Position numbers and translations under genes: made by a program
The notes under the pieces: generated by a model
Databases searched by the model: none
What the model saw: only the letters and a program-made list of their open reading frames with translations
What the model was told of the DNA's origin: nothing
DNA from: an uncultured Williamsia sp.
Lineage (GTDB): Bacteria > Actinomycetota > Actinomycetes > Mycobacteriales > Mycobacteriaceae
Length of the DNA stretch: 64,000 nt
Direction: 5' to 3'
Assembly: GCF_947494875.1 (NCBI RefSeq)
Contig: NZ_CANLWM010000010.1
Span: forward strand, 62,001-126,000
Part shown: positions 1 to 64,000 of the stretch, one piece after another
How positions within the stretch are numbered: the first letter of the stretch is position 1
Layout: the number at the start of each line of letters is the position of its first letter

Positions 1-88
1 GGACGTCGACGTCGCACTCGCGCACGGGGTCGGGGGCGTCCTCTCCGCGACATCCACCGTCGTCCTCGGACGAGAGGCCGCATCGTGA
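1..88 (+). CDS. C-terminus of an SCP-x/Ltp-type thiolase-like protein (5' end outside window)
   Basis: Only the last 28 residues are present, read from position 2 and ending at TGA 86-88. They contain AHGVGGVLSATSTVVLG, the glycine-rich C-terminal loop followed by the short Ala/Thr strand that closes SCP-x and Ltp thiolase-fold proteins. The next gene starts inside its stop codon (GTGA), so the two are translationally coupled. That partner encodes a DUF35 protein, the usual companion of Ltp retro-aldolases. Whether this one is a thiolase or an aldolase cannot be told from the fragment. Confidence 0.7.
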   Translation, partial: DVDVALAHGVGGVLSATSTVVLGREAAS

Positions 89-495
89 CGTCACCGACAG
101 TCCCCGCACCCGGCGGTGTCTCCGAACCGTTCTGGGAGGCGACCCGACGCGGAGAGTTCGTGATGCAGCGATGCGGCGACTGCGACCGGTTCGTGTGGTA
201 CCCGCGGGCACGCTGCCCGCACTGCTGGTCCGAATCGCTCATCTGGACGCCGATGTCGGGCCGTGCGACCGTCTATGCGGTCAGCGTCCACCGCCGTTCC
301 ACGGCACCGCATCTCGCCGACCGCGCGCCCTACGCCGTCGTCCTCGTCGACCTGGACGAGGGGGTGCGCATGATGTCGGCCGTCCTCGACGGCACGCCGT
401 CCGTCGGCGACCCCCTCGTGCTCACCTGGTTCGACCTCGACGACGGGCGCAAGCTCCCCGTCTTCACGACGGGCGAGGAGGAGAGGACAGCATGA
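85..495 (+). CDS. DUF35 zinc-ribbon/OB-fold protein (Ltp or thiolase partner)
   Basis: A 136-residue protein with the DUF35 layout: an N-terminal helix, a rubredoxin-like zinc ribbon with Cys30, Cys33, Cys44 and Cys47 (CGDC ... CPHC), then an OB-fold barrel. DUF35 proteins in actinobacterial steroid and acyl-CoA pathways bind an SCP-x/Ltp thiolase-fold protein and are needed for its retro-aldol activity. Here the partner is clearly the upstream thiolase-like gene, whose stop overlaps this GTG start. The downstream SnoaL-like gene also overlaps (ATGA), so three genes are coupled. All four zinc ligands are intact, unlike in the other DUF35 protein of the window (14058-14486). Confidence 0.85.
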   Translation: MTSPTVPAPGGVSEPFWEATRRGEFVMQRCGDCDRFVWYPRARCPHCWSESLIWTPMSGRATVYAVSVHRRSTAPHLADRAPYAVVLVDLDEGVRMMSAVLDGTPSVGDPLVLTWFDLDDGRKLPVFTTGEEERTA

Positions 496-905
496 CCACG
501 ACGAACGACACGACGACCACGACGGATCTGTACCGGCGACGCGAGGACCTCGTCCTGCGTCACGTCGCCGGCGAGAACGACCGCGACCTCGAGGCGATCA
601 TGGCCACCTTCACCCGTGCCCGGTACGAGATCGTCCCCACGGGAGCGGTGTTCGACGGTGACGAGGCCGTGCGCGGGATGATCCTGCAGCAGTGGCAGGA
701 CATGCCCCGACTGCGCTTCGACGCCGCCGCGGTGTTCCACGGCCCGACCGGGGTGGTCGTCGAGACCCGGACCACGCTCCCCGGGACCTCCTTAAACATG
801 CTCAGCATGAACCTCTTCGTGTTCGAGGGCGACGGGCTGGTCAACGAACGGTGCTACTTCGATCAGGGACTGATGGCCGCGCAGCTCGCATCCGCGCTCG
901 GGTGA
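492..905 (+). CDS. SnoaL/NTF2-like small protein
   Basis: A 137-residue protein starting at ATG 492, overlapping the DUF35 stop by four bases. After a Thr-rich N-terminus it shows the alpha-plus-beta pattern of the NTF2/SnoaL cone: helix ENDRDLEAIMATF, a strand pair, then alternating strands ending in YFDQGLMAAQL. Members act as small isomerases, cyclases or dehydratases, or as non-enzymatic pocket proteins, and several sit in steroid and polyketide clusters. No catalytic pair can be assigned by eye. It contains a rare TTA leucine codon (792-794). It closes the first transcription unit; 906-1011 is a promoter region. Confidence 0.7.
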   Translation: MTTTNDTTTTTDLYRRREDLVLRHVAGENDRDLEAIMATFTRARYEIVPTGAVFDGDEAVRGMILQQWQDMPRLRFDAAAVFHGPTGVVVETRTTLPGTSLNMLSMNLFVFEGDGLVNERCYFDQGLMAAQLASALG

Positions 906-945
906 ACCGTCCGGGCACACGTCGGAGGAACGGCCGGATGCGATG

Positions 946-968
946 AAACAATCGCACATGAACTGTCA
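946..968. promoter_or_regulatory. Operator site 1 (dyad AAACA-N13-TGTCA)
   Basis: Arms AAACA (946-950) and TGTCA (964-968), 13 bp apart, match the GAACA-N13-TGTTC element found before most units of the island. The AT-rich TTTAATTC (974-981) just downstream could be the -10 box for the gene starting at 1012. The arms are among the more diverged copies. Confidence 0.55.
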
Positions 969-1011
969 CATGGTTTAATTCGTGGCGAGCGCTGTCGAGG
1001 GAGGAGTTGTC

Positions 1012-2199
1012 ATGACCGACGTGGACTACGGCGACGTCCTCACCGCCGACGACCGTGAGTTCCGCACGGAGGTCCGAGATTTCCTGTCGCGGGCGCTCAC
1101 CGACGACGTCTCACTGCGCGGCGTGGACGAGTCGACACGGTTGGCGCGGATGCGACTGTGGCAGAGCCGACTCGCCGAGGCCGGTCTCGCCGCGATCTCC
1201 TGGCCGGTCGAGTTCGGCGGCCGTGCGGCCTCGCCCGTCCGTCAGTTGATCTTCTCGGCCGAGATGGCCGCCGCGGGGGCGCCCGAGCCGATCAACCGGA
1301 GCGCGATCAACCAGCTGGGGCCCACCATCATCCAGTGGGGCAGCGACGACCAGCGCACACACGTGCTGCCCCGCATCCTGAGCGCCGAGGACGTCTGGTG
1401 CCAGGGGTTCAGCGAACCCGGTGCGGGCAGCGATCTCGCGTCGTTGCGCACGCGCGCCCGCATCGAGGGCGACGAGCTGGTGATCTCCGGCCAGAAGGTG
1501 TGGACGTCGAAGGCGCACTACGCCGATCGCATCTACGTCCTGGCGCGCACCGATCCCGACGCCGACCGGCACAAGGGCATCAGCTACATCCTCGTCGACC
1601 TCGACTCCCCCGGCATCACCCGTCGGCCCATCCGTCAGATCACGGGCGGTGCGGAGTTCAGCGAGATGTTCTTCGACGACGTCCGTGTGCCGCTCGCGAA
1701 CGTGGTGGGGCCCCTGCACGGCGGGTGGACGGTGGCCAAGTCGACGCTCGGGTACGAGCGTGTCGGGCAGAGCCGCACGCACCGCATCGAGCGGCGCCTG
1801 GCCACCCTCACCCGGCTCCTCGAGGACGACACGATCCCGGCGGGATTCGACGACGACGCCGTCGCCGACCGGATGGTCGGGTTCGCGGCCCGGGTGGAGG
1901 CCCTCCGGCAGATCGTCGCCGAGGCGACGGCCGCCGGTGTCCGCGGCGACACCCCCGGTCCGGAGGCGTCGCTGTCCAAGCTGCTGACGTCCGAGGTGGA
2001 CCAGGCGATGTCGGACTTCGGTCTCGAGATCGCCGGACCGCGGGGAACGCTCGAACGCGGATCCCCGGGTGCGGTGAAGGGCGGCAACGTCGCCCGCAGC
2101 TATCTGCTGATGCGGGCCGCCACCTTCGGTGCCGGGACGTCGGAGATCCAGCGCAACGTCATCGCGGAGAAACTGTTGGGACTGCCCCGTGACCGGTGA
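1012..2199 (+). CDS. Acyl-CoA dehydrogenase, large (alpha-type) subunit
   Basis: A 395-residue flavoprotein of the acyl-CoA dehydrogenase family. The ATG at 1012 is chosen because GAGGAG (1001-1006) precedes it; a GTG at 982 lacks such a site. Visible landmarks are the substrate/FAD loop WCQGFSEPGAGSDLASL (about residues 129-145) and the C-terminal FGAGTSEIQR motif. The position of the MCAD-type catalytic Glu (YEGT) is Ala here. That fits the long subunit of heteromeric actinobacterial FadE pairs, which place their base elsewhere or share the active site. First gene of a six-gene unit (1012-7875). The next gene starts 11 bp before its stop. Confidence 0.85.
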   Translation: MTDVDYGDVLTADDREFRTEVRDFLSRALTDDVSLRGVDESTRLARMRLWQSRLAEAGLAAISWPVEFGGRAASPVRQLIFSAEMAAAGAPEPINRSAINQLGPTIIQWGSDDQRTHVLPRILSAEDVWCQGFSEPGAGSDLASLRTRARIEGDELVISGQKVWTSKAHYADRIYVLARTDPDADRHKGISYILVDLDSPGITRRPIRQITGGAEFSEMFFDDVRVPLANVVGPLHGGWTVAKSTLGYERVGQSRTHRIERRLATLTRLLEDDTIPAGFDDDAVADRMVGFAARVEALRQIVAEATAAGVRGDTPGPEASLSKLLTSEVDQAMSDFGLEIAGPRGTLERGSPGAVKGGNVARSYLLMRAATFGAGTSEIQRNVIAEKLLGLPRDR

Positions 2200-4309
2200 C
2201 CACGTCACGGCGTTCCTGTCCGGGATCAGGGTGGTGGAGGTCGGCGGCGGTGTCGTGGGGTCCGCCGCCGCCTCCCTCCTGGCCGGACTCGGCGCCGACG
2301 TCGCGACGACCGGGCCCACCGGTGGCCGGGTCGGACCGGTCCTGCGGGGGAGGTCGAGATCGGTCCCGGCGATCGACGCGGTCCTCGACCGGCGCAAACG
2401 CTTCGTCACCACGCAGGGGGCACTCTCGCTCGCCCGCGACGCGGACATCGTCGTGGTCGACGGTGTCGACCCGACCGAGATCCGCAGGCAGGTCGGCGAC
2501 GGACCCGTGGTCGTCTCCATCACGCCGTTCGGTCTCGACGGCCCGCGCGCCGGCGACGCCGGAGGGGAGCTCGTGGCGCAGGCGGCCGGAGGGCTCCTGT
2601 CGACCATCGAAGACGGTGCGGGGACACCGGTCCCCGCGCCCGGACACGTCGCGCAGCGCACCGCCGGAGCCCAGGCCGCGCTCGCGGCCCTGCACGGTCT
2701 CGATCGTCGGGCCGCCGGCGGACATGCTGTCTCCGTGGACCTCTCGGTGCAGGAGGCCGTCGTGGCGACGGCGTTCCTGCCCGAGTGCGCCCACCGCATC
2801 TTCGCCTGCCCGGGGCGGGCCGGCAGTGGTCGCTACCTCGCGCCGTCCGGGCTGTTCCGGGCCGCCGACGGTCTCGTCCGCATCACCGCGATCGAGAACC
2901 ACCAGTGGAGGGGGCTCGTCGCCGCGCTGGGGGATCCGGACTGGGCGCACGGACTCGACGAACGCCAGTCGCGGATCGACCACGCCGATCTCATCAACGA
3001 CCGGGTGACGGCATGGGCGGGCGACCGGCCCAAGTCCGACTGCGCACGGGTCCTGCAGGCCCATGGTGTGCCGTCGACCGCGGTCAACCTCCCCGGCGAA
3101 CTGGTGTCGTCGGAGCAGTTCCGGCATCGCGGCGCGGTGATCGACACCGAACTCGAGGGCGCACCTGCTGTCGTGATCGGTGAACCCTGGGTCGTCCATG
3201 CCGGCGGGTCGGCCCCCGCACGCCGGTCCGGACGTCTGGCGGACATCAGGATCGCCGAGCTCACGCACGTGCTCGCAGGACCGATCGTCGGCACGCTGCT
3301 CGGCGCGATGGGCGCCACGAGCGTCCGTGTCGAGGACCCCGACCGCCTCGACATCTACCGCCGCACCGGCCCGTTCGCCCGGGGGATCGCCGGGACCGAG
3401 CGGGGTGCCTACTTCGCCGTCGCGAACCACTCGAAGCGCAGCGTGCAGATCGACTCCGAGCATGCCGTGGCCGAGGTCGCGGCACTGATCGACCAGAGCG
3501 ACGTCGTCATCGAGAACGTCGGGTCGTCGCGACTCACCCGCCTCGGGGTCGACCCGGACGCACTCGCCGCGGCCGGCACGGTCACGCTCCGGGTGTCGGG
3601 ATTCGGCACGGACGGGCCGATGGCAGGCAATCGCGTCTACGCCAACAACGTCCAGGCCTACGGCGGTCTCGCCGGCTCGACCCTCGCTTCCGACGGCAGC
3701 CCCGCGCGCCTGGGCACCGTCATCGCCGACCCGTTGTCGTCGGTGATGGGGGCACTCGTCGTCGCGGCGTGGGCGCTCGGTCCCGCGCGCACCACCGGGG
3801 CGGTGATCGACCTCTCGATGGCCGAGGTGGTGGCCTCGCTGGTGGGGGAGTACGTCGCAGCGGGATCCTCGACCCACCCGACAGGAACCGACCCCGACGT
3901 GCTGCGGGGTGTCTACCGGTGTCGTGACGACAGGTTCGCAGCGGTCGAGCTGCTGGACCTCGACGAGCGGCGCCGGTGCGCGGAGCTGCTCGGCGATCCC
4001 GCGGACGACCTGTCCGCGACACTCGCGCGGGCGGCGGAGGGTGAGGACGCGCAGGTGTTCGCACGGCGCCTCGCCGACGCCGGGGTCCGCGCAGCGGCAG
4101 TCGTCGCCGCGGACGACCTCCTCGCCGACAAACATCTGGCGGCGCGCGGGTTCTTCCCGGGGTACGACCACCCCGACCCCGACATCACCGACGCGCGGCT
4201 GGTCGGCCTGCCCTGGCGGTTCGTGGGCGAACCCGCGATCCCGCTGGGACCGCCACCCACCCTGGGTGAGGCGAACGCACTGTACGAGAGGACGGTTCGT
4301 GTCCGTTGA
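2189..4309 (+). CDS. Tandem (two-domain) CaiB/BaiF family III CoA-transferase
   Basis: A 706-residue protein made of two CaiB/BaiF domains, roughly residues 8-335 and 348-700, whereas usual members are about 400 residues. The start is GTG 2189, inside the preceding ACAD gene. Family members move CoA between carboxylates or epimerise 2-methylacyl-CoA. The catalytic Asp of formyl-CoA transferase lies in a V-x-V-x-M-x-D motif. By eye it is Glu189 in domain 1 (VDLSVQEAV) and Glu546 in domain 2 (IDLSMAEVV), so activity is uncertain. Domain 1 looks shortened: the strand that normally carries the ENF motif is weak. The fusion may mimic the interlocked dimer of the family. Confidence 0.85.
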   Translation: MTGDHVTAFLSGIRVVEVGGGVVGSAAASLLAGLGADVATTGPTGGRVGPVLRGRSRSVPAIDAVLDRRKRFVTTQGALSLARDADIVVVDGVDPTEIRRQVGDGPVVVSITPFGLDGPRAGDAGGELVAQAAGGLLSTIEDGAGTPVPAPGHVAQRTAGAQAALAALHGLDRRAAGGHAVSVDLSVQEAVVATAFLPECAHRIFACPGRAGSGRYLAPSGLFRAADGLVRITAIENHQWRGLVAALGDPDWAHGLDERQSRIDHADLINDRVTAWAGDRPKSDCARVLQAHGVPSTAVNLPGELVSSEQFRHRGAVIDTELEGAPAVVIGEPWVVHAGGSAPARRSGRLADIRIAELTHVLAGPIVGTLLGAMGATSVRVEDPDRLDIYRRTGPFARGIAGTERGAYFAVANHSKRSVQIDSEHAVAEVAALIDQSDVVIENVGSSRLTRLGVDPDALAAAGTVTLRVSGFGTDGPMAGNRVYANNVQAYGGLAGSTLASDGSPARLGTVIADPLSSVMGALVVAAWALGPARTTGAVIDLSMAEVVASLVGEYVAAGSSTHPTGTDPDVLRGVYRCRDDRFAAVELLDLDERRRCAELLGDPADDLSATLARAAEGEDAQVFARRLADAGVRAAAVVAADDLLADKHLAARGFFPGYDHPDPDITDARLVGLPWRFVGEPAIPLGPPPTLGEANALYERTVRVR

Positions 4310-4541
4310 GCGCGAGGCCACCGTGGTGGCCTCCACACTGATCCCGTCGACGTCGCCGGTGACCGGCGAGAAGGGGTACAGCGTCGCATGGGTCGACACC
4401 GACGCCGGGCGTGAACAGGTCCTGGTCCGCGGAGAGCGCCCGAGCGCCGGTACCCGAGGGCGTGTCGTCGTCGAGACGCGCGACGACGGACCGCCCGAGT
4501 TCGCGCGGGTCGAGTGGTTCGTCGCCGGGGGTGTCGCATGA
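4299..4541 (+). CDS. Small OB-fold-like protein, probable DUF35-type partner lacking the zinc ribbon
   Basis: An 80-residue protein starting at GTG 4299 with GAGAGGACGG upstream. It overlaps the CoA-transferase stop and is itself overlapped by the thiolase start (ATGA). It contains no cysteine. Residues 5-75 read as alternating strands (VVASTLIP, GYSVAWVDT, EQVLVRG, GRVVVETR, FARVEWF), compatible with a single OB barrel like the C-terminal half of DUF35. Its place directly before an Ltp-like gene suggests it does the DUF35 job for that gene. Homology by sequence alone is weak, so the assignment rests mainly on context and length. Confidence 0.5.
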   Translation: MSVEREATVVASTLIPSTSPVTGEKGYSVAWVDTDAGREQVLVRGERPSAGTRGRVVVETRDDGPPEFARVEWFVAGGVA

Positions 4542-5656
4542 CGCTCGCGCACATCGTCGGTGTCGGCGTCGGTGCGTTCGGGGCGCATGGAGAGACCCCC
4601 GTGGCCGATCTCGCCGTCGCGGCGGCGGAGTCGGCGCTCGCGGACGCGGGACTCGGCTACGACGCCGTCGGCGAGGTGTTCGCGTCCTCGATGCTGTCCC
4701 CACCGCAGACCGCCATCAAGGTCGCGCATCGACTGGGACGCACGGGAATCCCCGTGACCGCCGTCGAGAGTGCCTCTGCGGGCGGCATGGTCGCGCTCCG
4801 GCACGCGGTGTGGGCGGTGGCCTCCGGACGGTGTGAGACGGCGCTGGCGATCGGCTACGAGAAGACCACAGCGTTGTCCCCGGGGGGCATCGTCCCTGCC
4901 GTGACCGGGTTCTGGGACCGCTTCCCCCCGCAGACGCACTACGCGATCGAGGCCGACCACTGGCTGCAGGAGGTCGGAGCCGGTCCCGAGACGATCGCCG
5001 CGGTCGCCGCGAAGTCCTACAACCAGGCGCGCCTGAACCCGCTGGCCGCGCGGCGGCAGGAGAACGAGGTGACCGTGGAGGACGTGTTGGGTTCCCGTCT
5101 CGTCGCCGACCCTCTGACGAAGATGATGTGTCACGCCTCGGTCGACGGGGCGGCGGCCGTCGTGGTCACCGCCGCCGCGACGTCCCGATCGGTGTCCGTC
5201 CGGTCCGTCGAGCAGACGAGCCAGCCCCTGGACCCGACCTGGCCGACGATCGGACCGGTCGTCGGTCCGCCGTCGCAGATCGCGACCACGGCCGATCGTG
5301 CCTATCGCGCCGCCGGTGTCGGTCCCGATCACATCGGCGTGGTGTCCATCCACGACATGTGCGCCAGCGAGGAGGTCACCGCCTTGGTCGCCATGGGTCT
5401 CCTGCGGACCGGCGACGCCGCGGAGACCATCGCCGCCGGCGGTCTGGCGTCCGGCGGATCACTGCCCACCAACACCGACGGCGGCTGCCTCGCCCGGGGA
5501 CACCCGATCGGTGCGACCGGTCTGGCCCAGGCCGCCGAGATCGTGCTGCACCTGCGTGGCGAGGCGGGCGAGCGGCAGGTGTCCGACCCGCGCCTCGGGC
5601 TGGTCGAGGCCGTCGGCGGTGGCGGATCCTGCGTGGTGGCGGTGCTCGGTGGCTGA
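4538..5656 (+). CDS. SCP-x/Ltp-type thiolase-fold protein, predicted retro-aldolase or thiolase
   Basis: A 372-residue thiolase-superfamily protein. The N-terminal nucleophile motif (CATG-type in SCP-x) reads SAGG, giving Ser80 where thiolases have Cys. The C-terminal loop RGHPIGATG, with its His, is intact, and a further CASEE segment lies near residue 275. Loss of the N-terminal Cys together with a small OB-fold partner gene resembles Ltp retro-aldolases, which cleave beta-hydroxyacyl-CoA in steroid side-chain degradation, rather than CoA-dependent thiolases. The intact GHPxGATG leaves a degenerate thiolase possible. Coupled (ATGA) to the preceding 80-residue protein; followed after 30 bp by an ACAD gene. 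Confidence 0.8.
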   Translation: MTLAHIVGVGVGAFGAHGETPVADLAVAAAESALADAGLGYDAVGEVFASSMLSPPQTAIKVAHRLGRTGIPVTAVESASAGGMVALRHAVWAVASGRCETALAIGYEKTTALSPGGIVPAVTGFWDRFPPQTHYAIEADHWLQEVGAGPETIAAVAAKSYNQARLNPLAARRQENEVTVEDVLGSRLVADPLTKMMCHASVDGAAAVVVTAAATSRSVSVRSVEQTSQPLDPTWPTIGPVVGPPSQIATTADRAYRAAGVGPDHIGVVSIHDMCASEEVTALVAMGLLRTGDAAETIAAGGLASGGSLPTNTDGGCLARGHPIGATGLAQAAEIVLHLRGEAGERQVSDPRLGLVEAVGGGGSCVVAVLGG

Positions 5657-5686
5657 CCGCGGCCTGCGACGAGAAGGGAAGGTCTC

Positions 5687-6736
5687 GTGGACATCTCGTT
5701 GACCGACGAACAGGTGCTGTTGCGCGACACGGCAGTACGACTCGCCGACGACCTGGCGACCGAGAACGCCGACTCCGTGCCGAGCGGCGACGACCTCGCC
5801 GCGGCGTGGCGCCGGCTCGTCGAACTGGGTCTGCCGACCTTTCGCAGCCCGGCGACGAGCGGGCTGGACAGCAGCGGCGTCGAGACCGTCGTCGTGATCG
5901 AGGAGCTGGCCCGGACACTGTCGGCCGTCCCCGCGGTCGGTCAGGGCGCGATCGCCGTCGACCTGCTCGACGCGGCCGGTGCCGCCGAGGAACTGGACGC
6001 CGTCGCCGAGGGTCGTCTGCGTGTCGCGCCGATGCTGACCGCAGATCTCGGCGACCTGGGGTACGGCTCGGAGGGATCTGTCGTCTTCGACGCCGCCGGC
6101 GCGGACGAGGTGATCTTCGCCGTCGCCGACGGTCGCGACCACCGCCTCTGCCGCGTCGCGGCGCCCGCCGTGCAGGACGCGGTCGGCGGTCTCGACCTCA
6201 CACGGCTGTACACGACGGTCACCTCCGATCTCGCGACGGTCGCGACGCCGGTGGGGTCCCCGATCGTCGCCGACCGATGGGAGCGTGCGGTCGCCCTCGC
6301 GCGCACCGTCGTCGCGGCCGACCTGGTCGGCGTGATGCAGGGCGCGCTCGACGCCGCGGTGCGGTACGCGGGGGAACGCACCCAGTTCGGCACCCGGATC
6401 GGCACGTTCCAGGCTGTGCAGCACATGCTCGCCGACGCACTCGTGCGGCTCGAGGGGGCACGCAGCTGTGTCTGGTACGCCGCGTGGGGCGTCGACCACC
6501 TCGAACCCGTGGAGGCGACGCTCGCGGCGATGACCGCGAAGGCCTACGCGAGCGAGGCGGCGCGGGAGGTGGTCGAGACGTCCGTGCAGGTGTTCGGGGG
6601 TATCGCCATCACGTGGGAACACCTGTCGCACCTCCGGTTGCGGCGCGTGCTCGTGGACCGCCGGGTTCTCGGCGACGAGACGGCGTTGTACCAACGGATC
6701 GCGGCGACACGGCTCGCGGACAGGGAGCTCGTCTGA
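5687..6736 (+). CDS. Acyl-CoA dehydrogenase, small (beta-type) subunit
   Basis: A 349-residue acyl-CoA dehydrogenase of the short FadE28-like type, starting at GTG 5687 with GAAGGGAAGG upstream. Landmarks are RTQFGTRIGTFQAVQH in the flavin/dimer region and VFGGIAITWEHLSHL near residues 300-313. The GG-x-x-x-TWEH signature marks the smaller subunit of heterotetrameric actinobacterial dehydrogenases such as FadE28-FadE29. The gene for a large-type subunit follows after only 2 bp, so the two most likely form one alpha2beta2 enzyme that desaturates a bulky acyl-CoA. Confidence 0.85.
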   Translation: MDISLTDEQVLLRDTAVRLADDLATENADSVPSGDDLAAAWRRLVELGLPTFRSPATSGLDSSGVETVVVIEELARTLSAVPAVGQGAIAVDLLDAAGAAEELDAVAEGRLRVAPMLTADLGDLGYGSEGSVVFDAAGADEVIFAVADGRDHRLCRVAAPAVQDAVGGLDLTRLYTTVTSDLATVATPVGSPIVADRWERAVALARTVVAADLVGVMQGALDAAVRYAGERTQFGTRIGTFQAVQHMLADALVRLEGARSCVWYAAWGVDHLEPVEATLAAMTAKAYASEAAREVVETSVQVFGGIAITWEHLSHLRLRRVLVDRRVLGDETALYQRIAATRLADRELV

Positions 6737-6738
6737 CC

Positions 6739-7875
6739 ATGGATTTCCACGACACCCCCGAGGAAGAGGCGTTCCGGTCCGAGCTGCGGGCCTGGCTCGG
6801 TGAGCACGGCGACGTCACCGTGCCCGACGACCCCGCCGCCCGAGCCGACGCACAGAACGCCTGGCACCAGGAGCTGCACCGAGCCGGCTACATCGGACTG
6901 TCGTTCCCGACCGAGATCGGGGGCAAGGGCCGCTCGCCCATCTACGACGCGATCCTCAACGAGGAACTGGGCCGGGCGGGCACCCCGCCGACCGAGGGCA
7001 TCGGACATCTGACGAACGCGCTGGCGCTCTTCGGGACCGAGGAGCAGCGTCGGGATCTGTTGCCGGGACTGATGTCCGGGCAGGTGCGGTGGTGCCAGGG
7101 GTTCTCCGAACCGGAGGCCGGGTCGGACCTCGCCGGGTTGCGTACCCGGGCCGTCGAGGACGAGGTCGACGGGGAATCCGTGTTCCGGGTGACCGGACGC
7201 AAGATCTGGACGAGCTTCGGAGCCGTCGCGGACTGGTGTTTCCTGCTCTGCCGCACCGACGCCGACGCCGGCAAGCACGCCGGGCTGTCGGTCCTCCTGG
7301 TGCCCATGTCCACCCCCGGTGTCCAGGTACGGCCCATCGTCAACGCCGCGCGGAACAAGGAGTTCAGCGAGGTCGTCTTCGACGACGCCGTGGTGCCTGT
7401 CGCGAACCTGCTCGGGGAGCGCGGGCAGGGGTGGGCGATCGCCAACCAGTTGCTCGCCTACGAGCGGGGACCCAGCGACATCAACTGGATCAGCCGACTC
7501 CTCGTGCAGCTGCGGCGACTCGAGAGCGACGTGCGCGAGGGCGTCATCCCCGACACCCCGACGACCCGAGCCCGACTCGGCCAGGTCTACGCCGAGCTGC
7601 GTGCCCTGCAGGTGACGGTGCAGCGGTCGTTGAGCAAACGGGTGCGCGGGGTCCTGCCCGGGCCGGAGGGGTCGGTCGACAAGCTCCTCATGGCACGGGC
7701 CGACCAGACGTTCGGCCACGCCGTGATGGATCTCAGCCCGGGGGAGACGCTGCGCACCGAGGGCCTGGACTGGGATCTGTACGTGTGGTCACGTGCCGCG
7801 ACGATCTACGGCGGGACCGCGCAGATCCAGCGCACCATCGTGGCCCAGCGCGTGCTGGGGTTGCCGCGACGCTGA
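6739..7875 (+). CDS. Acyl-CoA dehydrogenase, large (alpha-type) subunit
   Basis: A 378-residue protein starting at ATG 6739, three bases after the previous stop begins a new frame. It carries RWCQGFSEPEAGSDLAGLRT and the C-terminal IYGGTAQIQRTIVAQRVLG motif, where Gly replaces the MCAD catalytic Glu. An in-frame extension back to 5128 exists but runs through the real 5687 gene in another frame, so it is rejected. With the product of 5687-6736 it should form a heterotetrameric dehydrogenase. It is the last gene of the unit begun at 1012. Its stop overlaps a hairpin shared with the converging gene. Confidence 0.87.
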   Translation: MDFHDTPEEEAFRSELRAWLGEHGDVTVPDDPAARADAQNAWHQELHRAGYIGLSFPTEIGGKGRSPIYDAILNEELGRAGTPPTEGIGHLTNALALFGTEEQRRDLLPGLMSGQVRWCQGFSEPEAGSDLAGLRTRAVEDEVDGESVFRVTGRKIWTSFGAVADWCFLLCRTDADAGKHAGLSVLLVPMSTPGVQVRPIVNAARNKEFSEVVFDDAVVPVANLLGERGQGWAIANQLLAYERGPSDINWISRLLVQLRRLESDVREGVIPDTPTTRARLGQVYAELRALQVTVQRSLSKRVRGVLPGPEGSVDKLLMARADQTFGHAVMDLSPGETLRTEGLDWDLYVWSRAATIYGGTAQIQRTIVAQRVLGLPRR

Positions 7876-7903
7876 TCGGCCGCCCCCGTCGCGACCGATC
7901 AGC
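7871..7903. terminator. Bidirectional hairpin between converging genes
   Basis: GCTGATCGG (7871-7879) pairs perfectly with CCGATCAGC (7895-7903) across a 15-nt loop. The arms include the stop codons of both converging genes. No U-tract follows, as is common for actinobacterial terminators. Confidence 0.6.
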
Positions 7904-9116
7904 GATCGGCGGCGCCGACGACACCCTCGGCCCGTAGGCCGGCGATCTCCGTCGACGTGAACCCGGCGCCGGCGAGCACGGCGTCGGTGTGTTCGCCCAG
8001 ACCGGGGACGGCGCCCATCGCCATCTCGTGCCCCGCGATCACGGGCGGGGGGAGCAGCGCCGTGACGGTCCCCGCGGGGGTGTCGATCGGACGCCATCGA
8101 TCGCGGGCCTGCAGGTGTGGGTGCGCGATCACCTCCGAGGGCGTGTTGTACCGCGAGTTGCCGATTCCGGCCGCGTCGGCCGAGGACTGGATGGTGACGA
8201 GATCACGTGTCGCACACCAGGCCTCGATGACGGCGTCGAGGTCCGCACGGAGCCGGACGCGGTCGGCGTTGCGGGCGTAGCGGGCATCGTCGGCGAGGTC
8301 CGGTCTGTCGATGACGTCCCGGGCCAGTCGCCGCCACTCCGCGTCGTTGGTCGTCCCGAGCACCACGGTGTGTCCGTCGGCGGTGGCGTACGCGCCGTAG
8401 GGGGAGACGGCCGGCGAGCTCATCCCCAACGGTTCCTGGTCGACACCGGTGTGCCGGGTGTAGGTCAGGGCGTACCCCATCAGTTCGGCGGCCGTGTCGA
8501 ACAGGCTGACCGAGCCCGACGTCGCGGGCGGTCCTGCACCGGGGTCGGGGGAGCGACGTCCGCACAGCGCGGCGAGCACGGTCAGCGCCGCGTACAGACC
8601 GGAGCAGACGTCGGCGACGGGCGGACCCGGTTTCGCGGGCGCGTCGGCGGTCCCGGTGACCGAGCAGATGCCCGACTCTGCCTGCACCAGCAGGTCATAG
8701 GCGCGCTTGGCCGACAGCGGGCCGCCAGGTCCGTACCCGTCGATCTCCATCACGAACAGATCCGGGTGCCGGGTGGCGAGATCGTCGGGGCCGAACCCCA
8801 TCGCGGCCATCGATCCGGGCGCGAGGTTCGACACGAACACGTCGGCGTCGTCGAGGAGGCGGTGGAGCACCTCGCTCCCGCGGGATGCCTTGAGGTCGAG
8901 GGCTATCGACTCCTTGCCGCGGTTGGCCCACACGAAGTGTGCTGCGAGGCCGTGCACCACGTCGTCGTAGTGGCGGGCGAAATCGCCGCTGCGAGGATTC
9001 TCGACCTTGATGACCCGCGCGCCGAAGTCGGCCAGGGTGCGGGTGCACATCGGGGCCGACACCGCCTGCTCGACCGACACGACGGTGATCCCCGCCAACG
9101 GGCCGCGTCCGCTCAT
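7899..9116 (-). CDS. CaiB/BaiF family III CoA-transferase (or 2-methylacyl-CoA racemase), catalytic Asp present
   Basis: A 405-residue single-domain CaiB/BaiF protein starting at ATG 9116. It begins with the family core GITVVSVEQAVSAP and continues with FGARVIKVENP, ANRGKESIALDL and DVFVSNLAPG. It is the only one of six such domains in the window with an Asp (Asp207, in SVSLFDTAAE) at the position of the catalytic Asp169 of formyl-CoA transferase, so it is the best candidate for a working transferase or racemase. Third gene of the leftward unit SRPBCC-ACAD-CaiB (10652 to 7899); a 38-bp gap separates it from the ACAD gene. Confidence 0.87.
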   Translation of the reverse strand: MSGRGPLAGITVVSVEQAVSAPMCTRTLADFGARVIKVENPRSGDFARHYDDVVHGLAAHFVWANRGKESIALDLKASRGSEVLHRLLDDADVFVSNLAPGSMAAMGFGPDDLATRHPDLFVMEIDGYGPGGPLSAKRAYDLLVQAESGICSVTGTADAPAKPGPPVADVCSGLYAALTVLAALCGRRSPDPGAGPPATSGSVSLFDTAAELMGYALTYTRHTGVDQEPLGMSSPAVSPYGAYATADGHTVVLGTTNDAEWRRLARDVIDRPDLADDARYARNADRVRLRADLDAVIEAWCATRDLVTIQSSADAAGIGNSRYNTPSEVIAHPHLQARDRWRPIDTPAGTVTALLPPPVIAGHEMAMGAVPGLGEHTDAVLAGAGFTSTEIAGLRAEGVVGAADR

Positions 9117-9154
9117 CGTCGTGCTCCTCCGCTTCGGTGATCCGCGACGACGCC

Positions 9155-10225
9155 TCAGTCGCGCCGGGTGTTCCGGTCGCGCAACCAGGTGACCACCGGC
9201 GCGCGATGCTCGGCGCGTCCACCGAGGGCGGCGGCCGCGCACGCGGAACGCCGCAGGTGGACGTGCATCTCGTGTTCCCACGTGTACCCGATCCCACCGA
9301 ACACCTGCGCGGCCCCCTCGGGCACCGCGCGCAGCCTGTCGAGCGCCCAGAACACCGCCAGCGACACGAGTGCGGGCGCATCGGGGAGTCCGTGGTCGAC
9401 CGCGTCGGCGGCGCGGGTCACGAGCGCCCGACCGATCTCCACGTCACAGCGTTGGTCGACGAGCCGGTGCGCCACGGCCTGGAAGGCGCCGATCGGTCGT
9501 CCGAACGCCTCACGCTGCGTCGCGTACTCGGTGGCGGACGCCGTGGCGGTCGCCGCGATGCCCACCATCTCCGCGGTCGTGGCCAGGCGCGCCCGCAGCA
9601 GAGCGCCTCGATGCCGGTCCCGCGCCGCGTCGCCGCGCAGGAGTACCTCCACAGGGGCGCCGTCCAGGTCGACGGCCGCGGCCGGACCGTGGTCGAGCGG
9701 CGTGACCGGCTCCCTGCGCGCCCCGGGGCCTGTCGGGTCGACGACGCCGAACGCGACGTCGCCGTCGTCCTCGGCGAGGACGAGCAGGCGGGTCGCCACC
9801 ATGCCGAAGGGCACCACCGACCACGACCCCGACACCCGTCCCCCGTCGAGCGCGCAGGTGGCCTCGAGAACCAGCGGGACACCGTCGACGGGTCTGTTCT
9901 CCGACCACGCCGCCGTCGCCGTCGCGGCGAGGGGCACGGGGGCCGCAGCGCGACCCACACACTCGGCGAGCACGCACAGCTGCGCGAGGGTGCCGTCCCC
10001 GCCGCCGGCGGACTCGTCGACCAGGACCTCCGGCCATCCGGCGGCGACGATCGTGTCCCAGAGCGGCGTGTCCCAGACGGGCCCCGGGCCGTCGAGCATC
10101 GAGCGGAACGCCTCCACCGACCACGACCGGTCCAGGACGGACCCAGCCGCGTCGCGTAGGGCGCCGAGTTCCGATGCGGTCTCGGCGATCTCGGAGACGG
10201 TGCGGGTCGCGGAGGACGCGGTCAT
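9155..10225 (-). CDS. Acyl-CoA dehydrogenase, small (beta-type) subunit
   Basis: A 356-residue ACAD of the short type. It shows REAFGRPIGAFQAVAHRL in the middle and VFGGIGYTWEHEMHVHLRR near the C-terminus, the TWEH signature of FadE28-like subunits. The start ATG at 10225 lies one base past the preceding SRPBCC stop. There is no large-type ACAD next to it; the nearest unpaired ones are at 1012-2199 and 17852-19057, so its partner is probably encoded in another unit of the same regulon. The N-terminal third is Ala/Asp-rich and diverged, as usual in this subfamily. Confidence 0.85.
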   Translation of the reverse strand: MTASSATRTVSEIAETASELGALRDAAGSVLDRSWSVEAFRSMLDGPGPVWDTPLWDTIVAAGWPEVLVDESAGGGDGTLAQLCVLAECVGRAAAPVPLAATATAAWSENRPVDGVPLVLEATCALDGGRVSGSWSVVPFGMVATRLLVLAEDDGDVAFGVVDPTGPGARREPVTPLDHGPAAAVDLDGAPVEVLLRGDAARDRHRGALLRARLATTAEMVGIAATATASATEYATQREAFGRPIGAFQAVAHRLVDQRCDVEIGRALVTRAADAVDHGLPDAPALVSLAVFWALDRLRAVPEGAAQVFGGIGYTWEHEMHVHLRRSACAAAALGGRAEHRAPVVTWLRDRNTRRD

Positions 10226-10226
10226 G

Positions 10227-10652
10227 TCAGGCGTCGCGTGCGCCGGCCGGGGCGCAGTGGTCGGCGAGCCACCCGGCGATCATGGAGTAGATGGCCTCGA
10301 CGTCGGCGACGGCCTTCTCGTCGTCGGCGGTGGCGCTGAAGTCGACGACGAACGTCGCGGTGGTGTCGACGTCGCCGGCCACGGTGGCCGTCACGTGGAA
10401 GCGCTCGCACCCGAGGGGGTTGTTCGCGACGTCGTAGGAGATCGTGCGTCGATCGGGCTCGAGCGCGGTGAGCGTCTCCACCACCGGAGTCGACCCGCTG
10501 CCGCCGATGAACCGCTGCATGCCCGGCCCGGAGCCCTCGACGCGGACGTCGCCGGCCAGCGGGATCCAGGACACGTCGGCGAAGTCGGCCAGGGTCGACC
10601 AGACGGTCTCGGCAGGGGTCGGGATCGACACGGAGACGGTGTGCGTCGGCAT
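10227..10652 (-). CDS. SRPBCC/START-like lipid-binding fold protein
   Basis: A 141-residue protein with the SRPBCC (Bet v 1-like) pattern: strand TVSVSIPTPAETVWSTLADFADVSWIP, Gly-rich turn, then a curved sheet (TISYDVAN, RFHVTATV, TTATFVVDFSAT) and a long C-terminal helix ending in an Ala/Pro tail. Members bind hydrophobic ligands; some act as aromatase/cyclase or polyketide dehydratases. In this context a carrier or isomerase for a hydrophobic intermediate is plausible but not shown. First gene of the leftward unit. A TAGTGT box (10664-10659) lies six bases before its ATG, so the mRNA may be leaderless. Confidence 0.75.
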   Translation of the reverse strand: MPTHTVSVSIPTPAETVWSTLADFADVSWIPLAGDVRVEGSGPGMQRFIGGSGSTPVVETLTALEPDRRTISYDVANNPLGCERFHVTATVAGDVDTTATFVVDFSATADDEKAVADVEAIYSMIAGWLADHCAPAGARDA

Positions 10653-10658
10653 GGGCGA

Positions 10659-10702
10659 ACACTAGCATCAGTGGAACAGATGGTCGGTATGTGTACTACT
10701 GT
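10659..10702. promoter_or_regulatory. Divergent promoter region with operator site 2 (GAACA-N13-TGTAC, 10674-10696)
   Basis: The dyad 10674-10696 sits between the SRPBCC unit (leftward) and the crotonase (rightward). Rightward, TACTAC/TACTGT (10694-10702) overlaps the right arm and serves as a -10 candidate. Leftward, TAGTGT (10664-10659) is six bases from the ATG at 10652. The same TGTACTACTGTC string recurs on the minus strand near 37950 and 48885. Confidence 0.65.
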
Positions 10703-10726
10703 CACCTTCGTGGAAGAGCGTCGACG

Positions 10727-11623
10727 GTGAGCGAGGACAGCGGGGCGGCCGAGGGCCCCCCGGACATCGAGGACTGGGTGCTCTACGAGGTGGTGGAACC
10801 CCACATAGCTCAGATCACCATCAACCGTCCGGATCGGCGCAACGCGATCCTGTCGCCCGACATGCACGGGCTGTTCAAGGACCGCCTCGACCGGGCGGAG
10901 GCCGACGACGACATCAAGGTCGTCCTCCTCGTCGCGGAGGGCTCGGACTTCTCCAGCGGCGACGACGTCCGGCGGCTCCCGATCGAGAAGGCGGGCCTGA
11001 AGCAGGGGACGCGTCTCCCGCAGACCGCGCGGATGGCCAACGCCCGCCGGTTGCACACCCATCTCGCGAACTGGCTCGAGTTCCCCAAGACGGTGATCGC
11101 GGCCTGTCAGGGGGCCACGCTCGGGGCCGGCATGAACCTGGCCCTCGCCGCCGACATCCTCGTCGTCGCCGACGACATGTACCTGGCGCGCCCGCAGGCG
11201 CGCATCGGGTTCGCCGGTTTCTCCATGGCCATGCCCCTGGCGTTGCACAAGCTGGGTCCCAACCGGGGCTACGAGGCCATGATCACCGGCCGCAAGGTCC
11301 GTGCCGCCGAGTTGCACGACTGGGGTGTGGCCGCATCGGTCGTCCCGGCGGCGGAACTCCGTGACGAGGCCCTGCGGTACGCACGGGCGATCGCCCACCA
11401 CTCCGCCGACGGTCTCATGGTCGGCAAGAGCGCGCTCATCACCTTCTGGCACGCGGTCGGAATGTCGCAGTTCGCGGACTGGGCGCCGATGGCGCACACG
11501 GTGTTCTCCAACCTGTCCTGGCGCGAGGACGAATACAACTTCATGCGCGAGCGCAAGGAGCGCGGTGGACGCGAGGCGTTGCGAGAGCTCGAGCGCCGGT
11601 ACCGCGAGTGGGGATTCGACTGA
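10727..11623 (+). CDS. Crotonase-fold (enoyl-CoA hydratase/isomerase family) protein
   Basis: A 298-residue crotonase. I start it at GTG 10727, with GGAAGAG 8 bases upstream; a GTG at 10691 lies inside the operator and -10 box and is rejected. The fold markers are ITINRPDRRNAI, the oxyanion segment SSGDDVRRLP and QGATLGAGMNLALAADILV. The two hydratase glutamates of rat crotonase (Glu144, Glu164) align with Asn (GAGMN) and Gln (RPQARIG), so it is unlikely to be a plain hydratase. The C-terminus is rich in charged residues (about EREDEYNFMRERKERGG). It is a single-gene unit; the next operator begins three bases past its stop. Confidence 0.85.
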   Translation: MSEDSGAAEGPPDIEDWVLYEVVEPHIAQITINRPDRRNAILSPDMHGLFKDRLDRAEADDDIKVVLLVAEGSDFSSGDDVRRLPIEKAGLKQGTRLPQTARMANARRLHTHLANWLEFPKTVIAACQGATLGAGMNLALAADILVVADDMYLARPQARIGFAGFSMAMPLALHKLGPNRGYEAMITGRKVRAAELHDWGVAASVVPAAELRDEALRYARAIAHHSADGLMVGKSALITFWHAVGMSQFADWAPMAHTVFSNLSWREDEYNFMRERKERGGREALRELERRYREWGFD

Positions 11624-11625
11624 TT

Positions 11626-11648
11626 GAACAGTTGCTCATGAAATGTTC
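11626..11648. promoter_or_regulatory. Operator site 3 (GAACA-N13-TGTTC)
   Basis: A perfect-arm dyad GAACA (11626-11630) and TGTTC (11644-11648) directly after the crotonase stop codon. TAGTCT (11659-11664) is a possible -10 for the SDR gene at 11699; the dyad would then cover the -35/-10 spacer. Confidence 0.65.
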
Positions 11649-11698
11649 AGCTGTGCTGTAGTCTTGTGAACGATCGCGACGAAAGGGACTGAGCTTCG

Positions 11699-12610
11699 AT
11701 GGGTGTGCTCGACGGGCGGACCGCGCTCGTGACAGGGGCAGGGCGTGGGATCGGTGCCGCGGTGGCGATGGGCCTGGCGGCCGAGGGTGCCACGGTGATG
11801 GTCTCGGACGCGGGGGTCTCCGTGGACGGATCGGGCCACGACGACGGACCCGCCGCGCAGGTTCGCGACGCGATCCTCGACGCCGGCGGGACGGCGCATG
11901 CCGACGCCACCGACATCACCGACTTCGAGGCGACCGCGGACCTCGTCACCCGCGCGGCCGACACGATGGGTGGGCTGGACGTGGTCGTGAACGCGGCCGG
12001 CATCCTGCGTGACTCGATGTTGTTCAAGATGAGCGAGGGTGACTGGGACACCGTCGTCTCCGTGCACCTGAAGGGGACGTTCAACCTGGCCCGGCACGCC
12101 TCGGAGTGGTGGCGTGAGCACCGTGGTGGGCAGTACCGGCTCATCACCTTCACCTCGATGTCGGGGTTGCAGGGCGCTCCGAGCCAACCGAACTACGCCG
12201 CGGCCAAGATGGGGATCGTCGGGTTGACGTTCTCGTGCGCGAACGCGTTGCGGAACTACGGCGTCCGCTCCAACGCCATCGCCCCGATCGCGGGCACGCG
12301 CATGACGCAGGGGATCAAGGGCGGCGGGAGCATGGACTACTCGCCGGAGAACGCGCGTCTCGCGCCGGAGAACGTGGTCCCGCCGGTCGTCTATCTCGCC
12401 AGCGAGCAGTCGGACTGGCTCAACCGACGGGTGATCTTCGCCGGCAACGGGCGGATAAGCCTGATGTCGAACCCCGTCGTCGAACGCGAGATCGTCTCCG
12501 CCTCCGGCACCTGGGACATCCCCACCGCGTTCGCGGAGATGGAGTCGTCGTTCAAGGAGGCCATCCTGTGGCCGAACATCTTCGACAAGGGTCTCGAGAA
12601 CCGTGGGTAA
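11699..12610 (+). CDS. Short-chain dehydrogenase/reductase, large MFE-type
   Basis: A 303-residue SDR with cofactor loop TGAGRGIGAA (residues 11-20), the NAAG segment in DVVVNAAGI, the active Ser in TSMSGLQGA and YAAAK as the YxxxK pair. At about 300 residues with an extended C-terminus it resembles the dehydrogenase part of peroxisomal MFE-2/17-beta-HSD4 type proteins, which oxidise (3R)-hydroxyacyl-CoA; a simple alcohol dehydrogenase role is also possible. It is the only SDR in the window that could act as a 3-hydroxyacyl-CoA dehydrogenase. First gene of the unit SDR-Rieske-DUF35-Ltp (11699-15640). Confidence 0.82.
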   Translation: MGVLDGRTALVTGAGRGIGAAVAMGLAAEGATVMVSDAGVSVDGSGHDDGPAAQVRDAILDAGGTAHADATDITDFEATADLVTRAADTMGGLDVVVNAAGILRDSMLFKMSEGDWDTVVSVHLKGTFNLARHASEWWREHRGGQYRLITFTSMSGLQGAPSQPNYAAAKMGIVGLTFSCANALRNYGVRSNAIAPIAGTRMTQGIKGGGSMDYSPENARLAPENVVPPVVYLASEQSDWLNRRVIFAGNGRISLMSNPVVEREIVSASGTWDIPTAFAEMESSFKEAILWPNIFDKGLENRG

Positions 12611-12649
12611 CCCGTCCGTCGAAGTCCGTTCACCGGAGAGTGAGACATC

Positions 12650-14038
12650 ATGACCGACACCGCGCAGACCGCACCGACCGGAGTCCCCGAGAAGTGGGCG
12701 CTGGGCGAGACGTTCGTCCCGAAGGCGCGCTACACCGATCGCGACTTCCTGCAGCGGGAACTCGACAAGCTCTTCACCCAGGTGTGGCAGATCGCCTGCC
12801 GCGCCGAGGAGATCCCCGACCCGGGTTCGTTCCACGAGTACCGCGTCGGCAAGCAGTCGATCGTCGTCATCCGTCAGAGAGACGGGTCGATCAAGGCGAT
12901 GCACAACGCCTGCACGCACCGCGGGATGAAGGTCGTGTCCGGGTGCGGTCGTGCCGAGGACGGTGAGCTGCGGTGCCGGTTCCACGGGTGGCGGTACAAG
13001 CTCGACGGCAGGTCGACCTTCGTCCCGAGCCGCGAGGAGTTCGCCGAGCGCCCCAGTTCGGAGTGGGCCCTGCGTCAGGTCCACGTCGGTGAGTGGGGCG
13101 GGTGGGTGTTCGTCTCCATGGCGGAGAACCCGCCGGAGCTCCTCGACTGGTTGGATCCGCTCGTGACCTCGCTGGCGCCGTTCCGGTTGGAGGACATGCG
13201 GTTCCGCTGGCGCAAGCGCACCACGCTGCCCGCGAACTGGAAGACCGTCATCGACGCGTTCATCGAGGGCTACCACACTCCGGGTACGCACCCGCAGACC
13301 ATGCGAACCGCGGAGACACCCGCACCGCCGGCGCATCCGGCGAAGCCGCAGGAGTACGTCTACGCGCCGTACACCCCGACGATGACGTACCCGAACCACT
13401 CCCGGTTCGTCTACACCCAGCGTCCGGACACCGGTGACAAGGACGCGGCGCGCCAGAAGGCGCAGGCGCGGCCCGAGGTGTTCGCCAACGCGATGCAGTA
13501 CAACTACAAGGAAGTCGGGTCGCTGGTCACCGAGCGCGACTACCGTGCGGCGCAACAGCTCCGGACCATGGAGCCCGGCGAGGTGCCGCCGTTCCTCCTG
13601 TACCACCAACTGTGCGAGGAGTTGGCGCTCGCCGAGGGCGTCAAGTTCCCCCAGATGTCGATGCAGGAGTACTTCGGCGGCAACGGCGACTGGCACATCT
13701 TCCCGTCGGTCGTGATCCTCGTCGAGAAGTCGTGTGTCCTCGGGTATCGCATGCTCCCGGACGCCGACGACCCGGACCGCTGTGTCTTCGAGATGTTCTC
13801 GCTCGAGCACTTCCCAGAGGGGGAGGTGCCGGAGACGCAGTGGCAGGTGTTCGACCGGTGGCAGGATCACGACGGCTGGGGTGAGTTGCCGACGCAGGAC
13901 CTGGTCAACATCGCCGACATCCAGGCGGGCATGCACTCCGAGGGGTTCGACGGCATGTGGTTGAACAAGGCGCAGGAGATGTCGATCCACAACGCCCACG
14001 TGATCGCGGACCGTTTCCTCTTCGGCGACGGGTCGTGA
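12650..14038 (+). CDS. Rieske non-heme iron oxygenase, alpha subunit
   Basis: A 462-residue ring-hydroxylating-type oxygenase. The Rieske [2Fe-2S] ligands are Cys88, His90, Cys109 and His112 (ACTHRG ... RCRFHGW). The mononuclear iron site is marked by NWKTVIDAFIEGYHTPGTHP, with two His five apart, and an Asp near DIQAGMHSEGFD. Start ATG 12650 follows CCGGAGAG. It hydroxylates or O-demethylates a hydrophobic, probably cyclic, substrate using NAD(P)H electrons. No beta subunit, ferredoxin or reductase gene lies in the window, so a homotrimeric enzyme with a distant reductase (as for KshA) is likely. Substrate unknown. Confidence 0.88.
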   Translation: MTDTAQTAPTGVPEKWALGETFVPKARYTDRDFLQRELDKLFTQVWQIACRAEEIPDPGSFHEYRVGKQSIVVIRQRDGSIKAMHNACTHRGMKVVSGCGRAEDGELRCRFHGWRYKLDGRSTFVPSREEFAERPSSEWALRQVHVGEWGGWVFVSMAENPPELLDWLDPLVTSLAPFRLEDMRFRWRKRTTLPANWKTVIDAFIEGYHTPGTHPQTMRTAETPAPPAHPAKPQEYVYAPYTPTMTYPNHSRFVYTQRPDTGDKDAARQKAQARPEVFANAMQYNYKEVGSLVTERDYRAAQQLRTMEPGEVPPFLLYHQLCEELALAEGVKFPQMSMQEYFGGNGDWHIFPSVVILVEKSCVLGYRMLPDADDPDRCVFEMFSLEHFPEGEVPETQWQVFDRWQDHDGWGELPTQDLVNIADIQAGMHSEGFDGMWLNKAQEMSIHNAHVIADRFLFGDGS

Positions 14039-14057
14039 GCACCGCGGGTCCCGCCCG

Positions 14058-14486
14058 GTGACGGGCGCCGCCGGCTCGACCGGCCGGCCCGTGCCTGCTC
14101 TCGTCGACCACACCCGGACGTTCTGGACGTCGGGCGGACGTGGCGAGTTCACCATGCAGCGATGCGTCGCGTGTGAGCGCCTCGTCCATCCCCCGGCGCT
14201 GCGGTGTCCGCACGACCACGGCGAACTCCGGTACACCGCGCTGTCGGGGGACGGGGTCGTCGAGTCGTGGACCGTCGCGAATCATCAGTTCCTGCCGGGC
14301 TTCCCGCCCCCGTACCTGATCGCGTTCGTCACACCGGTGGAGGACGACCGCGTCCGGGTGTTGGTCAACCTCGTCGACGTCGACCCGGCCGAGGTGTCGG
14401 TGGGGATGCCCGTCGTCGCGGTGTTCGACCATCGGTCCGCGGACGACGACGAGGTGTACGTCCCCCAGTTCACGTCGCGCCGCTGA
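14058..14486 (+). CDS. DUF35 OB-fold protein with altered zinc ribbon
   Basis: A 142-residue DUF35 protein starting at GTG 14058, 20 bp after the Rieske gene. The ribbon has Cys36, Cys39 and Cys50, but the fourth ligand position reads CPHDH, so His52 or His54 must complete the site or the metal is lost. The rest follows the OB barrel (VVESWTVANHQF, PYLIAFVTPVEDD, VRVLVNLVDV). Its stop overlaps the next ATG (TGATG), coupling it to the thiolase-like gene, which is presumably its partner in a DUF35-Ltp complex. Confidence 0.83.
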   Translation: MTGAAGSTGRPVPALVDHTRTFWTSGGRGEFTMQRCVACERLVHPPALRCPHDHGELRYTALSGDGVVESWTVANHQFLPGFPPPYLIAFVTPVEDDRVRVLVNLVDVDPAEVSVGMPVVAVFDHRSADDDEVYVPQFTSRR

Positions 14487-15640
14487 TGGACTCCGTCGCC
14501 CTCGAACGGGTCGTCATCAGCGGTGTCGGCCAGTCGCAGGTCGGGCGTCGACTCGGTCGCAGCGGTCTCGACCTCACCGTCGAGGCATGTCTGCGCGCCG
14601 TCGCCGACGCCGGCCTCACCCTGTCGGACATCGACGGACTCACCACCTATCCGGGCTCGTCGTCGCCGAGCCCGGGGTTCTCCGGCGCGTCGCTCCGCGA
14701 GATCCACGACGCCCTGGGCATCGAGCCGGACTGGGTGTCCGGGGGTATCGAGTCGCCCGGTCAGCTCGGTGCCGTCGTCGACGCGGTGATGGCCGTGTCG
14801 ACCGGCCTGGCCCGGCACGTGGTTGTGTGGCGCAGCATCTGGGAGTCCACCGCGCAGGGGCACGGCCGCAGGCAGGGGTACGGGGCGGGCTCGACCCGGC
14901 CGTCGGGGATCATGAGCTGGCAGCTGCCCGTCGGTGCGACGGCGGCCAACCTCGCCGGGCTGCAGGTGCGCGCGCGGATGCACCGCTTCGGGTTGACGCG
15001 CGAGCAACTGGGGCACGTGGCGATGACGCAACGCGCGCATGCCGCCGGGAATCCGGCTGCGGTGTACCGGGATCCCATGGCGCTGTCCGACTACCTCGAG
15101 GCACGCATGGTCTCCGATCCGCTGTGCATGTTCGACTGCGACGTGCCCTGCGACGGCGCCACGGCGTTCGTGGTGTCACGGGCAGAACACGCCGCGGCGC
15201 TCGATCATCCCGCCGTCGCGCTCGAGGCTCTCGACTGCGGCCACCACGACCGGTTCATGTGGGAGGCCGGGCGGGACATCACGCGGATCAGTTCGCGGTC
15301 GTCGACGATCTGGGACCGCACCGACCTCACGCCGGCCGACGTCGACGTGGCTTCGCTCTACGACGGGTTCTCGGTGTTCGTGCTCTGCTGGGCCGAGGAC
15401 TTCGGTTTCTGTCCCGTGGGGGAGTCGGGGCGCTGGGTGCAGCAGGCGGCCGTCCCGTTCAACACCGGCGGTGGCCAGCTCTCGGGCGGGCGCCTGCACG
15501 GCTTCGGCCACCTGCACGAGGCCTGCCTCCAACTCCGGGGGGGGGCGGACGGACGACAGGTCGCCGACGCGACCGTGGCGGCGGTCGGTGTCGGTGCGGC
15601 GAACAGCGGGACGACGGCGATGGTCCTGCGCCGGGCCTGA
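14486..15640 (+). CDS. Ltp-type thiolase-fold protein, predicted acyl-CoA retro-aldolase
   Basis: A 384-residue thiolase-superfamily protein. The Cys of the first thiolase motif aligns with Ser90 (GIESPGQLG), and the usual GHPxGATG loop is replaced by GRLHGFGHLHEA. Both losses argue against thiolysis and fit the Ltp2-like aldolases that cleave the steroid D-ring side chain together with a DUF35 subunit, here the overlapping upstream gene. It ends the unit begun at 11699. An 11-bp hairpin follows. Confidence 0.83.
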   Translation: MDSVALERVVISGVGQSQVGRRLGRSGLDLTVEACLRAVADAGLTLSDIDGLTTYPGSSSPSPGFSGASLREIHDALGIEPDWVSGGIESPGQLGAVVDAVMAVSTGLARHVVVWRSIWESTAQGHGRRQGYGAGSTRPSGIMSWQLPVGATAANLAGLQVRARMHRFGLTREQLGHVAMTQRAHAAGNPAAVYRDPMALSDYLEARMVSDPLCMFDCDVPCDGATAFVVSRAEHAAALDHPAVALEALDCGHHDRFMWEAGRDITRISSRSSTIWDRTDLTPADVDVASLYDGFSVFVLCWAEDFGFCPVGESGRWVQQAAVPFNTGGGQLSGGRLHGFGHLHEACLQLRGGADGRQVADATVAAVGVGAANSGTTAMVLRRA

Positions 15641-15653
15641 CACGACCCACCCC

Positions 15654-15686
15654 GTCGCGCCGGGCCGACGGACGACCCGGCGCGAC
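15654..15686. terminator. Strong hairpin between converging Ltp-like and P450 genes
   Basis: GTCGCGCCGGG (15654-15664) and CCCGGCGCGAC (15676-15686) form a perfect 11-bp stem with an 11-nt loop in the 55-bp gap between convergent genes. It probably terminates both. Confidence 0.75.
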
Positions 15687-15695
15687 CGGACGGGA

Positions 15696-16892
15696 TCAGA
15701 AGACGATGGGCACGCTGGCCGGACCGCGGACGGAACTGGTGTGCACGTAGCGCACGGCGTCCCAGTCGACATCCCACGTCGGGAAGCGGAGCAGCGTCTC
15801 CTCGAGCGCCACCCGCGCCTCGAGCCGGGCCAGCTGGGCTCCGAGGCAGAAGTGGGCGCCCTGCCCGAAGCTCAGGTGCCGGATCTTCTGCCGCTCGACG
15901 TCGAAGGTGTCGGGATCGTCGAACTCGCGCTCGTCGCGGCCGGCCGCGCCGGTCACCAGCGCCACCTTCGACCCGGCCGGGATCAGGGTGTCGTGATACG
16001 TGACGTCGCGGGTGGTGTACCTGCCCTGCACCGGTGAGGGCGCCTCGTAGCGGAGCAACTCCTCGACGGCGTTGGGGATGAGACTCGGGTCCGCGGCCAA
16101 CTTGGCGCGCTGCTCCGGGAACCTCGCCAACGTCATGGCAGCCCAGCCCAGCAGTCGTGCGACGGTCTCGTTGCCGGCGACGTTGATCAGGGCGATGAAC
16201 ACGAAGAGCTCACCGTCGTCGAGCAGGCGGACCGTGCCGTCGGGGAGAGTCAGCTCGCTCTCCATCATCTCGCTGACGACGTCGTCGCGAGGGTCGTCGC
16301 GCCGAGCGGAGATCTGGTCGGCGTAGTAGCCGAAGAGCTTGGCGTGGGCCGCGTCGCCCTCCGCGGTGACCTCGGGACTGCCCTCGTCGCGGTGGACCTG
16401 GGCGTCGCTCCAGACGCGGAGGTTGTCGTGATCCTCCTCGGGGAAACCCAGCAGCGAGCTGATGACCATGACCGGCAGGCGCATCGACAGGTCCTGGACG
16501 TAATCCATCCGTCCGGCACCGGCGTGGGTGTCGAGGTATCCGCGCGTCAACTCCCGCACGTGGTCCTCGAGCTCCAGGATCTTGCCGCGGATGAAGGTGC
16601 GATTGACGAGCTTGCGCATCGACGTGTGCACGGGCGGGTCCATCATGATCATCGGCGCCGGATCGCCGACCGGGAACGGGCCGATGCTGTCGATCGTGAC
16701 GCCGTGCGCCGAGGAGAACGTGTCCGTGTCCATCGTCGCCGAGAGGACGTCGTCGAACCGACTCAACGCGTAGAAGTCGAATTCCTCGTTGTGGTACACC
16801 GGCACCTCGTCGCGCATACGCTTCCAGGCGGCATAGGGATTCACGTGCAACTCGCGGTCGAACGGATCCCAACGCAGATCGGCGGCGACCAT
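15696..16892 (-). CDS. Cytochrome P450 monooxygenase
   Basis: A 398-residue soluble bacterial P450 starting at ATG 16892, after GAGAGGAC; an upstream in-frame ATG at 16979 lies in operator DNA. The heme loop is FGQGAHFCLGAQ with Cys349 as the thiolate ligand. INVAGNETVARL is the I-helix segment, the ExxR region is NAVEELLRYEAPSP, and the substrate-proximal MDPPVHTSMRKL is the usual C-helix motif. Electron-transfer partners are not encoded nearby. A single-gene unit divergent from the crotonase-Mce operon, suggesting that it oxidises the imported compound. Substrate and CYP family are not assignable by eye. Confidence 0.9.
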   Translation of the reverse strand: MVAADLRWDPFDRELHVNPYAAWKRMRDEVPVYHNEEFDFYALSRFDDVLSATMDTDTFSSAHGVTIDSIGPFPVGDPAPMIMMDPPVHTSMRKLVNRTFIRGKILELEDHVRELTRGYLDTHAGAGRMDYVQDLSMRLPVMVISSLLGFPEEDHDNLRVWSDAQVHRDEGSPEVTAEGDAAHAKLFGYYADQISARRDDPRDDVVSEMMESELTLPDGTVRLLDDGELFVFIALINVAGNETVARLLGWAAMTLARFPEQRAKLAADPSLIPNAVEELLRYEAPSPVQGRYTTRDVTYHDTLIPAGSKVALVTGAAGRDEREFDDPDTFDVERQKIRHLSFGQGAHFCLGAQLARLEARVALEETLLRFPTWDVDWDAVRYVHTSSVRGPASVPIVF

Positions 16893-16917
16893 GCAGAAGT
16901 CCTCTCGGTTGACGGGT

Positions 16918-16940
16918 AAACAGATCGACACGAACTGTTC
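16918..16940. promoter_or_regulatory. Operator site 4 (AAACA-N13-TGTTC)
   Basis: Arms AAACA (16918-16922) and TGTTC (16936-16940) lie 26 bp upstream of the P450 start. On the minus strand the site reads GAACA-N13-TGTTT. TACGAT, read leftward just upstream of it, is a -10 candidate for the P450. Confidence 0.55.
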
Positions 16941-16960
16941 GATCGTATCACCGAAACGCC

Positions 16961-16977
16961 GTTCATCGAAGATGAAC
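16961..16977. promoter_or_regulatory. 17-bp perfect dyad GTTCATC-GAA-GATGAAC in the P450/Mce divergent promoter
   Basis: Seven-base arms GTTCATC and GATGAAC flank GAA. The right arm overlaps the left arm of operator site 5. This compact dyad may be a second protein-binding site specific to this, the largest, operon. Confidence 0.5.
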
Positions 16978-16996
16978 ACTGGTACGCTCCGTGTGC
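16974..16996. promoter_or_regulatory. Operator site 5 (GAACA-N13-TGTGC) before the crotonase-ACAD-Mce operon
   Basis: GAACA 16974-16978 and TGTGC 16992-16996. TACGCT (16984-16989) inside the spacer is a possible -10; transcription would begin about 45 bases before GTG 17039. Confidence 0.5.
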
Positions 16997-17038
16997 AATC
17001 GACCCGTTCGGGACAACGCCCTGAGGAGACCGCCGACA

Positions 17039-17851
17039 GTGCCCACGCAGACGTTCGAGCATGTGATCTACGAGAAGGACGGTCACATCGCGCGCATCAT
17101 CCTCAACAACCCCGACGCGGCGAACGCGCAGACATCAGAGATGGTGCACAACGTCAACAAGTGCCTCGACGACGCCCAGTACGACTACGAGATCAAGGTC
17201 GTCATCATCAAGGGCAACGGGAAGGGGTTCTGTTCGGGGCACGTCCCGACGGGCGCCTACCCGGAGTTCGCGGCTGAGATGGAGGCGGCGGGGAAGGTGT
17301 GGCGGTCGGCCGCGCAACTGTTCCTGTGGCCGGTGCTGAAGCTCTGGGAGTTCCCCAAGCCGGTCATCGCGCAGGTGCACGGATACGCGATCGGTGGCGG
17401 CACCACCTGGGCGCTGCTGCCCGAGATCACCGTCTGCTCCGAGGATGCGTGGTTCCAGATGCCGCTGGTGCCCGGCTTCGGCCTGCCCGGTGCGGAGACG
17501 GCGTTCGAACCCTGGGTGTTCATGAACTACAAGCGGGCCGCCGAGTACCTCTACACGGCGCAGAAGCTGAGCGCGCAGGAAGCGCTGGAGTTCGGTCTCG
17601 TCAACCGCGTCGTGCCGGCCGACGAACTCGAGGCGACCGTCGAGGAGCTGGCGGCCAAGATCGCCAAGGCGCCGTTGATCACGTTGCAGGCGACCAAGTC
17701 CGGGATCATCCGCGCCTGGGAGGGCATGGGTTTCCGCGTCCACCAGCAGTCGACGAACGACCTCCAGGCCATGGTCACCGGCTCGAAGGAGTTCCAGCAG
17801 TTCCTCGCCGATCTCATGAGCAAGTCGTCGAAGCCGTCCGAGCGTGCCTGA
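17039..17851 (+). CDS. Crotonase-fold (enoyl-CoA hydratase/isomerase family) protein
   Basis: A 270-residue crotonase starting at GTG 17039, with GAGGAG (17023-17028) upstream. Markers: RIILNNPDAANAQT, the Gly-rich oxyanion stretch FCSGHVPTGAYPE and VHGYAIGGGTTWALLPEI. The positions of the two hydratase glutamates hold Thr (GGGTT) and a Leu-Val pair (QMPLVPG), so another crotonase-fold reaction (isomerisation, C-C cleavage, thioester hydrolysis) is more likely than hydration. It is the first gene of the 11.4-kb operon that encodes the Mce importer, and the next start codon follows its stop directly. Confidence 0.83.
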   Translation: MPTQTFEHVIYEKDGHIARIILNNPDAANAQTSEMVHNVNKCLDDAQYDYEIKVVIIKGNGKGFCSGHVPTGAYPEFAAEMEAAGKVWRSAAQLFLWPVLKLWEFPKPVIAQVHGYAIGGGTTWALLPEITVCSEDAWFQMPLVPGFGLPGAETAFEPWVFMNYKRAAEYLYTAQKLSAQEALEFGLVNRVVPADELEATVEELAAKIAKAPLITLQATKSGIIRAWEGMGFRVHQQSTNDLQAMVTGSKEFQQFLADLMSKSSKPSERA

Positions 17852-19057
17852 GTGTCCGGCCTGACCCCCATCGTCCGATTCGGCGACGACGCCGCGACTC
17901 GGTCGCTGCGACACAGCGTCCGGGAATGGCTCGAGGAGTGGCTGCCGGACGAGTTCCGCGCCACCGCAGCAAATCCCGATTATCTCCCGCGCGATGCCCA
18001 CGAGCGTGCCGTGGAGTTCTGCCGTCGGCTGCACGAGCAGGGCTGGTTCGTCCCACAGTGGCCGGCGGAGTACGGGGGTGGCGGCCGCGGCGTCGTCGAG
18101 CAGGTCGTCATCCGCGAGGAGTTGGCCTACGCGGGCGCGCCGCTGGTCAACACGAACGGCGTGAACATGCTTGCGCCCGTGCTCTTCCGGTACGGGACGC
18201 CCGAGCAGAAGGAGGAGCATCTCCCGCTGATCGCCCGCAGCGAACGGATGTGGGCGCAGGGGTACTCCGAACCGGAGGCCGGATCCGACCTCGCCTCGCT
18301 CAAGATGACGGCCCGGCGCGACGGCGACCACTACGTCCTGCAGGGGCAGAAGACGTGGACCAGCAACGGCGTCCTCGCCGACTGGATCTTCGTCCTCGCC
18401 CGCACATCGCCGGTGGGGAAGTCCCGCCGGGAGGGGATCTCGTTCTTCCTCGTCGATCTCGAGACCCCCGGCATCACGCGGCGACCGATCCGGTCGATGA
18501 CGGGGTACGCCACCTTCGCCGAGGAGTTCTTCGACGAGGTCCGCGTCCCGGCCACGCATCTCGTGGGAGCCGAGGGTGACGGGTGGCGGGTGGCGAAATC
18601 GCTGTTGGACGCCGAACGGTCCAACGTCACCCGCGCAGCGCAGGCGCAACGCTTTCTCGACGAACTCGTCGAGTGGTGCCGAGCCCGTCGGGGCCGGCCG
18701 AACGACCCACTGGCCGATCCCATGAACCGGGCTGCGCTGGCCCGCGCGGCGGAGAAGACCGAGGTGGGCCGCGCGCTGTCCTATCGGGTCGCGCAGAACC
18801 AGGCACAGGGCACCCTCGACGCGGCCCTGCCGTCGCTGTCGAAGCTGTACCACGCCGAGTTCACCGCCGAGTTGCGGGCGCTCGGCGCCCAGATCCTCGG
18901 ACCCGCAGGCCAACTCATGCCCGACGATCCCGACGCACTGCTCCACGGGCACTTCAGCGACGGTCTCCTCCTGTCTCTCCTGCACCGGATCGGGGGTGGG
19001 ACCAGTGAGATCCAGCGCGACGTCATCGCCACGGCAGCTCTCGCCCTGCCCCGCTGA
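17852..19057 (+). CDS. Acyl-CoA dehydrogenase, large (alpha-type) subunit
   Basis: A 401-residue ACAD starting at GTG 17852, the base after the preceding stop. It carries MWAQGYSEPEAGSDLASL and, near the C-terminus, RIGGGTSEIQRDVIA, with Gly in place of the MCAD Glu. The N-terminus (RFGDDAATRSLRHSVREWLEEWL) is typical of FadE26/29-like subunits. It has no small-type partner beside it; candidates are the products of 9155-10225 and 52596-53723. Lying in the same operon as mceA, it is likely to act on the imported substrate early in the pathway. Confidence 0.86.
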   Translation: MSGLTPIVRFGDDAATRSLRHSVREWLEEWLPDEFRATAANPDYLPRDAHERAVEFCRRLHEQGWFVPQWPAEYGGGGRGVVEQVVIREELAYAGAPLVNTNGVNMLAPVLFRYGTPEQKEEHLPLIARSERMWAQGYSEPEAGSDLASLKMTARRDGDHYVLQGQKTWTSNGVLADWIFVLARTSPVGKSRREGISFFLVDLETPGITRRPIRSMTGYATFAEEFFDEVRVPATHLVGAEGDGWRVAKSLLDAERSNVTRAAQAQRFLDELVEWCRARRGRPNDPLADPMNRAALARAAEKTEVGRALSYRVAQNQAQGTLDAALPSLSKLYHAEFTAELRALGAQILGPAGQLMPDDPDALLHGHFSDGLLLSLLHRIGGGTSEIQRDVIATAALALPR

Positions 19058-19072
19058 ATCGCGGGGTGCACG

Positions 19073-20383
19073 ATGACCGGGGCGATCCTCGACCCCAGCG
19101 GTCGAGGCGCGTCGGCTCGGGTTCTCCTGCTGTCCGGTGTCGGTCTGTTGGCCGTCGTCGCCCTCGCGGTCGCCGGTCTGATCTCCCTGTCGGAGGGCAC
19201 GCTCCGCAGTGATGTGCCCGTCCGGGCGATGATGACGAACCTCGGCGACGGGCTCCCGGCGAAGGCCGACGTGAAGTACCAGGGAGTTCTCGTCGGGTCG
19301 GTGTCCGGTGTGACGTCCGGTCCGCGCGGTGGCACCGATGTCGTCGACATCGATCTCGATCCCACGTATGCGAGGTCGGTACCCGCGACGGTGACCGCAC
19401 GCATCGTCCCCAGCAACGTGTTCGGCGTGCCGTCGGTGGAACTCGTCGACAACGGGCCCGCCCGCCCGCTGTTCAGCGGCGCCGAGATCGTCCAGGACAC
19501 CAGCGAGTCCACCATCCGTCTGCAGTCAGCGCTCGACAGGATCAACCAGATCGTGTCGGCGGTCGGACGTGGATCCGGCGACGACGCCGTCGGTGTCCTC
19601 AGTGTGCTGTCGGAGGCGACGGCCGATCGCGGCGCCGAGATCGACCAGGCGGGATCGCAACTGCGTCAGATCGTCGCGACGATGAACGGCATCGTCTCCG
19701 ACCGGTCCGGTCCGTCGACCGTGGAGTCCGTGACGACCGCGCTCCGCGAGGTGAACGCCTCGGTCCCCGACGGTCTCGACGCGCTCAACAGCGCCATCGG
19801 GCCGATGCTCACCCTCGCCCGACAGCGTGCCGGGCTCGAGTCCCTCCTCGGCACGGGCACCTCGACCCTCGGCCGGGTCGACATCGGGCTCGGGCGCAAT
19901 CTCGAGAAGATCCTGGCGACCACGTCCAAAGCCGGCCCGGTGGTCAGCGCGCTCGGTGACGGGGCGGCGAAGTTCCCCCAGATCGCGGCGTCGGTGGACT
20001 ATCTCAGCCGTCAGTTCCTCAGCGTGTGGGATCCGGTGCGCCAGATGTTCACCGCCAAGGCCATCGTGCAGTTCACGCCGAACCGGCAGTACACCCGGGC
20101 GGAGTGTCCGCGCTACGGCGACCTGGCGGGCAAGAGCTGTTCGACGGCACCGGTCACCGCGCCGCCGCAGACGGCGGCGTCGCCGATCGACCCCCGTGCC
20201 TTCCAGATCCCGGACGGCCTCGGTACGCCCGACATCGGATCGACGGGGAGCGCGCAGGAGCAGGCGCTCATCGGTCAGATCCTCGGCGTCCCGCCGAACG
20301 CCGCCTCGACGCTCCTGTTCGGCCAGATCGCGCGGGGCACGACCGTCGACGCCGTGCCGCTCCCCGGGGAGAAGGCACCGTGA
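19073..20383 (+). CDS. mceA: MceA family substrate-binding protein
   Basis: A 436-residue Mce protein: a short cytoplasmic N-terminus, one membrane helix (about residues 15-37, VLLLSGVGLLAVVALAVAGL), the MlaD/Mce beta-barrel with ADVKYQGVLVGSVSGV, a long helical tail (about 150-320) and a Pro/Ala-rich C-terminus. The A-type is recognised from the GLPAKADVKYQG stretch and from its position first of six. Six different Mce proteins (A-F) build a hexameric periplasmic tube that carries lipids from the mycomembrane to the YrbE permease. The next gene overlaps (GTGA). MceA normally follows yrbEB; here it follows an ACAD gene. Confidence 0.92.
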   Translation: MTGAILDPSGRGASARVLLLSGVGLLAVVALAVAGLISLSEGTLRSDVPVRAMMTNLGDGLPAKADVKYQGVLVGSVSGVTSGPRGGTDVVDIDLDPTYARSVPATVTARIVPSNVFGVPSVELVDNGPARPLFSGAEIVQDTSESTIRLQSALDRINQIVSAVGRGSGDDAVGVLSVLSEATADRGAEIDQAGSQLRQIVATMNGIVSDRSGPSTVESVTTALREVNASVPDGLDALNSAIGPMLTLARQRAGLESLLGTGTSTLGRVDIGLGRNLEKILATTSKAGPVVSALGDGAAKFPQIAASVDYLSRQFLSVWDPVRQMFTAKAIVQFTPNRQYTRAECPRYGDLAGKSCSTAPVTAPPQTAASPIDPRAFQIPDGLGTPDIGSTGSAQEQALIGQILGVPPNAASTLLFGQIARGTTVDAVPLPGEKAP

Positions 20384-21417
20384 GCCGGCGGGGTCCCCTG
20401 ATCGTCCTCGTCGTGTTCGTCGTCGTCTCGGCCGTGCTGACCTGGACCGTCGCGTCGACACTGCAGCGCGGTGTGAACGGGTCGACGCACACGTACTCGG
20501 CCCGCTTCAGCGACGTGTCCGGCCTGGCCGTCGGCGACGACGTCCGCATGGCCGGTGTGCGCGTCGGCCGGGTCGACTCGATCCGGCTCGACGGCACCAC
20601 CGCGCAGGTGTCCTTCGCGGTCCGGACCGACCAGACGATGTACGGCGACACCAAGGTGTCGGTCACGTACCAGAACCTCATCGGTCAGCGATATCTCGGG
20701 TTGTCCCTCGGCGCGCCGGGCCCCCACGTCCCGTTGCGACCGGGCGCCGTCATCCCGGAGACCAGGACCGAACCGTCCTTCGACATCAGTCGGCTGCTCC
20801 GTGGCTTCGAGCCGTTGTTCGGCACGCTCGACCCCGGCGCCATCGACAACATCAGCGATGCGTTGGTGAAGGCGCTGCAGGGCGACGCGGGGTCGGTCGC
20901 CAATCTCGTGGCGCAGACGACGCAGCTCGCCGAGTCCTTCACCGGGCCCGATCAGGTGCTCGGGGCCGTCATCACGAACCTCAGCACGATCACCGACGGC
21001 CTGGCGAAGCAGACGAACAACCTGAACACCGTCATCGAGCAGACGCGCAAGGTCTTCTCCGGACTCCAGGCACGCCGCGAGAGCCTGTTCGACGACGTCG
21101 ACGTCATCAGCCGCACGGTCGCCCGCGCCTCGGAGATCGTCGAGGCCGACCGGCCCGACATCAACGAGTTCCTCGACCGCAAGCCGGGATTCGCCGAACA
21201 CTTCGTCCAGAACAGCGGGAAGTACGAATATCTCGGGTTCAACCTTCCCTATCTGCTCAAGGGCATCTCTCGTCTGACCCAGACGGGTCCCTACCTGGAG
21301 GGCTATGTCTGCAACATCCGGTTCACCGCGATCCCGGGTCTGGCCCCGCTCATCCCGGACATCGTGAACGCCGTGACGCCGGGCGGGACGAAGCACACGG
21401 TCCGGTGCCGCCCATGA
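20380..21417 (+). CDS. mceB: MceB family substrate-binding protein
   Basis: A 345-residue protein starting at GTG 20380 inside the MceA stop. It has an N-terminal membrane helix (LIVLVVFVVVSAVLTWTVA), the Mce domain with LAVGDDVRMAGVRVGRVDSI and the MceB hallmark VTYQNLIGQRYLGL. A helical tail follows, and the C-terminus has a Cys pair region (GYVCNIRF ... HTVRCRP) probably forming a disulfide. Part of the six-subunit import tube. Overlaps MceC by four bases. Confidence 0.92.
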   Translation: MSRRGPLIVLVVFVVVSAVLTWTVASTLQRGVNGSTHTYSARFSDVSGLAVGDDVRMAGVRVGRVDSIRLDGTTAQVSFAVRTDQTMYGDTKVSVTYQNLIGQRYLGLSLGAPGPHVPLRPGAVIPETRTEPSFDISRLLRGFEPLFGTLDPGAIDNISDALVKALQGDAGSVANLVAQTTQLAESFTGPDQVLGAVITNLSTITDGLAKQTNNLNTVIEQTRKVFSGLQARRESLFDDVDVISRTVARASEIVEADRPDINEFLDRKPGFAEHFVQNSGKYEYLGFNLPYLLKGISRLTQTGPYLEGYVCNIRFTAIPGLAPLIPDIVNAVTPGGTKHTVRCRP

Positions 21418-22457
21418 CCATGCCCCGACCACGTCGCCCGCGCCTGCGGCCGCTCGACTCCTACAACCGTGCCGCGGTGGGTGCCGTCGCGCTGGGCGTC
21501 CTCGCGCTCGTCCTCGCCGTCGTGCTCGTGGTGAACTCGACGGACTTCGGCCAGCGCGAGGTGAACGCCGACTTCGCGCAGGCCGCGCAACTGGAGTCGG
21601 GTGATCAGGTCACCGTCGCGGGGGTCCCGGTGGGAACCGTGCGCTCTGTCGACCTGGCGGGCGACCACGTCAGCGTCTCGCTCTCGCTGGACTCGTCGGT
21701 CCGACTGGGTTCGCAGACCACCGCGGCCATCAAGCTGACGACGCTGCTGGGCAACCGGTACCTCGAACTGAACCCGGCCGGCGGCGGTGACCTGCCCGGC
21801 GGTCGGATCCCGCTGGCGCAGACCAGCGTGCCCTACAACCTGCAGACCGCCCTCCAGGACGCGACGACCACGTTCCAGCAGGTCGACGCCGACCGACTGG
21901 CGTCGGCGTTGAACGAGACGTCCGGGCAACTCGACGGTGTGCCGCAACTGATCCCGGCCGCACTGCAGAACGTCCGCGTCCTGTCCGGGGTGATCGCGGA
22001 CCGACGCGACCAGATCGGCTCGCTGCTGCAGAGCACGAGCAGACTGACGACGGTGGTCCGCCGGCAGCAGGAGAACCTGGGCCAGCTGGTCCTCGACGGG
22101 GCGTCGGTGTTGCAGGAGGTGCAGACCCGGCGGGCGTCGATCCAACGGCTCCTGGACTCGGCCACGTCGGTCATCCAGGAACTGAAGCCGATCGCCGTCG
22201 ACGACCAGCCCGCGATCCGTTCCCTGCTGGACAATCTCGCCGACATGACCGGCATGCTCAAGCGCAACGACGCACTGCTGCGCAACCTCTTACAGGTCCT
22301 CCCGGTCCCCTGGCGGTCGCTCAACAATCTCCTGGGGTCGGGTCCGGAGGCGGACGTCAACCTCGATCAGGGTGGATTCGTCGACTCCTTCATGTGCGCG
22401 ATCGCGACGAACCTGCGGCAGGTCGCCCTCCCGCCCTACTCCCAGGACTGCAAGTGA
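21414..22457 (+). CDS. mceC: MceC family substrate-binding protein
   Basis: A 347-residue protein from ATG 21414. The basic N-terminus (RPRRPRLRPLDSYNR) precedes a membrane helix (AVALGVLALVLAVVLVV). The Mce domain contains LESGDQVTVAGVPVGTVRSV and KLTTLLGNRYLEL, the C-type version of the barrel. The C-terminus carries CAIATNLRQVALPPYSQDC, a likely disulfide. A rare TTA codon occurs at 22290-22292 (Leu293). Coupled on both sides by 4-bp overlaps. Confidence 0.92.
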   Translation: MTMPRPRRPRLRPLDSYNRAAVGAVALGVLALVLAVVLVVNSTDFGQREVNADFAQAAQLESGDQVTVAGVPVGTVRSVDLAGDHVSVSLSLDSSVRLGSQTTAAIKLTTLLGNRYLELNPAGGGDLPGGRIPLAQTSVPYNLQTALQDATTTFQQVDADRLASALNETSGQLDGVPQLIPAALQNVRVLSGVIADRRDQIGSLLQSTSRLTTVVRRQQENLGQLVLDGASVLQEVQTRRASIQRLLDSATSVIQELKPIAVDDQPAIRSLLDNLADMTGMLKRNDALLRNLLQVLPVPWRSLNNLLGSGPEADVNLDQGGFVDSFMCAIATNLRQVALPPYSQDCK

Positions 22458-23560
22458 ATCGCCGCACCGTGGTCGTGAGGGCGGTCATGGCCATCGTCGT
22501 GATCGTCGGAGCCGCACTCGTCATCGGGCCTGCGACGGTCGGTTCCGACGACCGGACCATCACCGCGCGGTTCGACACCGCGGCCGGCCTCTACACGGGC
22601 AACCCCGTCGACATCCTGGGCATCCACGTGGGTTCCATCAGCAGCATCCGACACACACCCGAATACGCAGAAGTCGTCATGTCGGTGAAGTCCGATGTGA
22701 AGATCCCCGCCGACGCCTCCGCCGTCGTCGTGTCGGACTCGGTGATGACCGAACGCCACATCGAGTTCACACCGCCCTACCGTGGCGGGCCGACCATGCG
22801 CGGCGGTGCGGTGATCGGGCTGGAGCGGACGAAGACACCCGTGCAGTTCGACGCGCTGCTGACGATGGCCAACCGCTTGACCGCGTCCCTCAACGGCGAC
22901 GGGGAGGGCAAGGGACCGTTGGCGAACATCATCGCCACAGGCGCCGCGGCGACCGCGGGCAACGGCGTCGAGTTGCGTGGCGCGCTCGACGAGCTGTCGA
23001 AGGCTCTGAAGATGGGGGACGGGGGAGGCGCCGCCACACGCGATGCCATCACCACGATCGTGAAGAACCTCGACTCCCTGACGACCGCCGCCGCGCAGAA
23101 CGACGCGTCCATCCGCCAGTTCGGTTCGGGCATCTCGACTCTGACGCAGCTGCTCGACGACCAGGAGCTCGGTACCGGCACGACGGGGTCGAAACTCGTG
23201 CAGATCCTCGCCGCCACGACCGACCTGATGGACAAGTACCGCGGAAAGATCTCGCAGACCCTGGGCGGAGCCGACGTGGCATTGAAGAGCGTCGCCGACA
23301 ACAGGCAGAACATCGCGTCGTTCTTCGATCAGTTCCCGCTCGCGGCGGACAACGCCTTCGCGATCGTCGACCCGACCCTGCGAGCCGGTCGAGCACACGT
23401 CAACCTCGATCGCCTCCTGCTCGACGGGCAGACCCTCAAGTACATCTGCAACGTGCTGAACCTCAAGAACCTGGGATGCAACACCGGGAAGGCCTCGGAC
23501 ATGGGTCCGGACTTCGGCGTCACCGCGATGCTCGCGGGTCTGGCGGGACTGAAGCGATGA
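22454..23560 (+). CDS. mceD: MceD family substrate-binding protein
   Basis: A 368-residue protein starting at GTG 22454, within the MceC stop codon. It has an N-terminal membrane helix (VVVRAVMAIVVIVGAALVIG), then LYTGNPVDILGIHVGSISSI and the D-type strand SDSVMTERHIEFTPPY. A Gly/Asp-rich loop (MGDGGGAA) interrupts the helical tail, and the C-terminus has three Cys (YICNVLNLKNLGCNTG). Fourth subunit of the import tube. Confidence 0.92.
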   Translation: MNRRTVVVRAVMAIVVIVGAALVIGPATVGSDDRTITARFDTAAGLYTGNPVDILGIHVGSISSIRHTPEYAEVVMSVKSDVKIPADASAVVVSDSVMTERHIEFTPPYRGGPTMRGGAVIGLERTKTPVQFDALLTMANRLTASLNGDGEGKGPLANIIATGAAATAGNGVELRGALDELSKALKMGDGGGAATRDAITTIVKNLDSLTTAAAQNDASIRQFGSGISTLTQLLDDQELGTGTTGSKLVQILAATTDLMDKYRGKISQTLGGADVALKSVADNRQNIASFFDQFPLAADNAFAIVDPTLRAGRAHVNLDRLLLDGQTLKYICNVLNLKNLGCNTGKASDMGPDFGVTAMLAGLAGLKR

Positions 23561-24660
23561 GATCACGTGCACGCACCCTCCACCTGGTGATCGCCGCCGC
23601 GGTGATCGCGGTGCTGACGGCCGGCTGCTCAGCCGGGCTCGACAACCTGCCGCTGCCGGCGCCGGGACAGACGACCTCGGGCTACCGGCTGTCGGCGCAG
23701 TTCGCGAACGCACTGAACCTCCCGACGAAGGCCAAGGTGCGCCTCGACGGCGTCGACGTCGGTGAGGTGGAGTCGATGCGTGCGTCGTCGTATTCGGCGG
23801 TGGTGGACATGAAGATCCGCGACGGGGTGCAGATCCCGCGGGGCACGGTGGCCAACCTCCGGTCGGCCACTCCGCTCGGCGACGTGTTCGTCGCGCTGGA
23901 GGAGCCGGCGGGTGCGTCGAGCGGTCCGGCGCTCGCACCGGGGTCCGTCATCCGGCAGACGTCGTCGGCGGCGACCATCGAGGACGTGCTCAGCCGGTCG
24001 GCGTTGCTGGTGAACGGTGGCGCCATCCGTGACCTCGCACGCACCCTGAACGGTCTGGGACGTCGGATCGGCGGCCGCGGCGACGCCCTCGGCGACCTGA
24101 TCGCCCAGAGCACACGACTGGTCGACGACCTCGCGGCCCGGACGAACTCCATCCAGGCGGCCATCACGAGCACCGATCAACTGTCCTCCACGGTTGCGCG
24201 GCAACAGCGCACCGTCGACGACGCGCTGAGCGCCGCGTCACCCGCACTGTCCACCCTCGGCGGCACGACGGACGGCATCGTCGACATCGCGGACCGGTTG
24301 GGCAGCATATCGGCGAAGCTGCAACGCTTCCCGGTGATGCGTGAGGGGGCGCAGGGGAGCATGGCGCGCGACATCAACAACCTCGCGGCGGGCCTGAACG
24401 CCGCGGCGACCCAGCCCGGTGTCGACCTCAACAACTCCAACAAACTGTTCTCGATCCTCGCCGGGCGCATGCTCGCCGGCGTCGGTGCGGCGGCGGACGT
24501 CGACGTCGCGGGCTTCTCGCTCGGCCCGGTGCCCGTCGGTCCGTACCCGGCCAACCCGGAGTCCCGGGTCCCCGACGGCCGAGACGTCGCGAACCTCGTG
24601 GGATCGCTGACCTACACGCTGCAACGGCTGCGCGACAAGGTGATCGGACCGGGCCGATGA
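23557..24660 (+). CDS. mceE: MceE family lipoprotein
   Basis: A 367-residue protein with a lipoprotein signal peptide: basic start MRSRAR, hydrophobic core LVIAAAVIAVLTAG and lipobox LTAGC with the acylated Cys near residue 23. MceE is the lipoprotein member of Mce complexes (LprK in M. tuberculosis). The Mce barrel reads LPTKAKVRLDGVDVGEVESM. Overlaps MceD and MceF by ATGA junctions. Confidence 0.92.
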   Translation: MRSRARTLHLVIAAAVIAVLTAGCSAGLDNLPLPAPGQTTSGYRLSAQFANALNLPTKAKVRLDGVDVGEVESMRASSYSAVVDMKIRDGVQIPRGTVANLRSATPLGDVFVALEEPAGASSGPALAPGSVIRQTSSAATIEDVLSRSALLVNGGAIRDLARTLNGLGRRIGGRGDALGDLIAQSTRLVDDLAARTNSIQAAITSTDQLSSTVARQQRTVDDALSAASPALSTLGGTTDGIVDIADRLGSISAKLQRFPVMREGAQGSMARDINNLAAGLNAAATQPGVDLNNSNKLFSILAGRMLAGVGAAADVDVAGFSLGPVPVGPYPANPESRVPDGRDVANLVGSLTYTLQRLRDKVIGPGR

Positions 24661-25883
24661 ACGCCTCGTTCCGATGGATCTCCGATCAGCGTCGCGTCCT
24701 GTCGGTCGTGGCCCTCGTGGTCACCACGGTCCTCGCCGGGGGATACCTGGTGTTCGGCTCGCTGCGGGTCGACCCGTTCCAGTCGACGTACACCGTGCGG
24801 GTGGACCTGGCGAAGTCCGGCGGACTGCTCCCTGGGCGGGATGTGTCGCTGCGCGGCGTCCGGGTGGGCACGGTTCGATCGGTCGATCTCGTCGACCGGA
24901 CGGTGGTCGCCGTCGCCGAGATCGACAGTGGTGTCCGCATCCCGGCGAGCAGTCCGGCGCGTGTCGCCGCGCTGTCGGCCGCCGGTGAGCAGTATCTCGA
25001 CTTCGTGCCCACCACGTCCACCGGCCCGTTCCTCCGCAACGGGTCGGTGGTCGGGGTGGGACGCACCTCCTCACCGGTGTCGCTCGCGGACACACTCACC
25101 AACGCCGACGGCACGCTCGCGCAACTGAATCCCGAGCAACTCGGCTCGATCGTCCGTGAACTCGGCGCCGGACCCACCGCGCCCGACAAGCTCGCCGACA
25201 TCATCGACGGCGGCGCGTTCCTCATCTCGACCCTCTCCTCGGTGCTTCCGCAGACCTCGTCGCTGATCCGGAACACAGCGGTCGTCGCGAACACCGTGAG
25301 CGAGCTGGGGCCCGGATTGCGCGACACGGCAGCCGGTCTCGACCGGACCCTCACGGGAGTGCAGAAGATGCAGGACGGGTTCGGTCGCCTGGTCACGATC
25401 ACCCCGGCGACGTTCCGTCAGCTCGACCAGATCATCTCCGACAACTCGCCGACGATGGTCAGCCTGCTGGGCAACCTCGTGTCGACCGTGCAGGTGATGC
25501 AGCTGCGCGAGCCGGCGATCCGGTCGTTGTTCTCGCCCTCGGGTCGTACAGGCTCGGCGGCACGTGCGGTGGGATCGGTCGTCCACGACGGTGCGATCTG
25601 GGCGGTGGTCAACATCTACCCGCGCAAGATCTGCGACTACGTCCAACCCCGCCTACCGGTGTCGGGTGCCTCGTTCCCGGAGCCGTACCTGTACCCGACG
25701 TGTACGCCGGAGGATTCGGCACAGATCGTGCGCGGCGCGGCGAATGCGCCCCTGCCGCCGGGTGTGACCGATGCGCCCCCCGACGACCTGAACGCGGTCA
25801 CCAGTCCCACGCCCCGGGGGCGGTACTCGCTGCCCTTGATCCCCGGCGGCGCGCGCCAACCCGTCCCCGTCCCGGGAGGATGA
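24657..25883 (+). CDS. mceF: MceF family substrate-binding protein
   Basis: A 408-residue protein, last of the six Mce subunits. N-terminal membrane helix (VLSVVALVVTTVLAGGYLVFG), barrel with LLPGRDVSLRGVRVGTVRSV, a long helical part, and a Pro-rich C-terminus (from about 360) that includes a Cys pair (IYPRKICDYVQP, LYPTCTPE). The order A-F is complete and uninterrupted, so the tube should be functional. Confidence 0.92.
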   Translation: MNASFRWISDQRRVLSVVALVVTTVLAGGYLVFGSLRVDPFQSTYTVRVDLAKSGGLLPGRDVSLRGVRVGTVRSVDLVDRTVVAVAEIDSGVRIPASSPARVAALSAAGEQYLDFVPTTSTGPFLRNGSVVGVGRTSSPVSLADTLTNADGTLAQLNPEQLGSIVRELGAGPTAPDKLADIIDGGAFLISTLSSVLPQTSSLIRNTAVVANTVSELGPGLRDTAAGLDRTLTGVQKMQDGFGRLVTITPATFRQLDQIISDNSPTMVSLLGNLVSTVQVMQLREPAIRSLFSPSGRTGSAARAVGSVVHDGAIWAVVNIYPRKICDYVQPRLPVSGASFPEPYLYPTCTPEDSAQIVRGAANAPLPPGVTDAPPDDLNAVTSPTPRGRYSLPLIPGGARQPVPVPGG

Positions 25884-25885
25884 CC

Positions 25886-26764
25886 ATGGCCACGACACCA
25901 CGGCCCGACGACCCGTCCGACGAGGACCTCGACGTCGACGCGTTGAGCGGTGCCCTCACCGACGCGGAATACGACGACGCGCACGACATCGACGCCTTCC
26001 GCGACGTCGACGGCCCAGCCCACACAGAGCCCGAACCCGCCGAACCCGAAAACGGGGTGGCGACACCAGCGGCTGCTGATGCGGCGCAGGAGTCCATGAC
26101 GAGCTCGTCGGCGACGATCTCCGCCGCGAAGGCCGACACGACGACCACCGACGAACCCGCGACGGTGACGGAACCCTCCTCGGCGGACACCGAGACCGGT
26201 CCCGACGACGGCACGAACGAGAACGCGACGACGGCGGCGGAGCACGATCCCGCGGCCCGAACGGTCACCGTCTCGCGCCGTCGACGACTGCTGGCACGCG
26301 CCGTGATCGGGATCCTGCTGGTGGCGGCCGTGATCGGTGGGGTGCTCGCCGGGATCTGGGGCACCTCACTGCAGGATCGCGAGCAGGTCGCCGACGCGGC
26401 GAAGGCCGCCGAGGACACCGCGCGGACCTACGCCGTCACGCTCACCAGCATCGACTCCGCCACCATCGACCAGAACTTCCAACAGGTCCTCGACGGCGCG
26501 ACGGGGAGCTTCAAGGACATGTACGCCAAGTCGAGCGATCAGCTCAAGACCCTCCTGGTGCAGAACAAGGCGACCAGCAAGGGCCAGGTGATCGACAGCG
26601 GGGTGCAGTCGGCCTCGCGTGACCGGGTCGTCGTCCTGCTCTTCGTCGACCAGAGCGTCACGAACAACCAGAGCCCCGATCCCCGGGTCGACCGCAGTCG
26701 GATCACGATGACGATGAACCGCGTCGACGGTCGCTGGCTCGCCTCCCAGGTCGATCTGAAGTGA
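25886..26764 (+). CDS. Mce-associated membrane protein (Mas family)
   Basis: A 292-residue protein. ATG 25886 is preferred, six bases after GGGAGG (25874-25879); ATG 25880, overlapping the MceF stop, is also possible. The first 130 residues are acidic and Thr/Ala/Pro-rich, without structure. They are followed by a basic RRRRLLAR, a membrane helix (about 137-158) and an NTF2-like extracellular domain (from YAVTLTSIDSATIDQNF). Mas proteins accompany mce operons and stabilise the Mce complex. The acidic cytoplasmic part is unusually long for the family. Confidence 0.85.
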   Translation: MATTPRPDDPSDEDLDVDALSGALTDAEYDDAHDIDAFRDVDGPAHTEPEPAEPENGVATPAAADAAQESMTSSSATISAAKADTTTTDEPATVTEPSSADTETGPDDGTNENATTAAEHDPAARTVTVSRRRRLLARAVIGILLVAAVIGGVLAGIWGTSLQDREQVADAAKAAEDTARTYAVTLTSIDSATIDQNFQQVLDGATGSFKDMYAKSSDQLKTLLVQNKATSKGQVIDSGVQSASRDRVVVLLFVDQSVTNNQSPDPRVDRSRITMTMNRVDGRWLASQVDLK

Positions 26765-26768
26765 GCTC

Positions 26769-27590
26769 ATGACAACCGGATTCGGGCAGAGGACCCGTGA
26801 CTACGTCCGCAAGCACCCGGTCGCGTCGCTCGACACCGTGGGCGCGCAGTTCGTCATGGGCGTGCGGGCCGTCTACTGGCTCGTCGCGGACATCGCCACC
26901 GGACAGTTCCGGTTCTGGGAGTTCGTCCGCCAGGCCGCGTTCATGGTGAAGACCTCGTGGCTGCCCACCCTCGCGGTCGCGCTGCCGATCAGCGCGACGT
27001 TGTCCATCCAGTTCGGCCTCGTGGCCGGTCAGGTGGGTGCCACGTCGCTGGCGGGCGCGGCCAGCGGACTCGCCGTCATCCGGCAGGCGGCGCCCGTCGT
27101 GACGGCGATGCTGCTCGCCACCGCGGTGGGATCGGCCATCTGCGCCGACCTCGGATCGCGCACGATCCGCGACGAGATCGACGCGCTGGAGGTGATGGGG
27201 CTCAACCCGCTGCGGCGGGAGGTCGTCCCCCGCGTCGCGGCCGGCGTCGTCGTGGCGGTCGGGCTGACCGGGCTGTCCGCGTTCGTCGGCTTCTTCGCGA
27301 GCTACATGTTCAACGTCTACGTGCAGGACGGCACACCGGGCAGTTTCGTGCAGACCTTCTCGTCGTTCGCGACGGTGTCGGACATGTGGCTCGCTGTGGT
27401 GAAGGCGGTCGTCTTCGGGATGATCGTCACCATCGTGGCGTGTCAGAAAGGACTGAGCACCAAGGGCGGTCCCGCCGGCGTGGCGAACTCGGTCAACGCG
27501 ACGGTCGTCGCCTCCATCGTGCTGCTCATGATCGTCAACGTCGCGTTCACCGAGCTGTACACCATCCTCTTCCCCAGGGCGACTCTCTGA
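26769..27590 (+). CDS. yrbEA: YrbEA (MlaE-family) permease of the Mce importer
   Basis: A 273-residue integral membrane protein of the MlaE/YrbE family with five or six hydrophobic segments. The cytoplasmic coupling helix DEIDALEVMGLNPL carries the conserved E-I-D-A motif through which YrbE contacts the MceG ATPase. With YrbEB it forms the inner-membrane gate for lipids delivered by MceA-F. In known mce operons yrbEA-yrbEB precede mceA; here they come after mas, at the end of the operon. No mceG/mkl ATPase gene is in the window, as is usual because it is encoded elsewhere. Confidence 0.93.
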   Translation: MTTGFGQRTRDYVRKHPVASLDTVGAQFVMGVRAVYWLVADIATGQFRFWEFVRQAAFMVKTSWLPTLAVALPISATLSIQFGLVAGQVGATSLAGAASGLAVIRQAAPVVTAMLLATAVGSAICADLGSRTIRDEIDALEVMGLNPLRREVVPRVAAGVVVAVGLTGLSAFVGFFASYMFNVYVQDGTPGSFVQTFSSFATVSDMWLAVVKAVVFGMIVTIVACQKGLSTKGGPAGVANSVNATVVASIVLLMIVNVAFTELYTILFPRATL

Positions 27591-27591
27591 C

Positions 27592-28446
27592 ATGGCATCT
27601 CGTTACTACCCGACCGGCGTCCGGCCGCTCGTCATCCTCAGCCAGAAACCGCGGTTCCAGGTCATGCGGCTCGGCCACGCGGCCGTCTTCATCGCGACCG
27701 CGATCGCGGGGATCCCCACCGTCCTGCGGCACTACCGCAAGGAACTCCTCCGGCTGATCTCGGCGGTGTCCTGGGGCAACGGTTCGCTCATCGTCGGTGG
27801 TGGCACCGCCGGGATCATCGTGGTCCTCGGGGCGAGTGCCGGTGCGCTGGTGGGCATCGAGGGGTACAGCGCCCTGAAGCTCCTGGGGCTGAGTCCGTTG
27901 ACCGGGCTCATCTCCGCGACGGTCTCCACCCGTGAGCTGGCGCCCATCATGGCGTCGCTGGCGTTCGCTGCGCAGGCAGGATGCCGGTTCACCGCGGAGC
28001 TGGGGTCGATGCGGGTCGCCGAGGAGATCGACGCCATGGAGTCGCTGGCCATCCGGTCGGTGCCCTACCTCGTCACCACCCGCATGCTCGCATCGGTCGT
28101 CGCGATCATCCCCCTGTACCTGGTGTGCCTGGTGGCCAACTTCGTCGCGGTCCAACTGGCGATGACGGTGGCGGGCAGCAAGTCACCGGGAACCTACGAC
28201 CACTACTTCCACCTCGTGTTGACCGGGTCCGACATCGGTTTCTCGCTGGTCAAGGCCATCGTGTTCGTGATGCTGACCACCGCCGTGCAGTGCTACTTCG
28301 GCTACTACGCCTCGGGTGGTCCCGAAGGCGTCGGTGTCGCGGCGGGCCGCGCGATGCGGGCGGCGATCACGCTGATGATCATCGTCAATCTGCTTCTCAC
28401 GATGGCCATCTGGGGATACAACAGCGGCGCACGCATCAGCGGTTAG
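27592..28446 (+). CDS. yrbEB: YrbEB (MlaE-family) permease of the Mce importer
   Basis: A 284-residue MlaE-family protein starting at ATG 27592, one base after the YrbEA stop. It has a longer N-terminus (RFQVMRLGHAAVFIATAIAG), five to six membrane segments and the coupling motif EEIDAMESLAIRSV. It is the partner of YrbEA in the heterodimeric permease and the last gene of the 17039-28446 operon. Its stop is about 35 bases before the next operator. Confidence 0.93.
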   Translation: MASRYYPTGVRPLVILSQKPRFQVMRLGHAAVFIATAIAGIPTVLRHYRKELLRLISAVSWGNGSLIVGGGTAGIIVVLGASAGALVGIEGYSALKLLGLSPLTGLISATVSTRELAPIMASLAFAAQAGCRFTAELGSMRVAEEIDAMESLAIRSVPYLVTTRMLASVVAIIPLYLVCLVANFVAVQLAMTVAGSKSPGTYDHYFHLVLTGSDIGFSLVKAIVFVMLTTAVQCYFGYYASGGPEGVGVAAGRAMRAAITLMIIVNLLLTMAIWGYNSGARISG

Positions 28447-28479
28447 GCGGTCGCGCCGATGGACGATACGTCGTCAGAC

Positions 28480-28502
28480 GAACACGATGTGTTCTACTGT
28501 TC
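28480..28502. promoter_or_regulatory. Operator site 6 (GAACA-N13-TGTTC) with embedded -10
   Basis: Perfect arms GAACA (28480-28484) and TGTTC (28498-28502). An inner dyad GAACAC-GAT-GTGTTC (28480-28494) is followed directly by TACTGT (28495-28500), the likely -10 for the CoA-transferase gene at 28563. Confidence 0.7.
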
Positions 28503-28562
28503 AGTGGCCAGGAAGGTCGGATCCGGCGGTGCAGCCGGCCACCGCGACACGCGAGGAGAACC

Positions 28563-29783
28563 ATGAACCAGCCGATGACCGGGGTACGCGTCCTCGAGGT
28601 CGCGCAGTGGACCTTCGTCCCGTCCGCGGGCGCAGTGCTGGCCGACTGGGGGGCCGACGTGGTCAAGATCGAGCACCCGCGCACCGGAGACGCACAGCGC
28701 GGCCTGCGCCAACTCGGGCACATCACGATCGAGGGCAACCGGAACCCGGTGATGGAGCACGCGAACCGTGGGAAGCGTTCGGTCGCACTGGACATGGCGA
28801 ACCCCGCGGGCCGGGAACTGCTGCTCGACATCGCGCGCACCAGCGACGTCTTCCTGACCAACTTCCTGCCCGACGCCCGGGCCAAGCTCGGCATCGACGT
28901 CGACGACCTCCGGGCCGTCAACCCCGACATCATCTACGCGCGGGGCAGCGCCTACGGCGCGCTCGGCGCGGACGCGCGGACCGGTGGCTACGACATGACC
29001 GGGTTCTGGAGCCGCGCCGGCGGGGCCGTCGGATCCACCCCGTCGGACCTCGACGGGGTCGTGCCACAACCGGGACCCGCCTACGGGGACTCCCTCGGCG
29101 GCATGACCATCGCGGGTGGGATCGCCGCTGCGCTGTTCGAGCGCGAGCGCACCGGCGTGGCACGCGTCGTCGACATATCGCTTCTCGGCGTGGGGATCTG
29201 GGCGTCCGGCGTGGCCGTGAACGCCGCGCTGGCCACCGGCGAACCGTGGATCACGAACACCGCCGGGGCGAACGTCGCCCCGAACAACCCGCTCGTCGGC
29301 TTCTACAAGACGGGTGATAGTCGATACCTCGGCGTCTCGATGCTGCAGGGCTTCCGGTTCTTCGGCGATTTCTGCCGGCGCATCGGCCTGGCCGAGCTGG
29401 CCGACGACGAACGGTTCTCGTCCCACGAGTCGCTGACCCGCAACGCGGCCGCGGCGACCGAGGCCATCCGCACGCGACTCGCGTCGGAGACGCTGGACCA
29501 CTGGCGATCGGTGCTCGAGGGGTTCTCCGGACAGTGGGCTGTCGTGCAGAACACCGCGGAGGTCGCAGCCGATCCGCAGGCACGTGCCAACGGCAACATC
29601 GTGGCCGTCGGTGACGGGGACGACCGGTACGACCTCGTCGCGAGTCCGGTGCTCTTCGACGAGGAGCCCCTGACACTGGCCCCGATGCCGGAGTTCTCGG
29701 CGAACACCGAGGAGCTGATCCTGGAGATCGGTGGGGACTGGGACCGCATCTCCGATCTGAAGGACAAGGGCGCGATCGCCTGA
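28563..29783 (+). CDS. CaiB/BaiF family III CoA-transferase-like protein, catalytic Asp missing
   Basis: A 406-residue single-domain CaiB/BaiF protein from ATG 28563, after GAGGAGAACC. It has GVRVLEVAQWTFVPSAGAVL, WGADVVKIEHP and ANRGKRSVALDM, all typical. At the catalytic position the motif reads VVDISLLGVG, with Gly209 where the family has Asp. It may be a non-catalytic partner, or use another acid; the alignment is by eye. A monocistronic unit directly after the Mce operon with its own strong operator. Confidence 0.85.
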   Translation: MNQPMTGVRVLEVAQWTFVPSAGAVLADWGADVVKIEHPRTGDAQRGLRQLGHITIEGNRNPVMEHANRGKRSVALDMANPAGRELLLDIARTSDVFLTNFLPDARAKLGIDVDDLRAVNPDIIYARGSAYGALGADARTGGYDMTGFWSRAGGAVGSTPSDLDGVVPQPGPAYGDSLGGMTIAGGIAAALFERERTGVARVVDISLLGVGIWASGVAVNAALATGEPWITNTAGANVAPNNPLVGFYKTGDSRYLGVSMLQGFRFFGDFCRRIGLAELADDERFSSHESLTRNAAAATEAIRTRLASETLDHWRSVLEGFSGQWAVVQNTAEVAADPQARANGNIVAVGDGDDRYDLVASPVLFDEEPLTLAPMPEFSANTEELILEIGGDWDRISDLKDKGAIA

Positions 29784-29829
29784 CCGGCGGACCGCGGCCC
29801 CGGGGCACGACCTCGGGACTGCGACCCGA

Positions 29830-31023
29830 TCAGCGCAGGGTCATCTCGACGGTCGTGTAGCCACGGACCGTCGCGGTGAGGACCCGTTCGTGACGCCCGA
29901 CGGTGTAGCGGGGGAAGTGCTCCGCGAAGTACTCGAACACCAGCTGCGCCTCACGCCGCGCGAGCCACTGACCGAGGCACACGTGGATGCCCCAGCCGAA
30001 GTAGACGTCGATGCCGCCCTTCCCGCGGTCGACGACGAAGCGGTCGGGATCGCTGTAGCGGCGCTCGTCACGGTTGGCGCTGCCCAGGAGCAGCAGCACC
30101 CAATCGCCGGCCTCCATCTGCACCCCGTGCATCTCGACGGGTGCGGTGAGCGTACGGGCGACCCAGTGGCTGGGGGTGTCGAAGCGCAGGGCCTCGTTCA
30201 CCGCCGCGGGGATCAGATCGCGGTCGTCGACGATGGCCTGCCACTGGTCGGGGTGGTCGTGCAGGGCGACGAGACCGTTGGAGATGAGCTTCTGGGTCGT
30301 CTCGGACCCGGCGGCCGACAACAGATTGCAGAACATCAGCACCTCGTGCGGTGTCAACGAGCGTTCGCCGGAGTCGGGATCCTCGAACGTCGCCCCCAAC
30401 ACGCGACTGATCAGGTCGTCGCCGGGGTCGCGGCGGCGCTCCTCGATCAGGCCGCCGATGTAGGAACTGATCTCGCGGCTGGCGTCGATCGCTGCCTGCG
30501 GCATGGCGACCGACCCCTCCTCGCGCGCGAGGAACGCCTCCCACCAGACCCGCAGCTGTTCGCGATCACTCGCCGGCACCCCGAGCAGTTCACCGATGAC
30601 GTCGGTGGGGATGGGGAACGCGAACGCCTCCATCGCGTCGATCGTCATCCCGGGGCGGAGCTTGTCGAGGTGTCCGTGGACGATCGTCCGCAGCGCATCC
30701 TCCATGGCGGCGACCGCCGCAGGGGTGAACGACCGCTTCAGTGCGCCGCGGACGTGCTCGTGACGCGGTGAGTCCATCGAGATTATGGAGTACTTCTTCC
30801 CGTCGCGATCCGGGTTCTCCGGAGCCGGGCCGCGACTCGAGGAGTAGAGCGACGAGTCGCGCAGTGCCGCCGCGACGTCGTCGAAGCGGGACAGCACCCA
30901 CCACCGGTCCTCCGGATCGCGGTAGACGGGTGCCTCGTCGCGCAGTCGCCGGTACACGGGGTACGGATCGTCGAACACGGCTCGCGAGAACGGGGAGTAC
31001 ATCAACTCACTGGTCGTCGACAC
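29830..31023 (-). CDS. Cytochrome P450 monooxygenase
   Basis: A 397-residue P450 with heme loop FGWGIHVCLGQWLAR (Cys349), I-helix LLSAAGSETTQKL and EALRFDTPSHWVAR as the ExxR region. GTG 31023 is the start. TATCGT (31035-31030) ends six bases before it, so the mRNA is probably leaderless. Close in length to the other two P450s but different in sequence, so three separate hydroxylation steps or substrates are likely. It follows two CoA-transferase genes on the same strand but has its own operator. Confidence 0.9.
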   Translation of the reverse strand: MSTTSELMYSPFSRAVFDDPYPVYRRLRDEAPVYRDPEDRWWVLSRFDDVAAALRDSSLYSSSRGPAPENPDRDGKKYSIISMDSPRHEHVRGALKRSFTPAAVAAMEDALRTIVHGHLDKLRPGMTIDAMEAFAFPIPTDVIGELLGVPASDREQLRVWWEAFLAREEGSVAMPQAAIDASREISSYIGGLIEERRRDPGDDLISRVLGATFEDPDSGERSLTPHEVLMFCNLLSAAGSETTQKLISNGLVALHDHPDQWQAIVDDRDLIPAAVNEALRFDTPSHWVARTLTAPVEMHGVQMEAGDWVLLLLGSANRDERRYSDPDRFVVDRGKGGIDVYFGWGIHVCLGQWLARREAQLVFEYFAEHFPRYTVGRHERVLTATVRGYTTVEMTLR

Positions 31024-31029
31024 CCGCCG

Positions 31030-31076
31030 ACGATAGCACCCGACTGATCAACAGAACACTCGATGATTCATTGATC
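31030..31076 (-). promoter_or_regulatory. P450 promoter with operator site 7 (GAACA-N13-TGATC, 31054-31076)
   Basis: The dyad lies over the 3' end of the upstream CoA-transferase gene. Read leftward, TATCGT (31035-31030) is a -10 box with a six-base spacer to GTG 31023. Confidence 0.55.
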
Positions 31077-31081
31077 AGTCG
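31041..31081. repeat. 11-bp perfect inverted repeat overlapping operator site 7
   Basis: CGACTGATCAA (31041-31051) and TTGATCAGTCG (31071-31081) flank 19 bp that include the stop of the CoA-transferase gene at 31068. It could terminate the upstream unit as a hairpin or be a second binding dyad nested with the operator. Confidence 0.6.
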
Positions 31082-32336
31082 TTGCGGAGACCGACTCCCG
31101 GGAAGCGACCTTCGACGTGGCCGGGTCGTACAGGAGACGGTCGTGTTCGCCCACCAGCGGCGGTCGTGCCGGCACCGGTGTGTCCGCGGTGTGCAGATGG
31201 TAGGGCCGTCCGGGATACCGCACCGTCCGGTCGAGCTCGGGATGGTCCACGGGCAGCGGGAACCCGCGTGCGACGACGTGCTCGTCCTCGAACGCCTCGT
31301 CGACGGTGAGCACGGCCCCGACCGGGAAGCCGCGTCGTTGGCCGGAGGTGAAGAACTCGTGTGCGGGCAGCCGAGACGCGATGAGGCCCATGGCCTCCCG
31401 GGCCGCGGACAGGATCGCCGTCGTCTCGTCGTCGACCCCGATCTTCGCGATGTCGAGGGGTGCCTCCCGTCCGGCTGCCATCTCGAGGAACACCGCCTCG
31501 GGGAACTCCTCCTCGAGATCGAGATCGCGCAACCACGCCAGCATGTCGGCGAACTCCGTCGGCCTGCGCGGCAGGATGCCGGTCGTCGCGTACGCGCCGT
31601 CCGCGCATCGGACCTGAACCGGCGAGCTCGGGAGGAAGTACGCGTGCCGGCCGGTCTGCCGGACACAGGTCTCACCGGCGACCAACCAGTTGTAGGTGGT
31701 CTGTTCCGAGGTGACGTTGCACGCTGCGGTGACGTTGACGTCGACGAGCTGTCCCCGGCCGGTGCGATCCCGGTGGGCGAGCGCCGCGAGGGCGCCGATG
31801 GCGCAGTAGTGTCCCGCGATGTTGGTCGCCTGGTCCCCGCCGCCGTGGATCGGGGGGATGGAGTGGTCGTCGTAGCCGCAGTTCCACACCGGGCCTGCGC
31901 CCGCCATCATCGTGAGATCCGTGGTGGGGTCCGACGCCCGGGCGCTGTCCCGACCGAACGGGGTGACGGCGACCCAGATGACGCCGGGATTGTCCTGTGC
32001 CACCTCGTGGTGTCGGATCCGACCGTCCGCGACGGAGATGTCGTCGGCGATGACGACGTCCACGGTCCGGATCAGTGCCCGCAGCCGCTCGATCTCGGCC
32101 GGGTCGTCGGGATCGACCGTGACGGAACGCTTGCCGACGTTCTCGGCCCACCACCGCAGGCTGCGGTCGGGGTCGCGGGTGTCGTCGACGAATGGGGGAC
32201 GGTGTCGCGTCGACGCTCCCGTGGGTGGCTCGACGACCACGACGTCGCCGCCGAGTTCGGCGAGGAGTCGACCGCCCACGCCGGTGTACTGACCCGCGAA
32301 CTCGAGTACCCGCAGCCCGTCCAGCAGAGTGGTCAC
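31068..32336 (-). CDS. CaiB/BaiF family III CoA-transferase-like protein, catalytic Asp missing
   Basis: A 422-residue CaiB/BaiF protein, GTG 32336 overlapping the stop of the gene before it (GTGA), so the pair is co-translated. Core LRVLEFAGQYTGVGGRLL, LGGDVVVVEPPTG and VGKRSVTVDPDD. At the catalytic site LVDVNVTAAC has Ala204 in place of Asp. The N-terminal GQYTGVGGRL and long mid-loop (VWNCGYDDHSIPPIHGGG) are unusual. Probably forms a heterodimer with the product of 32333-33568, as in two-gene CoA-transferases such as BbsEF. Confidence 0.83.
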   Translation of the reverse strand: MTTLLDGLRVLEFAGQYTGVGGRLLAELGGDVVVVEPPTGASTRHRPPFVDDTRDPDRSLRWWAENVGKRSVTVDPDDPAEIERLRALIRTVDVVIADDISVADGRIRHHEVAQDNPGVIWVAVTPFGRDSARASDPTTDLTMMAGAGPVWNCGYDDHSIPPIHGGGDQATNIAGHYCAIGALAALAHRDRTGRGQLVDVNVTAACNVTSEQTTYNWLVAGETCVRQTGRHAYFLPSSPVQVRCADGAYATTGILPRRPTEFADMLAWLRDLDLEEEFPEAVFLEMAAGREAPLDIAKIGVDDETTAILSAAREAMGLIASRLPAHEFFTSGQRRGFPVGAVLTVDEAFEDEHVVARGFPLPVDHPELDRTVRYPGRPYHLHTADTPVPARPPLVGEHDRLLYDPATSKVASRESVSATTDQ

Positions 32337-33568
32337 AGCGCGCCCACCTCGCCCAGCTCGGTCAACTCGGCGTCCGTGCGTCCGAGGATCCCGCCGAACA
32401 CCTCGGCGTTGTGCTGTCCGAGAAGCGGTGCGGGTTCGGTGATCTCCCAGGGGGTCTCGGAGAAGTGCAGAGGCAACCCCTCGACCCGGACGGTGCCGAT
32501 CTCAGGGTGCTCGACGGTCGGGAAGAGCCCCCACCGGCCCATGTCGGGGTCGCCGTCGATGCGTTCGGCGGGGCTGGCCACCACGCTCGCCGGCACGCCT
32601 GCGGTCACCAGGTCGCGCGCCAGGGTCGCCCCGTCCCGATCCCGGGTGGCGGCCGCGATGGCGTCGTCGAGTCCGTCGGCGTCGGCGAGACGTCCCGACA
32701 GCTCGGCGAATCGCGAGGCACGCAGGGCGTCGACGTCCAGGACCGAGGCCAACGCGGTGAAGTCGTCGTCGTCCCGGCAGGCGATGGCGATCCACCGGTC
32801 GTCGCCCGCGATCGGATAGATGCCGTGGGGCGCCATCTCGTCGAACTCGGCCCGGTTGCCCTTCGGCTGCCCCGCAAGTCGTTGACGACGGCCGTTCACC
32901 GTCGCGTCGAGAACGGTGGTGGGGGACATGGTGATCCCGGCGGGCACGGTGGCGAGATCGATGTACTCACCCGACCCCGTCCGGGCTCGCTGGTGCAGGG
33001 CCCCGAGGATCGCGACCGTCGCATGGTAGGCGGCCATGTGGTCCATGTAGGAGAAGCCCCACCCCGCGGGTTCGGTGTCCGGGAGGCCGGAGTTGAACGT
33101 GAGCCCGCTCAGCGCCTGGACGATGGGTCCCCAGGTCTTGAAGTCACGGTAGGGCCCGGTGTGCCCGAAACCGCAGTTGGCGACATAGATGATGTCGGGC
33201 TTGATCTCCCGCAGTCGGTCGTATCCGAAGCCGCGACGTTCCATCACCCCGGCGGCGAAGTTCTCGCACACGATGTCGCTGACGGCGACGAGATCCTCGA
33301 GGAGGGCGGTCCCCTCCGAGGTGCGGAGGTTGATCGTGACACCGAGTTTCCCGGCGTTGTGGTTGTTGAAGCCGCCACCGAGGTTGACCCCGCGGCGCTC
33401 GTCGACGAACGGTCCGACCCCGCGCAACGCGTCCCACATGCCTCGGGTGACGGGGTCCTCCACCCGGATAACCTGGGCGCCGAAGGCGGCGAGGATCTTC
33501 GTCGCGCCTGCCCCGGCCAACTGACCCCCGAGATCGCAGACGCGTATGTGCGACAAGCTCCCTGACAC
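32333..33568 (-). CDS. CaiB/BaiF family III CoA-transferase-like protein, catalytic Asp missing
   Basis: A 411-residue CaiB/BaiF protein with IRVCDLGGQLAGAGATKIL, FGAQVIRVEDP and NAGKLGVTINL. The catalytic motif is IDLATVPAG, with Pro209 in place of Asp. Start GTG 33568 lies only six bases beyond the TACTGT box (33580-33575), so the transcript is probably leaderless. First gene of a two-gene unit (33568 to 31068). Neither partner of this pair shows the Asp, so if they are active the nucleophile must come from elsewhere. Confidence 0.83.
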   Translation of the reverse strand: MSGSLSHIRVCDLGGQLAGAGATKILAAFGAQVIRVEDPVTRGMWDALRGVGPFVDERRGVNLGGGFNNHNAGKLGVTINLRTSEGTALLEDLVAVSDIVCENFAAGVMERRGFGYDRLREIKPDIIYVANCGFGHTGPYRDFKTWGPIVQALSGLTFNSGLPDTEPAGWGFSYMDHMAAYHATVAILGALHQRARTGSGEYIDLATVPAGITMSPTTVLDATVNGRRQRLAGQPKGNRAEFDEMAPHGIYPIAGDDRWIAIACRDDDDFTALASVLDVDALRASRFAELSGRLADADGLDDAIAAATRDRDGATLARDLVTAGVPASVVASPAERIDGDPDMGRWGLFPTVEHPEIGTVRVEGLPLHFSETPWEITEPAPLLGQHNAEVFGGILGRTDAELTELGEVGAL

Positions 33569-33572
33569 TGTG

Positions 33573-33599
33573 GAACAGTAGCACTCGAAATGTTACGTT
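33573..33599. promoter_or_regulatory. Divergent promoter with operator site 8 (GAACA-N13-TGTTA, 33573-33595)
   Basis: Read leftward, TACTGT (33580-33575) drives the CoA-transferase pair with a six-base gap to GTG 33568. Read rightward, TACGTT (33594-33599) is a -10 candidate for the P450 at 33697. One dyad covers both. Confidence 0.65.
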
Positions 33600-33696
33600 G
33601 TCATGCGTCGACGAGCCGAGGGTACGGTGACGCCGACAACCGCGACGGTGTCGGCCCGACCACGTCGGCGACGGAAGAGAACAGGTGTGAACGGCC

Positions 33697-34911
33697 ATGA
33701 CGACAACTCCTTTCGAGACCGCGGCGCGGTTCGACAGTCCCGACTTCTACCTGGGTGACCCCAACGCCACCTTCAAGGAGTTGCGTCGGGTCGAGCCGGT
33801 GTACTGGTCTGCCGCGGACGAGATGTGGGTCATCACCAAATACGATGACATCAAGGCCATCTCGTCCGACCCCGAGCGATTCCGGTCCGAGCGGATCGCG
33901 GTCCTGATGGACGTCATCGCCAAGCGCAAGGGTGAGGACCCGCAGAACTACGGGAACCGTGGCGTCATGTTCATGGACCCGCCCGAGCATCGCAGCCATC
34001 GACGCGCTATCGGTGCCCACCTCACGCCGGGTGAGGTCGCGAAGATGGAGGATCGCGTCCGCGAGGTCGTCAAGAACGTGGTCGACGGGCTCCCGGACGG
34101 TGAGTTCGACTTCATCGAGCACGTCGCCGAACCGGTCCCCGTCCAGGTCTTCGCCCAGCTCCTCGGAATCCCGGAGAAGGACTGGTCGCGTGTGGTCGGG
34201 TGGGCGACGACGATCGCGCACGTCGGCAGTGGCGCCGCGAGCGACGACGACATGACCCTGATCTACTCCGAAGTGGCCCCCTTCATCATGGAACTCGTGG
34301 CCGAGCGACGCGAAGCCCCACAGAACGACTTCCTCACCATGTTGACGACCGTCCTCGTCGACGGCCAACCGCTGGACGAGGTGCAGGTGCTCACCTATGC
34401 GTTGATCCTTCTGGCGGCGGGTAGCGAGACGACCCAGAGTCTCATCGCGGGCCTGGCGCACTGCATCGACGAGTTCGACGACCAGCGGCAACTGCTGTTC
34501 GACGACCCCAGTCGCAGCGGGGATGCGGTCGAGGAGACGATGCGCTTCTGGACGCCCGTGATGAGCATGGCGCGGCAGGCGGCAGTCGATGTGGAGTTGC
34601 GCGGCAAGACGATCAAAGCCGGTGACGCGGTGCTGCTCGCCTATGCATCGGCCAATCGGGACGAGGAGCGGTGGGGACCCACCGCCGACGAGTTCGACAT
34701 CACCCGTCGTGACGCGCGCACCCACCTCGGATTCGGGATCGGCGAGCATTTTTGCATGGGAGCTGCACTGGCCCGCCGGGAGGCACGCCTGCTCATCGAC
34801 GAACTCGTGGAGCGGACGAATGGCATCCGCATCACCGGTGAGGCCCAGCTCCGCGCGTCGGCGCTCGTCCACACCTACGATCGACTGCCGGTGACGCTGG
34901 ACCGACGCTGA
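33697..34911 (+). CDS. Cytochrome P450 monooxygenase
   Basis: A 404-residue P450 with heme loop FGIGEHFCMGAALARRE (Cys353), I-helix ILLAAGSETTQSLIAG, ETMRFWTPVMSMAR as ExxR, and MDPPEHRSHRRAI in the C-helix region. Start ATG 33697. It faces away from the CoA-transferase pair and ends in a clear hairpin terminator, so it is monocistronic. As for the other P450s, no ferredoxin is nearby. Substrate unknown. Confidence 0.9.
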   Translation: MTTTPFETAARFDSPDFYLGDPNATFKELRRVEPVYWSAADEMWVITKYDDIKAISSDPERFRSERIAVLMDVIAKRKGEDPQNYGNRGVMFMDPPEHRSHRRAIGAHLTPGEVAKMEDRVREVVKNVVDGLPDGEFDFIEHVAEPVPVQVFAQLLGIPEKDWSRVVGWATTIAHVGSGAASDDDMTLIYSEVAPFIMELVAERREAPQNDFLTMLTTVLVDGQPLDEVQVLTYALILLAAGSETTQSLIAGLAHCIDEFDDQRQLLFDDPSRSGDAVEETMRFWTPVMSMARQAAVDVELRGKTIKAGDAVLLAYASANRDEERWGPTADEFDITRRDARTHLGFGIGEHFCMGAALARREARLLIDELVERTNGIRITGEAQLRASALVHTYDRLPVTLDRR

Positions 34912-34927
34912 CCGAAGCACAGACAGG

Positions 34928-34960
34928 CGACGACCCCGGGCGACTGGCCCGGGGTCGTCG
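34928..34960. terminator. 14-bp hairpin terminator after P450 gene
   Basis: CGACGACCCCGGGC (34928-34941) pairs with GCCCGGGGTCGTCG (34947-34960) around a 5-nt loop. It separates the P450 from the converging small gene. Confidence 0.8.
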
Positions 34961-34980
34961 TCGTCCGTGCTGCGGGGCCC

Positions 34981-35202
34981 TCAGTCGGTGCCGGTGAGCG
35001 ACCGGTAGGCGGCTTGCAGTGCCTCGAGGCGCTTCTGTAGCGAGTCGGTGGGTTCCGCGCCGCCCATCCCGCCGATGATCTCGGCGCGGACGGCGTCGAT
35101 CTCGGCGGCGACGCGCTCCGCCGCCTCACCCTTGGTGAGCAGGTCCTGATCGGCCCAGTCGTCGTGGGGGATCCGGTTCGTCAACGGGTCGGGCTCGTCC
35201 AT
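34981..35202 (-). CDS. Small acidic helical protein of unknown function
   Basis: A 73-residue protein, ATG 35202 preceded by AAAGGA. The acidic N-terminus (MDEPDPLTNRIPHDDWAD) is followed by two amphipathic helices, GEAAERVAAEIDAVRAEI and TDSLQKRLEALQAAYRSL, linked by a short Gly-rich turn. I do not recognise the family. The helices could form a hairpin for protein binding. It lies between a terminator and the AT-rich region at 35303-35333 and is transcribed away from the amidohydrolase gene, so both may share regulatory DNA. Confidence 0.65.
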   Translation of the reverse strand: MDEPDPLTNRIPHDDWADQDLLTKGEAAERVAAEIDAVRAEIIGGMGGAEPTDSLQKRLEALQAAYRSLTGTD

Positions 35203-35302
35203 GGTGCGGTCCTTTCTGCGCCCCCGGCAGTCGGGGGTTCGCGTGCGCTCGATGTCGCTGCGGAGCCCAGGATTACCACTCCCCGGGGACCACTTCCGAT
35301 GC

Positions 35303-35333
35303 TATAGTCAATTAGGCAAAAATTGTATATTTG
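35303..35333. promoter_or_regulatory. AT-rich promoter region of the amidohydrolase gene, unlike the other promoters
   Basis: TATAGT (35303-35308) and TATATT (35326-35331) are -10 candidates. Arms CAAA (35317-35320) and TTTG (35330-35333) flank nine bases. The patch is far richer in A and T than its surroundings and has no GAACA-N13-TGTTC element, so this unit is likely controlled separately. Confidence 0.5.
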
Positions 35334-35394
35334 TGCTGTAGGGCGGGGCGTCTCGACCGAGGTGTCCGACACGAGCACAGTGAGGATCAGAGCA

Positions 35395-36693
35395 ATGCCG
35401 CTGCAACCGTCGATGAAGCTCGTCTCCGTGGACGACCACCTGATCGAGCCACCGCACGTCTGGACCGACCGTCTCCCGAGCAAGTATCGCGAGATCGGCC
35501 CGCACATCGAGGAGTTCCCCCGAGGCGAGGGCAAGCTCCCCGTCAACATGTGGGTGTACGAGGGGCGTACCTACCCGAACATCGGTCTCAACGCCGTGGC
35601 GGGCAAGCCGCCGGAGGAGTTCGGCGTCGATCCGGTGCGCTACGACGAGATGATCCCCGGCTGCTACGAGCCCAAGGCGCGTCTGGCCGACATGGACATC
35701 GACGGCGTCCACGCGATGCTGTGTTTCCCGTCGTTCCCGCGATTCTGCGGCACTGTGTTCCTCGAGGGTGAGGACAAGGAGCTGTCGCTGCTCAGCGTGA
35801 AGGCGTGGAACGACTTCTCCCTCGACGAGTGGTGTGCGACCGATCCGGCCCGCTTCATCCCGATGGGCATCCTCCCGTTGTGGGACGCGCAGTTGATGGT
35901 CGCCGAGATCGAGCGGCTCGCTGCGATGGGGTGTCGTGCGATCGGACTCCCGGACAACCCGAGCAACCTGAAGCTACCCAGCTACCACACCACGTACTGG
36001 GATCCGGTGTTCTCCGCGCTCGAGGAGACCAACATGACCGTGGTCATGCACTTCGGGTCCGGTGGCCTGCCGCCGCAGACGTCGCCCGAGGCGCCGTTCG
36101 CGGTCTGGATCACGCTGATGGGCACCACCTCGATGGCGTGCGCGATCGAGCTCGTCTTCTCGCCCGTCTTCCACAAGCACCCGAACCTGAAGGTCGCGTT
36201 CTCCGAGGGTGGCATCGGGTGGATGCCCTACTTGGTGGAGCGCGCCGACTACGTCTGGCGGAAGCACAAGTACTACCAGAACATCCACCCGACGGTGCCG
36301 CCGTCAGAACTGTTCAAGCGCAACATCGCCGGCTGCTTCATCGAGGACGAGGTCGGCATGAAGCTCCGGGACTCGGTCGGCATCGACAACATCACCTGGG
36401 AGTGCGACTACCCCCACTCCGACTCGTTCTGGCCGAAGAGCCGGGCGCGGGCCGAGGAGCAGCTGAAGAACGTGCCCGACGAGGACGCGGCGAAGATCGT
36501 CGAGCTGAACGCCCGCAAGTGGTACGCGTTCCCCGAGGAGGGCTTCAAGTCCTGCACGGCCGACACCGGTTGGCGTCCCAACGACGGCAAGCCCTCGGAG
36601 TACGACTACGACGAGGTCATGGCGACCGCGGGTGGCGTCGGCATCAAGGGGTTCATGGACAACATCGCGGACCAGATGAGCAAGAAGAACTGA
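35395..36693 (+). CDS. Amidohydrolase family 2 (ACMSD/LigW-like metal-dependent hydrolase or decarboxylase)
   Basis: A 432-residue TIM-barrel protein of the amidohydrolase_2 family. The DxH pair is Asp13-x-His15 in SVDDHLIEPP. Later metal and catalytic residues are in VVMHFGSGG (His) and WECDYPHSDSFW (Asp, His). The C-terminal 60 residues are an Asp/Tyr/Gly-rich extension. Relatives are decarboxylases (ACMSD, 5-carboxyvanillate decarboxylase) or ring-opening hydrolases; in catabolic clusters they often act on cyclic 1,3-diketones or keto acids. Start ATG 35395, chosen over an upstream in-frame codon because it aligns with the family start. Monocistronic, ending in a very strong terminator. 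Confidence 0.85.
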   Translation: MPLQPSMKLVSVDDHLIEPPHVWTDRLPSKYREIGPHIEEFPRGEGKLPVNMWVYEGRTYPNIGLNAVAGKPPEEFGVDPVRYDEMIPGCYEPKARLADMDIDGVHAMLCFPSFPRFCGTVFLEGEDKELSLLSVKAWNDFSLDEWCATDPARFIPMGILPLWDAQLMVAEIERLAAMGCRAIGLPDNPSNLKLPSYHTTYWDPVFSALEETNMTVVMHFGSGGLPPQTSPEAPFAVWITLMGTTSMACAIELVFSPVFHKHPNLKVAFSEGGIGWMPYLVERADYVWRKHKYYQNIHPTVPPSELFKRNIAGCFIEDEVGMKLRDSVGIDNITWECDYPHSDSFWPKSRARAEEQLKNVPDEDAAKIVELNARKWYAFPEEGFKSCTADTGWRPNDGKPSEYDYDEVMATAGGVGIKGFMDNIADQMSKKN

Positions 36694-36708
36694 CGCGCGC
36701 CAGGACAG

Positions 36709-36754
36709 ACGAGAAGCGGGGCCCGATCCGAGAGGATCGGGCCCCGCTTCTCGT
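36709..36754. terminator. Exceptionally long hairpin terminator (21-bp perfect stem, GAGA loop)
   Basis: Arms 36709-36729 and 36734-36754 pair without mismatch around the GAGA tetraloop (36730-36733). It lies between the amidohydrolase gene and the converging small gene at 36794 and should stop transcription from both sides. Confidence 0.9.
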
Positions 36755-36793
36755 GTACGGAGCCTCGTGTCGGCGACGAGGGCGGTCGGGGGA

Positions 36794-37090
36794 TCAGTCG
36801 CTGGCCGGCAGTGGCTTCGCCTCTTTCACCGCGAGCGCAGTCTGCCCGACCGCGAGGCTGCCCTGTCCGGCCTTCGTCACGAGGACCTCCGCGCCGTCGT
36901 CGGCGAGGTAGCGCTTCCCCAGCACCGTGCCCTCGCCGAAAGCGGGGTCGAGCTCACCGCCGCGCTCGCCGCCGACCTCGACCATCGGGTGCCCCCCGCA
37001 CCGCAGGTCGTCGAGGCTGTCCGCGGCACGCACGACGATCACCTCGGTGTCGTCCACCTGGCTCTGCAGTCGGGTTCCGGTCTTCACCAT
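36794..37090 (-). CDS. Small conserved-looking protein with RCGGHPM motif, function unknown
   Basis: A 98-residue protein, ATG 37090 after GGAGAAG. It reads as a compact beta domain: GTRLQSQVDDTEVIVVRAAD, then DLRCGGHPMVEVG with the single Cys and a His, a Gly-rich loop and GKRYLADDGAEVLVTKAG. The C-G-G-x-P-M motif suggests a small metal- or substrate-binding protein, but I cannot place it in a named family. It is 43 bp downstream of, and probably co-transcribed with, the SDR gene 37134-37889. Its gene end faces the 36709-36754 terminator. Confidence 0.65.
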   Translation of the reverse strand: MVKTGTRLQSQVDDTEVIVVRAADSLDDLRCGGHPMVEVGGERGGELDPAFGEGTVLGKRYLADDGAEVLVTKAGQGSLAVGQTALAVKEAKPLPASD

Positions 37091-37133
37091 GATCTTCTCC
37101 TGTCTCGCTGTCGCGTGTGGTGGGGCGCGTCGC

Positions 37134-37889
37134 CTACATGCGCCGCGGTGCCGACGGCGGCTTGATGACGGCGTGGTCGAGGCCGACGTCGGGATGGTCG
37201 ATGATCCCGGCGAGCATGCCGGCGATGGCGTCGGCGACCGCGTCGGGGGTCATGAGCGTCTCCTGGACGAGCCCACGCCAGATCCAGTCCTCGAGAACGC
37301 TGCCGAGCAGCTCGGGGTCGAAGGCGTCGGCGAACTCGGTCGGGATGGTGCTCCCGACCGCGATGGTGCAGAACCGCAGCCCGGGATGTTCCGTGCGCCA
37401 GGCGTCGAAGCTCGACATCAGCGCTGCTTTGCTCGCCGCGTAGGCGCCGAGCGCGGCCCGCTGCTGGCCCACCGACTCCGACGAGAGCGCGCCGACGATC
37501 GCCCCCTCGGCGAGCACGGGCAGCGCGTGGCGGATGAGCTGGTGCACCCCGACCACGTTGGTGCGCATCACCGACTCCCAGTCGTCCGAGTCCGTGTCGG
37601 CGAACATCTTCAGAGGAGCGACGCCGACCGAGCAGAACAGGAGATCGACCTCGCCGAGCGTGGTGCGTGCGGCCTCGGCGACCGCGGCGGCGCCGGCGGG
37701 ATCGGCGATGTCGGCGGCCACCGGGGTCCCCGTGCCGGCCTCTGCGATCGCGTCGTCGAGCTTCTCCTTGCGGCGCGCCACCAGGACCACCTGCGCGCCC
37801 TCCTTGCCGGCCTGGATCGCGAACGCCCGGCCGATGCCCGACGACGCCCCGACGACGAGGACACGTTTCCCCCGCAGTGATCTGGTCAC
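37134..37889 (-). CDS. Short-chain dehydrogenase/reductase
   Basis: A 251-residue classical SDR. Cofactor loop GASSGIGRAFA near residues 14-24, ARRKEKLDD suggesting NADP preference, Ser in ALSSESVGQ and YAASK as the catalytic YxxxK pair. Start GTG 37889, with the operator and TACTGT box about 55 bases upstream. It should oxidise or reduce a hydroxyl/keto group of a pathway intermediate. Forms a two-gene unit with the 98-residue protein. The C-terminal 60 residues (IWRGLVQETLMTPDAVADAI) are typical of SDRs acting on bulky substrates. Confidence 0.83.
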   Translation of the reverse strand: MTRSLRGKRVLVVGASSGIGRAFAIQAGKEGAQVVLVARRKEKLDDAIAEAGTGTPVAADIADPAGAAAVAEAARTTLGEVDLLFCSVGVAPLKMFADTDSDDWESVMRTNVVGVHQLIRHALPVLAEGAIVGALSSESVGQQRAALGAYAASKAALMSSFDAWRTEHPGLRFCTIAVGSTIPTEFADAFDPELLGSVLEDWIWRGLVQETLMTPDAVADAIAGMLAGIIDHPDVGLDHAVIKPPSAPRRM

Positions 37890-37942
37890 GTGTGTGATGC
37901 TCTCTTCCCGATGTGGTCGGCGAGTGACGGCCGATGATGGGT

Positions 37943-37965
37943 AGACAGTAGTACATCGGATGTTC
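37943..37965 (-). promoter_or_regulatory. Operator site 9 (AGACA-N13-TGTTC) with -10 for the SDR unit
   Basis: Read leftward: GAACA (37965-37961), inner dyad ending in GTAC, then TACTGT (37950-37945) directly after the first 15 bp. Same geometry as site 6. Confidence 0.65.
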
Positions 37966-38020
37966 TATTGGTGGGCATTGTCGCGACCTCGTCCTCGCGC
38001 GCGATGCCGACGCTGCTGCG

Positions 38021-38043
38021 GAACACGAGATGTATCATTGTTC
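38021..38043 (+). promoter_or_regulatory. Operator site 10 (GAACA-N13-TGTTC) before the E1 operon
   Basis: Perfect arms GAACA (38021-38025) and TGTTC (38039-38043). TATCAT (38033-38038) inside it is the -10 candidate. About 55 bp separate it from the divergent site 9. Confidence 0.65.
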
Positions 38044-38100
38044 AGTCCGTCCGGACGTCGAACGAGCTGCCGGGGTTCCCGGTGGGGCAAGGGAGCTTTC

Positions 38101-40149
38101 ATGACAGCGGAGACGACGACCACCACGGGGCAGACGGTCGACGCCGACCTCGCCACCGACCTCTACCGCAGGATGAGTCGCGTCCGCCACGCCGACGCAC
38201 GCATGCGCAAGGGGTTGTCGTCGGGGGAGTTCGCGATGAGCTACTGGCCCGTCGACGGCCAGGAGGCGATGTCGGCAGGGGCCACCGAGGCGCTCGACGA
38301 CGGCGACGAACTGGTGACCACCTACCGCGGACTCGGCGACATCGTCGCGCAGGGCACGGACCTGCCGGCGTACTTCGCGGAGTTGCTGGGTCGCGGCAGC
38401 GGTTTGTCCCGGGGCAAGGCCGGCGCGATGGGCATCCACGATCCCGACCACGGGATCGCCTGGACCACGGGGATCGTCGGGGCCGGACCGGTGATCGCGA
38501 ACGGGATCGCCTGGGCCGCAACACACACCGGTGCGTCGAAGGTCGTCCTGGTGTCCTTCGGTGACGGTGCGACCAGCATCGGCTACGTCCACGAGGCCAT
38601 GAACCTCGCGGCGCTGTGGGACCTCCCCGTCGTCTTCTTCTGCCAGAACAACGCATGGGCGGAGTGCACACCCCTGGCCGGGTACACGCGGACCGAGAGC
38701 TTCTCCGATCGTGCGGCGGGATACGGCATGCCCGGTGTCACCGTGGACGGCACCGACCCGGTCGCCGTCCACGACGCTGTCGCGACGGCCGCCCACCGGG
38801 CCCGGTCGGGACAGGGGCCGTCGTTCGTCGAGGCGGTCGCCTACCGGTTGCAGGGCCATTACTTCGGTGACGCCATGAAGTACGCCGACGCGGACGAGTT
38901 GGCGGCGCGCCGCGCCGACCACCCGATGGACCGTTGGCGTCGTCATCTCGTCGAGTCGGGGACGGTCGACGAGGCCGTCCTCGACGACATCGACGCCAGG
39001 GCCGCCGCGGACGTCGACGCCGCCATGGCCGAGGCGGTCGCCGCACCCCAGCCCGACGTCGACGACCTCACCCGCGACGTGTTCGCCGGGGGCGGGCTGG
39101 CGTTGTCCACGCTGTCGGACGCGGACCGTCGCGACATCCCGTCCGGCGCGACCACCGAACTCGGTCTCGCCCAGGCCGTCCAGCGGACGTTGGACCGCGC
39201 GATGGCTGCCGACGAGTCGATCGTCGCCCTCGGCGAGGACATCGCCGACTCCGCGGGCGGCGGCATGTTCAAGGTGACCGCGGGGTTGTCCACGGCCCAC
39301 GGCGACCACCGGGTCCGGAACACGCCCATCGCGGAGTCGGCGATCATCGGTGCCGCCATCGGCGCGTCCCTGTCGGGGCTCAAGCCTGTCGCGGAACTGA
39401 TGTTCATGGACTTCCTGGGCGTCGCGATGGACCAGATCGCGAACCATGCGGCCAAGGTCCGGTACATGTCGGGCGGGCGGACGAGCGCGCCGATGGTCAT
39501 CCGCGCCATGGTGGGCATGGCCGCGGGGCCGCAGCACTCACAGGCGGTCGAGGCCTGGGCCATGCACACACCGGGCATCAAGGTCGTCTGGCCGAGCACC
39601 GCGGCCGACGCGGTCGGCCTGATGAACGCGTGTCTCGCCGACCCCGACCCCTGCCTCTTCGTCGAGTCGATGAAGCTCTACTACGGAGCGGGCAAGGGGC
39701 CTGTGCCCGACGAGGACTTCACGATCCCGCTGGGCCAGGCGAACGTGGTCCGGGCCGGTACCGACGTCACGGTGTGCACGTACGGCGTGATGGTGCACGC
39801 CGCGGTCGCGGCGGCCGAGGAGCTGGCGGCCGACGGCGTGTCGGTGGAGGTGATCGACCTGCGGTCCCTGGTGCCGCTCGATCTCGAGACGGTTCTCGAG
39901 TCGGTGCGCCGTACCCGCAGGCTGGTCGTCACCCACGAGTCGGTCGAGTTCTGCGGCCCGGGGGCCGAGATCGCGGCCGCGGTCGGTGAACAGCTCTTCG
40001 ACGTGCTGGAGGCCCCGGTCACCCGTGTGGCGGGGACGTACACGCCGGTACCGCGCGCGTCGGCACTGGAGGCCGCGTGTCGGCCCGATGCGGGTCGGGT
40101 GGCGGAGGCGATCCGCCGCAGCGTAGCGACCACGCGGAGCGCCCGATGA
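38101..40149 (+). CDS. Fused E1 alpha-beta subunit of a 2-oxoacid (or acetoin) dehydrogenase
   Basis: A 682-residue protein joining E1-alpha (about residues 15-330) and E1-beta (about 345-675), usually two polypeptides. The thiamine diphosphate motif is GDG 154-156 with NN 183-184. The beta part starts at ELGLAQAVQRTLDRAMAAD and includes LGEDI and FMDFLGVAMDQIANHAAK. Such E1 enzymes decarboxylate a 2-oxoacid or cleave acetoin and pass the acyl group to a lipoyl domain. No E2 catalytic domain or E3 is encoded in the window, only a lone lipoyl domain at 49764-49991. First gene of the unit E1-crotonase-crotonase (38101-41704), coupled to the next by ATGA. Confidence 0.87.
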   Translation: MTAETTTTTGQTVDADLATDLYRRMSRVRHADARMRKGLSSGEFAMSYWPVDGQEAMSAGATEALDDGDELVTTYRGLGDIVAQGTDLPAYFAELLGRGSGLSRGKAGAMGIHDPDHGIAWTTGIVGAGPVIANGIAWAATHTGASKVVLVSFGDGATSIGYVHEAMNLAALWDLPVVFFCQNNAWAECTPLAGYTRTESFSDRAAGYGMPGVTVDGTDPVAVHDAVATAAHRARSGQGPSFVEAVAYRLQGHYFGDAMKYADADELAARRADHPMDRWRRHLVESGTVDEAVLDDIDARAAADVDAAMAEAVAAPQPDVDDLTRDVFAGGGLALSTLSDADRRDIPSGATTELGLAQAVQRTLDRAMAADESIVALGEDIADSAGGGMFKVTAGLSTAHGDHRVRNTPIAESAIIGAAIGASLSGLKPVAELMFMDFLGVAMDQIANHAAKVRYMSGGRTSAPMVIRAMVGMAAGPQHSQAVEAWAMHTPGIKVVWPSTAADAVGLMNACLADPDPCLFVESMKLYYGAGKGPVPDEDFTIPLGQANVVRAGTDVTVCTYGVMVHAAVAAAEELAADGVSVEVIDLRSLVPLDLETVLESVRRTRRLVVTHESVEFCGPGAEIAAAVGEQLFDVLEAPVTRVAGTYTPVPRASALEAACRPDAGRVAEAIRRSVATTRSAR

Positions 40150-40946
40150 GCGCCCCGGCCGACCTGGGGGACGCGACGATCAGCGGATGCGACGAGATCC
40201 TCGTCGCCTCCGACGGTCCGGTGCGGATCGTCACGCTGCACAACCCGGCGAACGCCAACGCGGTCAACAACGCCATGCACGGGGCCTTCGCGCGGATCTG
40301 GGACACGCTTGCCGAGGACCCGGACGCTCGGGCCGTGGTGCTGACCGGTGCCGGCAGGCACTTCTCCGCCGGCGGAGACCTGGTCCAGTGGCTCGAGACC
40401 CACGTGGAGAACCCGGTCACGCGTCGTGCCGGGATGCGGGACGCGCGACGGATCGTCCGGTCGATGATCGATTTCCCCCTGCCGATCGTGGCGGCGGTCA
40501 ACGGGCCGGCGGTCGGGTTCGGCTGCAGCATCGCCGTGCTCTGCGACATCGTCCTCATGTCCGACAGGTCGTTCCTCGCCGACACCCATGTCGCCAGCGG
40601 GCTCGTCGCCGGTGACGGCGGTTCGGTGCTGTGGCCGCTGCTGATGAGCCTGTTGAAGGCGAAGGAGTACCTGCTGCTGGGCGAACGGATCCCGGCCGAG
40701 ACGGCGGTCGCCCTCGGTCTGGCGAACCGCGTCGTGCCCGACGACACGATCAAGGCCGAGGCGTTGGCCCTCGCCCACCGTCTGGCCGCGCTGCCGGCGC
40801 GTGCCGTGCAGGACACCAAACGCACCCTGAACCTGCATGCCGAGCGCGCGATCTCCGGAGTGCTCGACTACGGGATCTCCGCGGAGACGGAGTGTTTCAC
40901 CACACCGGAGCACCGCGCGGCGATCGACGCGTTCCTGAAGCGGTGA
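40146..40946 (+). CDS. Crotonase-fold (enoyl-CoA hydratase/isomerase family) protein
   Basis: A 266-residue crotonase from ATG 40146. VTLHNPANANAVNN, the oxyanion segment FSAGGDLVQW and VNGPAVGFGCSIAVLCDIVL identify the fold. The hydratase Glu positions hold Ser (GFGCS) and a His/Ala pair (DTHVASG), so a plain hydratase is unlikely. The Gly-Asp-Gly-Gly that follows (VAGDGGSVLW) resembles isomerase-type members. Coupled to genes on both sides by 4-bp overlaps, suggesting it works with the E1 fusion and the next crotonase on consecutive steps. Confidence 0.84.
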   Translation: MSAPADLGDATISGCDEILVASDGPVRIVTLHNPANANAVNNAMHGAFARIWDTLAEDPDARAVVLTGAGRHFSAGGDLVQWLETHVENPVTRRAGMRDARRIVRSMIDFPLPIVAAVNGPAVGFGCSIAVLCDIVLMSDRSFLADTHVASGLVAGDGGSVLWPLLMSLLKAKEYLLLGERIPAETAVALGLANRVVPDDTIKAEALALAHRLAALPARAVQDTKRTLNLHAERAISGVLDYGISAETECFTTPEHRAAIDAFLKR

Positions 40947-41704
40947 GCCCCGACGCCGAGCGTCTCGTCCTCGTCGAGGAGGCGGACGGGACCTGGATCC
41001 TGTCGCTGAACCGACCCGACCGGCGCAATGCGCTGACCTACGACTCGTGGCTGGCGCTGGACGAGGCGATCGAGGCGGCCGTCGAGGCGGACGCGACCGC
41101 GATCGTGCTCACCGGCGCCGGGTCGTTCTTCTGCGCCGGCGGCGACCTGAAGTCCGGTCCGGCCCACGGCTCGGGCCCGTTGGCTCCCGCCGGGCGGGTC
41201 GCGCTCGCGCAACGGGTGCTCGGCCGGTTGCGGACATGCGGAGTCCCCGCCATCGCGGCGGTCGAGGGCGGTGCCGTCGGCCTCGGCTGGAGTCTGACGC
41301 TCGCCTGCGACCTCGTGGTCGCCGCGGAGGACGCGTTCTTCCTCGCCCCCTTCGTGACACGCGCGGTGGTGCCGGACGGCGCGATCACGTGGCGGCTCGT
41401 GCGGGAGGTCGGGCGGCACCGGGCGTCGGACATCCTGTTGCGCGGACGGCGCCTGCCGGCGTCCGACGCGCACGACCTCGGTCTGGTCACCGATCTCGTC
41501 ACGGCCGGTACCGCGGTGACGGCGGCGCGGGAGATCGCCGTGGACCTCGCGGGGTCCGACCGCGGGGCTCTCGCGTTGACGAAGGGCCTGCTCGCCGCGA
41601 CCGAGGAGGCGCACCTACAGTCCTTCGGTCCCCTCGAGCTCACCACGGCCACCGTCGCCCAGCACGGCGCCGCCGCGACGAAGGCCCGCGCCGAGTTCTC
41701 CTGA
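40943..41704 (+). CDS. Crotonase-fold (enoyl-CoA isomerase-like) protein
   Basis: A 253-residue crotonase from GTG 40943. LSLNRPDRRNALTY, FCAGGDLKSG and EGGAVGLGWSLTLACDLVVA are the family landmarks. The first Glu is Ser. The second region reads FVTRAVVPDGAITW, with an Asp in the V-P-D-G context of PaaG/ECI-type isomerases and 4-chlorobenzoyl-CoA dehalogenases, so double-bond migration is the most likely chemistry. Last gene of the unit; its stop lies inside a 13-bp hairpin. Confidence 0.84.
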   Translation: MSPDAERLVLVEEADGTWILSLNRPDRRNALTYDSWLALDEAIEAAVEADATAIVLTGAGSFFCAGGDLKSGPAHGSGPLAPAGRVALAQRVLGRLRTCGVPAIAAVEGGAVGLGWSLTLACDLVVAAEDAFFLAPFVTRAVVPDGAITWRLVREVGRHRASDILLRGRRLPASDAHDLGLVTDLVTAGTAVTAAREIAVDLAGSDRGALALTKGLLAATEEAHLQSFGPLELTTATVAQHGAAATKARAEFS

Positions 41705-41723
41705 GGGAGGACTCGGCGCGGGC
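41684..41723. terminator. 13-bp hairpin terminator overlapping the crotonase stop
   Basis: GCCCGCGCCGAGT (41684-41696) pairs with ACTCGGCGCGGGC (41711-41723); the 14-nt loop can pair further (CTCC/GGAG) and contains the TGA stop. Converging genes on both sides. Confidence 0.8.
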
Positions 41724-41752
41724 CTGTGGTCACGGCCGTCGGGTGTGACGAC

Positions 41753-42610
41753 TCAGATGTGGTAGTCGTACCACTTCAGGTAGCCACCCGCGTCGATGCG
41801 GAACTGGCCACCGGTGACGAACCGGGATTCGTCGGAGGCGAGGTAGACGACGGTGTCGCTGATGTCGCTCGGCTCGACGTAGGGCACCGGCATCGCCTGC
41901 TGCACATGGAAGATCGGCTCGGCGTCCTCGCGCTGCGGGTCCTCCAGGTCGGGCCGGAACGTGCGGTACATCGCACTGTTCTGCAGCATCGTGGTGTTGA
42001 CGTTCGTCGGGTGGATGACGTTCGCACGGATGCGTCGCGGCGCGAGATGTGTCGCGAGCTCGTAGGTGTACTGCGACAGGAGACGCTTCGAGGTGATGTA
42101 GGCCGTGCCGCCGGGGTCCTCGCCGGGGTTGTCGTTCTTCGCCAGGTCCATCAGGGCGGCGGTGGAACCGGTCGCGATGATCGACGCCCCCTCCTGCAGG
42201 TGGGGGAGCGAGGCCTGGATGGCGTTGATCGTGCCGATGAGGTTGACATCGATGACGTCGACCCATGCCTCCCAGGCCTTGCCCTTGATGCCCGCGACGC
42301 CTGCCTGTGCGACGACGATGTCGAGGTGACCGAGCTCCTCGATGCCCTTGGCGAGCACCTCGCGGAGACGGCCCACGTCACGCACGTCGGCCTGCTCGAC
42401 GACCGCCTTGCGGCCGGTCTTCTCGATCAGCAGGCCGGTCTCGTCGAGATCCTCGCGCGCCGACATCGGGTAGGCGATGGAGTCGAGATCCTGGCAGATG
42501 TCGACGACGATGACGTCGGCACCCTCCTCGGCGAGCCGCACCGCATGGCTGCGACCCTGCCCGCGACCCGCACCGGTCACGAACGCGACCTTGCCCTCAA
42601 GTCGTCCCAC
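41753..42610 (-). CDS. Mycofactocin-linked SDR (TIGR03971-like, carveol dehydrogenase type)
   Basis: A 285-residue SDR from GTG 42610. The cofactor loop GAGRGQGRSHAVRLAEEGAD and the following VIVVDICQDLDSIAYPMS are the signature of the SDR subfamily associated with the mycofactocin redox cofactor, whose members keep NAD tightly bound and reoxidise it through mycofactocin. Ser in TGSTAALMDL and YITSK as the YxxxK pair. These enzymes oxidise secondary alcohols, including terpene alcohols such as carveol. No mft genes are in the window. Divergent from the SMP-30 gene across a double operator. Confidence 0.88.
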   Translation of the reverse strand: MGRLEGKVAFVTGAGRGQGRSHAVRLAEEGADVIVVDICQDLDSIAYPMSAREDLDETGLLIEKTGRKAVVEQADVRDVGRLREVLAKGIEELGHLDIVVAQAGVAGIKGKAWEAWVDVIDVNLIGTINAIQASLPHLQEGASIIATGSTAALMDLAKNDNPGEDPGGTAYITSKRLLSQYTYELATHLAPRRIRANVIHPTNVNTTMLQNSAMYRTFRPDLEDPQREDAEPIFHVQQAMPVPYVEPSDISDTVVYLASDESRFVTGGQFRIDAGGYLKWYDYHI

Positions 42611-42644
42611 GATTGCGTCCTCTCTCGAACTGAATGGTTGCGAT

Positions 42645-42675
42645 GAACAACGCTACATCACTTGTACTATTGTCA
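42645..42675. promoter_or_regulatory. Divergent promoter with two overlapping operator dyads (site 11)
   Basis: GAACA-N13-TGTAC (42645-42667) and CTACA-N13-TGTCA (42653-42675) are offset by 8 bp. TACTAT (42665-42670) is the rightward -10 candidate. The double site lies between the mycofactocin-type SDR and SMP-30 genes. Confidence 0.6.
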
Positions 42676-42727
42676 GAAGCTGTTCGCCGACGGCGATCCT
42701 GAGCCGCTGACATCGACGGGGGCGCAC

Positions 42728-43681
42728 ATGGAGTTCTCGACCGGTCAGCCCGTCCCGCACGTGGTCGCCGACGGTCTGGCCTTCCCCGAGAGCCCCATCG
42801 CGGCCGCGGACGGGTCGGTCCTGTGTTCGGAGATCGCGGCCGGGCGGATAACCCGTGTCCGTCGGGACGGCGCGCGGGAGACCGTGGCCGTCACGGGCGG
42901 TGGTCCCAACGGCGTCGCAGAACTGGCCGACGGTCGTATGGTCGTCTGTCAGAACGGCGGGTCCCGCTTCGGTGTCGGGCCGTGGCCCTACGACCTCCCC
43001 GGGTGCACCCGGCTCTTCCGCCCCGTCGGGGCACCGGACGAGCCCGTCACACCGCAGCTGCAGATCGTCGACCCCGACGGGTCGGTCCACACCCTGGCCA
43101 CCCACTTCACGGCGAAGACGGGTGAACGCCTGCCCCTGGTCCGGCCCAGCGACATCTGTGTCGACACCGTCGGGGGCTTCTACGTGACCGACGGCGGCAC
43201 CATGCACGGCCGTACGCGCGAGATGACGGGCCTGCTGTACGGGACGGTCGACGGCGACCTCCGGGAGATCGTGTTCCCGCTCGAGATGCCCAACGGGGTC
43301 GCACTCGCACCCGACGGCGCGACGCTCTACCTGGCCGAGACCCGCACCCGTCGCGTCTGGGCGTTCGGTCTCGAGGCGCCCGGGGTCGTCGGCAGAGCGC
43401 ACGGGTTCGCCACGGTCCCGGCCGGCGGGCCGCTCGGCGTCGGCGGCGCCGACGGGGTGTGCGTCGCCGACGACGGCCACGTTCTCGTCGCCACGCTGGG
43501 GACGGGTGGGGTGACGGTCTTCTCGCCCGACGGCCTGATCGTCGGGGCGATCGGCGCCGACGACCCGATGACCACCAACCTGACGCTGAGCCCGGACCAG
43601 GAGCGCCTCTACCTCACGCTGGCGTCGACGGGGCGACTCGTCGTCGTCGACGGGTGGCGGTCGATGGTCGGGATCGGGTGA
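42728..43681 (+). CDS. SMP-30/gluconolactonase-family hydrolase
   Basis: A 317-residue six-bladed beta-propeller of the SGL family from ATG 42728; an in-frame codon at 42662 lies in the -10 region and is rejected. Propeller signatures: VVADGLAFPESPIAAADG at the start with a metal-binding Glu, GPNGVAELADG, LPNGVALAPDGATLYLAET-type repeats (near residue 190) and GVCVADDGHVLVA. Family members hydrolyse lactones with a divalent metal; here a lactone made by a Baeyer-Villiger or P450 step is possible. Its stop overlaps the GTG of the adenylate cyclase gene (GTGA). Confidence 0.83.
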   Translation: MEFSTGQPVPHVVADGLAFPESPIAAADGSVLCSEIAAGRITRVRRDGARETVAVTGGGPNGVAELADGRMVVCQNGGSRFGVGPWPYDLPGCTRLFRPVGAPDEPVTPQLQIVDPDGSVHTLATHFTAKTGERLPLVRPSDICVDTVGGFYVTDGGTMHGRTREMTGLLYGTVDGDLREIVFPLEMPNGVALAPDGATLYLAETRTRRVWAFGLEAPGVVGRAHGFATVPAGGPLGVGGADGVCVADDGHVLVATLGTGGVTVFSPDGLIVGAIGADDPMTTNLTLSPDQERLYLTLASTGRLVVVDGWRSMVGIG

Positions 43682-45204
43682 CACCCAGCTCGGAGACCGG
43701 TCCGCGCAGACCGCGCGGGAGGCGCGTCGCGCCATTGGACGGGCCGGGTCTGCACTCGCGGCTCGTCGTGGCCGCACTCGTTCCCACCGTGGTCTGCGCC
43801 GTCGCCGTCGCCTTGGTGACCACACATCTCCTCCCGACCGCCGAGGCGTTCGACGACGCCGGCGTCCGGTCGACGAACACCGTGGCCGGGATCGTGTTCG
43901 CGGCCGTGGTCTTCCCCCTCGCCGGGCTGCTCGGGTTCCTCTGGACGACGCTGCCCGCCGGAGAACGCGACGAGCTCGCCGAACTCGAACTGCTGCAGCG
44001 GATCCCGTTCCGCATGACCGCGGTGCACGGCACCGTCTGGTTCGCGGCCGCCGCCGTCTTCGGCACGCTCAACCGTCCGACCCCGGTGCTGGGATCGTCT
44101 CTGGGCATCGGGCTCTCGCTCGGCGGCGTGCTCACCGGTGCGTTCTCGTACCTCCTCTGTGCGCGGGTGTTGCGGCCGGTCGTGGCCGCGGGCTTCGCCC
44201 GCCATCCGCCGCTACGACGGCGTGGTCCCGGGCTGCGGCTGCGGGCGATCCTCTCGTGGCTGGTCGGTACCGGAGTGCCGTTGGTCATGCTCGTCGTCGC
44301 GGCCGCGTACGCGTCGACGACCGAGGCCGGGCGGACGCAGGCGCTGGTCCTCGTCCTCGTCCTGGGGCTGGGGACGGCCGTGAGCGGTGTCGTCTTCGCC
44401 GCGCTGGCGGGGGCCGCGACCGCGGAGCCCATCGACGACATGCGCGCCAAGATGCGGCGCGTCGAGGGTGGTGACCTCGAGGTCGTGTCACCGGCATTCG
44501 ACGCGTCCGAGATCGGACTGCTGCAGGCGGGTTTCACCCGGATGGTCGCCGGTCTGGCCGAGCGCGAACGTCTCCGCGACCTGTTCGGTCGGCACGTGGG
44601 TCATCACGTCGCGCGGCTCGCGCTCCAAGACGAGGTGGGTCCCGGTCCCGCGGTCGGGGAGCGGGCGGTCCGTCGCGAGGCCGCGGTGGTGTTCGTCGAC
44701 CTGATCGGGTCGACCCGTATGGCCGCCACCGTCGACCCCGACGACTTCCTCGCGGCGATCAACGAGTTCTCCGCCGCGGTCGTCGAGGTCGTCGAGCGCA
44801 ACGACGGCTGGGTGAACAAGTTCATCGGCGACGCCGTCCTGGCGGTGTTCGGCGCGCCGACGCAGACTCCGGGATGGGCGGACGACGCGCTCCGTGCCTC
44901 CCGCGAACTACACGCCCTGCTGAACGCCGGCGCGGCACCACGGGTGGGTATCGGGGTGTCCGCGGGAACCGTCCTCGCCGGCAACGTGGGCGAGGAGCGG
45001 CGCTACGAGTTCACCGTCATCGGCGACCCGGTGAACGAGGCCGCGCGCCTCAGCGAGTCGGCGAAGAGACGGAGCGGGGTGCTGGCATCGGGATCGGCTC
45101 TGCAGCGGGCCGACGACGAGGAGGCCGCCCGCTGGCAGATCACCGGGTCGGAGGTGCTGCGCGGACGTCTGGACCCCACGGACCTCGCGGTGCCGCTCGT
45201 GTGA
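43678..45204 (+). CDS. Membrane-bound class III adenylate cyclase with HAMP domain
   Basis: A 508-residue protein: basic N-terminus, six hydrophobic segments (about residues 27-250), a HAMP linker (about 245-295, AEPIDDMRAKMRRVEGGDLEVV) and a class III cyclase domain (about 335-500). Metal-binding Asp are in VFVDLIGSTRMA and FIGDAVLAVFG; VIGDPVNEAARL is the later substrate-binding segment. The layout is that of mycobacterial Rv1318c-Rv1320c and Rv3645. It is translationally coupled to the SMP-30 gene, which ties cAMP signalling to this pathway. A catabolite or lipid signal sensed at the membrane is a possible role. Confidence 0.87.
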   Translation: MTPSSETGPRRPRGRRVAPLDGPGLHSRLVVAALVPTVVCAVAVALVTTHLLPTAEAFDDAGVRSTNTVAGIVFAAVVFPLAGLLGFLWTTLPAGERDELAELELLQRIPFRMTAVHGTVWFAAAAVFGTLNRPTPVLGSSLGIGLSLGGVLTGAFSYLLCARVLRPVVAAGFARHPPLRRRGPGLRLRAILSWLVGTGVPLVMLVVAAAYASTTEAGRTQALVLVLVLGLGTAVSGVVFAALAGAATAEPIDDMRAKMRRVEGGDLEVVSPAFDASEIGLLQAGFTRMVAGLAERERLRDLFGRHVGHHVARLALQDEVGPGPAVGERAVRREAAVVFVDLIGSTRMAATVDPDDFLAAINEFSAAVVEVVERNDGWVNKFIGDAVLAVFGAPTQTPGWADDALRASRELHALLNAGAAPRVGIGVSAGTVLAGNVGEERRYEFTVIGDPVNEAARLSESAKRRSGVLASGSALQRADDEEAARWQITGSEVLRGRLDPTDLAVPLV

Positions 45205-45207
45205 GGG

Positions 45208-46026
45208 TCATCGGCCGGTGAAGCGTGGCTCCCGGCGGTCGAGGAATGCGGCGACGCCCTCGGCGACGTCGTCGGTGCCGGCGACCTGTTCGACGACCAC
45301 CGACTCGGCGAAGAACGCCGCCGACCGATCGGTGTCGGGCGCGGCGTTCACCAGTGCCTTCGCCGCGGCGATGGCCCGGGTGGGACCCGTCGCGAGTTCC
45401 GACGCCCATCCTGCGACGAACGGGTGCAGTTCCTCGGGCTCGACCACGGCGTTCACCAGCCCGATCCGATGGGCGTGCTCGGCGTCGAGGGGACGACCGA
45501 AGAAGAGCAGTTCCTTCGCCACGTTCATCGGCAGCTTGCGGGCGAGGAGATAGGCGGCGCCGCCGTCCGGTGCGAGTCCGCGCTTGACGAAGATCTCGAT
45601 GATGCGCGCCGTCGACGCGGCGACGACGAGGTCGCAGGCCAGCACCATGCTCGCCCCGACACCCGCGGCGGTGCCGTTGAGTGCACAGACGACCGGCTTC
45701 TCGCAGTCGAGGATCGCCGACACCACGGCTTGCGATCCCTCCCGCAGGATGCGGGCCGCGTCGCCGGGAGCCCGTGTCGGATCGGGTGCCATCTCGGGGT
45801 CGGACAGGTCGGGTCCGGTGCAGAAGTGCCGGTCGCCGGCGCCGGTGAGGACCACGGCTCGCGTCGTCGGATCGCCTGTGGCAGTGCGTAATGCGTCGAC
45901 GAGGCCGCGTTGCATCCGCCGCGTCACGGAGTTCCCGCGCGACGGCCGGTCGAGGGTCACCCAGAGGACGCCGTCGGCCGTGGTGACGCCGAGACCGTCG
46001 ACGGGGGCGTCGGCGAGAGGTGGCAT
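45208..46026 (-). CDS. Crotonase-fold (enoyl-CoA isomerase-like) protein
   Basis: A 272-residue crotonase starting at ATG 46026, after GGGAAGGA. Landmarks: VTLDRPSRGNSVTR, CTGPDLSDPE in the oxyanion region and LNGTAAGVGASMVLACDLVV. The first hydratase Glu is Ser. The second region ends in GLAPDGGAAYLL, the A-P-D-G-G of PaaG-like isomerases. A single-gene unit that converges with the cyclase gene (3 bp between stops) and is divergent from the SDR gene at 46134. Confidence 0.83.
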   Translation of the reverse strand: MPPLADAPVDGLGVTTADGVLWVTLDRPSRGNSVTRRMQRGLVDALRTATGDPTTRAVVLTGAGDRHFCTGPDLSDPEMAPDPTRAPGDAARILREGSQAVVSAILDCEKPVVCALNGTAAGVGASMVLACDLVVAASTARIIEIFVKRGLAPDGGAAYLLARKLPMNVAKELLFFGRPLDAEHAHRIGLVNAVVEPEELHPFVAGWASELATGPTRAIAAAKALVNAAPDTDRSAAFFAESVVVEQVAGTDDVAEGVAAFLDRREPRFTGR

Positions 46027-46069
46027 GGGGGTCCTTCCCGGTACGGCGGAGGTGCGCTGTCGGACGATG

Positions 46070-46092
46070 ATACATTTCGGATACAAGTGTTC
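46070..46092. promoter_or_regulatory. Operator site 12 (ATACA-N13-TGTTC) in divergent promoter
   Basis: ATACA (46070-46074) and TGTTC (46088-46092). Read leftward, TATCAT (46072-46067) is a -10 candidate for the crotonase; the site also faces the SDR at 46134. Confidence 0.6.
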
Positions 46093-46133
46093 CGCCGCGT
46101 CGGCGGACGTCGTCCCTCGGAACGGAGTGCAGC

Positions 46134-46931
46134 GTGTCGCGTCTGGAGAACCGGTCGGCCCTGGTGACCGGTGGAGGGCAGGGCCTCGGCCGTGCCGTGT
46201 CACGACGTCTCGCCCAGGAGGGTGCCCACGTCACCATCGTCGACCTGAACGAGGAGAAGGGGCGCGAGTGCGTCGGCCTCATCACCGATGAGGGTGGTTC
46301 CGCGGGCTTCGTGCGGGCGAACGTCGCCAAGCGCGACGACATCGCCGCCGCCGTCGCGGAGGCGACCGTCGACGGCAAGCTCGACGTACTGGTCAACGCC
46401 GCACAGTATTTCGCGATGCCGAAGGCCTTGGAGCTCGTCACCGACAAGGACTGGGAACTCTCGGAGGCCACCGGCCCCAAGGCGACCTTCCGGTTCATGC
46501 AGCTGGCCCATCCCGCACTCGTCGCATCGGGTGGCGCCTCGGTCGTCAACTTCGTGTCGGGATCGGCGCTCGCCGGCATCGGCTACACCGGGCCGTACTC
46601 GGCCGCGAAGGGTGCTGTGCACGCGCTGACGAAGGTCGCGGCGAAGGAGTGGGCCCGTCACGGGATCCGCGTCAACGCGATCTGTCCGTTCGCCCTCACC
46701 GACGTGCAGCGCGACATGATCGGTACCGAATGGGACAACTACACCCGGACCGCCGAGGGCTCACCCTTCGGCCGCGGCGCCGACCCCGACACGGAGATCG
46801 CCCCGGCGGTGGCGTTCCTCGCGAGCGCCGACTCGGGCTTCGTCACCGGGACCGTGCTCTACGTCGACGGGGGGATGACCGAGTTGTCGACGGTCGACTA
46901 CTCGGCGTCGCCCGGCGTCTTCGAGGGCTGA
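46134..46931 (+). CDS. Short-chain dehydrogenase/reductase
   Basis: A 265-residue classical SDR from GTG 46134, with TCGGAACGGAG upstream. Cofactor loop TGGGQGLGRAVS, VDLNEEKG suggesting NAD preference, NAAQYF in place of the usual NNAG, Ser in VSGSALAGIG and YSAAK as the catalytic pair. The C-terminal VTGTVLYVDGGMTEL is standard. Role: oxidation of a hydroxyl group of a pathway intermediate. Its last 34 bp overlap the 3' end of the glyoxalase-fold gene on the other strand. Confidence 0.85.
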   Translation: MSRLENRSALVTGGGQGLGRAVSRRLAQEGAHVTIVDLNEEKGRECVGLITDEGGSAGFVRANVAKRDDIAAAVAEATVDGKLDVLVNAAQYFAMPKALELVTDKDWELSEATGPKATFRFMQLAHPALVASGGASVVNFVSGSALAGIGYTGPYSAAKGAVHALTKVAAKEWARHGIRVNAICPFALTDVQRDMIGTEWDNYTRTAEGSPFGRGADPDTEIAPAVAFLASADSGFVTGTVLYVDGGMTELSTVDYSASPGVFEG

Positions 46932-47368
46932 GAGGGCACCCGCTCGATCAGTTCGATGCGGTTGTCGTCCGGGTCGAGCAGCATCATCCCGCGGTTGCCG
47001 TGGCGGAACGTCACGGTGGCCTCGGTGAGGTGGCGACCGCCGTGCGCGACGATCGCGTCCGCCATCGCCTGTGCGTCGTCCACGCGGAACGACAGATGCG
47101 TGAACCCCGGACGGGTCATCGGGCGAACCGGCTCGGCGGGCTCGGGCGGCGGGGTGAGATATCCCAGGAGTTCGATCCGCACCCCGTCCCGCTCCAGGTA
47201 GATCAGTTCGACCTCCACGTCGGGCACGTCGAGGAGTTGCGCGGTCTGCGCGTCGGCGGCCGTCAGGTGCCCGACGACGGCGAATCCCACCCCGTCGCAC
47301 CAGAAGCGGAGCGACCGGTCGAGATCGGTGACGCAGAGCCCGATGTGGGTGAGACGGGGGTCGGCCAC
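46898..47368 (-). CDS. VOC (glyoxalase/dioxygenase) superfamily protein
   Basis: A 156-residue protein with two beta-alpha-beta-beta-beta modules. Likely metal ligands: His8 (THIGLCV), Glu in IELLGYL, His in THLSFRV and Glu in NRIELIE. Size and motifs fit methylmalonyl-CoA epimerase, glyoxalase I or a small epimerase/lyase. In a branched-acyl-CoA pathway an epimerase is attractive but unproven. GTG 47368 is 13 bp after the ALDH stop, so the two are co-transcribed. Confidence 0.82.
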   Translation of the reverse strand: MADPRLTHIGLCVTDLDRSLRFWCDGVGFAVVGHLTAADAQTAQLLDVPDVEVELIYLERDGVRIELLGYLTPPPEPAEPVRPMTRPGFTHLSFRVDDAQAMADAIVAHGGRHLTEATVTFRHGNRGMMLLDPDDNRIELIERVPSQPSKTPGDAE

Positions 47369-47381
47369 GGGGTCGTCGTCC

Positions 47382-48872
47382 TCAGCCGTGGAGGAACGTC
47401 GTCTTGGTGTCGAGGTACTCGAGGATGCCCTCGCGCCCGTTCTCCGAGCCCAGCCCGGACTGCTTCACCCCGCCGAAGGGCGCATGGGGCTGCAGGGTCC
47501 AGGTGTTCACCCCGACGTTGCCGGCGCGCAGGGACTTGCTGACCCGCAGGGCGCGTCCCACGTCCCGCGTGTACACCGCGGCGGCCAACCCGTAGAGCGA
47601 GTCGTTCGCCAGCGCGATCGCCTCCGCCTCGTCGTCGAAGGGTTGGACGGTCAGCACCGGTCCGAACACCTCCTCCCGCACGACCTCCATGGAGCCGTCG
47701 ACGTCGGCGAGGATGGTCGGTTGCACGAAGTTGCCGGCCGACGGTCCGTCCGTGACACGGCCTCCACCGGCCACCACGGTCGCGCCGGACGCCACTGCCC
47801 CGTCGATGTGGGCCAGGACGCGGTCCATGTGCGGCCGGCTGATCATCGGCGCCGAGGTCACGGCCGGGTCGAACGGGCTGCCGAACGACGCCATCGCCGC
47901 GAAGCCGGACAGGGAGTCGACCACCTCGTCGTACGCGCCGCGCTGCACGAGGATCCGGGACTGACAGACACACACCTGCCCCGAGAGTCCGAGGAACGCG
48001 TTCCCGGCGGCGATCCCGACCGCCATGCCGAGGTCGGCGTCGTCGAACACCACCGCGGGGCTCTTGCCGCCGAGTTCCAACGACACCCGTCCGATCCGCC
48101 TGCCCACGGAGGACGCGATGGCGCCACCGACTGCCCGGCTGCCGGTGAACGAGACCTTGTCGACGCGAGGGTCCTCGACCAGGGCCGATCCGACGTCCCC
48201 ACCGCCGGTGACCATGTTGAACACGCCGGGCGGCAGGTCGGCCTCGGCGATGAGCTCGGCGATGCGCAGGCTGGTGAGCGGGGCGAGCTCCGACGGCTTC
48301 ACCACGACGGTGCACCCGGCCGCGAGGGCGGGTGCGACCTTCTGGGCGAGCAGGCTCATCGGCGCGTTCCACGGCGTGATCAGTCCGACCACCCCGACCG
48401 GTTCGCGGGTCGTGTAGGTGAACGGCTGACCCTCCTCCCAGGATGGGTAGGTCTCACCGGTGATCTTGTCGGTCCACCCGGCGTAGACGTCGAAGAGGTC
48501 CGCCGGGTAGTGCGCACCCATCTGGTAGAAGCCGACGAAGGAACTGGGCGTCGAGTTGTCCAGCGAGAGCAGGGTGTTGAGGTTGTCCGCGTCGGCGTGC
48601 ATCAGGTCGGCGATCCGGCGGAGTGCGTGTGCCCGTTCACGAGCCGGCATCCCCGGCCACGGGCCCTCGTCGAACGCCCGCCGCGCCGCCGCGACGGCGT
48701 CGGCCACCGTCGCGGCGGTCGCCGTGGGCGCCTCGAAGACGGTCTCGGAGGTCGCGGGATGCAGGTGCGGCAGCGGGGTGTCGACGCCGTCGATCCATGT
48801 GCCGTCGACGAACATGGCCTGGCGGGGGAGTGTCGCGGCGGACAGGTCCGAGAGCACCGAGATGTCAGTCAC
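47382..48872 (-). CDS. NAD(P)-dependent aldehyde dehydrogenase
   Basis: A 496-residue ALDH-superfamily enzyme. The general-base Glu266 is in LELGGKSP and the catalytic Cys301 in GQVCVC; the Rossmann loop SFTGSRAVG and KPSELAP are also present. It would oxidise an aldehyde from P450 or SDR action to the acid that is then activated with CoA. Start GTG 48872 lies seven bases after TACTGT (48885-48880), so a leaderless mRNA is likely. First gene of a two-gene unit with the VOC gene. Confidence 0.92.
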   Translation of the reverse strand: MTDISVLSDLSAATLPRQAMFVDGTWIDGVDTPLPHLHPATSETVFEAPTATAATVADAVAAARRAFDEGPWPGMPARERAHALRRIADLMHADADNLNTLLSLDNSTPSSFVGFYQMGAHYPADLFDVYAGWTDKITGETYPSWEEGQPFTYTTREPVGVVGLITPWNAPMSLLAQKVAPALAAGCTVVVKPSELAPLTSLRIAELIAEADLPPGVFNMVTGGGDVGSALVEDPRVDKVSFTGSRAVGGAIASSVGRRIGRVSLELGGKSPAVVFDDADLGMAVGIAAGNAFLGLSGQVCVCQSRILVQRGAYDEVVDSLSGFAAMASFGSPFDPAVTSAPMISRPHMDRVLAHIDGAVASGATVVAGGGRVTDGPSAGNFVQPTILADVDGSMEVVREEVFGPVLTVQPFDDEAEAIALANDSLYGLAAAVYTRDVGRALRVSKSLRAGNVGVNTWTLQPHAPFGGVKQSGLGSENGREGILEYLDTKTTFLHG

Positions 48873-48877
48873 GGCCT

Positions 48878-48900
48878 AGACAGTAGTACGTGCGATGTCC
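48878..48900 (-). promoter_or_regulatory. Operator site 13 (AGACA-N13-TGTCC) with -10 for the ALDH unit
   Basis: Read leftward: GGACA, then a 15-bp left part ending in GTAC, then TACTGT (48885-48880). It lies in the 33-bp gap between the crotonase stop and the ALDH start. Confidence 0.65.
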
Positions 48901-48905
48901 GATCG

Positions 48906-49754
48906 TCACGCCTCCGGTGGGAGCCACGCCGGGCGCCGGGTCACCTCGACGAACGCGTCGCGGTCGTGGTCGCGGGGCCAGCGCGGTTCGCGCTTGTCGA
49001 GGAAGGCCCCGAAGGCCTCGATCTGCTCGGGTGTGCCGATGGATCCCCAGTAGCCCGAGACGTCGACCTGGGGGAGGGCGCGGGCCATCTCCCGCTTCAT
49101 GGCGGCGCGGGCGGCGGGGCCGGTCGCGCGGACCCGGTCGAGCAGTGCGTCGGTCTCGCGCATGAGGTCGGCGGCGGGCACCACCCTGCCCACGAGGCCG
49201 AGGCGTTCCGCCTCGGTGGCGTCGACCCACTCGTTGCCGTAGATCAGGTGGTTCGCGCGCAACGTCCCCAGCCGCTGGGGTAGCCGCGAGGCCAGGAACG
49301 CCTCGTAGACACCCCGTGTCAGGTCCGGGACCCGGAACCTGGCGGTGTCGGCCGCGATCACCAGGTCGGCGAAGAGGGTCATCACCAGTCCGCCGCCGAG
49401 TGCGACGCCGTCGACGCTGCACACCACGATCTTCGGGATCCGTTGCAGCGTCTCGAACGGCGTCCCGTCGTAGGCCTCGGTGAACGCGTCCCAGCGGCGG
49501 TCACCGTCGGGCCGTGCGTTCATGTCGCCACCGGCGCAGAAGTTGCCCTCCGAGCCGGTGATGACGAGGAAGTCGAGGTCCGGCTCGTCGGCGACGATCA
49601 TGGCGGCGCGTTTGATCCCGTGGTATCCGTCGGCGGTCACCGCGTTGCGCTTCTCGGGACGGTGGATGGTGACGGTCAGCCGATCGCCGGAGATGCGGGC
49701 GCGCAGTTCCGGGGTCCCGAGATCGACGTCGACCTCGTCGGGGAGTGGTGTCAT
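48906..49754 (-). CDS. Crotonase-fold (enoyl-CoA hydratase/isomerase family) protein
   Basis: A 282-residue crotonase from ATG 49754. Landmarks: VTIHRPEKRNAVTAD, FCAGGDMNARP in the oxyanion region and VDGVALGGGLVMTLFADLVI. The hydratase Glu positions read Val (GGGLV) and Asp (RVPDLTRG). The C-terminal region is rich in Arg and Asp, with a Trp-Pro-rich end (EPRWPRDHDRDAF). It follows the lipoyl carrier gene by 9 bp in a two-gene unit, which suggests that the two work in one step or consecutive steps. Confidence 0.84.
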   Translation of the reverse strand: MTPLPDEVDVDLGTPELRARISGDRLTVTIHRPEKRNAVTADGYHGIKRAAMIVADEPDLDFLVITGSEGNFCAGGDMNARPDGDRRWDAFTEAYDGTPFETLQRIPKIVVCSVDGVALGGGLVMTLFADLVIAADTARFRVPDLTRGVYEAFLASRLPQRLGTLRANHLIYGNEWVDATEAERLGLVGRVVPAADLMRETDALLDRVRATGPAARAAMKREMARALPQVDVSGYWGSIGTPEQIEAFGAFLDKREPRWPRDHDRDAFVEVTRRPAWLPPEA

Positions 49755-49763
49755 GGGTACTGA

Positions 49764-49991
49764 CTACTCGATCTCGGCGACCAGGGTGCCGATGTCATGG
49801 GTGGTGTCCACATCCACCTTCCAGTGCACGACGCCCGACGCCGGTGCCTCCACGTCCATCTCGACCTTGTCGGTCGCGATGGCGTAGAGCGGATCACCCT
49901 CGTCGACCGTCCCGCCCTCCTCGACGTAGAGGGTGATCACCTCGGCTTCCGTGATGGCGTCACCGGGCTTGGGCATTCGCGCTTCCGTCAC
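49764..49991 (-). CDS. Stand-alone lipoyl (biotinyl/lipoyl attachment) domain protein
   Basis: A 75-residue protein that is a single lipoyl domain: MPKPGDAITEAEVITLYV, the modification hairpin ATDKVEMDVEAP with the target Lys in D-K-V, then SGVVHWKV and GTLVAEIE. GTG 49991 is preceded by GGGAG. In 2-oxoacid dehydrogenase complexes this domain is normally the N-terminal part of E2; here no linker or acyltransferase domain follows. It may serve the fused E1 at 38101-40149. The D-K-V (not M-K-M) sequence favours lipoate over biotin. Confidence 0.85.
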   Translation of the reverse strand: MTEARMPKPGDAITEAEVITLYVEEGGTVDEGDPLYAIATDKVEMDVEAPASGVVHWKVDVDTTHDIGTLVAEIE

Positions 49992-50080
49992 GTCACTCCC
50001 TGCTGAGATCGGGACCCGACGGCCGCGACGGACCAGAGGCACGGCGGCGTGGCCCACGGCCGGTCGGGCGATGGTCAATA

Positions 50081-50103
50081 GAACATATCGTGATGTACTG
50101 TTC
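50081..50103. promoter_or_regulatory. Operator site 14 (GAACA-N13-TGTTC) in divergent promoter
   Basis: Perfect arms GAACA (50081-50085) and TGTTC (50099-50103), with TACTGT (50096-50101) as the rightward -10. It lies between the lipoyl-crotonase unit and the crotonase-ligase-ACAD unit. Last copy in the window. Confidence 0.7.
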
Positions 50104-50137
50104 ATCACCACACTCACCGCCGACACCAGGGGATCCC

Positions 50138-50905
50138 GTGGCCTTCAGCTCGATCCTGTTCGACGTGAGCGATCACGTCGCGACCATCACCATCAACCGT
50201 CCCGAGCGGCTCAACGCCACGGACGACACCACGCGGACCGAACTCGGTCAGGCGTGGGCCCGCGTGCGCGACGACAGCGACATCCGCGTCGCGATCATCA
50301 CCGGCGCCGGCGACCGCGCGTTCTCGGCGGGTCAGGACATCAAGGCGACCAGCGCGAAGGGGATCCGGAACAAGGTCCCCGGATCCCGTCTGCACCACCA
50401 CGTCTGGAAGCCGGTGATCTGCGCCCTCAACGGCATGGTGGTGGGTGGCGGACTCCACCAGGTCGCCGACGCCGACCTGATCATCGCGGCAGAACACGCC
50501 GAACTCATCGACACGCATCTCGCGGTGGGCAACGTGTTCGCCCTCGAGCCGGCGGTCCTGTTGCGACGCATGCCGATCTCGATGGTCATGCAGCTGGCCC
50601 TGATGACCAAGGACGGTCGCATCAGCGCCCAGCGGGCCCATGAGATCGGACTCGTGAACGAGGTCGTCCCCGCCGACCGGCTGCAGGCCCGCGCCCGCGA
50701 GATCGCGCTCGGCATCGCGAAGCTGTCCCCGGCGACGACGCAGACATCCATCAAGGCGATGTGGGCGAGCCTCGACGTGGGCCTCGCGCCGGCGAACGAC
50801 GTCGCCTACCGCCATGTGCTGCACCATCAGATGACCCATCCCGACTACAAGGAGGGGATGCTGGCGTTCGCCGAGCGTCGCGAACCCCGGTGGGCGGACG
50901 AGTGA
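50138..50905 (+). CDS. Crotonase-fold (enoyl-CoA hydratase/isomerase family) protein
   Basis: A 255-residue crotonase. GTG 50138 is chosen, with AGGGG upstream; an in-frame codon at 50090 overlaps the -10 box. Landmarks: ITINRPERLNATDD, FSAGQDIKAT and LNGMVVGGGLHQVADADLII. The hydratase Glu positions hold His (GGGLH) and a His/Leu pair (DTHLAVG). First gene of the unit crotonase-CoA ligase-ACAD (50138-53723); coupled to the ligase by GTGA. Confidence 0.84.
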   Translation: MAFSSILFDVSDHVATITINRPERLNATDDTTRTELGQAWARVRDDSDIRVAIITGAGDRAFSAGQDIKATSAKGIRNKVPGSRLHHHVWKPVICALNGMVVGGGLHQVADADLIIAAEHAELIDTHLAVGNVFALEPAVLLRRMPISMVMQLALMTKDGRISAQRAHEIGLVNEVVPADRLQARAREIALGIAKLSPATTQTSIKAMWASLDVGLAPANDVAYRHVLHHQMTHPDYKEGMLAFAERREPRWADE

Positions 50906-52599
50906 GCGCTGCGACCCCGACCGACGACCCGTCGACGGCCGGGCCGGACCGTCGCACCTTCTCCTACGACCCGCTGACCTACGCGGCGACGGTCCCGGCG
51001 ATGCTCGCGGCGGTCGTCGCGGCCCACGGCGACAACGACCTGCTCGTCTCGGCCCTGCACGCCGGCGGACTCGACCGGGTCACGTACCGCGAGGCGGACG
51101 AGCGGTCGGCCGAGATGGCAGCCCGCCTGATCGCCGTCGGTGTCGGCGCGGGAACCCGCGTGGGGATCCTCGCCCCCAACGGGCCCGATTTCGTCGTCGC
51201 CTTCCTCGCGATCACACGCATCGGTGGCGTCGCCGTGCCGATCAACACCTTCTTCCAGGCACCCGAACTGCGATGGCTGATCCGCGACGCGGGTCTGCAC
51301 ACCGTCCTCGCCGTCGAGGAACTGCTCGGCAAGGACTCCCTCGCGCGGCTGACCGAGGCCATCGGATGGCCGGGTGTCACCGACGGTCCCCTGCGTCTGC
51401 CCGACGTGCCCGCGCTGCGCGCGGTGCTCCCCCTCGGCGACCACACGCGCGAGTGGCCCACGACATGGCCGGAGGCCGTCGCGCCCGGGTTCCGCAGGGC
51501 CGTCGAGGAGACCGTGCGTCCCGCCGACGACGTCGCGATCATCTACACCTCCGGCAGCACCTCGGATCCGAAGGGGATCATCCACACGCACGCCTCGGTG
51601 ATCGAGCACTCGCGGTTCATCGCCTCACGGCACGAGTGGACCAGCGACGACCGCGTGTACGTCCCGATGGTGTTCTTCTGGATCGGAGGGCTGGTCTTCG
51701 GTCTGACCGGGCCCATGCAGATCGGTGTCACCATCCTGACCGAGGAACGGTTCGACCCGGGTGACGTCCTCGCCCTGTTGGCCGGTGAGAAGGCCACCTA
51801 CGCAACAGGTTTCCCCCACGTCGGACCCGCGCTGGTGAACCACCCCGATTACGCGTCGACCGACCTGTCCGCGCTGCGCGAGGGGTATCAGCAGGTGTTG
51901 CTGTCGGCCGATCGCCGCACGGCCGACCCCTCGCTGCGTGTCGCGCAGCTCGGGATGACGGAGACGTGCAGCTCCCACACGTGGTGGCCCCCGCACGAAC
52001 AGCTGCCGGAACACAAGCGCGGTTCGCTCGGTGTCTCGGCGCCGGGGTACGAACACAAGATCGTCGACGCGGACGGCGTCGAGGTCCCCGACGGCGTCAC
52101 CGGGGAGATCTGTGTCCGGGGCAGGGCGCTGATGCGGGGGATCGTCGGGCGGACCCGGGACGAGACGTTCGACGCCGACGGGTGGTATCACACGAAGGAC
52201 GGCGCCTACCGCGACGCCGACGGGCACCTCTACTTCGCCGGGCGCGTCGACGACATGGTGAAGACCTCGGGGGCCAACGTGGCGCCCGTCGAGGTCGAGG
52301 AGGTCCTCATGCGCATCGAGGGCGTCAGGATCGCCTACGTGGTGGGGGTGCCGGATCCGGAGAAGGGTGCCGTCGTCGCCGGTGTCGTCGTCCGCAACGA
52401 CGGGGCGCGGATCGGCGAGGACGAGTTGCGGACGGCATGCCGGGCGCAACTGTCGGCGTACAAGGTCCCCAAGCTGTGGGTCGTCCTCGACGACGTCGAC
52501 CGCCTGCCCTACACGACCACCTCGAAGATCGACAAGCGCCGACTCGTGGCCCTGCTCGGCAGCGGGGAGCTGCGTGGTGACCACGTGACGAGCGCATGA
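50902..52599 (+). CDS. Acyl-CoA synthetase (AMP-forming, FadD-like)
   Basis: A 565-residue ANL-family ligase from GTG 50902. The AMP-binding P-loop is IIYTSGSTSDPKGIIHTH. The later motifs are MTETCS (A5), WYHTKDGAYRDADGHLYFAGR (A7-A8) and the C-terminal lysine loop TTSKIDKRRL. It activates a carboxylic acid with ATP and CoA, and is the only CoA ligase in the window, so it probably loads the first acid of the pathway. The following ACAD gene overlaps (ATGA), suggesting activation then desaturation of the same acid. Confidence 0.9.
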   Translation: MSAATPTDDPSTAGPDRRTFSYDPLTYAATVPAMLAAVVAAHGDNDLLVSALHAGGLDRVTYREADERSAEMAARLIAVGVGAGTRVGILAPNGPDFVVAFLAITRIGGVAVPINTFFQAPELRWLIRDAGLHTVLAVEELLGKDSLARLTEAIGWPGVTDGPLRLPDVPALRAVLPLGDHTREWPTTWPEAVAPGFRRAVEETVRPADDVAIIYTSGSTSDPKGIIHTHASVIEHSRFIASRHEWTSDDRVYVPMVFFWIGGLVFGLTGPMQIGVTILTEERFDPGDVLALLAGEKATYATGFPHVGPALVNHPDYASTDLSALREGYQQVLLSADRRTADPSLRVAQLGMTETCSSHTWWPPHEQLPEHKRGSLGVSAPGYEHKIVDADGVEVPDGVTGEICVRGRALMRGIVGRTRDETFDADGWYHTKDGAYRDADGHLYFAGRVDDMVKTSGANVAPVEVEEVLMRIEGVRIAYVVGVPDPEKGAVVAGVVVRNDGARIGEDELRTACRAQLSAYKVPKLWVVLDDVDRLPYTTTSKIDKRRLVALLGSGELRGDHVTSA

Positions 52600-53723
52600 C
52601 CGTCGCGACGCGCGGGTTCGCGCTCGACGACGAGCAGCGGCAGCTGCGGGACGCCGTCCGGGCGTTCCTCGACAGATGGTCGGACGAGGAGGCGACGCGG
52701 CGGGCGATCGAGTCCGACGTGGGATACGACGCCGCCCTCTGGCGGCGGATGTCCGACGACCTCGGTGTCCAGGCGATAGGCATCCCCGAGGAGTACGGCG
52801 GAGTCGGTTCCGGTGCGGTCGAACTGGGCATCGTCGCCGCCGAGATGGGTCGGGCGGTCCATCCCGCCCCCTTCCTGGGATCCGTGGTGTCGGCGGCGCA
52901 GACGTTGCTGGCGTCGGGCGACGAGCAGGCGTGCCGAGACCTCCTGCCCGCCATCGCCTCCGGGGACGCGGTCGCGACGCTCGCGTTCACCGAGGAGTCC
53001 GGACGCTGGGACATGACCGACATCGCCACCCGCGCCGAGGATCCCGGCGACGGCTGGCAACTGCGCGGGACCAAGATGTTCGTCCTGCACGGCGCCTCCG
53101 CCGACGTGGTGCTCGTCCTCGCGCGGACGCCCGCGGGACCGTCGTTGTTCGTGGTCGACGACGTCGGCGCCCTCGACCGTCGGGTCCAGTCGACATCGGA
53201 CCCCACGCGTCGTGTGGCGCGCATCGACCTCGACGGCGCCGCGGCCAGGCTGGTCGGCGAGGAGGGCGCGGCCGAGCAGTTCATGCCCGCCGTGCTCGAC
53301 CTCGCGGCCGCGGTGCTCGCGGCCGAGCAGGTCGGCGGGGCGACCCGATGCCTGGAGATGTGCGTCGAGTACGCCTCGATCCGCAAGCAGTTCGGCAAGG
53401 CCATCGGCTCGTTCCAGGCGATTCGGCACCGCCTCGCCGACCTGCACCTGCAGATCGAGTGCGCACGGGGCGTCGTCGACTACGCGCTCGGAGCCGTCGA
53501 CGACCACAGCGACGCGGCACCCGGGGCCACCGCGTTGGCGAAGGCGACGGCGTCGGACGCGTTCCTCCAGGCCGCGTCGACCACCATCCAGGTGCACGGC
53601 GCCATCGGTTTCACCTGGGATCACCCGGCGCACCTCTACTACAAGCGGGCCGTGTCGTCGGGACAACTCCTGGGCGACGCCGCGCGCCACCGTGAGCTCC
53701 TCGCCCGGCACCTCGGGATCTGA
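52596..53723 (+). CDS. Acyl-CoA dehydrogenase, small (beta-type) subunit
   Basis: A 375-residue ACAD of the FadE28-like type. RKQFGKAIGSFQAIRHRL and HGAIGFTWDHPAHLYYKRA (TWDH variant of the TWEH signature) are visible. It has no large-type neighbour; partners may be the products of 1012-2199 or 17852-19057. Last gene of the unit starting at 50138 and the last gene of the catabolic island; the converging core gene stops 5 bp away. Confidence 0.86.
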   Translation: MTVATRGFALDDEQRQLRDAVRAFLDRWSDEEATRRAIESDVGYDAALWRRMSDDLGVQAIGIPEEYGGVGSGAVELGIVAAEMGRAVHPAPFLGSVVSAAQTLLASGDEQACRDLLPAIASGDAVATLAFTEESGRWDMTDIATRAEDPGDGWQLRGTKMFVLHGASADVVLVLARTPAGPSLFVVDDVGALDRRVQSTSDPTRRVARIDLDGAAARLVGEEGAAEQFMPAVLDLAAAVLAAEQVGGATRCLEMCVEYASIRKQFGKAIGSFQAIRHRLADLHLQIECARGVVDYALGAVDDHSDAAPGATALAKATASDAFLQAASTTIQVHGAIGFTWDHPAHLYYKRAVSSGQLLGDAARHRELLARHLGI

Positions 53724-53728
53724 GGGTC

Positions 53729-54433
53729 TCAGCTCAGTGACAGGGTGACCCGTTCGGCATGGGCACGGGCGGCCGTCGCCGAGACGTCCGGGTGGGCGAC
53801 CTGGACCAGGCTGCCGCCGACCACCATCGTCGCCAGCAGGTTCGCGACGATGTCGTCCGCGGCGTCCCAGTGTCGGTCGGACAGCACCCGTGCCGCGGCG
53901 TCGACACCCGCTGTCGCCGCGAACTCGCGTGCCGCGGCGAGGATCTCGTCGGTGGTCCGCCCGTCGAGCGCGGTCGGTCCGGGGACGACGGGGGAGAACG
54001 CGTCGGCGTGGACGCGGATCGCCGACCCGAAATCGGTGACACCGGTCGGCAGGTCGGCGACGGGCAGCGCGAACGGGTCGAGGGGGAGTGCGACGACCTC
54101 GTCGGCGTCGGAGGACTCGACCTCGTCGCGGGAGCAGAACGCGACCGTCGCGCCGTGACCCGCGCCGATCACGGCCTCGGCACCGGCCCACCAGATCCCG
54201 GCGAGGACCACGAACGTCTGCCAGTGCGCGGGTGCGATCACGGCGACACGGTCCCCGGGCATCACACCGGCCTCGTCCCTCAGGAACGACGCGACCTTCG
54301 CCGCCCAGTTCGCCGACGTCGTCGCCGACAGTTCGGTGCGCTCACCGGAGGCGTCGTCGTAGAACGTGATGAGGGGCGCACCCGGATCGCTCCTCGACCC
54401 GAGGATGGCGTCGGTGACCGTCAGTTCACGCAT
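53729..54433 (-). CDS. TIGR03089 family protein (short AMP-ligase-like domain protein)
   Basis: A 234-residue protein beginning at ATG 54433, 13 bp inside the end of the LCP gene. It resembles only the N-terminal part of AMP-dependent synthetases (GDRVAVIAPAHWQTFVVLAGIWWAGAEAVIGAG) and lacks the P-loop and C-terminal lid. This length is normal for the TIGR03089 family, conserved in mycolic-acid bacteria beside an LCP gene (Rv3268/Rv3267 in M. tuberculosis). Function unknown; it is not a broken ligase. Confidence 0.85.
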   Translation of the reverse strand: MRELTVTDAILGSRSDPGAPLITFYDDASGERTELSATTSANWAAKVASFLRDEAGVMPGDRVAVIAPAHWQTFVVLAGIWWAGAEAVIGAGHGATVAFCSRDEVESSDADEVVALPLDPFALPVADLPTGVTDFGSAIRVHADAFSPVVPGPTALDGRTTDEILAAAREFAATAGVDAAARVLSDRHWDAADDIVANLLATMVVGGSLVQVAHPDVSATAARAHAERVTLSLS

Positions 54434-56148
54434 TGGGGTCCCTGTCCGGAGGCGGTGATCGGCGCGGCGGCACTCGTCGTCGGCGCGGCGGGTGACGTCG
54501 CGGCCGCCGGGGTGGCGTCGGGCTGCGCGCCGGTGTCGGTGATGGATCCCGGGCCGGTGTAGGAGTCGGTGAGGACCAGCCGCAGGTGGTCCTGCGGGAC
54601 CGACGGGTCCACCCGCACCGGCAGCCCACCCATCTGCTTGGCGAGATCGGTTGCGCCCGCGTCCTGTTCCGACGTCACGACGGCGCTCGAGGTCACGGTG
54701 CCGCTGTCGTCGGTGCTCGTCGCGCCCCGCGCGTACCCGCGGGTGGTCGCGATGGTGGAGACGTTGGTGGCCAGACCGTCGACCGTCCCGGCGTTGACGA
54801 CGTCCACGGTGTACGACGACCGGTCGAGGCCGCCCTTCGGCTTGTCCAGCAGTCCGGACGTGAAACGGTGCACCGCAGCGGGATCGACGCGGACCACCGA
54901 CTGCTGGCCGTCGTCGCTCCAGCCCTGCTCGTCCACGACGGGGATGGTCGCGAACCGCACCTTCCCGCCGGAGAGGTCCTTGAGCTGCTCGACGAACTTC
55001 AGGATGTCCCACGAGTCGTCGATGACGACCGAGCGTCCGACGGCCTCCTGCAGCGCGGACAGCTTCGACGGGTCGGCGAGCGTGCCCGCCGACAGCACCT
55101 TCTGCGCGAGCGAGGCCATGAAGACCTGCTGGCGCACGATGCGGTCGAGGTCGCCGCGCGGCAGGTCGTGGCGCTGTCGGACGAAGCTTAGCGCCTGCGC
55201 GCCGTCGAGGGTCTGGCGCCCGGCCCGGAACCGCGCGCCCGACAACGGTTCGTCGACGGCGTTCTTCAGACAGACGTCCACACCGCCGACGGCGTCGGTG
55301 AGCAGCGTGAAACCGACGAGCCCGACCTCGGCGTAGTGGTCGACCTGGACGCCGGTGAGGTTCGCGACCGTCGTGATGAGCGCCTGACGGCCGGCCTCGG
55401 TGGCCTCGGAATCGGCCTGGGCGTCGGGTGTCCCGGCCTCCACGAGCTGCTCGCGCCTGGCCTCCCGGGTGGAGCCGTAGGCGGAGTTGATCTTCGTCCT
55501 GCCGATGCCCGGGACGTCGACGTAGGAGTCGCGCGGGATGGAGATGGCCGTCGCCGACGACCCGTCGTTGGGGACCCGGATCAGCAGGATCGTGTCGGTG
55601 TTGGTGGCCACCTCGTCGCCGGCGTGCAGCTTCGCCTGCTCGGCCGGGGAGAGGGGGTTGCCCTGCGCGTCGGTGCGGGAGTCGGTGCCGACCAGCAGGA
55701 TGTCGACGGCCCCGTCCTTGCCCGACCCGAGTCCGAGGCCGCCGAGCCGGGTGACGTTGTTCTCCAGCGAGGTGACGCTGTTCCAGGCGTAGCCGGTGAG
55801 CAGCAGCACGGCGACCGACGCCAGGGCGGCGACGATCCGGCCGGGATGCGCCCGCCGCCGACGCTTCTCCGTGGTCGGCGGCGCCGGGGGTGGCGTGGTT
55901 CGGTCACCGGTGGCAGCCGCGTGCGGGGCGGGGGCGGGCGGCGTGGCCGCCGAGGGCTCCCGGCCGGCCCGGGTGGTGCGCCTGGCCCCGGATCGCGGGC
56001 CGGCGGCGCGACCGGCGGGTGTGGACGCCGAGGGTTGGCCGCGTCGGGGGCCGGGAGGACGACGGGCGGGATCCGGGCGGGGACGGTCGGCGGTGCGGTC
56101 GCCCGACTCGACACGGCGTCGGCCGCGCTCCCCGGGTGGCTCCAGCAC
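54421..56148 (-). CDS. LytR-CpsA-Psr (LCP) family cell-wall ligase
   Basis: A 575-residue protein. GTG 56148 is chosen, with GAGGAG nearby, because longer in-frame versions would run into the divergent rmlD promoter. The first 100 residues are a basic, Pro/Arg-rich cytoplasmic region, followed by one membrane helix (about 104-122), the LCP domain (about 145-400; ISIPRDSYVDVPGIG, FVRQRHDLPRGDLDR with catalytic Arg/Asp residues) and a LytR_C domain (about 455-545; YTVDVVNAGTVDGLA). LCP enzymes attach arabinogalactan to peptidoglycan, and the neighbours make its linker sugars. The order LCP-TIGR03089 matches Rv3267-Rv3268. Confidence 0.88.
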   Translation of the reverse strand: MLEPPGERGRRRVESGDRTADRPRPDPARRPPGPRRGQPSASTPAGRAAGPRSGARRTTRAGREPSAATPPAPAPHAAATGDRTTPPPAPPTTEKRRRRAHPGRIVAALASVAVLLLTGYAWNSVTSLENNVTRLGGLGLGSGKDGAVDILLVGTDSRTDAQGNPLSPAEQAKLHAGDEVATNTDTILLIRVPNDGSSATAISIPRDSYVDVPGIGRTKINSAYGSTREARREQLVEAGTPDAQADSEATEAGRQALITTVANLTGVQVDHYAEVGLVGFTLLTDAVGGVDVCLKNAVDEPLSGARFRAGRQTLDGAQALSFVRQRHDLPRGDLDRIVRQQVFMASLAQKVLSAGTLADPSKLSALQEAVGRSVVIDDSWDILKFVEQLKDLSGGKVRFATIPVVDEQGWSDDGQQSVVRVDPAAVHRFTSGLLDKPKGGLDRSSYTVDVVNAGTVDGLATNVSTIATTRGYARGATSTDDSGTVTSSAVVTSEQDAGATDLAKQMGGLPVRVDPSVPQDHLRLVLTDSYTGPGSITDTGAQPDATPAAATSPAAPTTSAAAPITASGQGPQCVN

Positions 56149-56317
56149 CTGCCGTTCTCCTCGTGGTCGTCGTGACGTCGCGGTGGGCAGCGATGCCCGT
56201 GTCGGCGCACTGCGGCGGCGGACACCGTCTGACAGGCTACGGGCGACGCCCACCCGCGTCGGGGACCCGCGCGGGCGCGTCGCGTGTGACGGATGAGAAC
56301 GATGGGGAGGGCGTGCC

Positions 56318-57217
56318 GTGAGCGATGCAGCTCCGGATCTGGTGGTGGTCGGGGCCCGCGGGCAGGTGGGTCGGCTCATCGCGGCGTCGGCCCCCGACGC
56401 GCTGCTGCTCGACCGCGACGAGGTCGACATCACCGACGCCTCCGCCGTCGAGCGTGCGCTGTCGCACCTGCATCCCGGCAGCACGGTGATCAACTGCGCA
56501 GCACACACGGCGGTCGACGCCGCCGAGACCGACGTGGCCGCGGCCGAGGCGATCAACGTCACCGGTCCGGCCAACCTCGCGCGGGCGACCGCCACGACCG
56601 GGGCCCGGCTCGTCCACGTCTCCACCGACTACGTCTTCGACGGCACGCCGCCCTCCGGCGAGCGTCGACCACTCGAACCGTCCGACCTGGCGCCGGACGC
56701 CGAGCCGCCGTCGGTCTACGGCCGGACGAAGCTCGCCGGGGAACGGGCCGCACGCGCCGCCGATCCCCGGACCACCATCGTCCGCACGGCGTGGGTCTAC
56801 ACCGGCGCCGCGGGCGGGACCGACTTCGTCGCCACCATGCGTCGGCTCGAGGCGCAGCGCGACACGGTGTCCGTCGTCGACGACCAGGTGGGATCGCCCA
56901 CCTTCGCCGCCGACCTCGCGCAGGCCCTGCTCGCCGTCGCGACCAGGCCGTCCACAGCGGGCGCGACCCTGCACGCCACGAACGCCGGCGCCTGCAGTTG
57001 GTTCGAACTCGCCCGAGCGGTGTTCGCCGGGATCGGCGCCGACCCCGAGCGCGTCCTGCCGACCACCACCGCCGACTTCCCGCGTCCCGCCCCGCGCCCC
57101 GCGTGGTCGGTGCTGTCGTCGCGGTCCTGGGAGGACGCGGGCCTGACCCCGCTGCGGGCGTGGCGCAGCGCCCTGACCGCGGCACTCGCCGCCGACGGTG
57201 TCCCGCAGGGAGGGTGA
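56318..57217 (+). CDS. rmlD: dTDP-4-dehydrorhamnose reductase
   Basis: A 299-residue extended SDR from GTG 56318. GARGQVGRLIA binds the cofactor, NCAAHTAVDAAE is the RmlD signature, and STDYVFDG plus YGRTK hold the catalytic Thr and YxxxK pair. It makes dTDP-L-rhamnose, the donor for the rhamnose of the arabinogalactan linker. The rhamnosyltransferase gene follows directly, as in the Rv3266c-Rv3265c order. Divergent from the LCP gene across 169 bp with no obvious operator of the island type. Confidence 0.9.
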   Translation: MSDAAPDLVVVGARGQVGRLIAASAPDALLLDRDEVDITDASAVERALSHLHPGSTVINCAAHTAVDAAETDVAAAEAINVTGPANLARATATTGARLVHVSTDYVFDGTPPSGERRPLEPSDLAPDAEPPSVYGRTKLAGERAARAADPRTTIVRTAWVYTGAAGGTDFVATMRRLEAQRDTVSVVDDQVGSPTFAADLAQALLAVATRPSTAGATLHATNAGACSWFELARAVFAGIGADPERVLPTTTADFPRPAPRPAWSVLSSRSWEDAGLTPLRAWRSALTAALAADGVPQGG

Positions 57218-57241
57218 CCCGGCGGAGGTGAGGGCCTTCGT

Positions 57242-57247
57242 TACCCT
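57242..57247 (+). promoter_or_regulatory. -10 box TACCCT, leaderless start of the glycosyltransferase gene
   Basis: TACCCT is followed by a six-base spacer and then GTG 57254, the spacing seen for leaderless actinobacterial transcripts. Confidence 0.5.
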
Positions 57248-57253
57248 TGCCCG

Positions 57254-58198
57254 GTGATCGAGCAGGGCCGGACCGACGAGGCGGCGACCCCCACCGGGAC
57301 CGTCGCCGTCGTCACCGTCACCTACTCCTCGGGCGACCACCTGCAGGCGTTCCTCGCGAGTCTGGACACCGCCACAGCGACCACCCCGCAGGTCGTCATC
57401 GCCGACAACGGGTCCACCGACGACTCGTTGGAGCGCGCGCAGCGCGACCACCCCGACGTCACCATCCTGCACACCGGGGCGAACATCGGCTACGGCGCGG
57501 CCGCCAATCGCGGTGTGGCGGAGGTCGATCCGGCCGTCGAGTTCGTCGTCGTCGCCAACCCCGACGTCGAGTGGACACCGGGCAGCATCGACGAGCTGAT
57601 CGCCGTCGCCCGCCGACACCCACGCGCCGGGTCGGTCGGGCCGCTCATCCGCGAGCCCGACGGCTCGGTCTACCCCTCGGCGCGCAGCGTCCCGGACGTC
57701 GTGTCCGGGACGGGCCACGCGCTGGCCGGGCTGGTGTGGAAGAACAACCCGTGGACGGCGTCCTACCGCCACCTCGACGAGGAGATCGACGAGAGGCCCG
57801 TCGGGTGGTTGTCGGGATCGTGCCTGCTGCTGCGACGTACGGCCTTCGACTCCGTCAACGGGTTCGACTCCCGCTACTTCATGTACATGGAGGACGTCGA
57901 CCTGGGTGATCGACTCGGCCGCGCGGGCTGGCTGAACGTCTACGCTCCGTCGGCCGAGATCATCCACCGCAAGGGGCATGTCGCCGGGGCCGACCCCGAG
58001 GCGATGCTGCCGGCACATCACCGCAGCGCCTACCGGTTCCAGGCCGACCGTCATCCCGGACCCCGCTGGGCGCCGTTGCGCGGTGCGCTCGCCGCGGGCC
58101 TGTGGGTGCGGTCGAAGGTCACCGTGACCGCCGCCCGCCGGGCCGCCGCGGGACGTCGCCGCGGCGTTGCGGACGACCGACGCGGTCCGGTCGCCTAG
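57254..58198 (+). CDS. wbbL: dTDP-rhamnosyltransferase WbbL (arabinogalactan linker)
   Basis: A 314-residue GT2-family glycosyltransferase. The nucleotide-binding strand is VAVVTVTYSSGDHL, the DxD-like site is VVANPDVEW, and SGSCLLLRRTAFDSVNGFD plus FMYMEDVDLGDRLGRAGW are typical of WbbL. It transfers rhamnose from dTDP-Rha to GlcNAc-PP-decaprenol, the second sugar of the mycobacterial cell-wall linker. Order rmlD-wbbL-manB equals Rv3266c-Rv3264c. GTG 57254 is the start. Confidence 0.9.
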   Translation: MIEQGRTDEAATPTGTVAVVTVTYSSGDHLQAFLASLDTATATTPQVVIADNGSTDDSLERAQRDHPDVTILHTGANIGYGAAANRGVAEVDPAVEFVVVANPDVEWTPGSIDELIAVARRHPRAGSVGPLIREPDGSVYPSARSVPDVVSGTGHALAGLVWKNNPWTASYRHLDEEIDERPVGWLSGSCLLLRRTAFDSVNGFDSRYFMYMEDVDLGDRLGRAGWLNVYAPSAEIIHRKGHVAGADPEAMLPAHHRSAYRFQADRHPGPRWAPLRGALAAGLWVRSKVTVTAARRAAAGRRRGVADDRRGPVA

Positions 58199-58273
58199 GG
58201 TTCTCCCCGGGATCATCGACGGCCGACTTCCGCATCACCGACGCCCCAGACCACCGACGCCGAGGGAGACGCA

Positions 58274-59371
58274 GTGACCGAGACCGACGACGCGCGGCGG
58301 GATCAGCCGGTGCAGGCCGTGATCCTGGTGGGGGGCAAGGGGACTCGCCTGCGTCCGCTGACGCTCTCGGCGCCCAAGCCGATGCTGCCGACCGCGGGCG
58401 TGCCGTTCCTGACGCACATGCTCTCGCGCATCGCCGCGGCGGGCATCACCGACGTGGTGCTCGGCACGTCGTTCAAGGCCGAGGTGTTCGAGCAGCACTT
58501 CGGCGACGGGTCGTCGCTCGGTCTCTCGATCAGCTACGTCACCGAGACCGAGCCGCTGGGGACGGGCGGCGGGATCCGCAACGTCCTCCCGGCGCTGACC
58601 GCCGACACGATCCTCGTCTTCAACGGGGACGTGTTGAGCGGCACCGACGTCCGCGCCGTGCTCGACACCCACCACTCGTCCGGCGCCGACGTCACCCTGC
58701 ACCTCGTCCGCGTCGGTGACCCGCGGGCCTTCGGCTGCGTCCCGACCGACGACACCGGTCGCGTCACCGCCTTCCTGGAGAAGACACAGGACCCGCCGAC
58801 CGACCAGATCAACGCCGGCTGCTACGTCTTCCGCCGGTCCGTCATCGAGGAGATCGACGCCGACCGCCCCGTCTCGGTGGAGCGCGAGGTGTTCCCCTCC
58901 CTGCTGACGAGCGGCCGCCACATCCAGGGTCACGTCGACTCGGGCTACTGGCGTGACATGGGCACCCCCGAGGACTTCGTCCGGGGCTCGGCCGACCTGG
59001 TGCGGGGCATCGCGCCGTCGCCGGCGCTGTCGGGGCACCGCGGCGAGTCCCTCGTGCACGACGGGGCGGGCATCGCTCCCGGCGCGGTGCTCGTCGGTGG
59101 CACCGTCGTCGGCCGCGGCGCCGAGGTCGGTGCCCGCGCGCGTCTGGACGGTGCGGTCGTCTTCGACGGCGCCGTCATCGAGGCCGGTGCGGTGGTGGAG
59201 CGCAGCATCATCGGGGCCGGCGCCCGCATCGGACCGCGCGCACTCGTGCGCGACGGCGTCATCGGCGACGGTGCCGACATCGGCGCCCGCTGCGAGCTCC
59301 TGCGCGGTGCCCGGGTGTGGCCCGGCGTCACCCTGCCCGACGGCGGCGTCCGGTTCTCCACCGACGTCTGA
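58274..59371 (+). CDS. manB: Mannose-1-phosphate guanylyltransferase / NDP-sugar pyrophosphorylase
   Basis: A 365-residue nucleotidyltransferase from GTG 58274, after GAGGGAGAC. The signature GGKGTRLRPLTLSAPKPM lies near residues 20-37, and FNGDVLSGTD holds the metal-binding Asp. From about residue 255 the C-terminus is a left-handed beta-helix of hexapeptide repeats (GAVLVGGTVVGRGAEVG). It forms GDP-mannose from mannose-1-phosphate, used for lipomannan, PIMs and glycoproteins. The homolog in M. tuberculosis is Rv3264c. Confidence 0.88.
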   Translation: MTETDDARRDQPVQAVILVGGKGTRLRPLTLSAPKPMLPTAGVPFLTHMLSRIAAAGITDVVLGTSFKAEVFEQHFGDGSSLGLSISYVTETEPLGTGGGIRNVLPALTADTILVFNGDVLSGTDVRAVLDTHHSSGADVTLHLVRVGDPRAFGCVPTDDTGRVTAFLEKTQDPPTDQINAGCYVFRRSVIEEIDADRPVSVEREVFPSLLTSGRHIQGHVDSGYWRDMGTPEDFVRGSADLVRGIAPSPALSGHRGESLVHDGAGIAPGAVLVGGTVVGRGAEVGARARLDGAVVFDGAVIEAGAVVERSIIGAGARIGPRALVRDGVIGDGADIGARCELLRGARVWPGVTLPDGGVRFSTDV

Positions 59372-59393
59372 CGCCCGACCCGACGTCGACCCG

Positions 59394-60215
59394 ATGGCAC
59401 AGCTGACCGACGGTCTCGGATCCACGGACCCGACGTGGTCGCGGTTCGCGGCCGTCGGGGACTCCTTCCCCGAGGGCGTCGGTGACACCGATCCCGCGCT
59501 GCCCAACGGCGTCCGCGGATGGGCCGACCGCGTCGCGGCCATCCTGGCGAGGGTCGCGGCCGATCGGGGCACGGGTCCGCTGCGTTACGCGAACCTCGCC
59601 ATCCGGGGCAAGACCCTCGAGCAGGTGGTCGCCGAGCAGACGGAGCGGACACTCGCGCTCGATCCCGACCTCGTCGCCGTGTGCGCGGGCGTGAACGACC
59701 TCGTCCGGCCCGCGGTCGACATCGACGACCTCATGGACCGCTACGACGCCTTCCTCGCCGAACTCGGGTCCCGCGGCGCGGCGGTGCTCACCTTCACCGC
59801 CTTCGACACCGCGGACCGGCCGCTGTTCTCCGCGCTGCGCGGTCGGTTCGCCATCTACAACGAACTCCTCCGCGAGATCGCCGAGCGACGGGGACTGCTC
59901 CTCGTCGACTTCTGGCGGATGCGGGAGTTCTCCGACCGGCGCATGTGGGAGTTCGACCGCATGCACCTCTCGCCCGAGGGCCACCACCAGATGGCCGTGC
60001 GGGTCGCCGAGGCGCTCGGCGTCGAGCACGGGTTGGCGCACACGTCGTTCGGCCCCGTGGCGGCACTCTCGCCCGGGGAGCGTCGCAAGGACGACCGCCG
60101 GTGGATCACCCGCGAGGCCGCGCCGTGGATCGGCCGTCGGCTCCGCGGGACGTCCCGCGGCGACGACATGTCGGCGCGCTTCCCCGACTGGGTCGAGATC
60201 GTCCCGCCCGGCTGA
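59394..60215 (+). CDS. SGNH/GDSL-family hydrolase (lipase/acylhydrolase)
   Basis: A 273-residue SGNH hydrolase from ATG 59394. Block I is AAVGDSFPEGVGD with the catalytic Ser, block III CAGVNDL with the Asn, and block V FDRMHLSPEGHH with the Asp-x-x-His pair. No signal peptide, so it is probably cytoplasmic; the C-terminus is basic (RRKDDRRWITRE). It likely hydrolyses an ester or acyl-CoA-like thioester; no substrate can be assigned. Converges with the O-methyltransferase gene. Confidence 0.88.
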   Translation: MAQLTDGLGSTDPTWSRFAAVGDSFPEGVGDTDPALPNGVRGWADRVAAILARVAADRGTGPLRYANLAIRGKTLEQVVAEQTERTLALDPDLVAVCAGVNDLVRPAVDIDDLMDRYDAFLAELGSRGAAVLTFTAFDTADRPLFSALRGRFAIYNELLREIAERRGLLLVDFWRMREFSDRRMWEFDRMHLSPEGHHQMAVRVAEALGVEHGLAHTSFGPVAALSPGERRKDDRRWITREAAPWIGRRLRGTSRGDDMSARFPDWVEIVPPG

Positions 60216-60243
60216 GGCCCGGAGACGGTCCCCGGCGTCAGCC
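60210..60243. terminator. Imperfect hairpin between SGNH hydrolase and O-methyltransferase genes
   Basis: GGCTGA (60210-60215) pairs with TCAGCC (60238-60243), with GC-rich inner pairing interrupted by mismatches. It covers both stop codons. Confidence 0.5.
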
Positions 60244-60933
60244 CTCGACGGCGGGCGCGGCGGTGCGGGCGGCGGCGAGCAGCCCCCGTCCGAGGGGGAT
60301 CACCACCGGGAGCAGGCTGTCGTCCTCGGAGATCAGCAGCGCGGCCTGCCGGGCCGCCGCCGTCTCCGGGTCGGTCTTCGAGGGGTCGGCGATCCGGCCG
60401 TCGGCCGTCGCGTCGTGTACCAGCAACAACCCACCCGACCGCAGCAGGCGCAGACCCTCGGTGATGTACCGCGGCTGGTCGATGACGGGGCCGTCGACGA
60501 AGACGACGTCGTAGGAGTCGTCGGCGAGGCGGGGGAGGACGTCGGCGGCGCGCCCGGTGATCAGGCGCGTTCGCGACCCGGTGATCCCGGCGGCGGTGAA
60601 CGCGGCGCGCGCGGCACGGTGGTGCTCGGAGTCCGGGTCGATCGTGGTGAGGACACCGTCGGCGCGCATCCCGCCGAGCAGCCACAGGCCGCTGACCCCG
60701 GCGCCGGTGCCGATCTCCACCACCGCGCGGGCGTCCACCAGGCGGGTGAGCAGGCACAGCGCCGCGCCGACGGCCGGTGTGACGGCGTGCGCGCCGATCT
60801 CGACGGCCCGTTCGCGCGCGGCCACCAGTGCGGCGTCCTCGGCGATCGCGGACTCGGCGTACGCGGCCAGCGAACCCGGGTCGGGCGCCGCCCCGGGACC
60901 GGAGGGAGACGGGGCATCGGGCGTGGTCGGCAC
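60238..60933 (-). CDS. Class I SAM-dependent O-methyltransferase
   Basis: A 231-residue methyltransferase of the caffeoyl-CoA/catechol O-methyltransferase family from GTG 60933. SAM motif [16 protein letters not shown], acidic end of strand 2 in LTTIDPD, and YDVVFVDGP with the metal-binding Asp region. M. tuberculosis has the same gene (Rv1220c) divergent from sigE (Rv1221). Physiological substrate unknown. TAGGGT (60945-60940) lies six bases before the start codon, indicating a leaderless mRNA. Confidence 0.88.
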
Positions 60934-60939
60934 CCGACG

Positions 60940-60945
60940 ACCCTA
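60940..60945 (-). promoter_or_regulatory. -10 box TAGGGT, leaderless start of the O-methyltransferase gene
   Basis: Read leftward, TAGGGT (60945-60940) is followed by six bases and GTG 60933. Confidence 0.5.
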
Positions 60946-60991
60946 ACCGGACACCTCCGCACACGGTCGTGGTGACGCGCGCCGCACCGGT

Positions 60992-61009
60992 TCTCAGACA
61001 ACCCTCAGG
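60992..61009 (+). promoter_or_regulatory. Probable MprA box upstream of sigE
   Basis: TCTCAGAC and CCCTCAGG are loose 8-bp direct repeats 2 bp apart, the layout described for MprA sites in mycobacteria, where MprAB activates sigE under envelope stress. It lies about 155 bp before the sigE start. Assignment rests on motif and position only. Confidence 0.6.
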
Positions 61010-61163
61010 CCACTCATACGGCTGGCACACCCCGATGGACCAGAGTCATCGGCAACGGAGCGGGACGTCCCCGGTCACCACGGCCGGTTCGCCGACCACG
61101 ATGTCGGGTACCCGGGGTAGGAACGGACACCTCCGCCCGACGAGAGGAACTGGAGCACCACCG

Positions 61164-61832
61164 ATGACGCCTTCGCCCAGCGGGACCAGCCGGCAGGACA
61201 CGGCCGAGAACGTCCTGTCCACCCCGGATGCGCAGGCCGTCGTCGACAGCTCGGTGACCCCGGCCGGCACCGCCCGCTTCGACGAGACCGGCGACACCGC
61301 TCTGATGCCCTCCTGGGACGAGCTCGTGCGCGAACACGCCGATCGCGTCTACCGGCTCGCGTTCCGCCTCTCCGGCAACCAACACGACGCGGAGGACCTC
61401 ACGCAGGAGACCTTCATCCGCGTGTTCCGGTCGCTGTCGAACTACCGCCCCGGCACGTTCGAGGGCTGGCTGCACCGCATCACCACGAACCTCTTCCTCG
61501 ACATGGTGCGACGTCGCGCCAAGATCCGGATGGAGGCGCTGCCCGAGGACGCCGAGCGCGTGCCCGGCAGTGCGCCCGACCCGGGACGTGTCTACGACGA
61601 CGCCCACCTCGACCCGGATCTGCAGGCCGCGCTCGACGCCCTCGCGCCGGAGTTCCGCGCCGCGGTGGTCCTGTGTGACATCGAGGGTCTGTCCTACGAG
61701 GAGATCGCGGCCACCCTCGGCGTCAAGCTGGGAACCGTCCGCAGCCGCATCCACCGCGGCCGACAGGCCATCCGCGACCACCTCGCCCAGGCCGGCCACA
61801 CCAGCGGTCGCTCGGTCGCGGCGTCGCTGTAG
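61164..61832 (+). CDS. sigE: ECF RNA polymerase sigma factor SigE
   Basis: A 222-residue ECF sigma factor. Region 2 runs through [20 protein letters not shown] and ends in [11 protein letters not shown]; region 4 contains [19 protein letters not shown] with the recognition helix. ATG 61164 follows GGAACTGGAG; an in-frame ATG at 61101 is an alternative, and mycobacterial sigE is known to have several starts. The context (O-methyltransferase divergent, rseA-htrA-tatB downstream) is the canonical sigE locus. It controls envelope and oxidative-stress genes and is held by RseA. Confidence 0.93.
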
Positions 61833-61929
61833 ACACCCCGCGGGAACCCGCCCCGCACGCCGGTCGTTGACCCCACGGCCGGTGTCCGACGACCGTCGTC
61901 GCCCGTCGGCCCGCCCATCGGCTGTTCGC

Positions 61930-61935
61930 TAAGGT
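61930..61935 (+). promoter_or_regulatory. -10 candidate TAAGGT upstream of rseA
   Basis: TAAGGT in the 165-bp gap between sigE and rseA could give rseA-htrA their own promoter in addition to read-through from sigE. The rest of the gap (61833-61997) shows no gene. Confidence 0.4.
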
Positions 61936-61997
61936 GGGCGCCAGCACACCGTCGTCGGAGGTCCCGGCGACGCGAGGGAGCGCCGAAGGAGTCCGAC

Positions 61998-62420
61998 GTG
62001 GTGTTCGACCACCGATCCCGTCCGGATCGTCTCGGCGCCGGTCGACGCGATGCCGACGCCGCAGGCGCGATGCACGGCCCCGCCCGCCCCCCTGAGTTCG
62101 CGCCGACCGATCACCTCGCCCCGGAGGCCGTCGCGGCGTATGTGGACGGGGAACTGCGGTTCACCGCTCACATGCGTGCCGCCCACCATCTCGCGCTGTG
62201 CGCGGACTGCGCCGCCGAGGTCGAGGCGCAGGGCGCCGCACGGTCTGCGCTGCGCACCTGTGCGGAGGTGACCATGCCGCTCGACATGCTCGGTCGTCTG
62301 CGGCAGATCCCGACCCGAGAGATCGATCTGCGTGACGTCGAGGCACGCGGTGCCCGCCGCGGTCCGCTCTCGGCGCCGGGGTTCCCGGTCCATCGTCCCC
62401 ACCGGTGGCGCGGTCGGTGA
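61998..62420 (+). CDS. rseA: Zinc-binding anti-sigma factor RseA
   Basis: A 140-residue anti-sigma factor from GTG 61998, after GAAGGAG. The ZAS domain motif His64-x3-Cys68-x2-Cys71 (HLALCADC) follows the helix PEAVAAYVDGEL typical of this family. It has no membrane helix, so like the mycobacterial protein it is cytoplasmic, sequestering SigE until phosphorylation and proteolysis release it. The Arg-rich tail overlaps the htrA start (GTGA). Confidence 0.9.
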   Translation: MVFDHRSRPDRLGAGRRDADAAGAMHGPARPPEFAPTDHLAPEAVAAYVDGELRFTAHMRAAHHLALCADCAAEVEAQGAARSALRTCAEVTMPLDMLGRLRQIPTREIDLRDVEARGARRGPLSAPGFPVHRPHRWRGR

Positions 62421-63892
62421 CCGACACCGACCGTCGCGGCACCGGCGATCACGCCGACACGGGACCGGCCTCCGGACCCGCACGCCCCGCACCCGACCCG
62501 GCCACGGCTGCCGTCTTCGGCCGCCCCGACGGGGTCGACGGGTCCTTCGCCGCCCCCGAACAGCAGCGTGCGCGCCCCCGTCAGCCCGTCACCGCTCCGC
62601 CGGATCCCGTTCTGCGGGAGGCGTTCTCGCGACCGGACGACGCGACCGACACCATCGGTCGCGACCCCTACGCCCGCTACGGCGCACCCACGGACGACGT
62701 CGACCCGCCCGATCCGTGGCGCGATCCGGGCAGCATCGCGGCGCTGTCGACACCCGCTGTGTCTGCGCCGGAGGACTTCGCGCCGACCGTGCCGGGTCAC
62801 CGCCTCGGCGTGCGGGAACTCCTCTTCGACCGGCTCGTGTCGCGGCAGGCGCTCGTCGTCCTCGCCGTCCTGGCTCTCGCCGTCGGCGCGCTCGGCGGCC
62901 TGATAGGCCGCTACACCGCCGAGGTGGTCCCGCCCCTGCACTCCGACACCGTCTCGCTGCGTCAGACCGACTCACCGCCGGAGAGCCGGCAGGGCCGTGT
63001 CGCCGACGTCGCCGCCGCGGTCGAGAACGCCGTCGTCGCGATCACGGTCCGCACGTCCGGGGCGGTCGGCACCGGCTCCGGTGTCGTCCTGGACAAGCAG
63101 GGCTACATCGTGACCAACAACCACGTCATCTCCCTCGCCGCGACCCAGCGCGGCACGGTCGAGGTGACGTTCTCCGACCGGCAGCGGGTGCCGGCGCGCA
63201 TCGTCGGACGCGACACCAAGACCGACCTCGCCGTCATCAAGGTCGACGGCGTCGACAACCTCACCGTCGCGGCACTCGGTGAATCCTCGGACCTGCGGAT
63301 CGGGCAGGAGGTGGTCGCCTTCGGGTCGCCGCTGGGCCTCGATCGCACCGTGACGAGCGGCATCGTCAGCGCCACCGGACGTGCGGTGCCGTTGCGCCCC
63401 GACGAGACGTCGGACACCGACGCCGTCATCGACGCGATCCAGACCGACGCCGCGATCAACCCGGGCAACTCCGGTGGACCCCTCGTCGACGACGACGCGA
63501 AGGTCATCGGCATCAACACCGCCCGTGCCGACTCCGGCGGCGGGTCGTTCGGGCTGGGGTTCGCCATCCCGATCGACGAGGCGCGCGAGGTCGCCCAGGA
63601 ACTCATCCGCGACGGTCGCGCGACCCACGCACAGATCGGCGTCTCCGCGAGCTCGGTCCGCAACGACCGTGTGCTCGGCGCGCAGGTCCGCAACATCGTC
63701 GCGGGATCCCCGGCCGCGTCCGCGGGACTGCGCGAGGGCGACGTGGTCACCGAGTTCGACGGACGTCCCATCGACGGCGCCGACGAGCTGACCGTCGCCG
63801 CGCGCACCGCGACGGTGGGCAAGGCGGTGCCCTTCTCGTACTGGCGCGACGGCCGGACCTTCACCGGCACCATCACGCCGGCCGCGGACTGA
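62417..63892 (+). CDS. htrA: HtrA/DegP-type membrane serine protease
   Basis: A 491-residue protease; GTG 62417 overlaps the rseA stop and is preferred to GTG 62405. A 140-residue Pro/Asp-rich cytoplasmic N-terminus precedes one membrane helix (about 145-164), a trypsin-like domain with His236 (TNNHVI), Asp270 (KTDLAV) and Ser352 (NPGNSGGP), and a C-terminal PDZ domain (about 395-485, [16 protein letters not shown]). It degrades or refolds envelope proteins under SigE control. Confidence 0.93.
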
Positions 63893-63893
63893 G

Positions 63894-63899
63894 TACCCT
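63894..63899 (+). promoter_or_regulatory. -10 box TACCCT, leaderless start of tatB
   Basis: TACCCT starts two bases after the htrA stop and is followed by seven bases and GTG 63907, so tatB probably has its own leaderless transcript. Confidence 0.45.
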
Positions 63900-63906
63900 C
63901 GCAACC

Positions 63907-64000
63907 GTGTTCTCGAGCATCGGATGGGGTGAGCTGCTCGTCCTGGCGATGGCCGGTCTGGTCATCCTCGGTCCCGAGCGTCTGCCGGGTGCCGTGCAGT
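63907..64000 (+). CDS. tatB: Twin-arginine translocase subunit TatB (3' end outside window)
   Basis: The first 31 residues are present: [20 protein letters not shown], followed by [11 protein letters not shown]. The single N-terminal membrane helix and the hinge L-G-P-E-R-L-P are diagnostic of TatB, which docks twin-arginine substrates for export. Its place after htrA is the conserved sigE-rseA-htrA-tatB order. Confidence 0.93.

Follow-up and report, generated by a model that had tools for sequence, protein, structure and literature searches.

The catabolic island that fills positions 1..53723 of the window (the 64,000-nucleotide stretch of an uncultured Williamsia sp. contig analysed here) and continues left to at least -8117 is very probably controlled by a single TetR-family repressor. 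Its gene would lie at -8739..-8134, negative coordinates being left of the first base of the window, and its sites would be 31-bp palindromic operators, each blocked by two dimers and vacated upon inducer binding. Comparison of sequences supports well that the sites form one regulon whose regulator is encoded just outside the window. This TetR regulon is real and apparently undescribed: no description of the operator or the regulator was recognised among the matches listed in open-licence PMC text without supplements. The genes of the island, to which no single strand applies, look made for the breakdown of fat- or sterol-like compounds.

Operator sites and their targets

An earlier note described a 23-bp dyad, GAACA-N13-TGTTC, at 14 places. 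All of them were found again; four have perfect arms and six, two and two carry one, two and three mismatches, respectively. In the window, exact dyads number 4 against 0.01 expected, and none of 100 shuffles reached four. When spacers of 6 to 21 were tried over 120 kb, spacer 13 yielded six exact arm matches, spacer 15 two and the others none. At up to two mismatches, the 16 dyads in the window are not unusual (11.4 +/- 3.2 expected; reached by 11 of 100 shuffles). Weak sites therefore need other support, and the analysis turned to exact and refined patterns and to matrices.

A matrix trained without sites of the own genome (the Mycobacterium-only matrix; duplicate sites were collapsed beforehand, as for the site alignments) gave 18 matches scoring above 8 over 120 kb, and in each of them at most 9 of the 23 dyad bases fall inside a called gene. 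Its control, 200 column-permuted matrices, gave 0.19 matches on average and at most 3. This matrix recovers nine of the 14 sites and one that was absent from the earlier list. Given without strand and with leave-one-out (LOO) matrix scores, the perfect dyads among them are in the operators at 11626..11656, before an SDR-like gene (11699) and a Rieske oxygenase gene (12650; LOO 38.0), at 28472..28502 (earlier 28480), before a CoA-transferase gene (28563; LOO 28.6), at 38013..38043 (earlier 38021), before the fused E1 dehydrogenase gene 38101(+) (LOO 24.4), and at 50073..50103 (earlier 50081), between the genes of a lipoyl protein (49764-49991, minus strand) and a hydratase-like protein (50138, plus strand; LOO 40.4). 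The others are 16974..17004, before the hydratase-ACAD-mce-MlaE run 17039-28446 (LOO 23.7); 31046..31076 (earlier 31054), before the minus-strand P450 gene 29830-31023 (LOO 31.6); 33573..33603, between CoA-transferase genes (minus) and the P450 gene 33697 (plus; LOO 30.2); 37943..37973, on the minus-gene side of the divergent gap 37889(-)/38101(+) (LOO 30.7), which matches in both orientations 8 bp apart; 42645..42675, between the SDR gene 41753-42610 (minus) and the SMP-30-like gene 42728 (plus; LOO 32.6); and the added site 35306..35336, before the amidohydrolase gene 35395(+) (LOO 21.3).

The five remaining sites were found only with own-genome sites in the training set. Three are weak: 946..976, before the acyl-CoA dehydrogenase gene 1012 (three arm mismatches, LOO 17.9), 46062..46092 (earlier 46070), between the hydratase-like gene 45208-46026 (minus) and the SDR gene 46134 (plus; LOO 17.5), and 48878..48908, before the aldehyde dehydrogenase gene 47382-48872 (minus; three arm mismatches, LOO 18.0). 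The other two are 10674..10704, between the genes 10652(-), polyketide-cyclase-like, and 10727(+), an enoyl-CoA hydratase (LOO 19.9), and 16918..16948, before the minus-strand P450 gene that runs from 15696 to about 16892 (LOO 24.8).

The claim that every site lies in a promoter gap needs one reservation. By our gene calls, all six exact sites in the 120 kb examined are intergenic, and non-coding DNA makes up about 6% of C10:42001-142000; site 16918 overlaps the called P450 start, and an in-frame ATG at 16892 would place it upstream of that gene. Sites 31054 and 48878 occupy short gaps between co-directional genes. Gene starts are approximate since the calls come from a custom codon-usage script. 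To the right of 50103, where no sites had been noticed, no matrix match exceeds 5.7 up to coordinate 80000.

The target run 17039..28446 (plus strand) comprises genes for an enoyl-CoA hydratase and an acyl-CoA dehydrogenase-like protein, six MCE-type genes, one accessory gene and two MlaE permease genes. The hydratase and the permeases are named by Pfam. Two of the six MCE-type genes were scanned: 19073 scores 76 bits on the mce model, below the cutoff of 140.5, and 20380 has MlaD and Mce4_CUP1 domains (Pfam). The other four and the dehydrogenase are named from reading the translations, as are the two hydratase-like genes that follow the fused E1 dehydrogenase gene (Pfam) in the run 38101..41704 (plus strand). 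The nearest solved relatives of the P450s of the island, CYP130, YjiB (with PikC close behind) and CYP125MRCA, do not settle the substrate.

The regulon is wider than the window. Genome-wide, the exact dyad occurs at six sites (one for the reversed-pattern control). The window has four of them; a fifth lies 8.1 kb left of it and the sixth on contig C4. With one mismatch allowed there are 46 against 7, many of the 46 scattered over other contigs. A survey of 151 genomes with the exact dyad (0-10 matches per genome) was uninformative and gave way to refined patterns. The refined pattern has 13 distinct places in the genome and none when reversed. Contig C10 has ten of them, nine being inside the window; C4 has two and C3 has one. 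The site at -8109 and those on C4 and C3 extend the proposed regulon beyond the window. Next to the second C4 site, a 216-aa gene was considered as the regulator but encodes a SnoaL-like protein. In 40 related genomes that lack the Rieske gene at E 1e-100, the refined pattern gave 14 matches in 12 genomes, at most two each. Every one of these needs the full three mismatches allowed, and the reversed control gave 25.

A four-half-site operator

The conserved dyad is real but is only part of the operator, and the 23 bp first proposed grow to about 31 bp. The operator is a 31-bp palindrome of four half-sites, GNWCA-N3-GAACA-N5-TGTWC-N3-TGTTC, in which two 13-bp arms (outer GNWCA, N3, inner GAACA) surround a 5-bp spacer, and its centre lies 4 bp from the earlier dyad axis. 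GAACA-N13-TGTTC thereby joins the inner half-site of one arm to the outer half-site of the other, and an overlapping mirror dyad lies 8 bp away. Conservation in 26 divergent Mycobacterium promoters (36 windows, thinned; L075 and L082, with no site before the hydratase gene, left out) covers about 31 bp, with a mean of 0.71 against 0.37 in the flanks. The 31-bp axis scored above the dyad axis (0.51 against 0.39; 151 sites collapsed to 129) on sites from a matrix built on the dyad, a bias against the 31-bp axis. When 35 sites picked by the dyad are oriented on their centre, conservation shows in the left flank (C in 33, A in 27) but not at the right mirror position (T in 5, G in 9). In related loci, many sites match as pairs 8 bp apart on opposite strands.

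The candidate TetR gene and its companions

The earlier note saw no regulator gene in the window. An ECF sigma factor gene is present in its core part (61164-61832); the expectation that the regulator of the sites is encoded outside is well supported by the candidate TetR gene 8.1-8.7 kb to the left (-8739..-8134; G000:C10:53261-53866, L016:11261-11866:+). Its 201-aa product scores 53.8 bits on PF00440 (TetR_N; cutoff 24, residues 20-66), which places it in the TetR family. The predicted fold is nearly all-helical and matches solved TetR proteins only moderately (TM 0.42-0.65). A name from NCBIfam was rejected: 19 families match with E no higher than 0.001, and each score is far below the cutoff of its family.

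The gene travels with the island. In 248 sampled Mycobacterium genomes (the genus, used in a broad sense, of the L064 genome, Mycolicibacterium sp. BiH015), all 33 hydratase-bearing genomes also have the TetR gene, two have the TetR gene alone and 213 neither. Both genes share a contig in 30 of the 33, at a median distance of 19.6 kb. Furthermore, the dyad (at most two mismatches) occurs within 40 bp after the TetR stop codon at 23 of the 33 ortholog loci, exactly in 13. Ten loci have no dyad close after the gene, in one case (L102) owing to truncation at a contig end; at L112, a two-mismatch match 129 bp after the gene was left uncounted. The figure of 31/33 obtained with the TetR-loci matrix is partly circular, since that matrix includes exact sites of the scanned loci. 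An exact WSW-type dyad is absent in 13 of 35 TetR-positive genomes and present in 25 of 213 TetR-negative ones. Owing to relatedness among the genomes and among the loci, Fisher values overstate independence. Weaker sites precede the TetR gene in many Mycobacterium loci. As to autoregulation of the candidate itself, its gene has only a weak site upstream (-8905, score 11.6), though a perfect dyad lies just downstream.

Matrices from either lineage find sites in the other (loci L091-L094 were left out of the scans). The own-genome-only matrix yields 141 sites in 38 Mycobacterium loci; although matched genes make up 76% of the sequence, a single site lies deeper than 45 bp within one. The operator precedes the hydratase ortholog at 36 of 38 loci, that of the P450 gene 15696 at 36 of 37, that of the fused E1 dehydrogenase gene at 28 of 30 and that of the amidohydrolase gene at 25 of 29. 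Orthologs of the SDR genes 41753-42610 (10 of 10) and 46134 (2 of 2) have it too, as do 6 of 9 orthologs of the P450 gene 29830-31023. The same matrix finds the operator before orthologous genes in Acidimicrobiia. Here, three TetR proteins that are 24-31% identical to the candidate keep the segment SRGT(V/L)YRYF, and in two of the three the operator lies upstream of their own gene. Similar segments occur in the TetR homologs of L030 and L031, where no operator was found. The operator has thus been kept from Mycobacterium to Acidimicrobiia despite this low identity, a case of regulator-operator co-conservation. It could also help to trace dispersed pathway genes in further genomes, just as it led to those on C4 and C3.

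The same operator therefore stands before many transcription units of the island and is rare inside genes and elsewhere. The orthologous promoters and the cross-lineage matrices, together with the co-occurring TetR gene, support the proposal of one regulon well.

Mechanism, rival readings and known systems

Binding, repression, stoichiometry and inducer are inferred from sequence. Two TetR dimers may bind each operator in the manner of QacR and CprB, as the operator length suggests, and operators whose centres mostly precede start codons by 20-110 bp would block RNA polymerase. A CoA thioester or another early intermediate of an imported lipid-like substrate could then release the repressor, which would jointly switch on uptake (mce), oxygenases (P450s, Rieske) and beta-oxidation-like genes. 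Half-sites 16 bp apart are awkward for the helix spacings of 31-38 A given in PMC4150764, unless contacts are made further inward. A broader picture, in which we place even confidence, has the protein as an undescribed regulator of a large, unassigned catabolic pathway for polycyclic or branched lipids that is common to Mycobacterium, the genus of the window and Acidimicrobiia. Two dimers would lock each promoter via the four-half-site operator, which would stay with individual genes at other loci and would here have captured an mce uptake operon.

That one dimer occupies one 23-bp dyad, with the flanks conserved as unrelated promoter sequence, is compatible with the same regulator but quite unlikely. 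The ACA/TGT bases of the dyad are indeed the most conserved, and some own sites, such as 38013, have a poor outermost half-site; the one-sided flank, the opposite-strand pairs and the 31-bp extent of conservation all argue for the longer element. Another protein might bind the operators, namely a second TetR with an MftR-like C-terminal domain (-5196..-4561; 92.3 bits on the MftR model, below the cutoff of 224.9), a LysR protein (-10660) or the paralog of the candidate in its own genome (C3:241839, 38% identical). We consider this very unlikely although the first two genes flank the island: unlike the candidate, they lack relatives (E 1e-15) both among 46 related loci and among the TetR loci, except the LysR's own copy in L029, and no operator scoring above 8 precedes either gene.

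A similarly low probability attaches to the view that the TetR protein acts as an activator, or as activator and repressor, at these promoters. It is compatible with the sequence and with the same regulator and operators, and some gaps hold two operators (37943/38013, 16918/16974), but the operators are mostly centred where they would cover a promoter, and most TetR proteins investigated are repressors (PMC3511530). Chance, or the composition of AT-richer intergenic DNA, is scarcely credible overall, and for the strong sites it is refuted. The window shows no enrichment of the dyad once up to two mismatches are allowed, but cross-lineage prediction, reversed patterns, permuted matrices and orthologous promoters speak against this reading.

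By the tests made, the candidate is not KstR, KstR2, BkaR or Mce3R. The KstR2 operator is AnCAAGnnCTTGnT, and the window has no match to it at up to one mismatch. KstR (Rv3574) offers a close likeness, one TetR controlling a large lipid- and cholesterol-catabolic regulon via a repeated palindromic operator of 14 bp, TnnAACnnGTTnnA (PMC1995591); this operator is absent from the window, and the KstR model gives the candidate 24.5 bits, with a cutoff of 280. BkaR (Rv2506), a mycobacterial TetR of branched-chain keto acid metabolism, also has palindromic operators, with the 16-bp core GTTANTN4ANTAAC (PMC3920632); the window has none at up to one mismatch. Mce3R of M. tuberculosis, a TetR-type repressor of an mce operon, is second among the solved proteins nearest to the candidate by sequence. 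It is a 406-aa double TetR with a 25-bp asymmetric, non-palindromic site (PMC11667970), whereas the candidate has 201 aa, one TetR_N domain and a palindromic operator.

In operator length, the closest systems are the dimer-of-dimers proteins QacR, CprB, CgmR and Ms6564, whose operators span 22-32 bp rather than 15-17 bp; they have other functions, e.g. drug efflux for QacR and global control for Ms6564 (PMC4150764). The operator found here falls in this range of about 22-32 bp with overlapping half-sites, with 31 bp and two dyads 8 bp apart. The best fold match of the predicted monomer is the TetR-type FadR of Bacillus, solved with stearoyl-CoA, at 17-21% identity and TM 0.52-0.65 (FadR model 43.7 bits, cutoff 200). 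Acyl-CoA is a plausible ligand class. With a candidate regulator, its operator and a delimited set of genes, the question of the substrate of this large catabolic island becomes testable: whatever induces this one small protein would point to a pathway intermediate.

Operator sites and architecture

The regulon is real, its likely regulator has been identified and its operator is corrected here. The earlier note had described a 23-bp dyad, GAACA-N13-TGTTC, at 14 sites in the window (G000:C10:62001-126000). All 14 are present, with perfect arms in four, one mismatch in six, two in two and three in two. The four perfect dyads compare with 0.01 expected from dinucleotide shuffles (0 of 100 shuffles reach four). 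With up to two mismatches allowed, the number in the window is unremarkable (16 versus 11.4) and the weaker sites therefore depend on other evidence. The whole genome (4.77 Mb, 17 contigs) contains six exact dyads versus one for the reversed pattern. Four lie in the window, another 8.1 kb to its left and the sixth on contig C4. Gene calls put all six between genes, as the note had placed its sites; about 6% of C10:42001-142000 is non-coding.

When 35 sites (17 own ones and, from related loci, 18 distinct exact dyads) are oriented by their centre only, one flank is conserved, with C at -4 in 33 and A at -3 in 27, whereas its mirror about the original axis is not (T in 5, G in 9). The dyad is part of a longer operator of 31 bp, with a two-fold axis shifted by 4 bp. 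It comprises four half-sites, GNWCA-N3-GAACA-N5-TGTWC-N3-TGTTC. Many sites in related loci appear as paired matrix matches on opposite strands, 8 bp apart. Mean complementarity over 129 distinct related-locus sites is 0.51 about the new axis and 0.39 about the old one, with a training set biased toward the old axis. Furthermore, 26 divergent Mycobacterium promoters (thinned from 36 to below 80% identity) share a conserved block of about 31 bp, with a mean pairwise identity of 0.71 versus 0.37 in the flanks. Two additional single columns are conserved at -30 and -26.

Allowing up to three mismatches, the refined pattern matches 14 times at 13 places in the genome, the control nowhere. Ten of these places are on C10, two on C4 and one on C3. 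Nine of the 13 places are in the window; the others are at -8109 and on C4 and C3. Of 40 further genomes from the family and the order, 12 contain matches, 14 in total and no more than two each, every one at the three-mismatch limit. The reversed control has 25 in these genomes, and the 14 are therefore background.

A matrix derived solely from 15 Mycobacterium sites was applied to 120 kb of own sequence. It yields 18 matches above 8, none overlapping a called gene by more than 9 of the 23 dyad bases, while 200 column-permuted matrices give a mean of 0.19 matches and a maximum of 3, with a top single score of 17.3 versus 31.2 for the real matrix. This matrix recovers 9 of the 14 sites, those at -8109 and on C4, and an operator that had been overlooked (the 31-mer at 35306-35336). 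The sites at 946, 10674, 16918, 46070 and 48878 are not recovered in the 120-kb scan. With the other own sites in training, these five reach leave-one-out scores of 17.5-24.8, above the top match outside operators (11.6 at -8905).

Conservation before orthologous genes

One scan with the hydratase gene 17039 returned 46 loci: 38 from Mycobacterium, broadly defined (80-88% identity), three from Acidimicrobiia (68-71%) and five that are more distant (29-49%). Relatives of window genes are numerous in the 15 loci inspected, often in a different order. A second matrix, with own sites alone in its training set, scores 141 sites above 20 across the 38 Mycobacterium loci. Just one of them lies inside a matched gene by more than 45 bp; matched genes make up 76% of this sequence. 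Counted within 350 bp before the ortholog, the operator precedes the hydratase 17039 in 36 of 38 cases and the P450 15696 in 36 of 37. It also precedes the E1 gene 38101 (28/30), the amidohydrolase 35395 (25/29), the SDR genes 41753 (10/10) and 46134 (2/2), and the P450 29830 (6/9). It is rarer before orthologs of 40146 (8/32), c12579 (6/32), 5687 (2/15), c11804 (1/16) and -2550 (1/26). Each low-count gene inside the window lies close behind a co-directional neighbour; in the own genome c11804, on C4, does follow directly on an operator. Sites above 20 are present in all three Acidimicrobiia loci. Of the five distant loci one was scanned, that from Frankiaceae (49% identity), where no site exceeds 9.5. 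The cross-lineage matrices and the conserved operators uphold the single regulon proposed earlier.

Two operators on C4, at 10250-10280 and 11770-11800 of the extracted locus L017, precede SDR and SnoaL-like genes in a satellite cluster. Relatives of these genes in Mycobacterium lie beside the candidate TetR gene (locus L082) or inside the island. On C3, an isolated operator (G000:C3:287688-287715; L160:7688) precedes an aldehyde dehydrogenase gene, whose product is 51-54% identical to the TetR-adjoining one in Mycobacterium versus 38% to the window's own. Thus the operator seems to tag genes of the pathway irrespective of location.

The candidate regulator and its proposed mode of action

The note had placed the regulator outside the window. 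A gene for a 201-residue TetR protein (PF00440, 53.8 bits) indeed lies to the left, at -8739..-8134 (L016:11261-11866), and ends immediately before the perfect dyad at -8109. Among 248 Mycobacterium genomes, this TetR (E <=1e-45) is found in 35 and the hydratase (E <=1e-110) in 33. All 33 hydratase genomes contain both, two have the TetR alone and 213 neither (Fisher p 5e-39, overstated by genome relatedness). Both genes share a contig in 30 of the 33, at a median distance of 19.6 kb. In 23 of 33 TetR-ortholog loci (one locus is cut by a contig end), a dyad with two mismatches at most follows the TetR stop codon within 40 bp, and 13 of these dyads are exact. A matrix match above 14 occurs in 31 of the 33, a partly circular count as the matrix includes exact sites of these loci; L111 and L118 have none. 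Among 19 distant homologs from the first relatives search (L030-L048), two have such a match. The exact WSW-type dyad is present in 22 of 35 TetR-positive and 25 of 213 TetR-negative genomes; dyad and TetR are associated, but far from perfectly.

The TetRs of the three Acidimicrobiia share 24-31% identity with the own protein, yet retain the segment SRGT(V/L)YRYF, and in two the operator lies upstream of their own gene. This segment is common, and it is also present in L030 and L031, where no operator was found. Two other regulator genes beside the island, a second TetR (-5196) and a LysR (-10660), were rejected as they have no relatives in the hydratase- and TetR-related loci. A TetR paralog (38% identical) is encoded at G000:C3:241839-242393. 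In another family of the order, a palindromic operator-like site (L048:2175-2205) adjoins a distant TetR homolog (39%).

KstR and BkaR control TetR regulons that work alike, but neither motif occurs in the window and the own TetR stays far below the cutoff of the KstR model; the regulon is therefore neither. The KstR2 motif is also absent from the window. Mce3R is a double TetR with non-palindromic sites, unlike the own regulator. The regulon was not recognised in the open-licence literature searched; a 2015 survey of mycobacterial TetR motifs (PMC4482099) presents them as logos, and the motif comparison covers KstR, KstR2 and BkaR. TetR regulons are a known kind, of which this one is an apparently undescribed member.

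Operator centres are mostly 20-110 bp before start codons and often in divergent gaps, which makes promoter occlusion the simplest reading. In PMC4150764, dimer-of-dimers operators measure 28 bp for QacR, 32 for CgmR, 31 for Ms6564 and 22 for CprB, and those of single dimers 15-17 bp. The own operator resembles the former class in length and in its two overlapping dyads, from which two TetR dimers would be expected per operator. The matched bases of an inner and an outer half-site are 16 bp apart, wide against the 31-38 Å spacings in that paper. Among solved structures, those of Bacillus FadR come nearest to the predicted TetR monomer (mean pLDDT 83.5), at moderate scores. The inducer might be of the acyl-CoA type, a guess from this modelled fold and the pathway.

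Gene content of the island

Matches to protein families or to solved structures underpin the naming of P450s, a Rieske oxygenase, acyl-CoA dehydrogenases, hydratases, family III CoA-transferases, a ChsH2-like OB-fold protein, thiolases, acyl-CoA ligases, a fused E1, a lipoyl protein, MCE proteins and MlaE permeases; further members were named by reading their translations. Gene sets of this kind suggest that the island takes up and degrades a lipid, either polycyclic or branched. The Rieske oxygenase (E 1e-100) is found in none of 150 related genomes, seven of the same genus included, and the candidate TetR (E 1e-15) is absent from these seven. The island would have been either gained by this lineage or lost in the others.

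At 19073-28446, six MCE-type genes, one accessory gene and two MlaE permease genes follow a hydratase and a dehydrogenase gene without large gaps. MlaE permeases at the end of an mce set are an unusual order. No mce match was found in the 15 related loci inspected. Also inside the island, 43735-45204 encodes a protein with a class III adenylate/guanylate cyclase domain, and its relatives (47-50%) adjoin island genes in 4 of these 15 loci. In the core part of the window, an ECF sigma factor gene is followed by a trypsin-like/PDZ protease gene (61164-63892).
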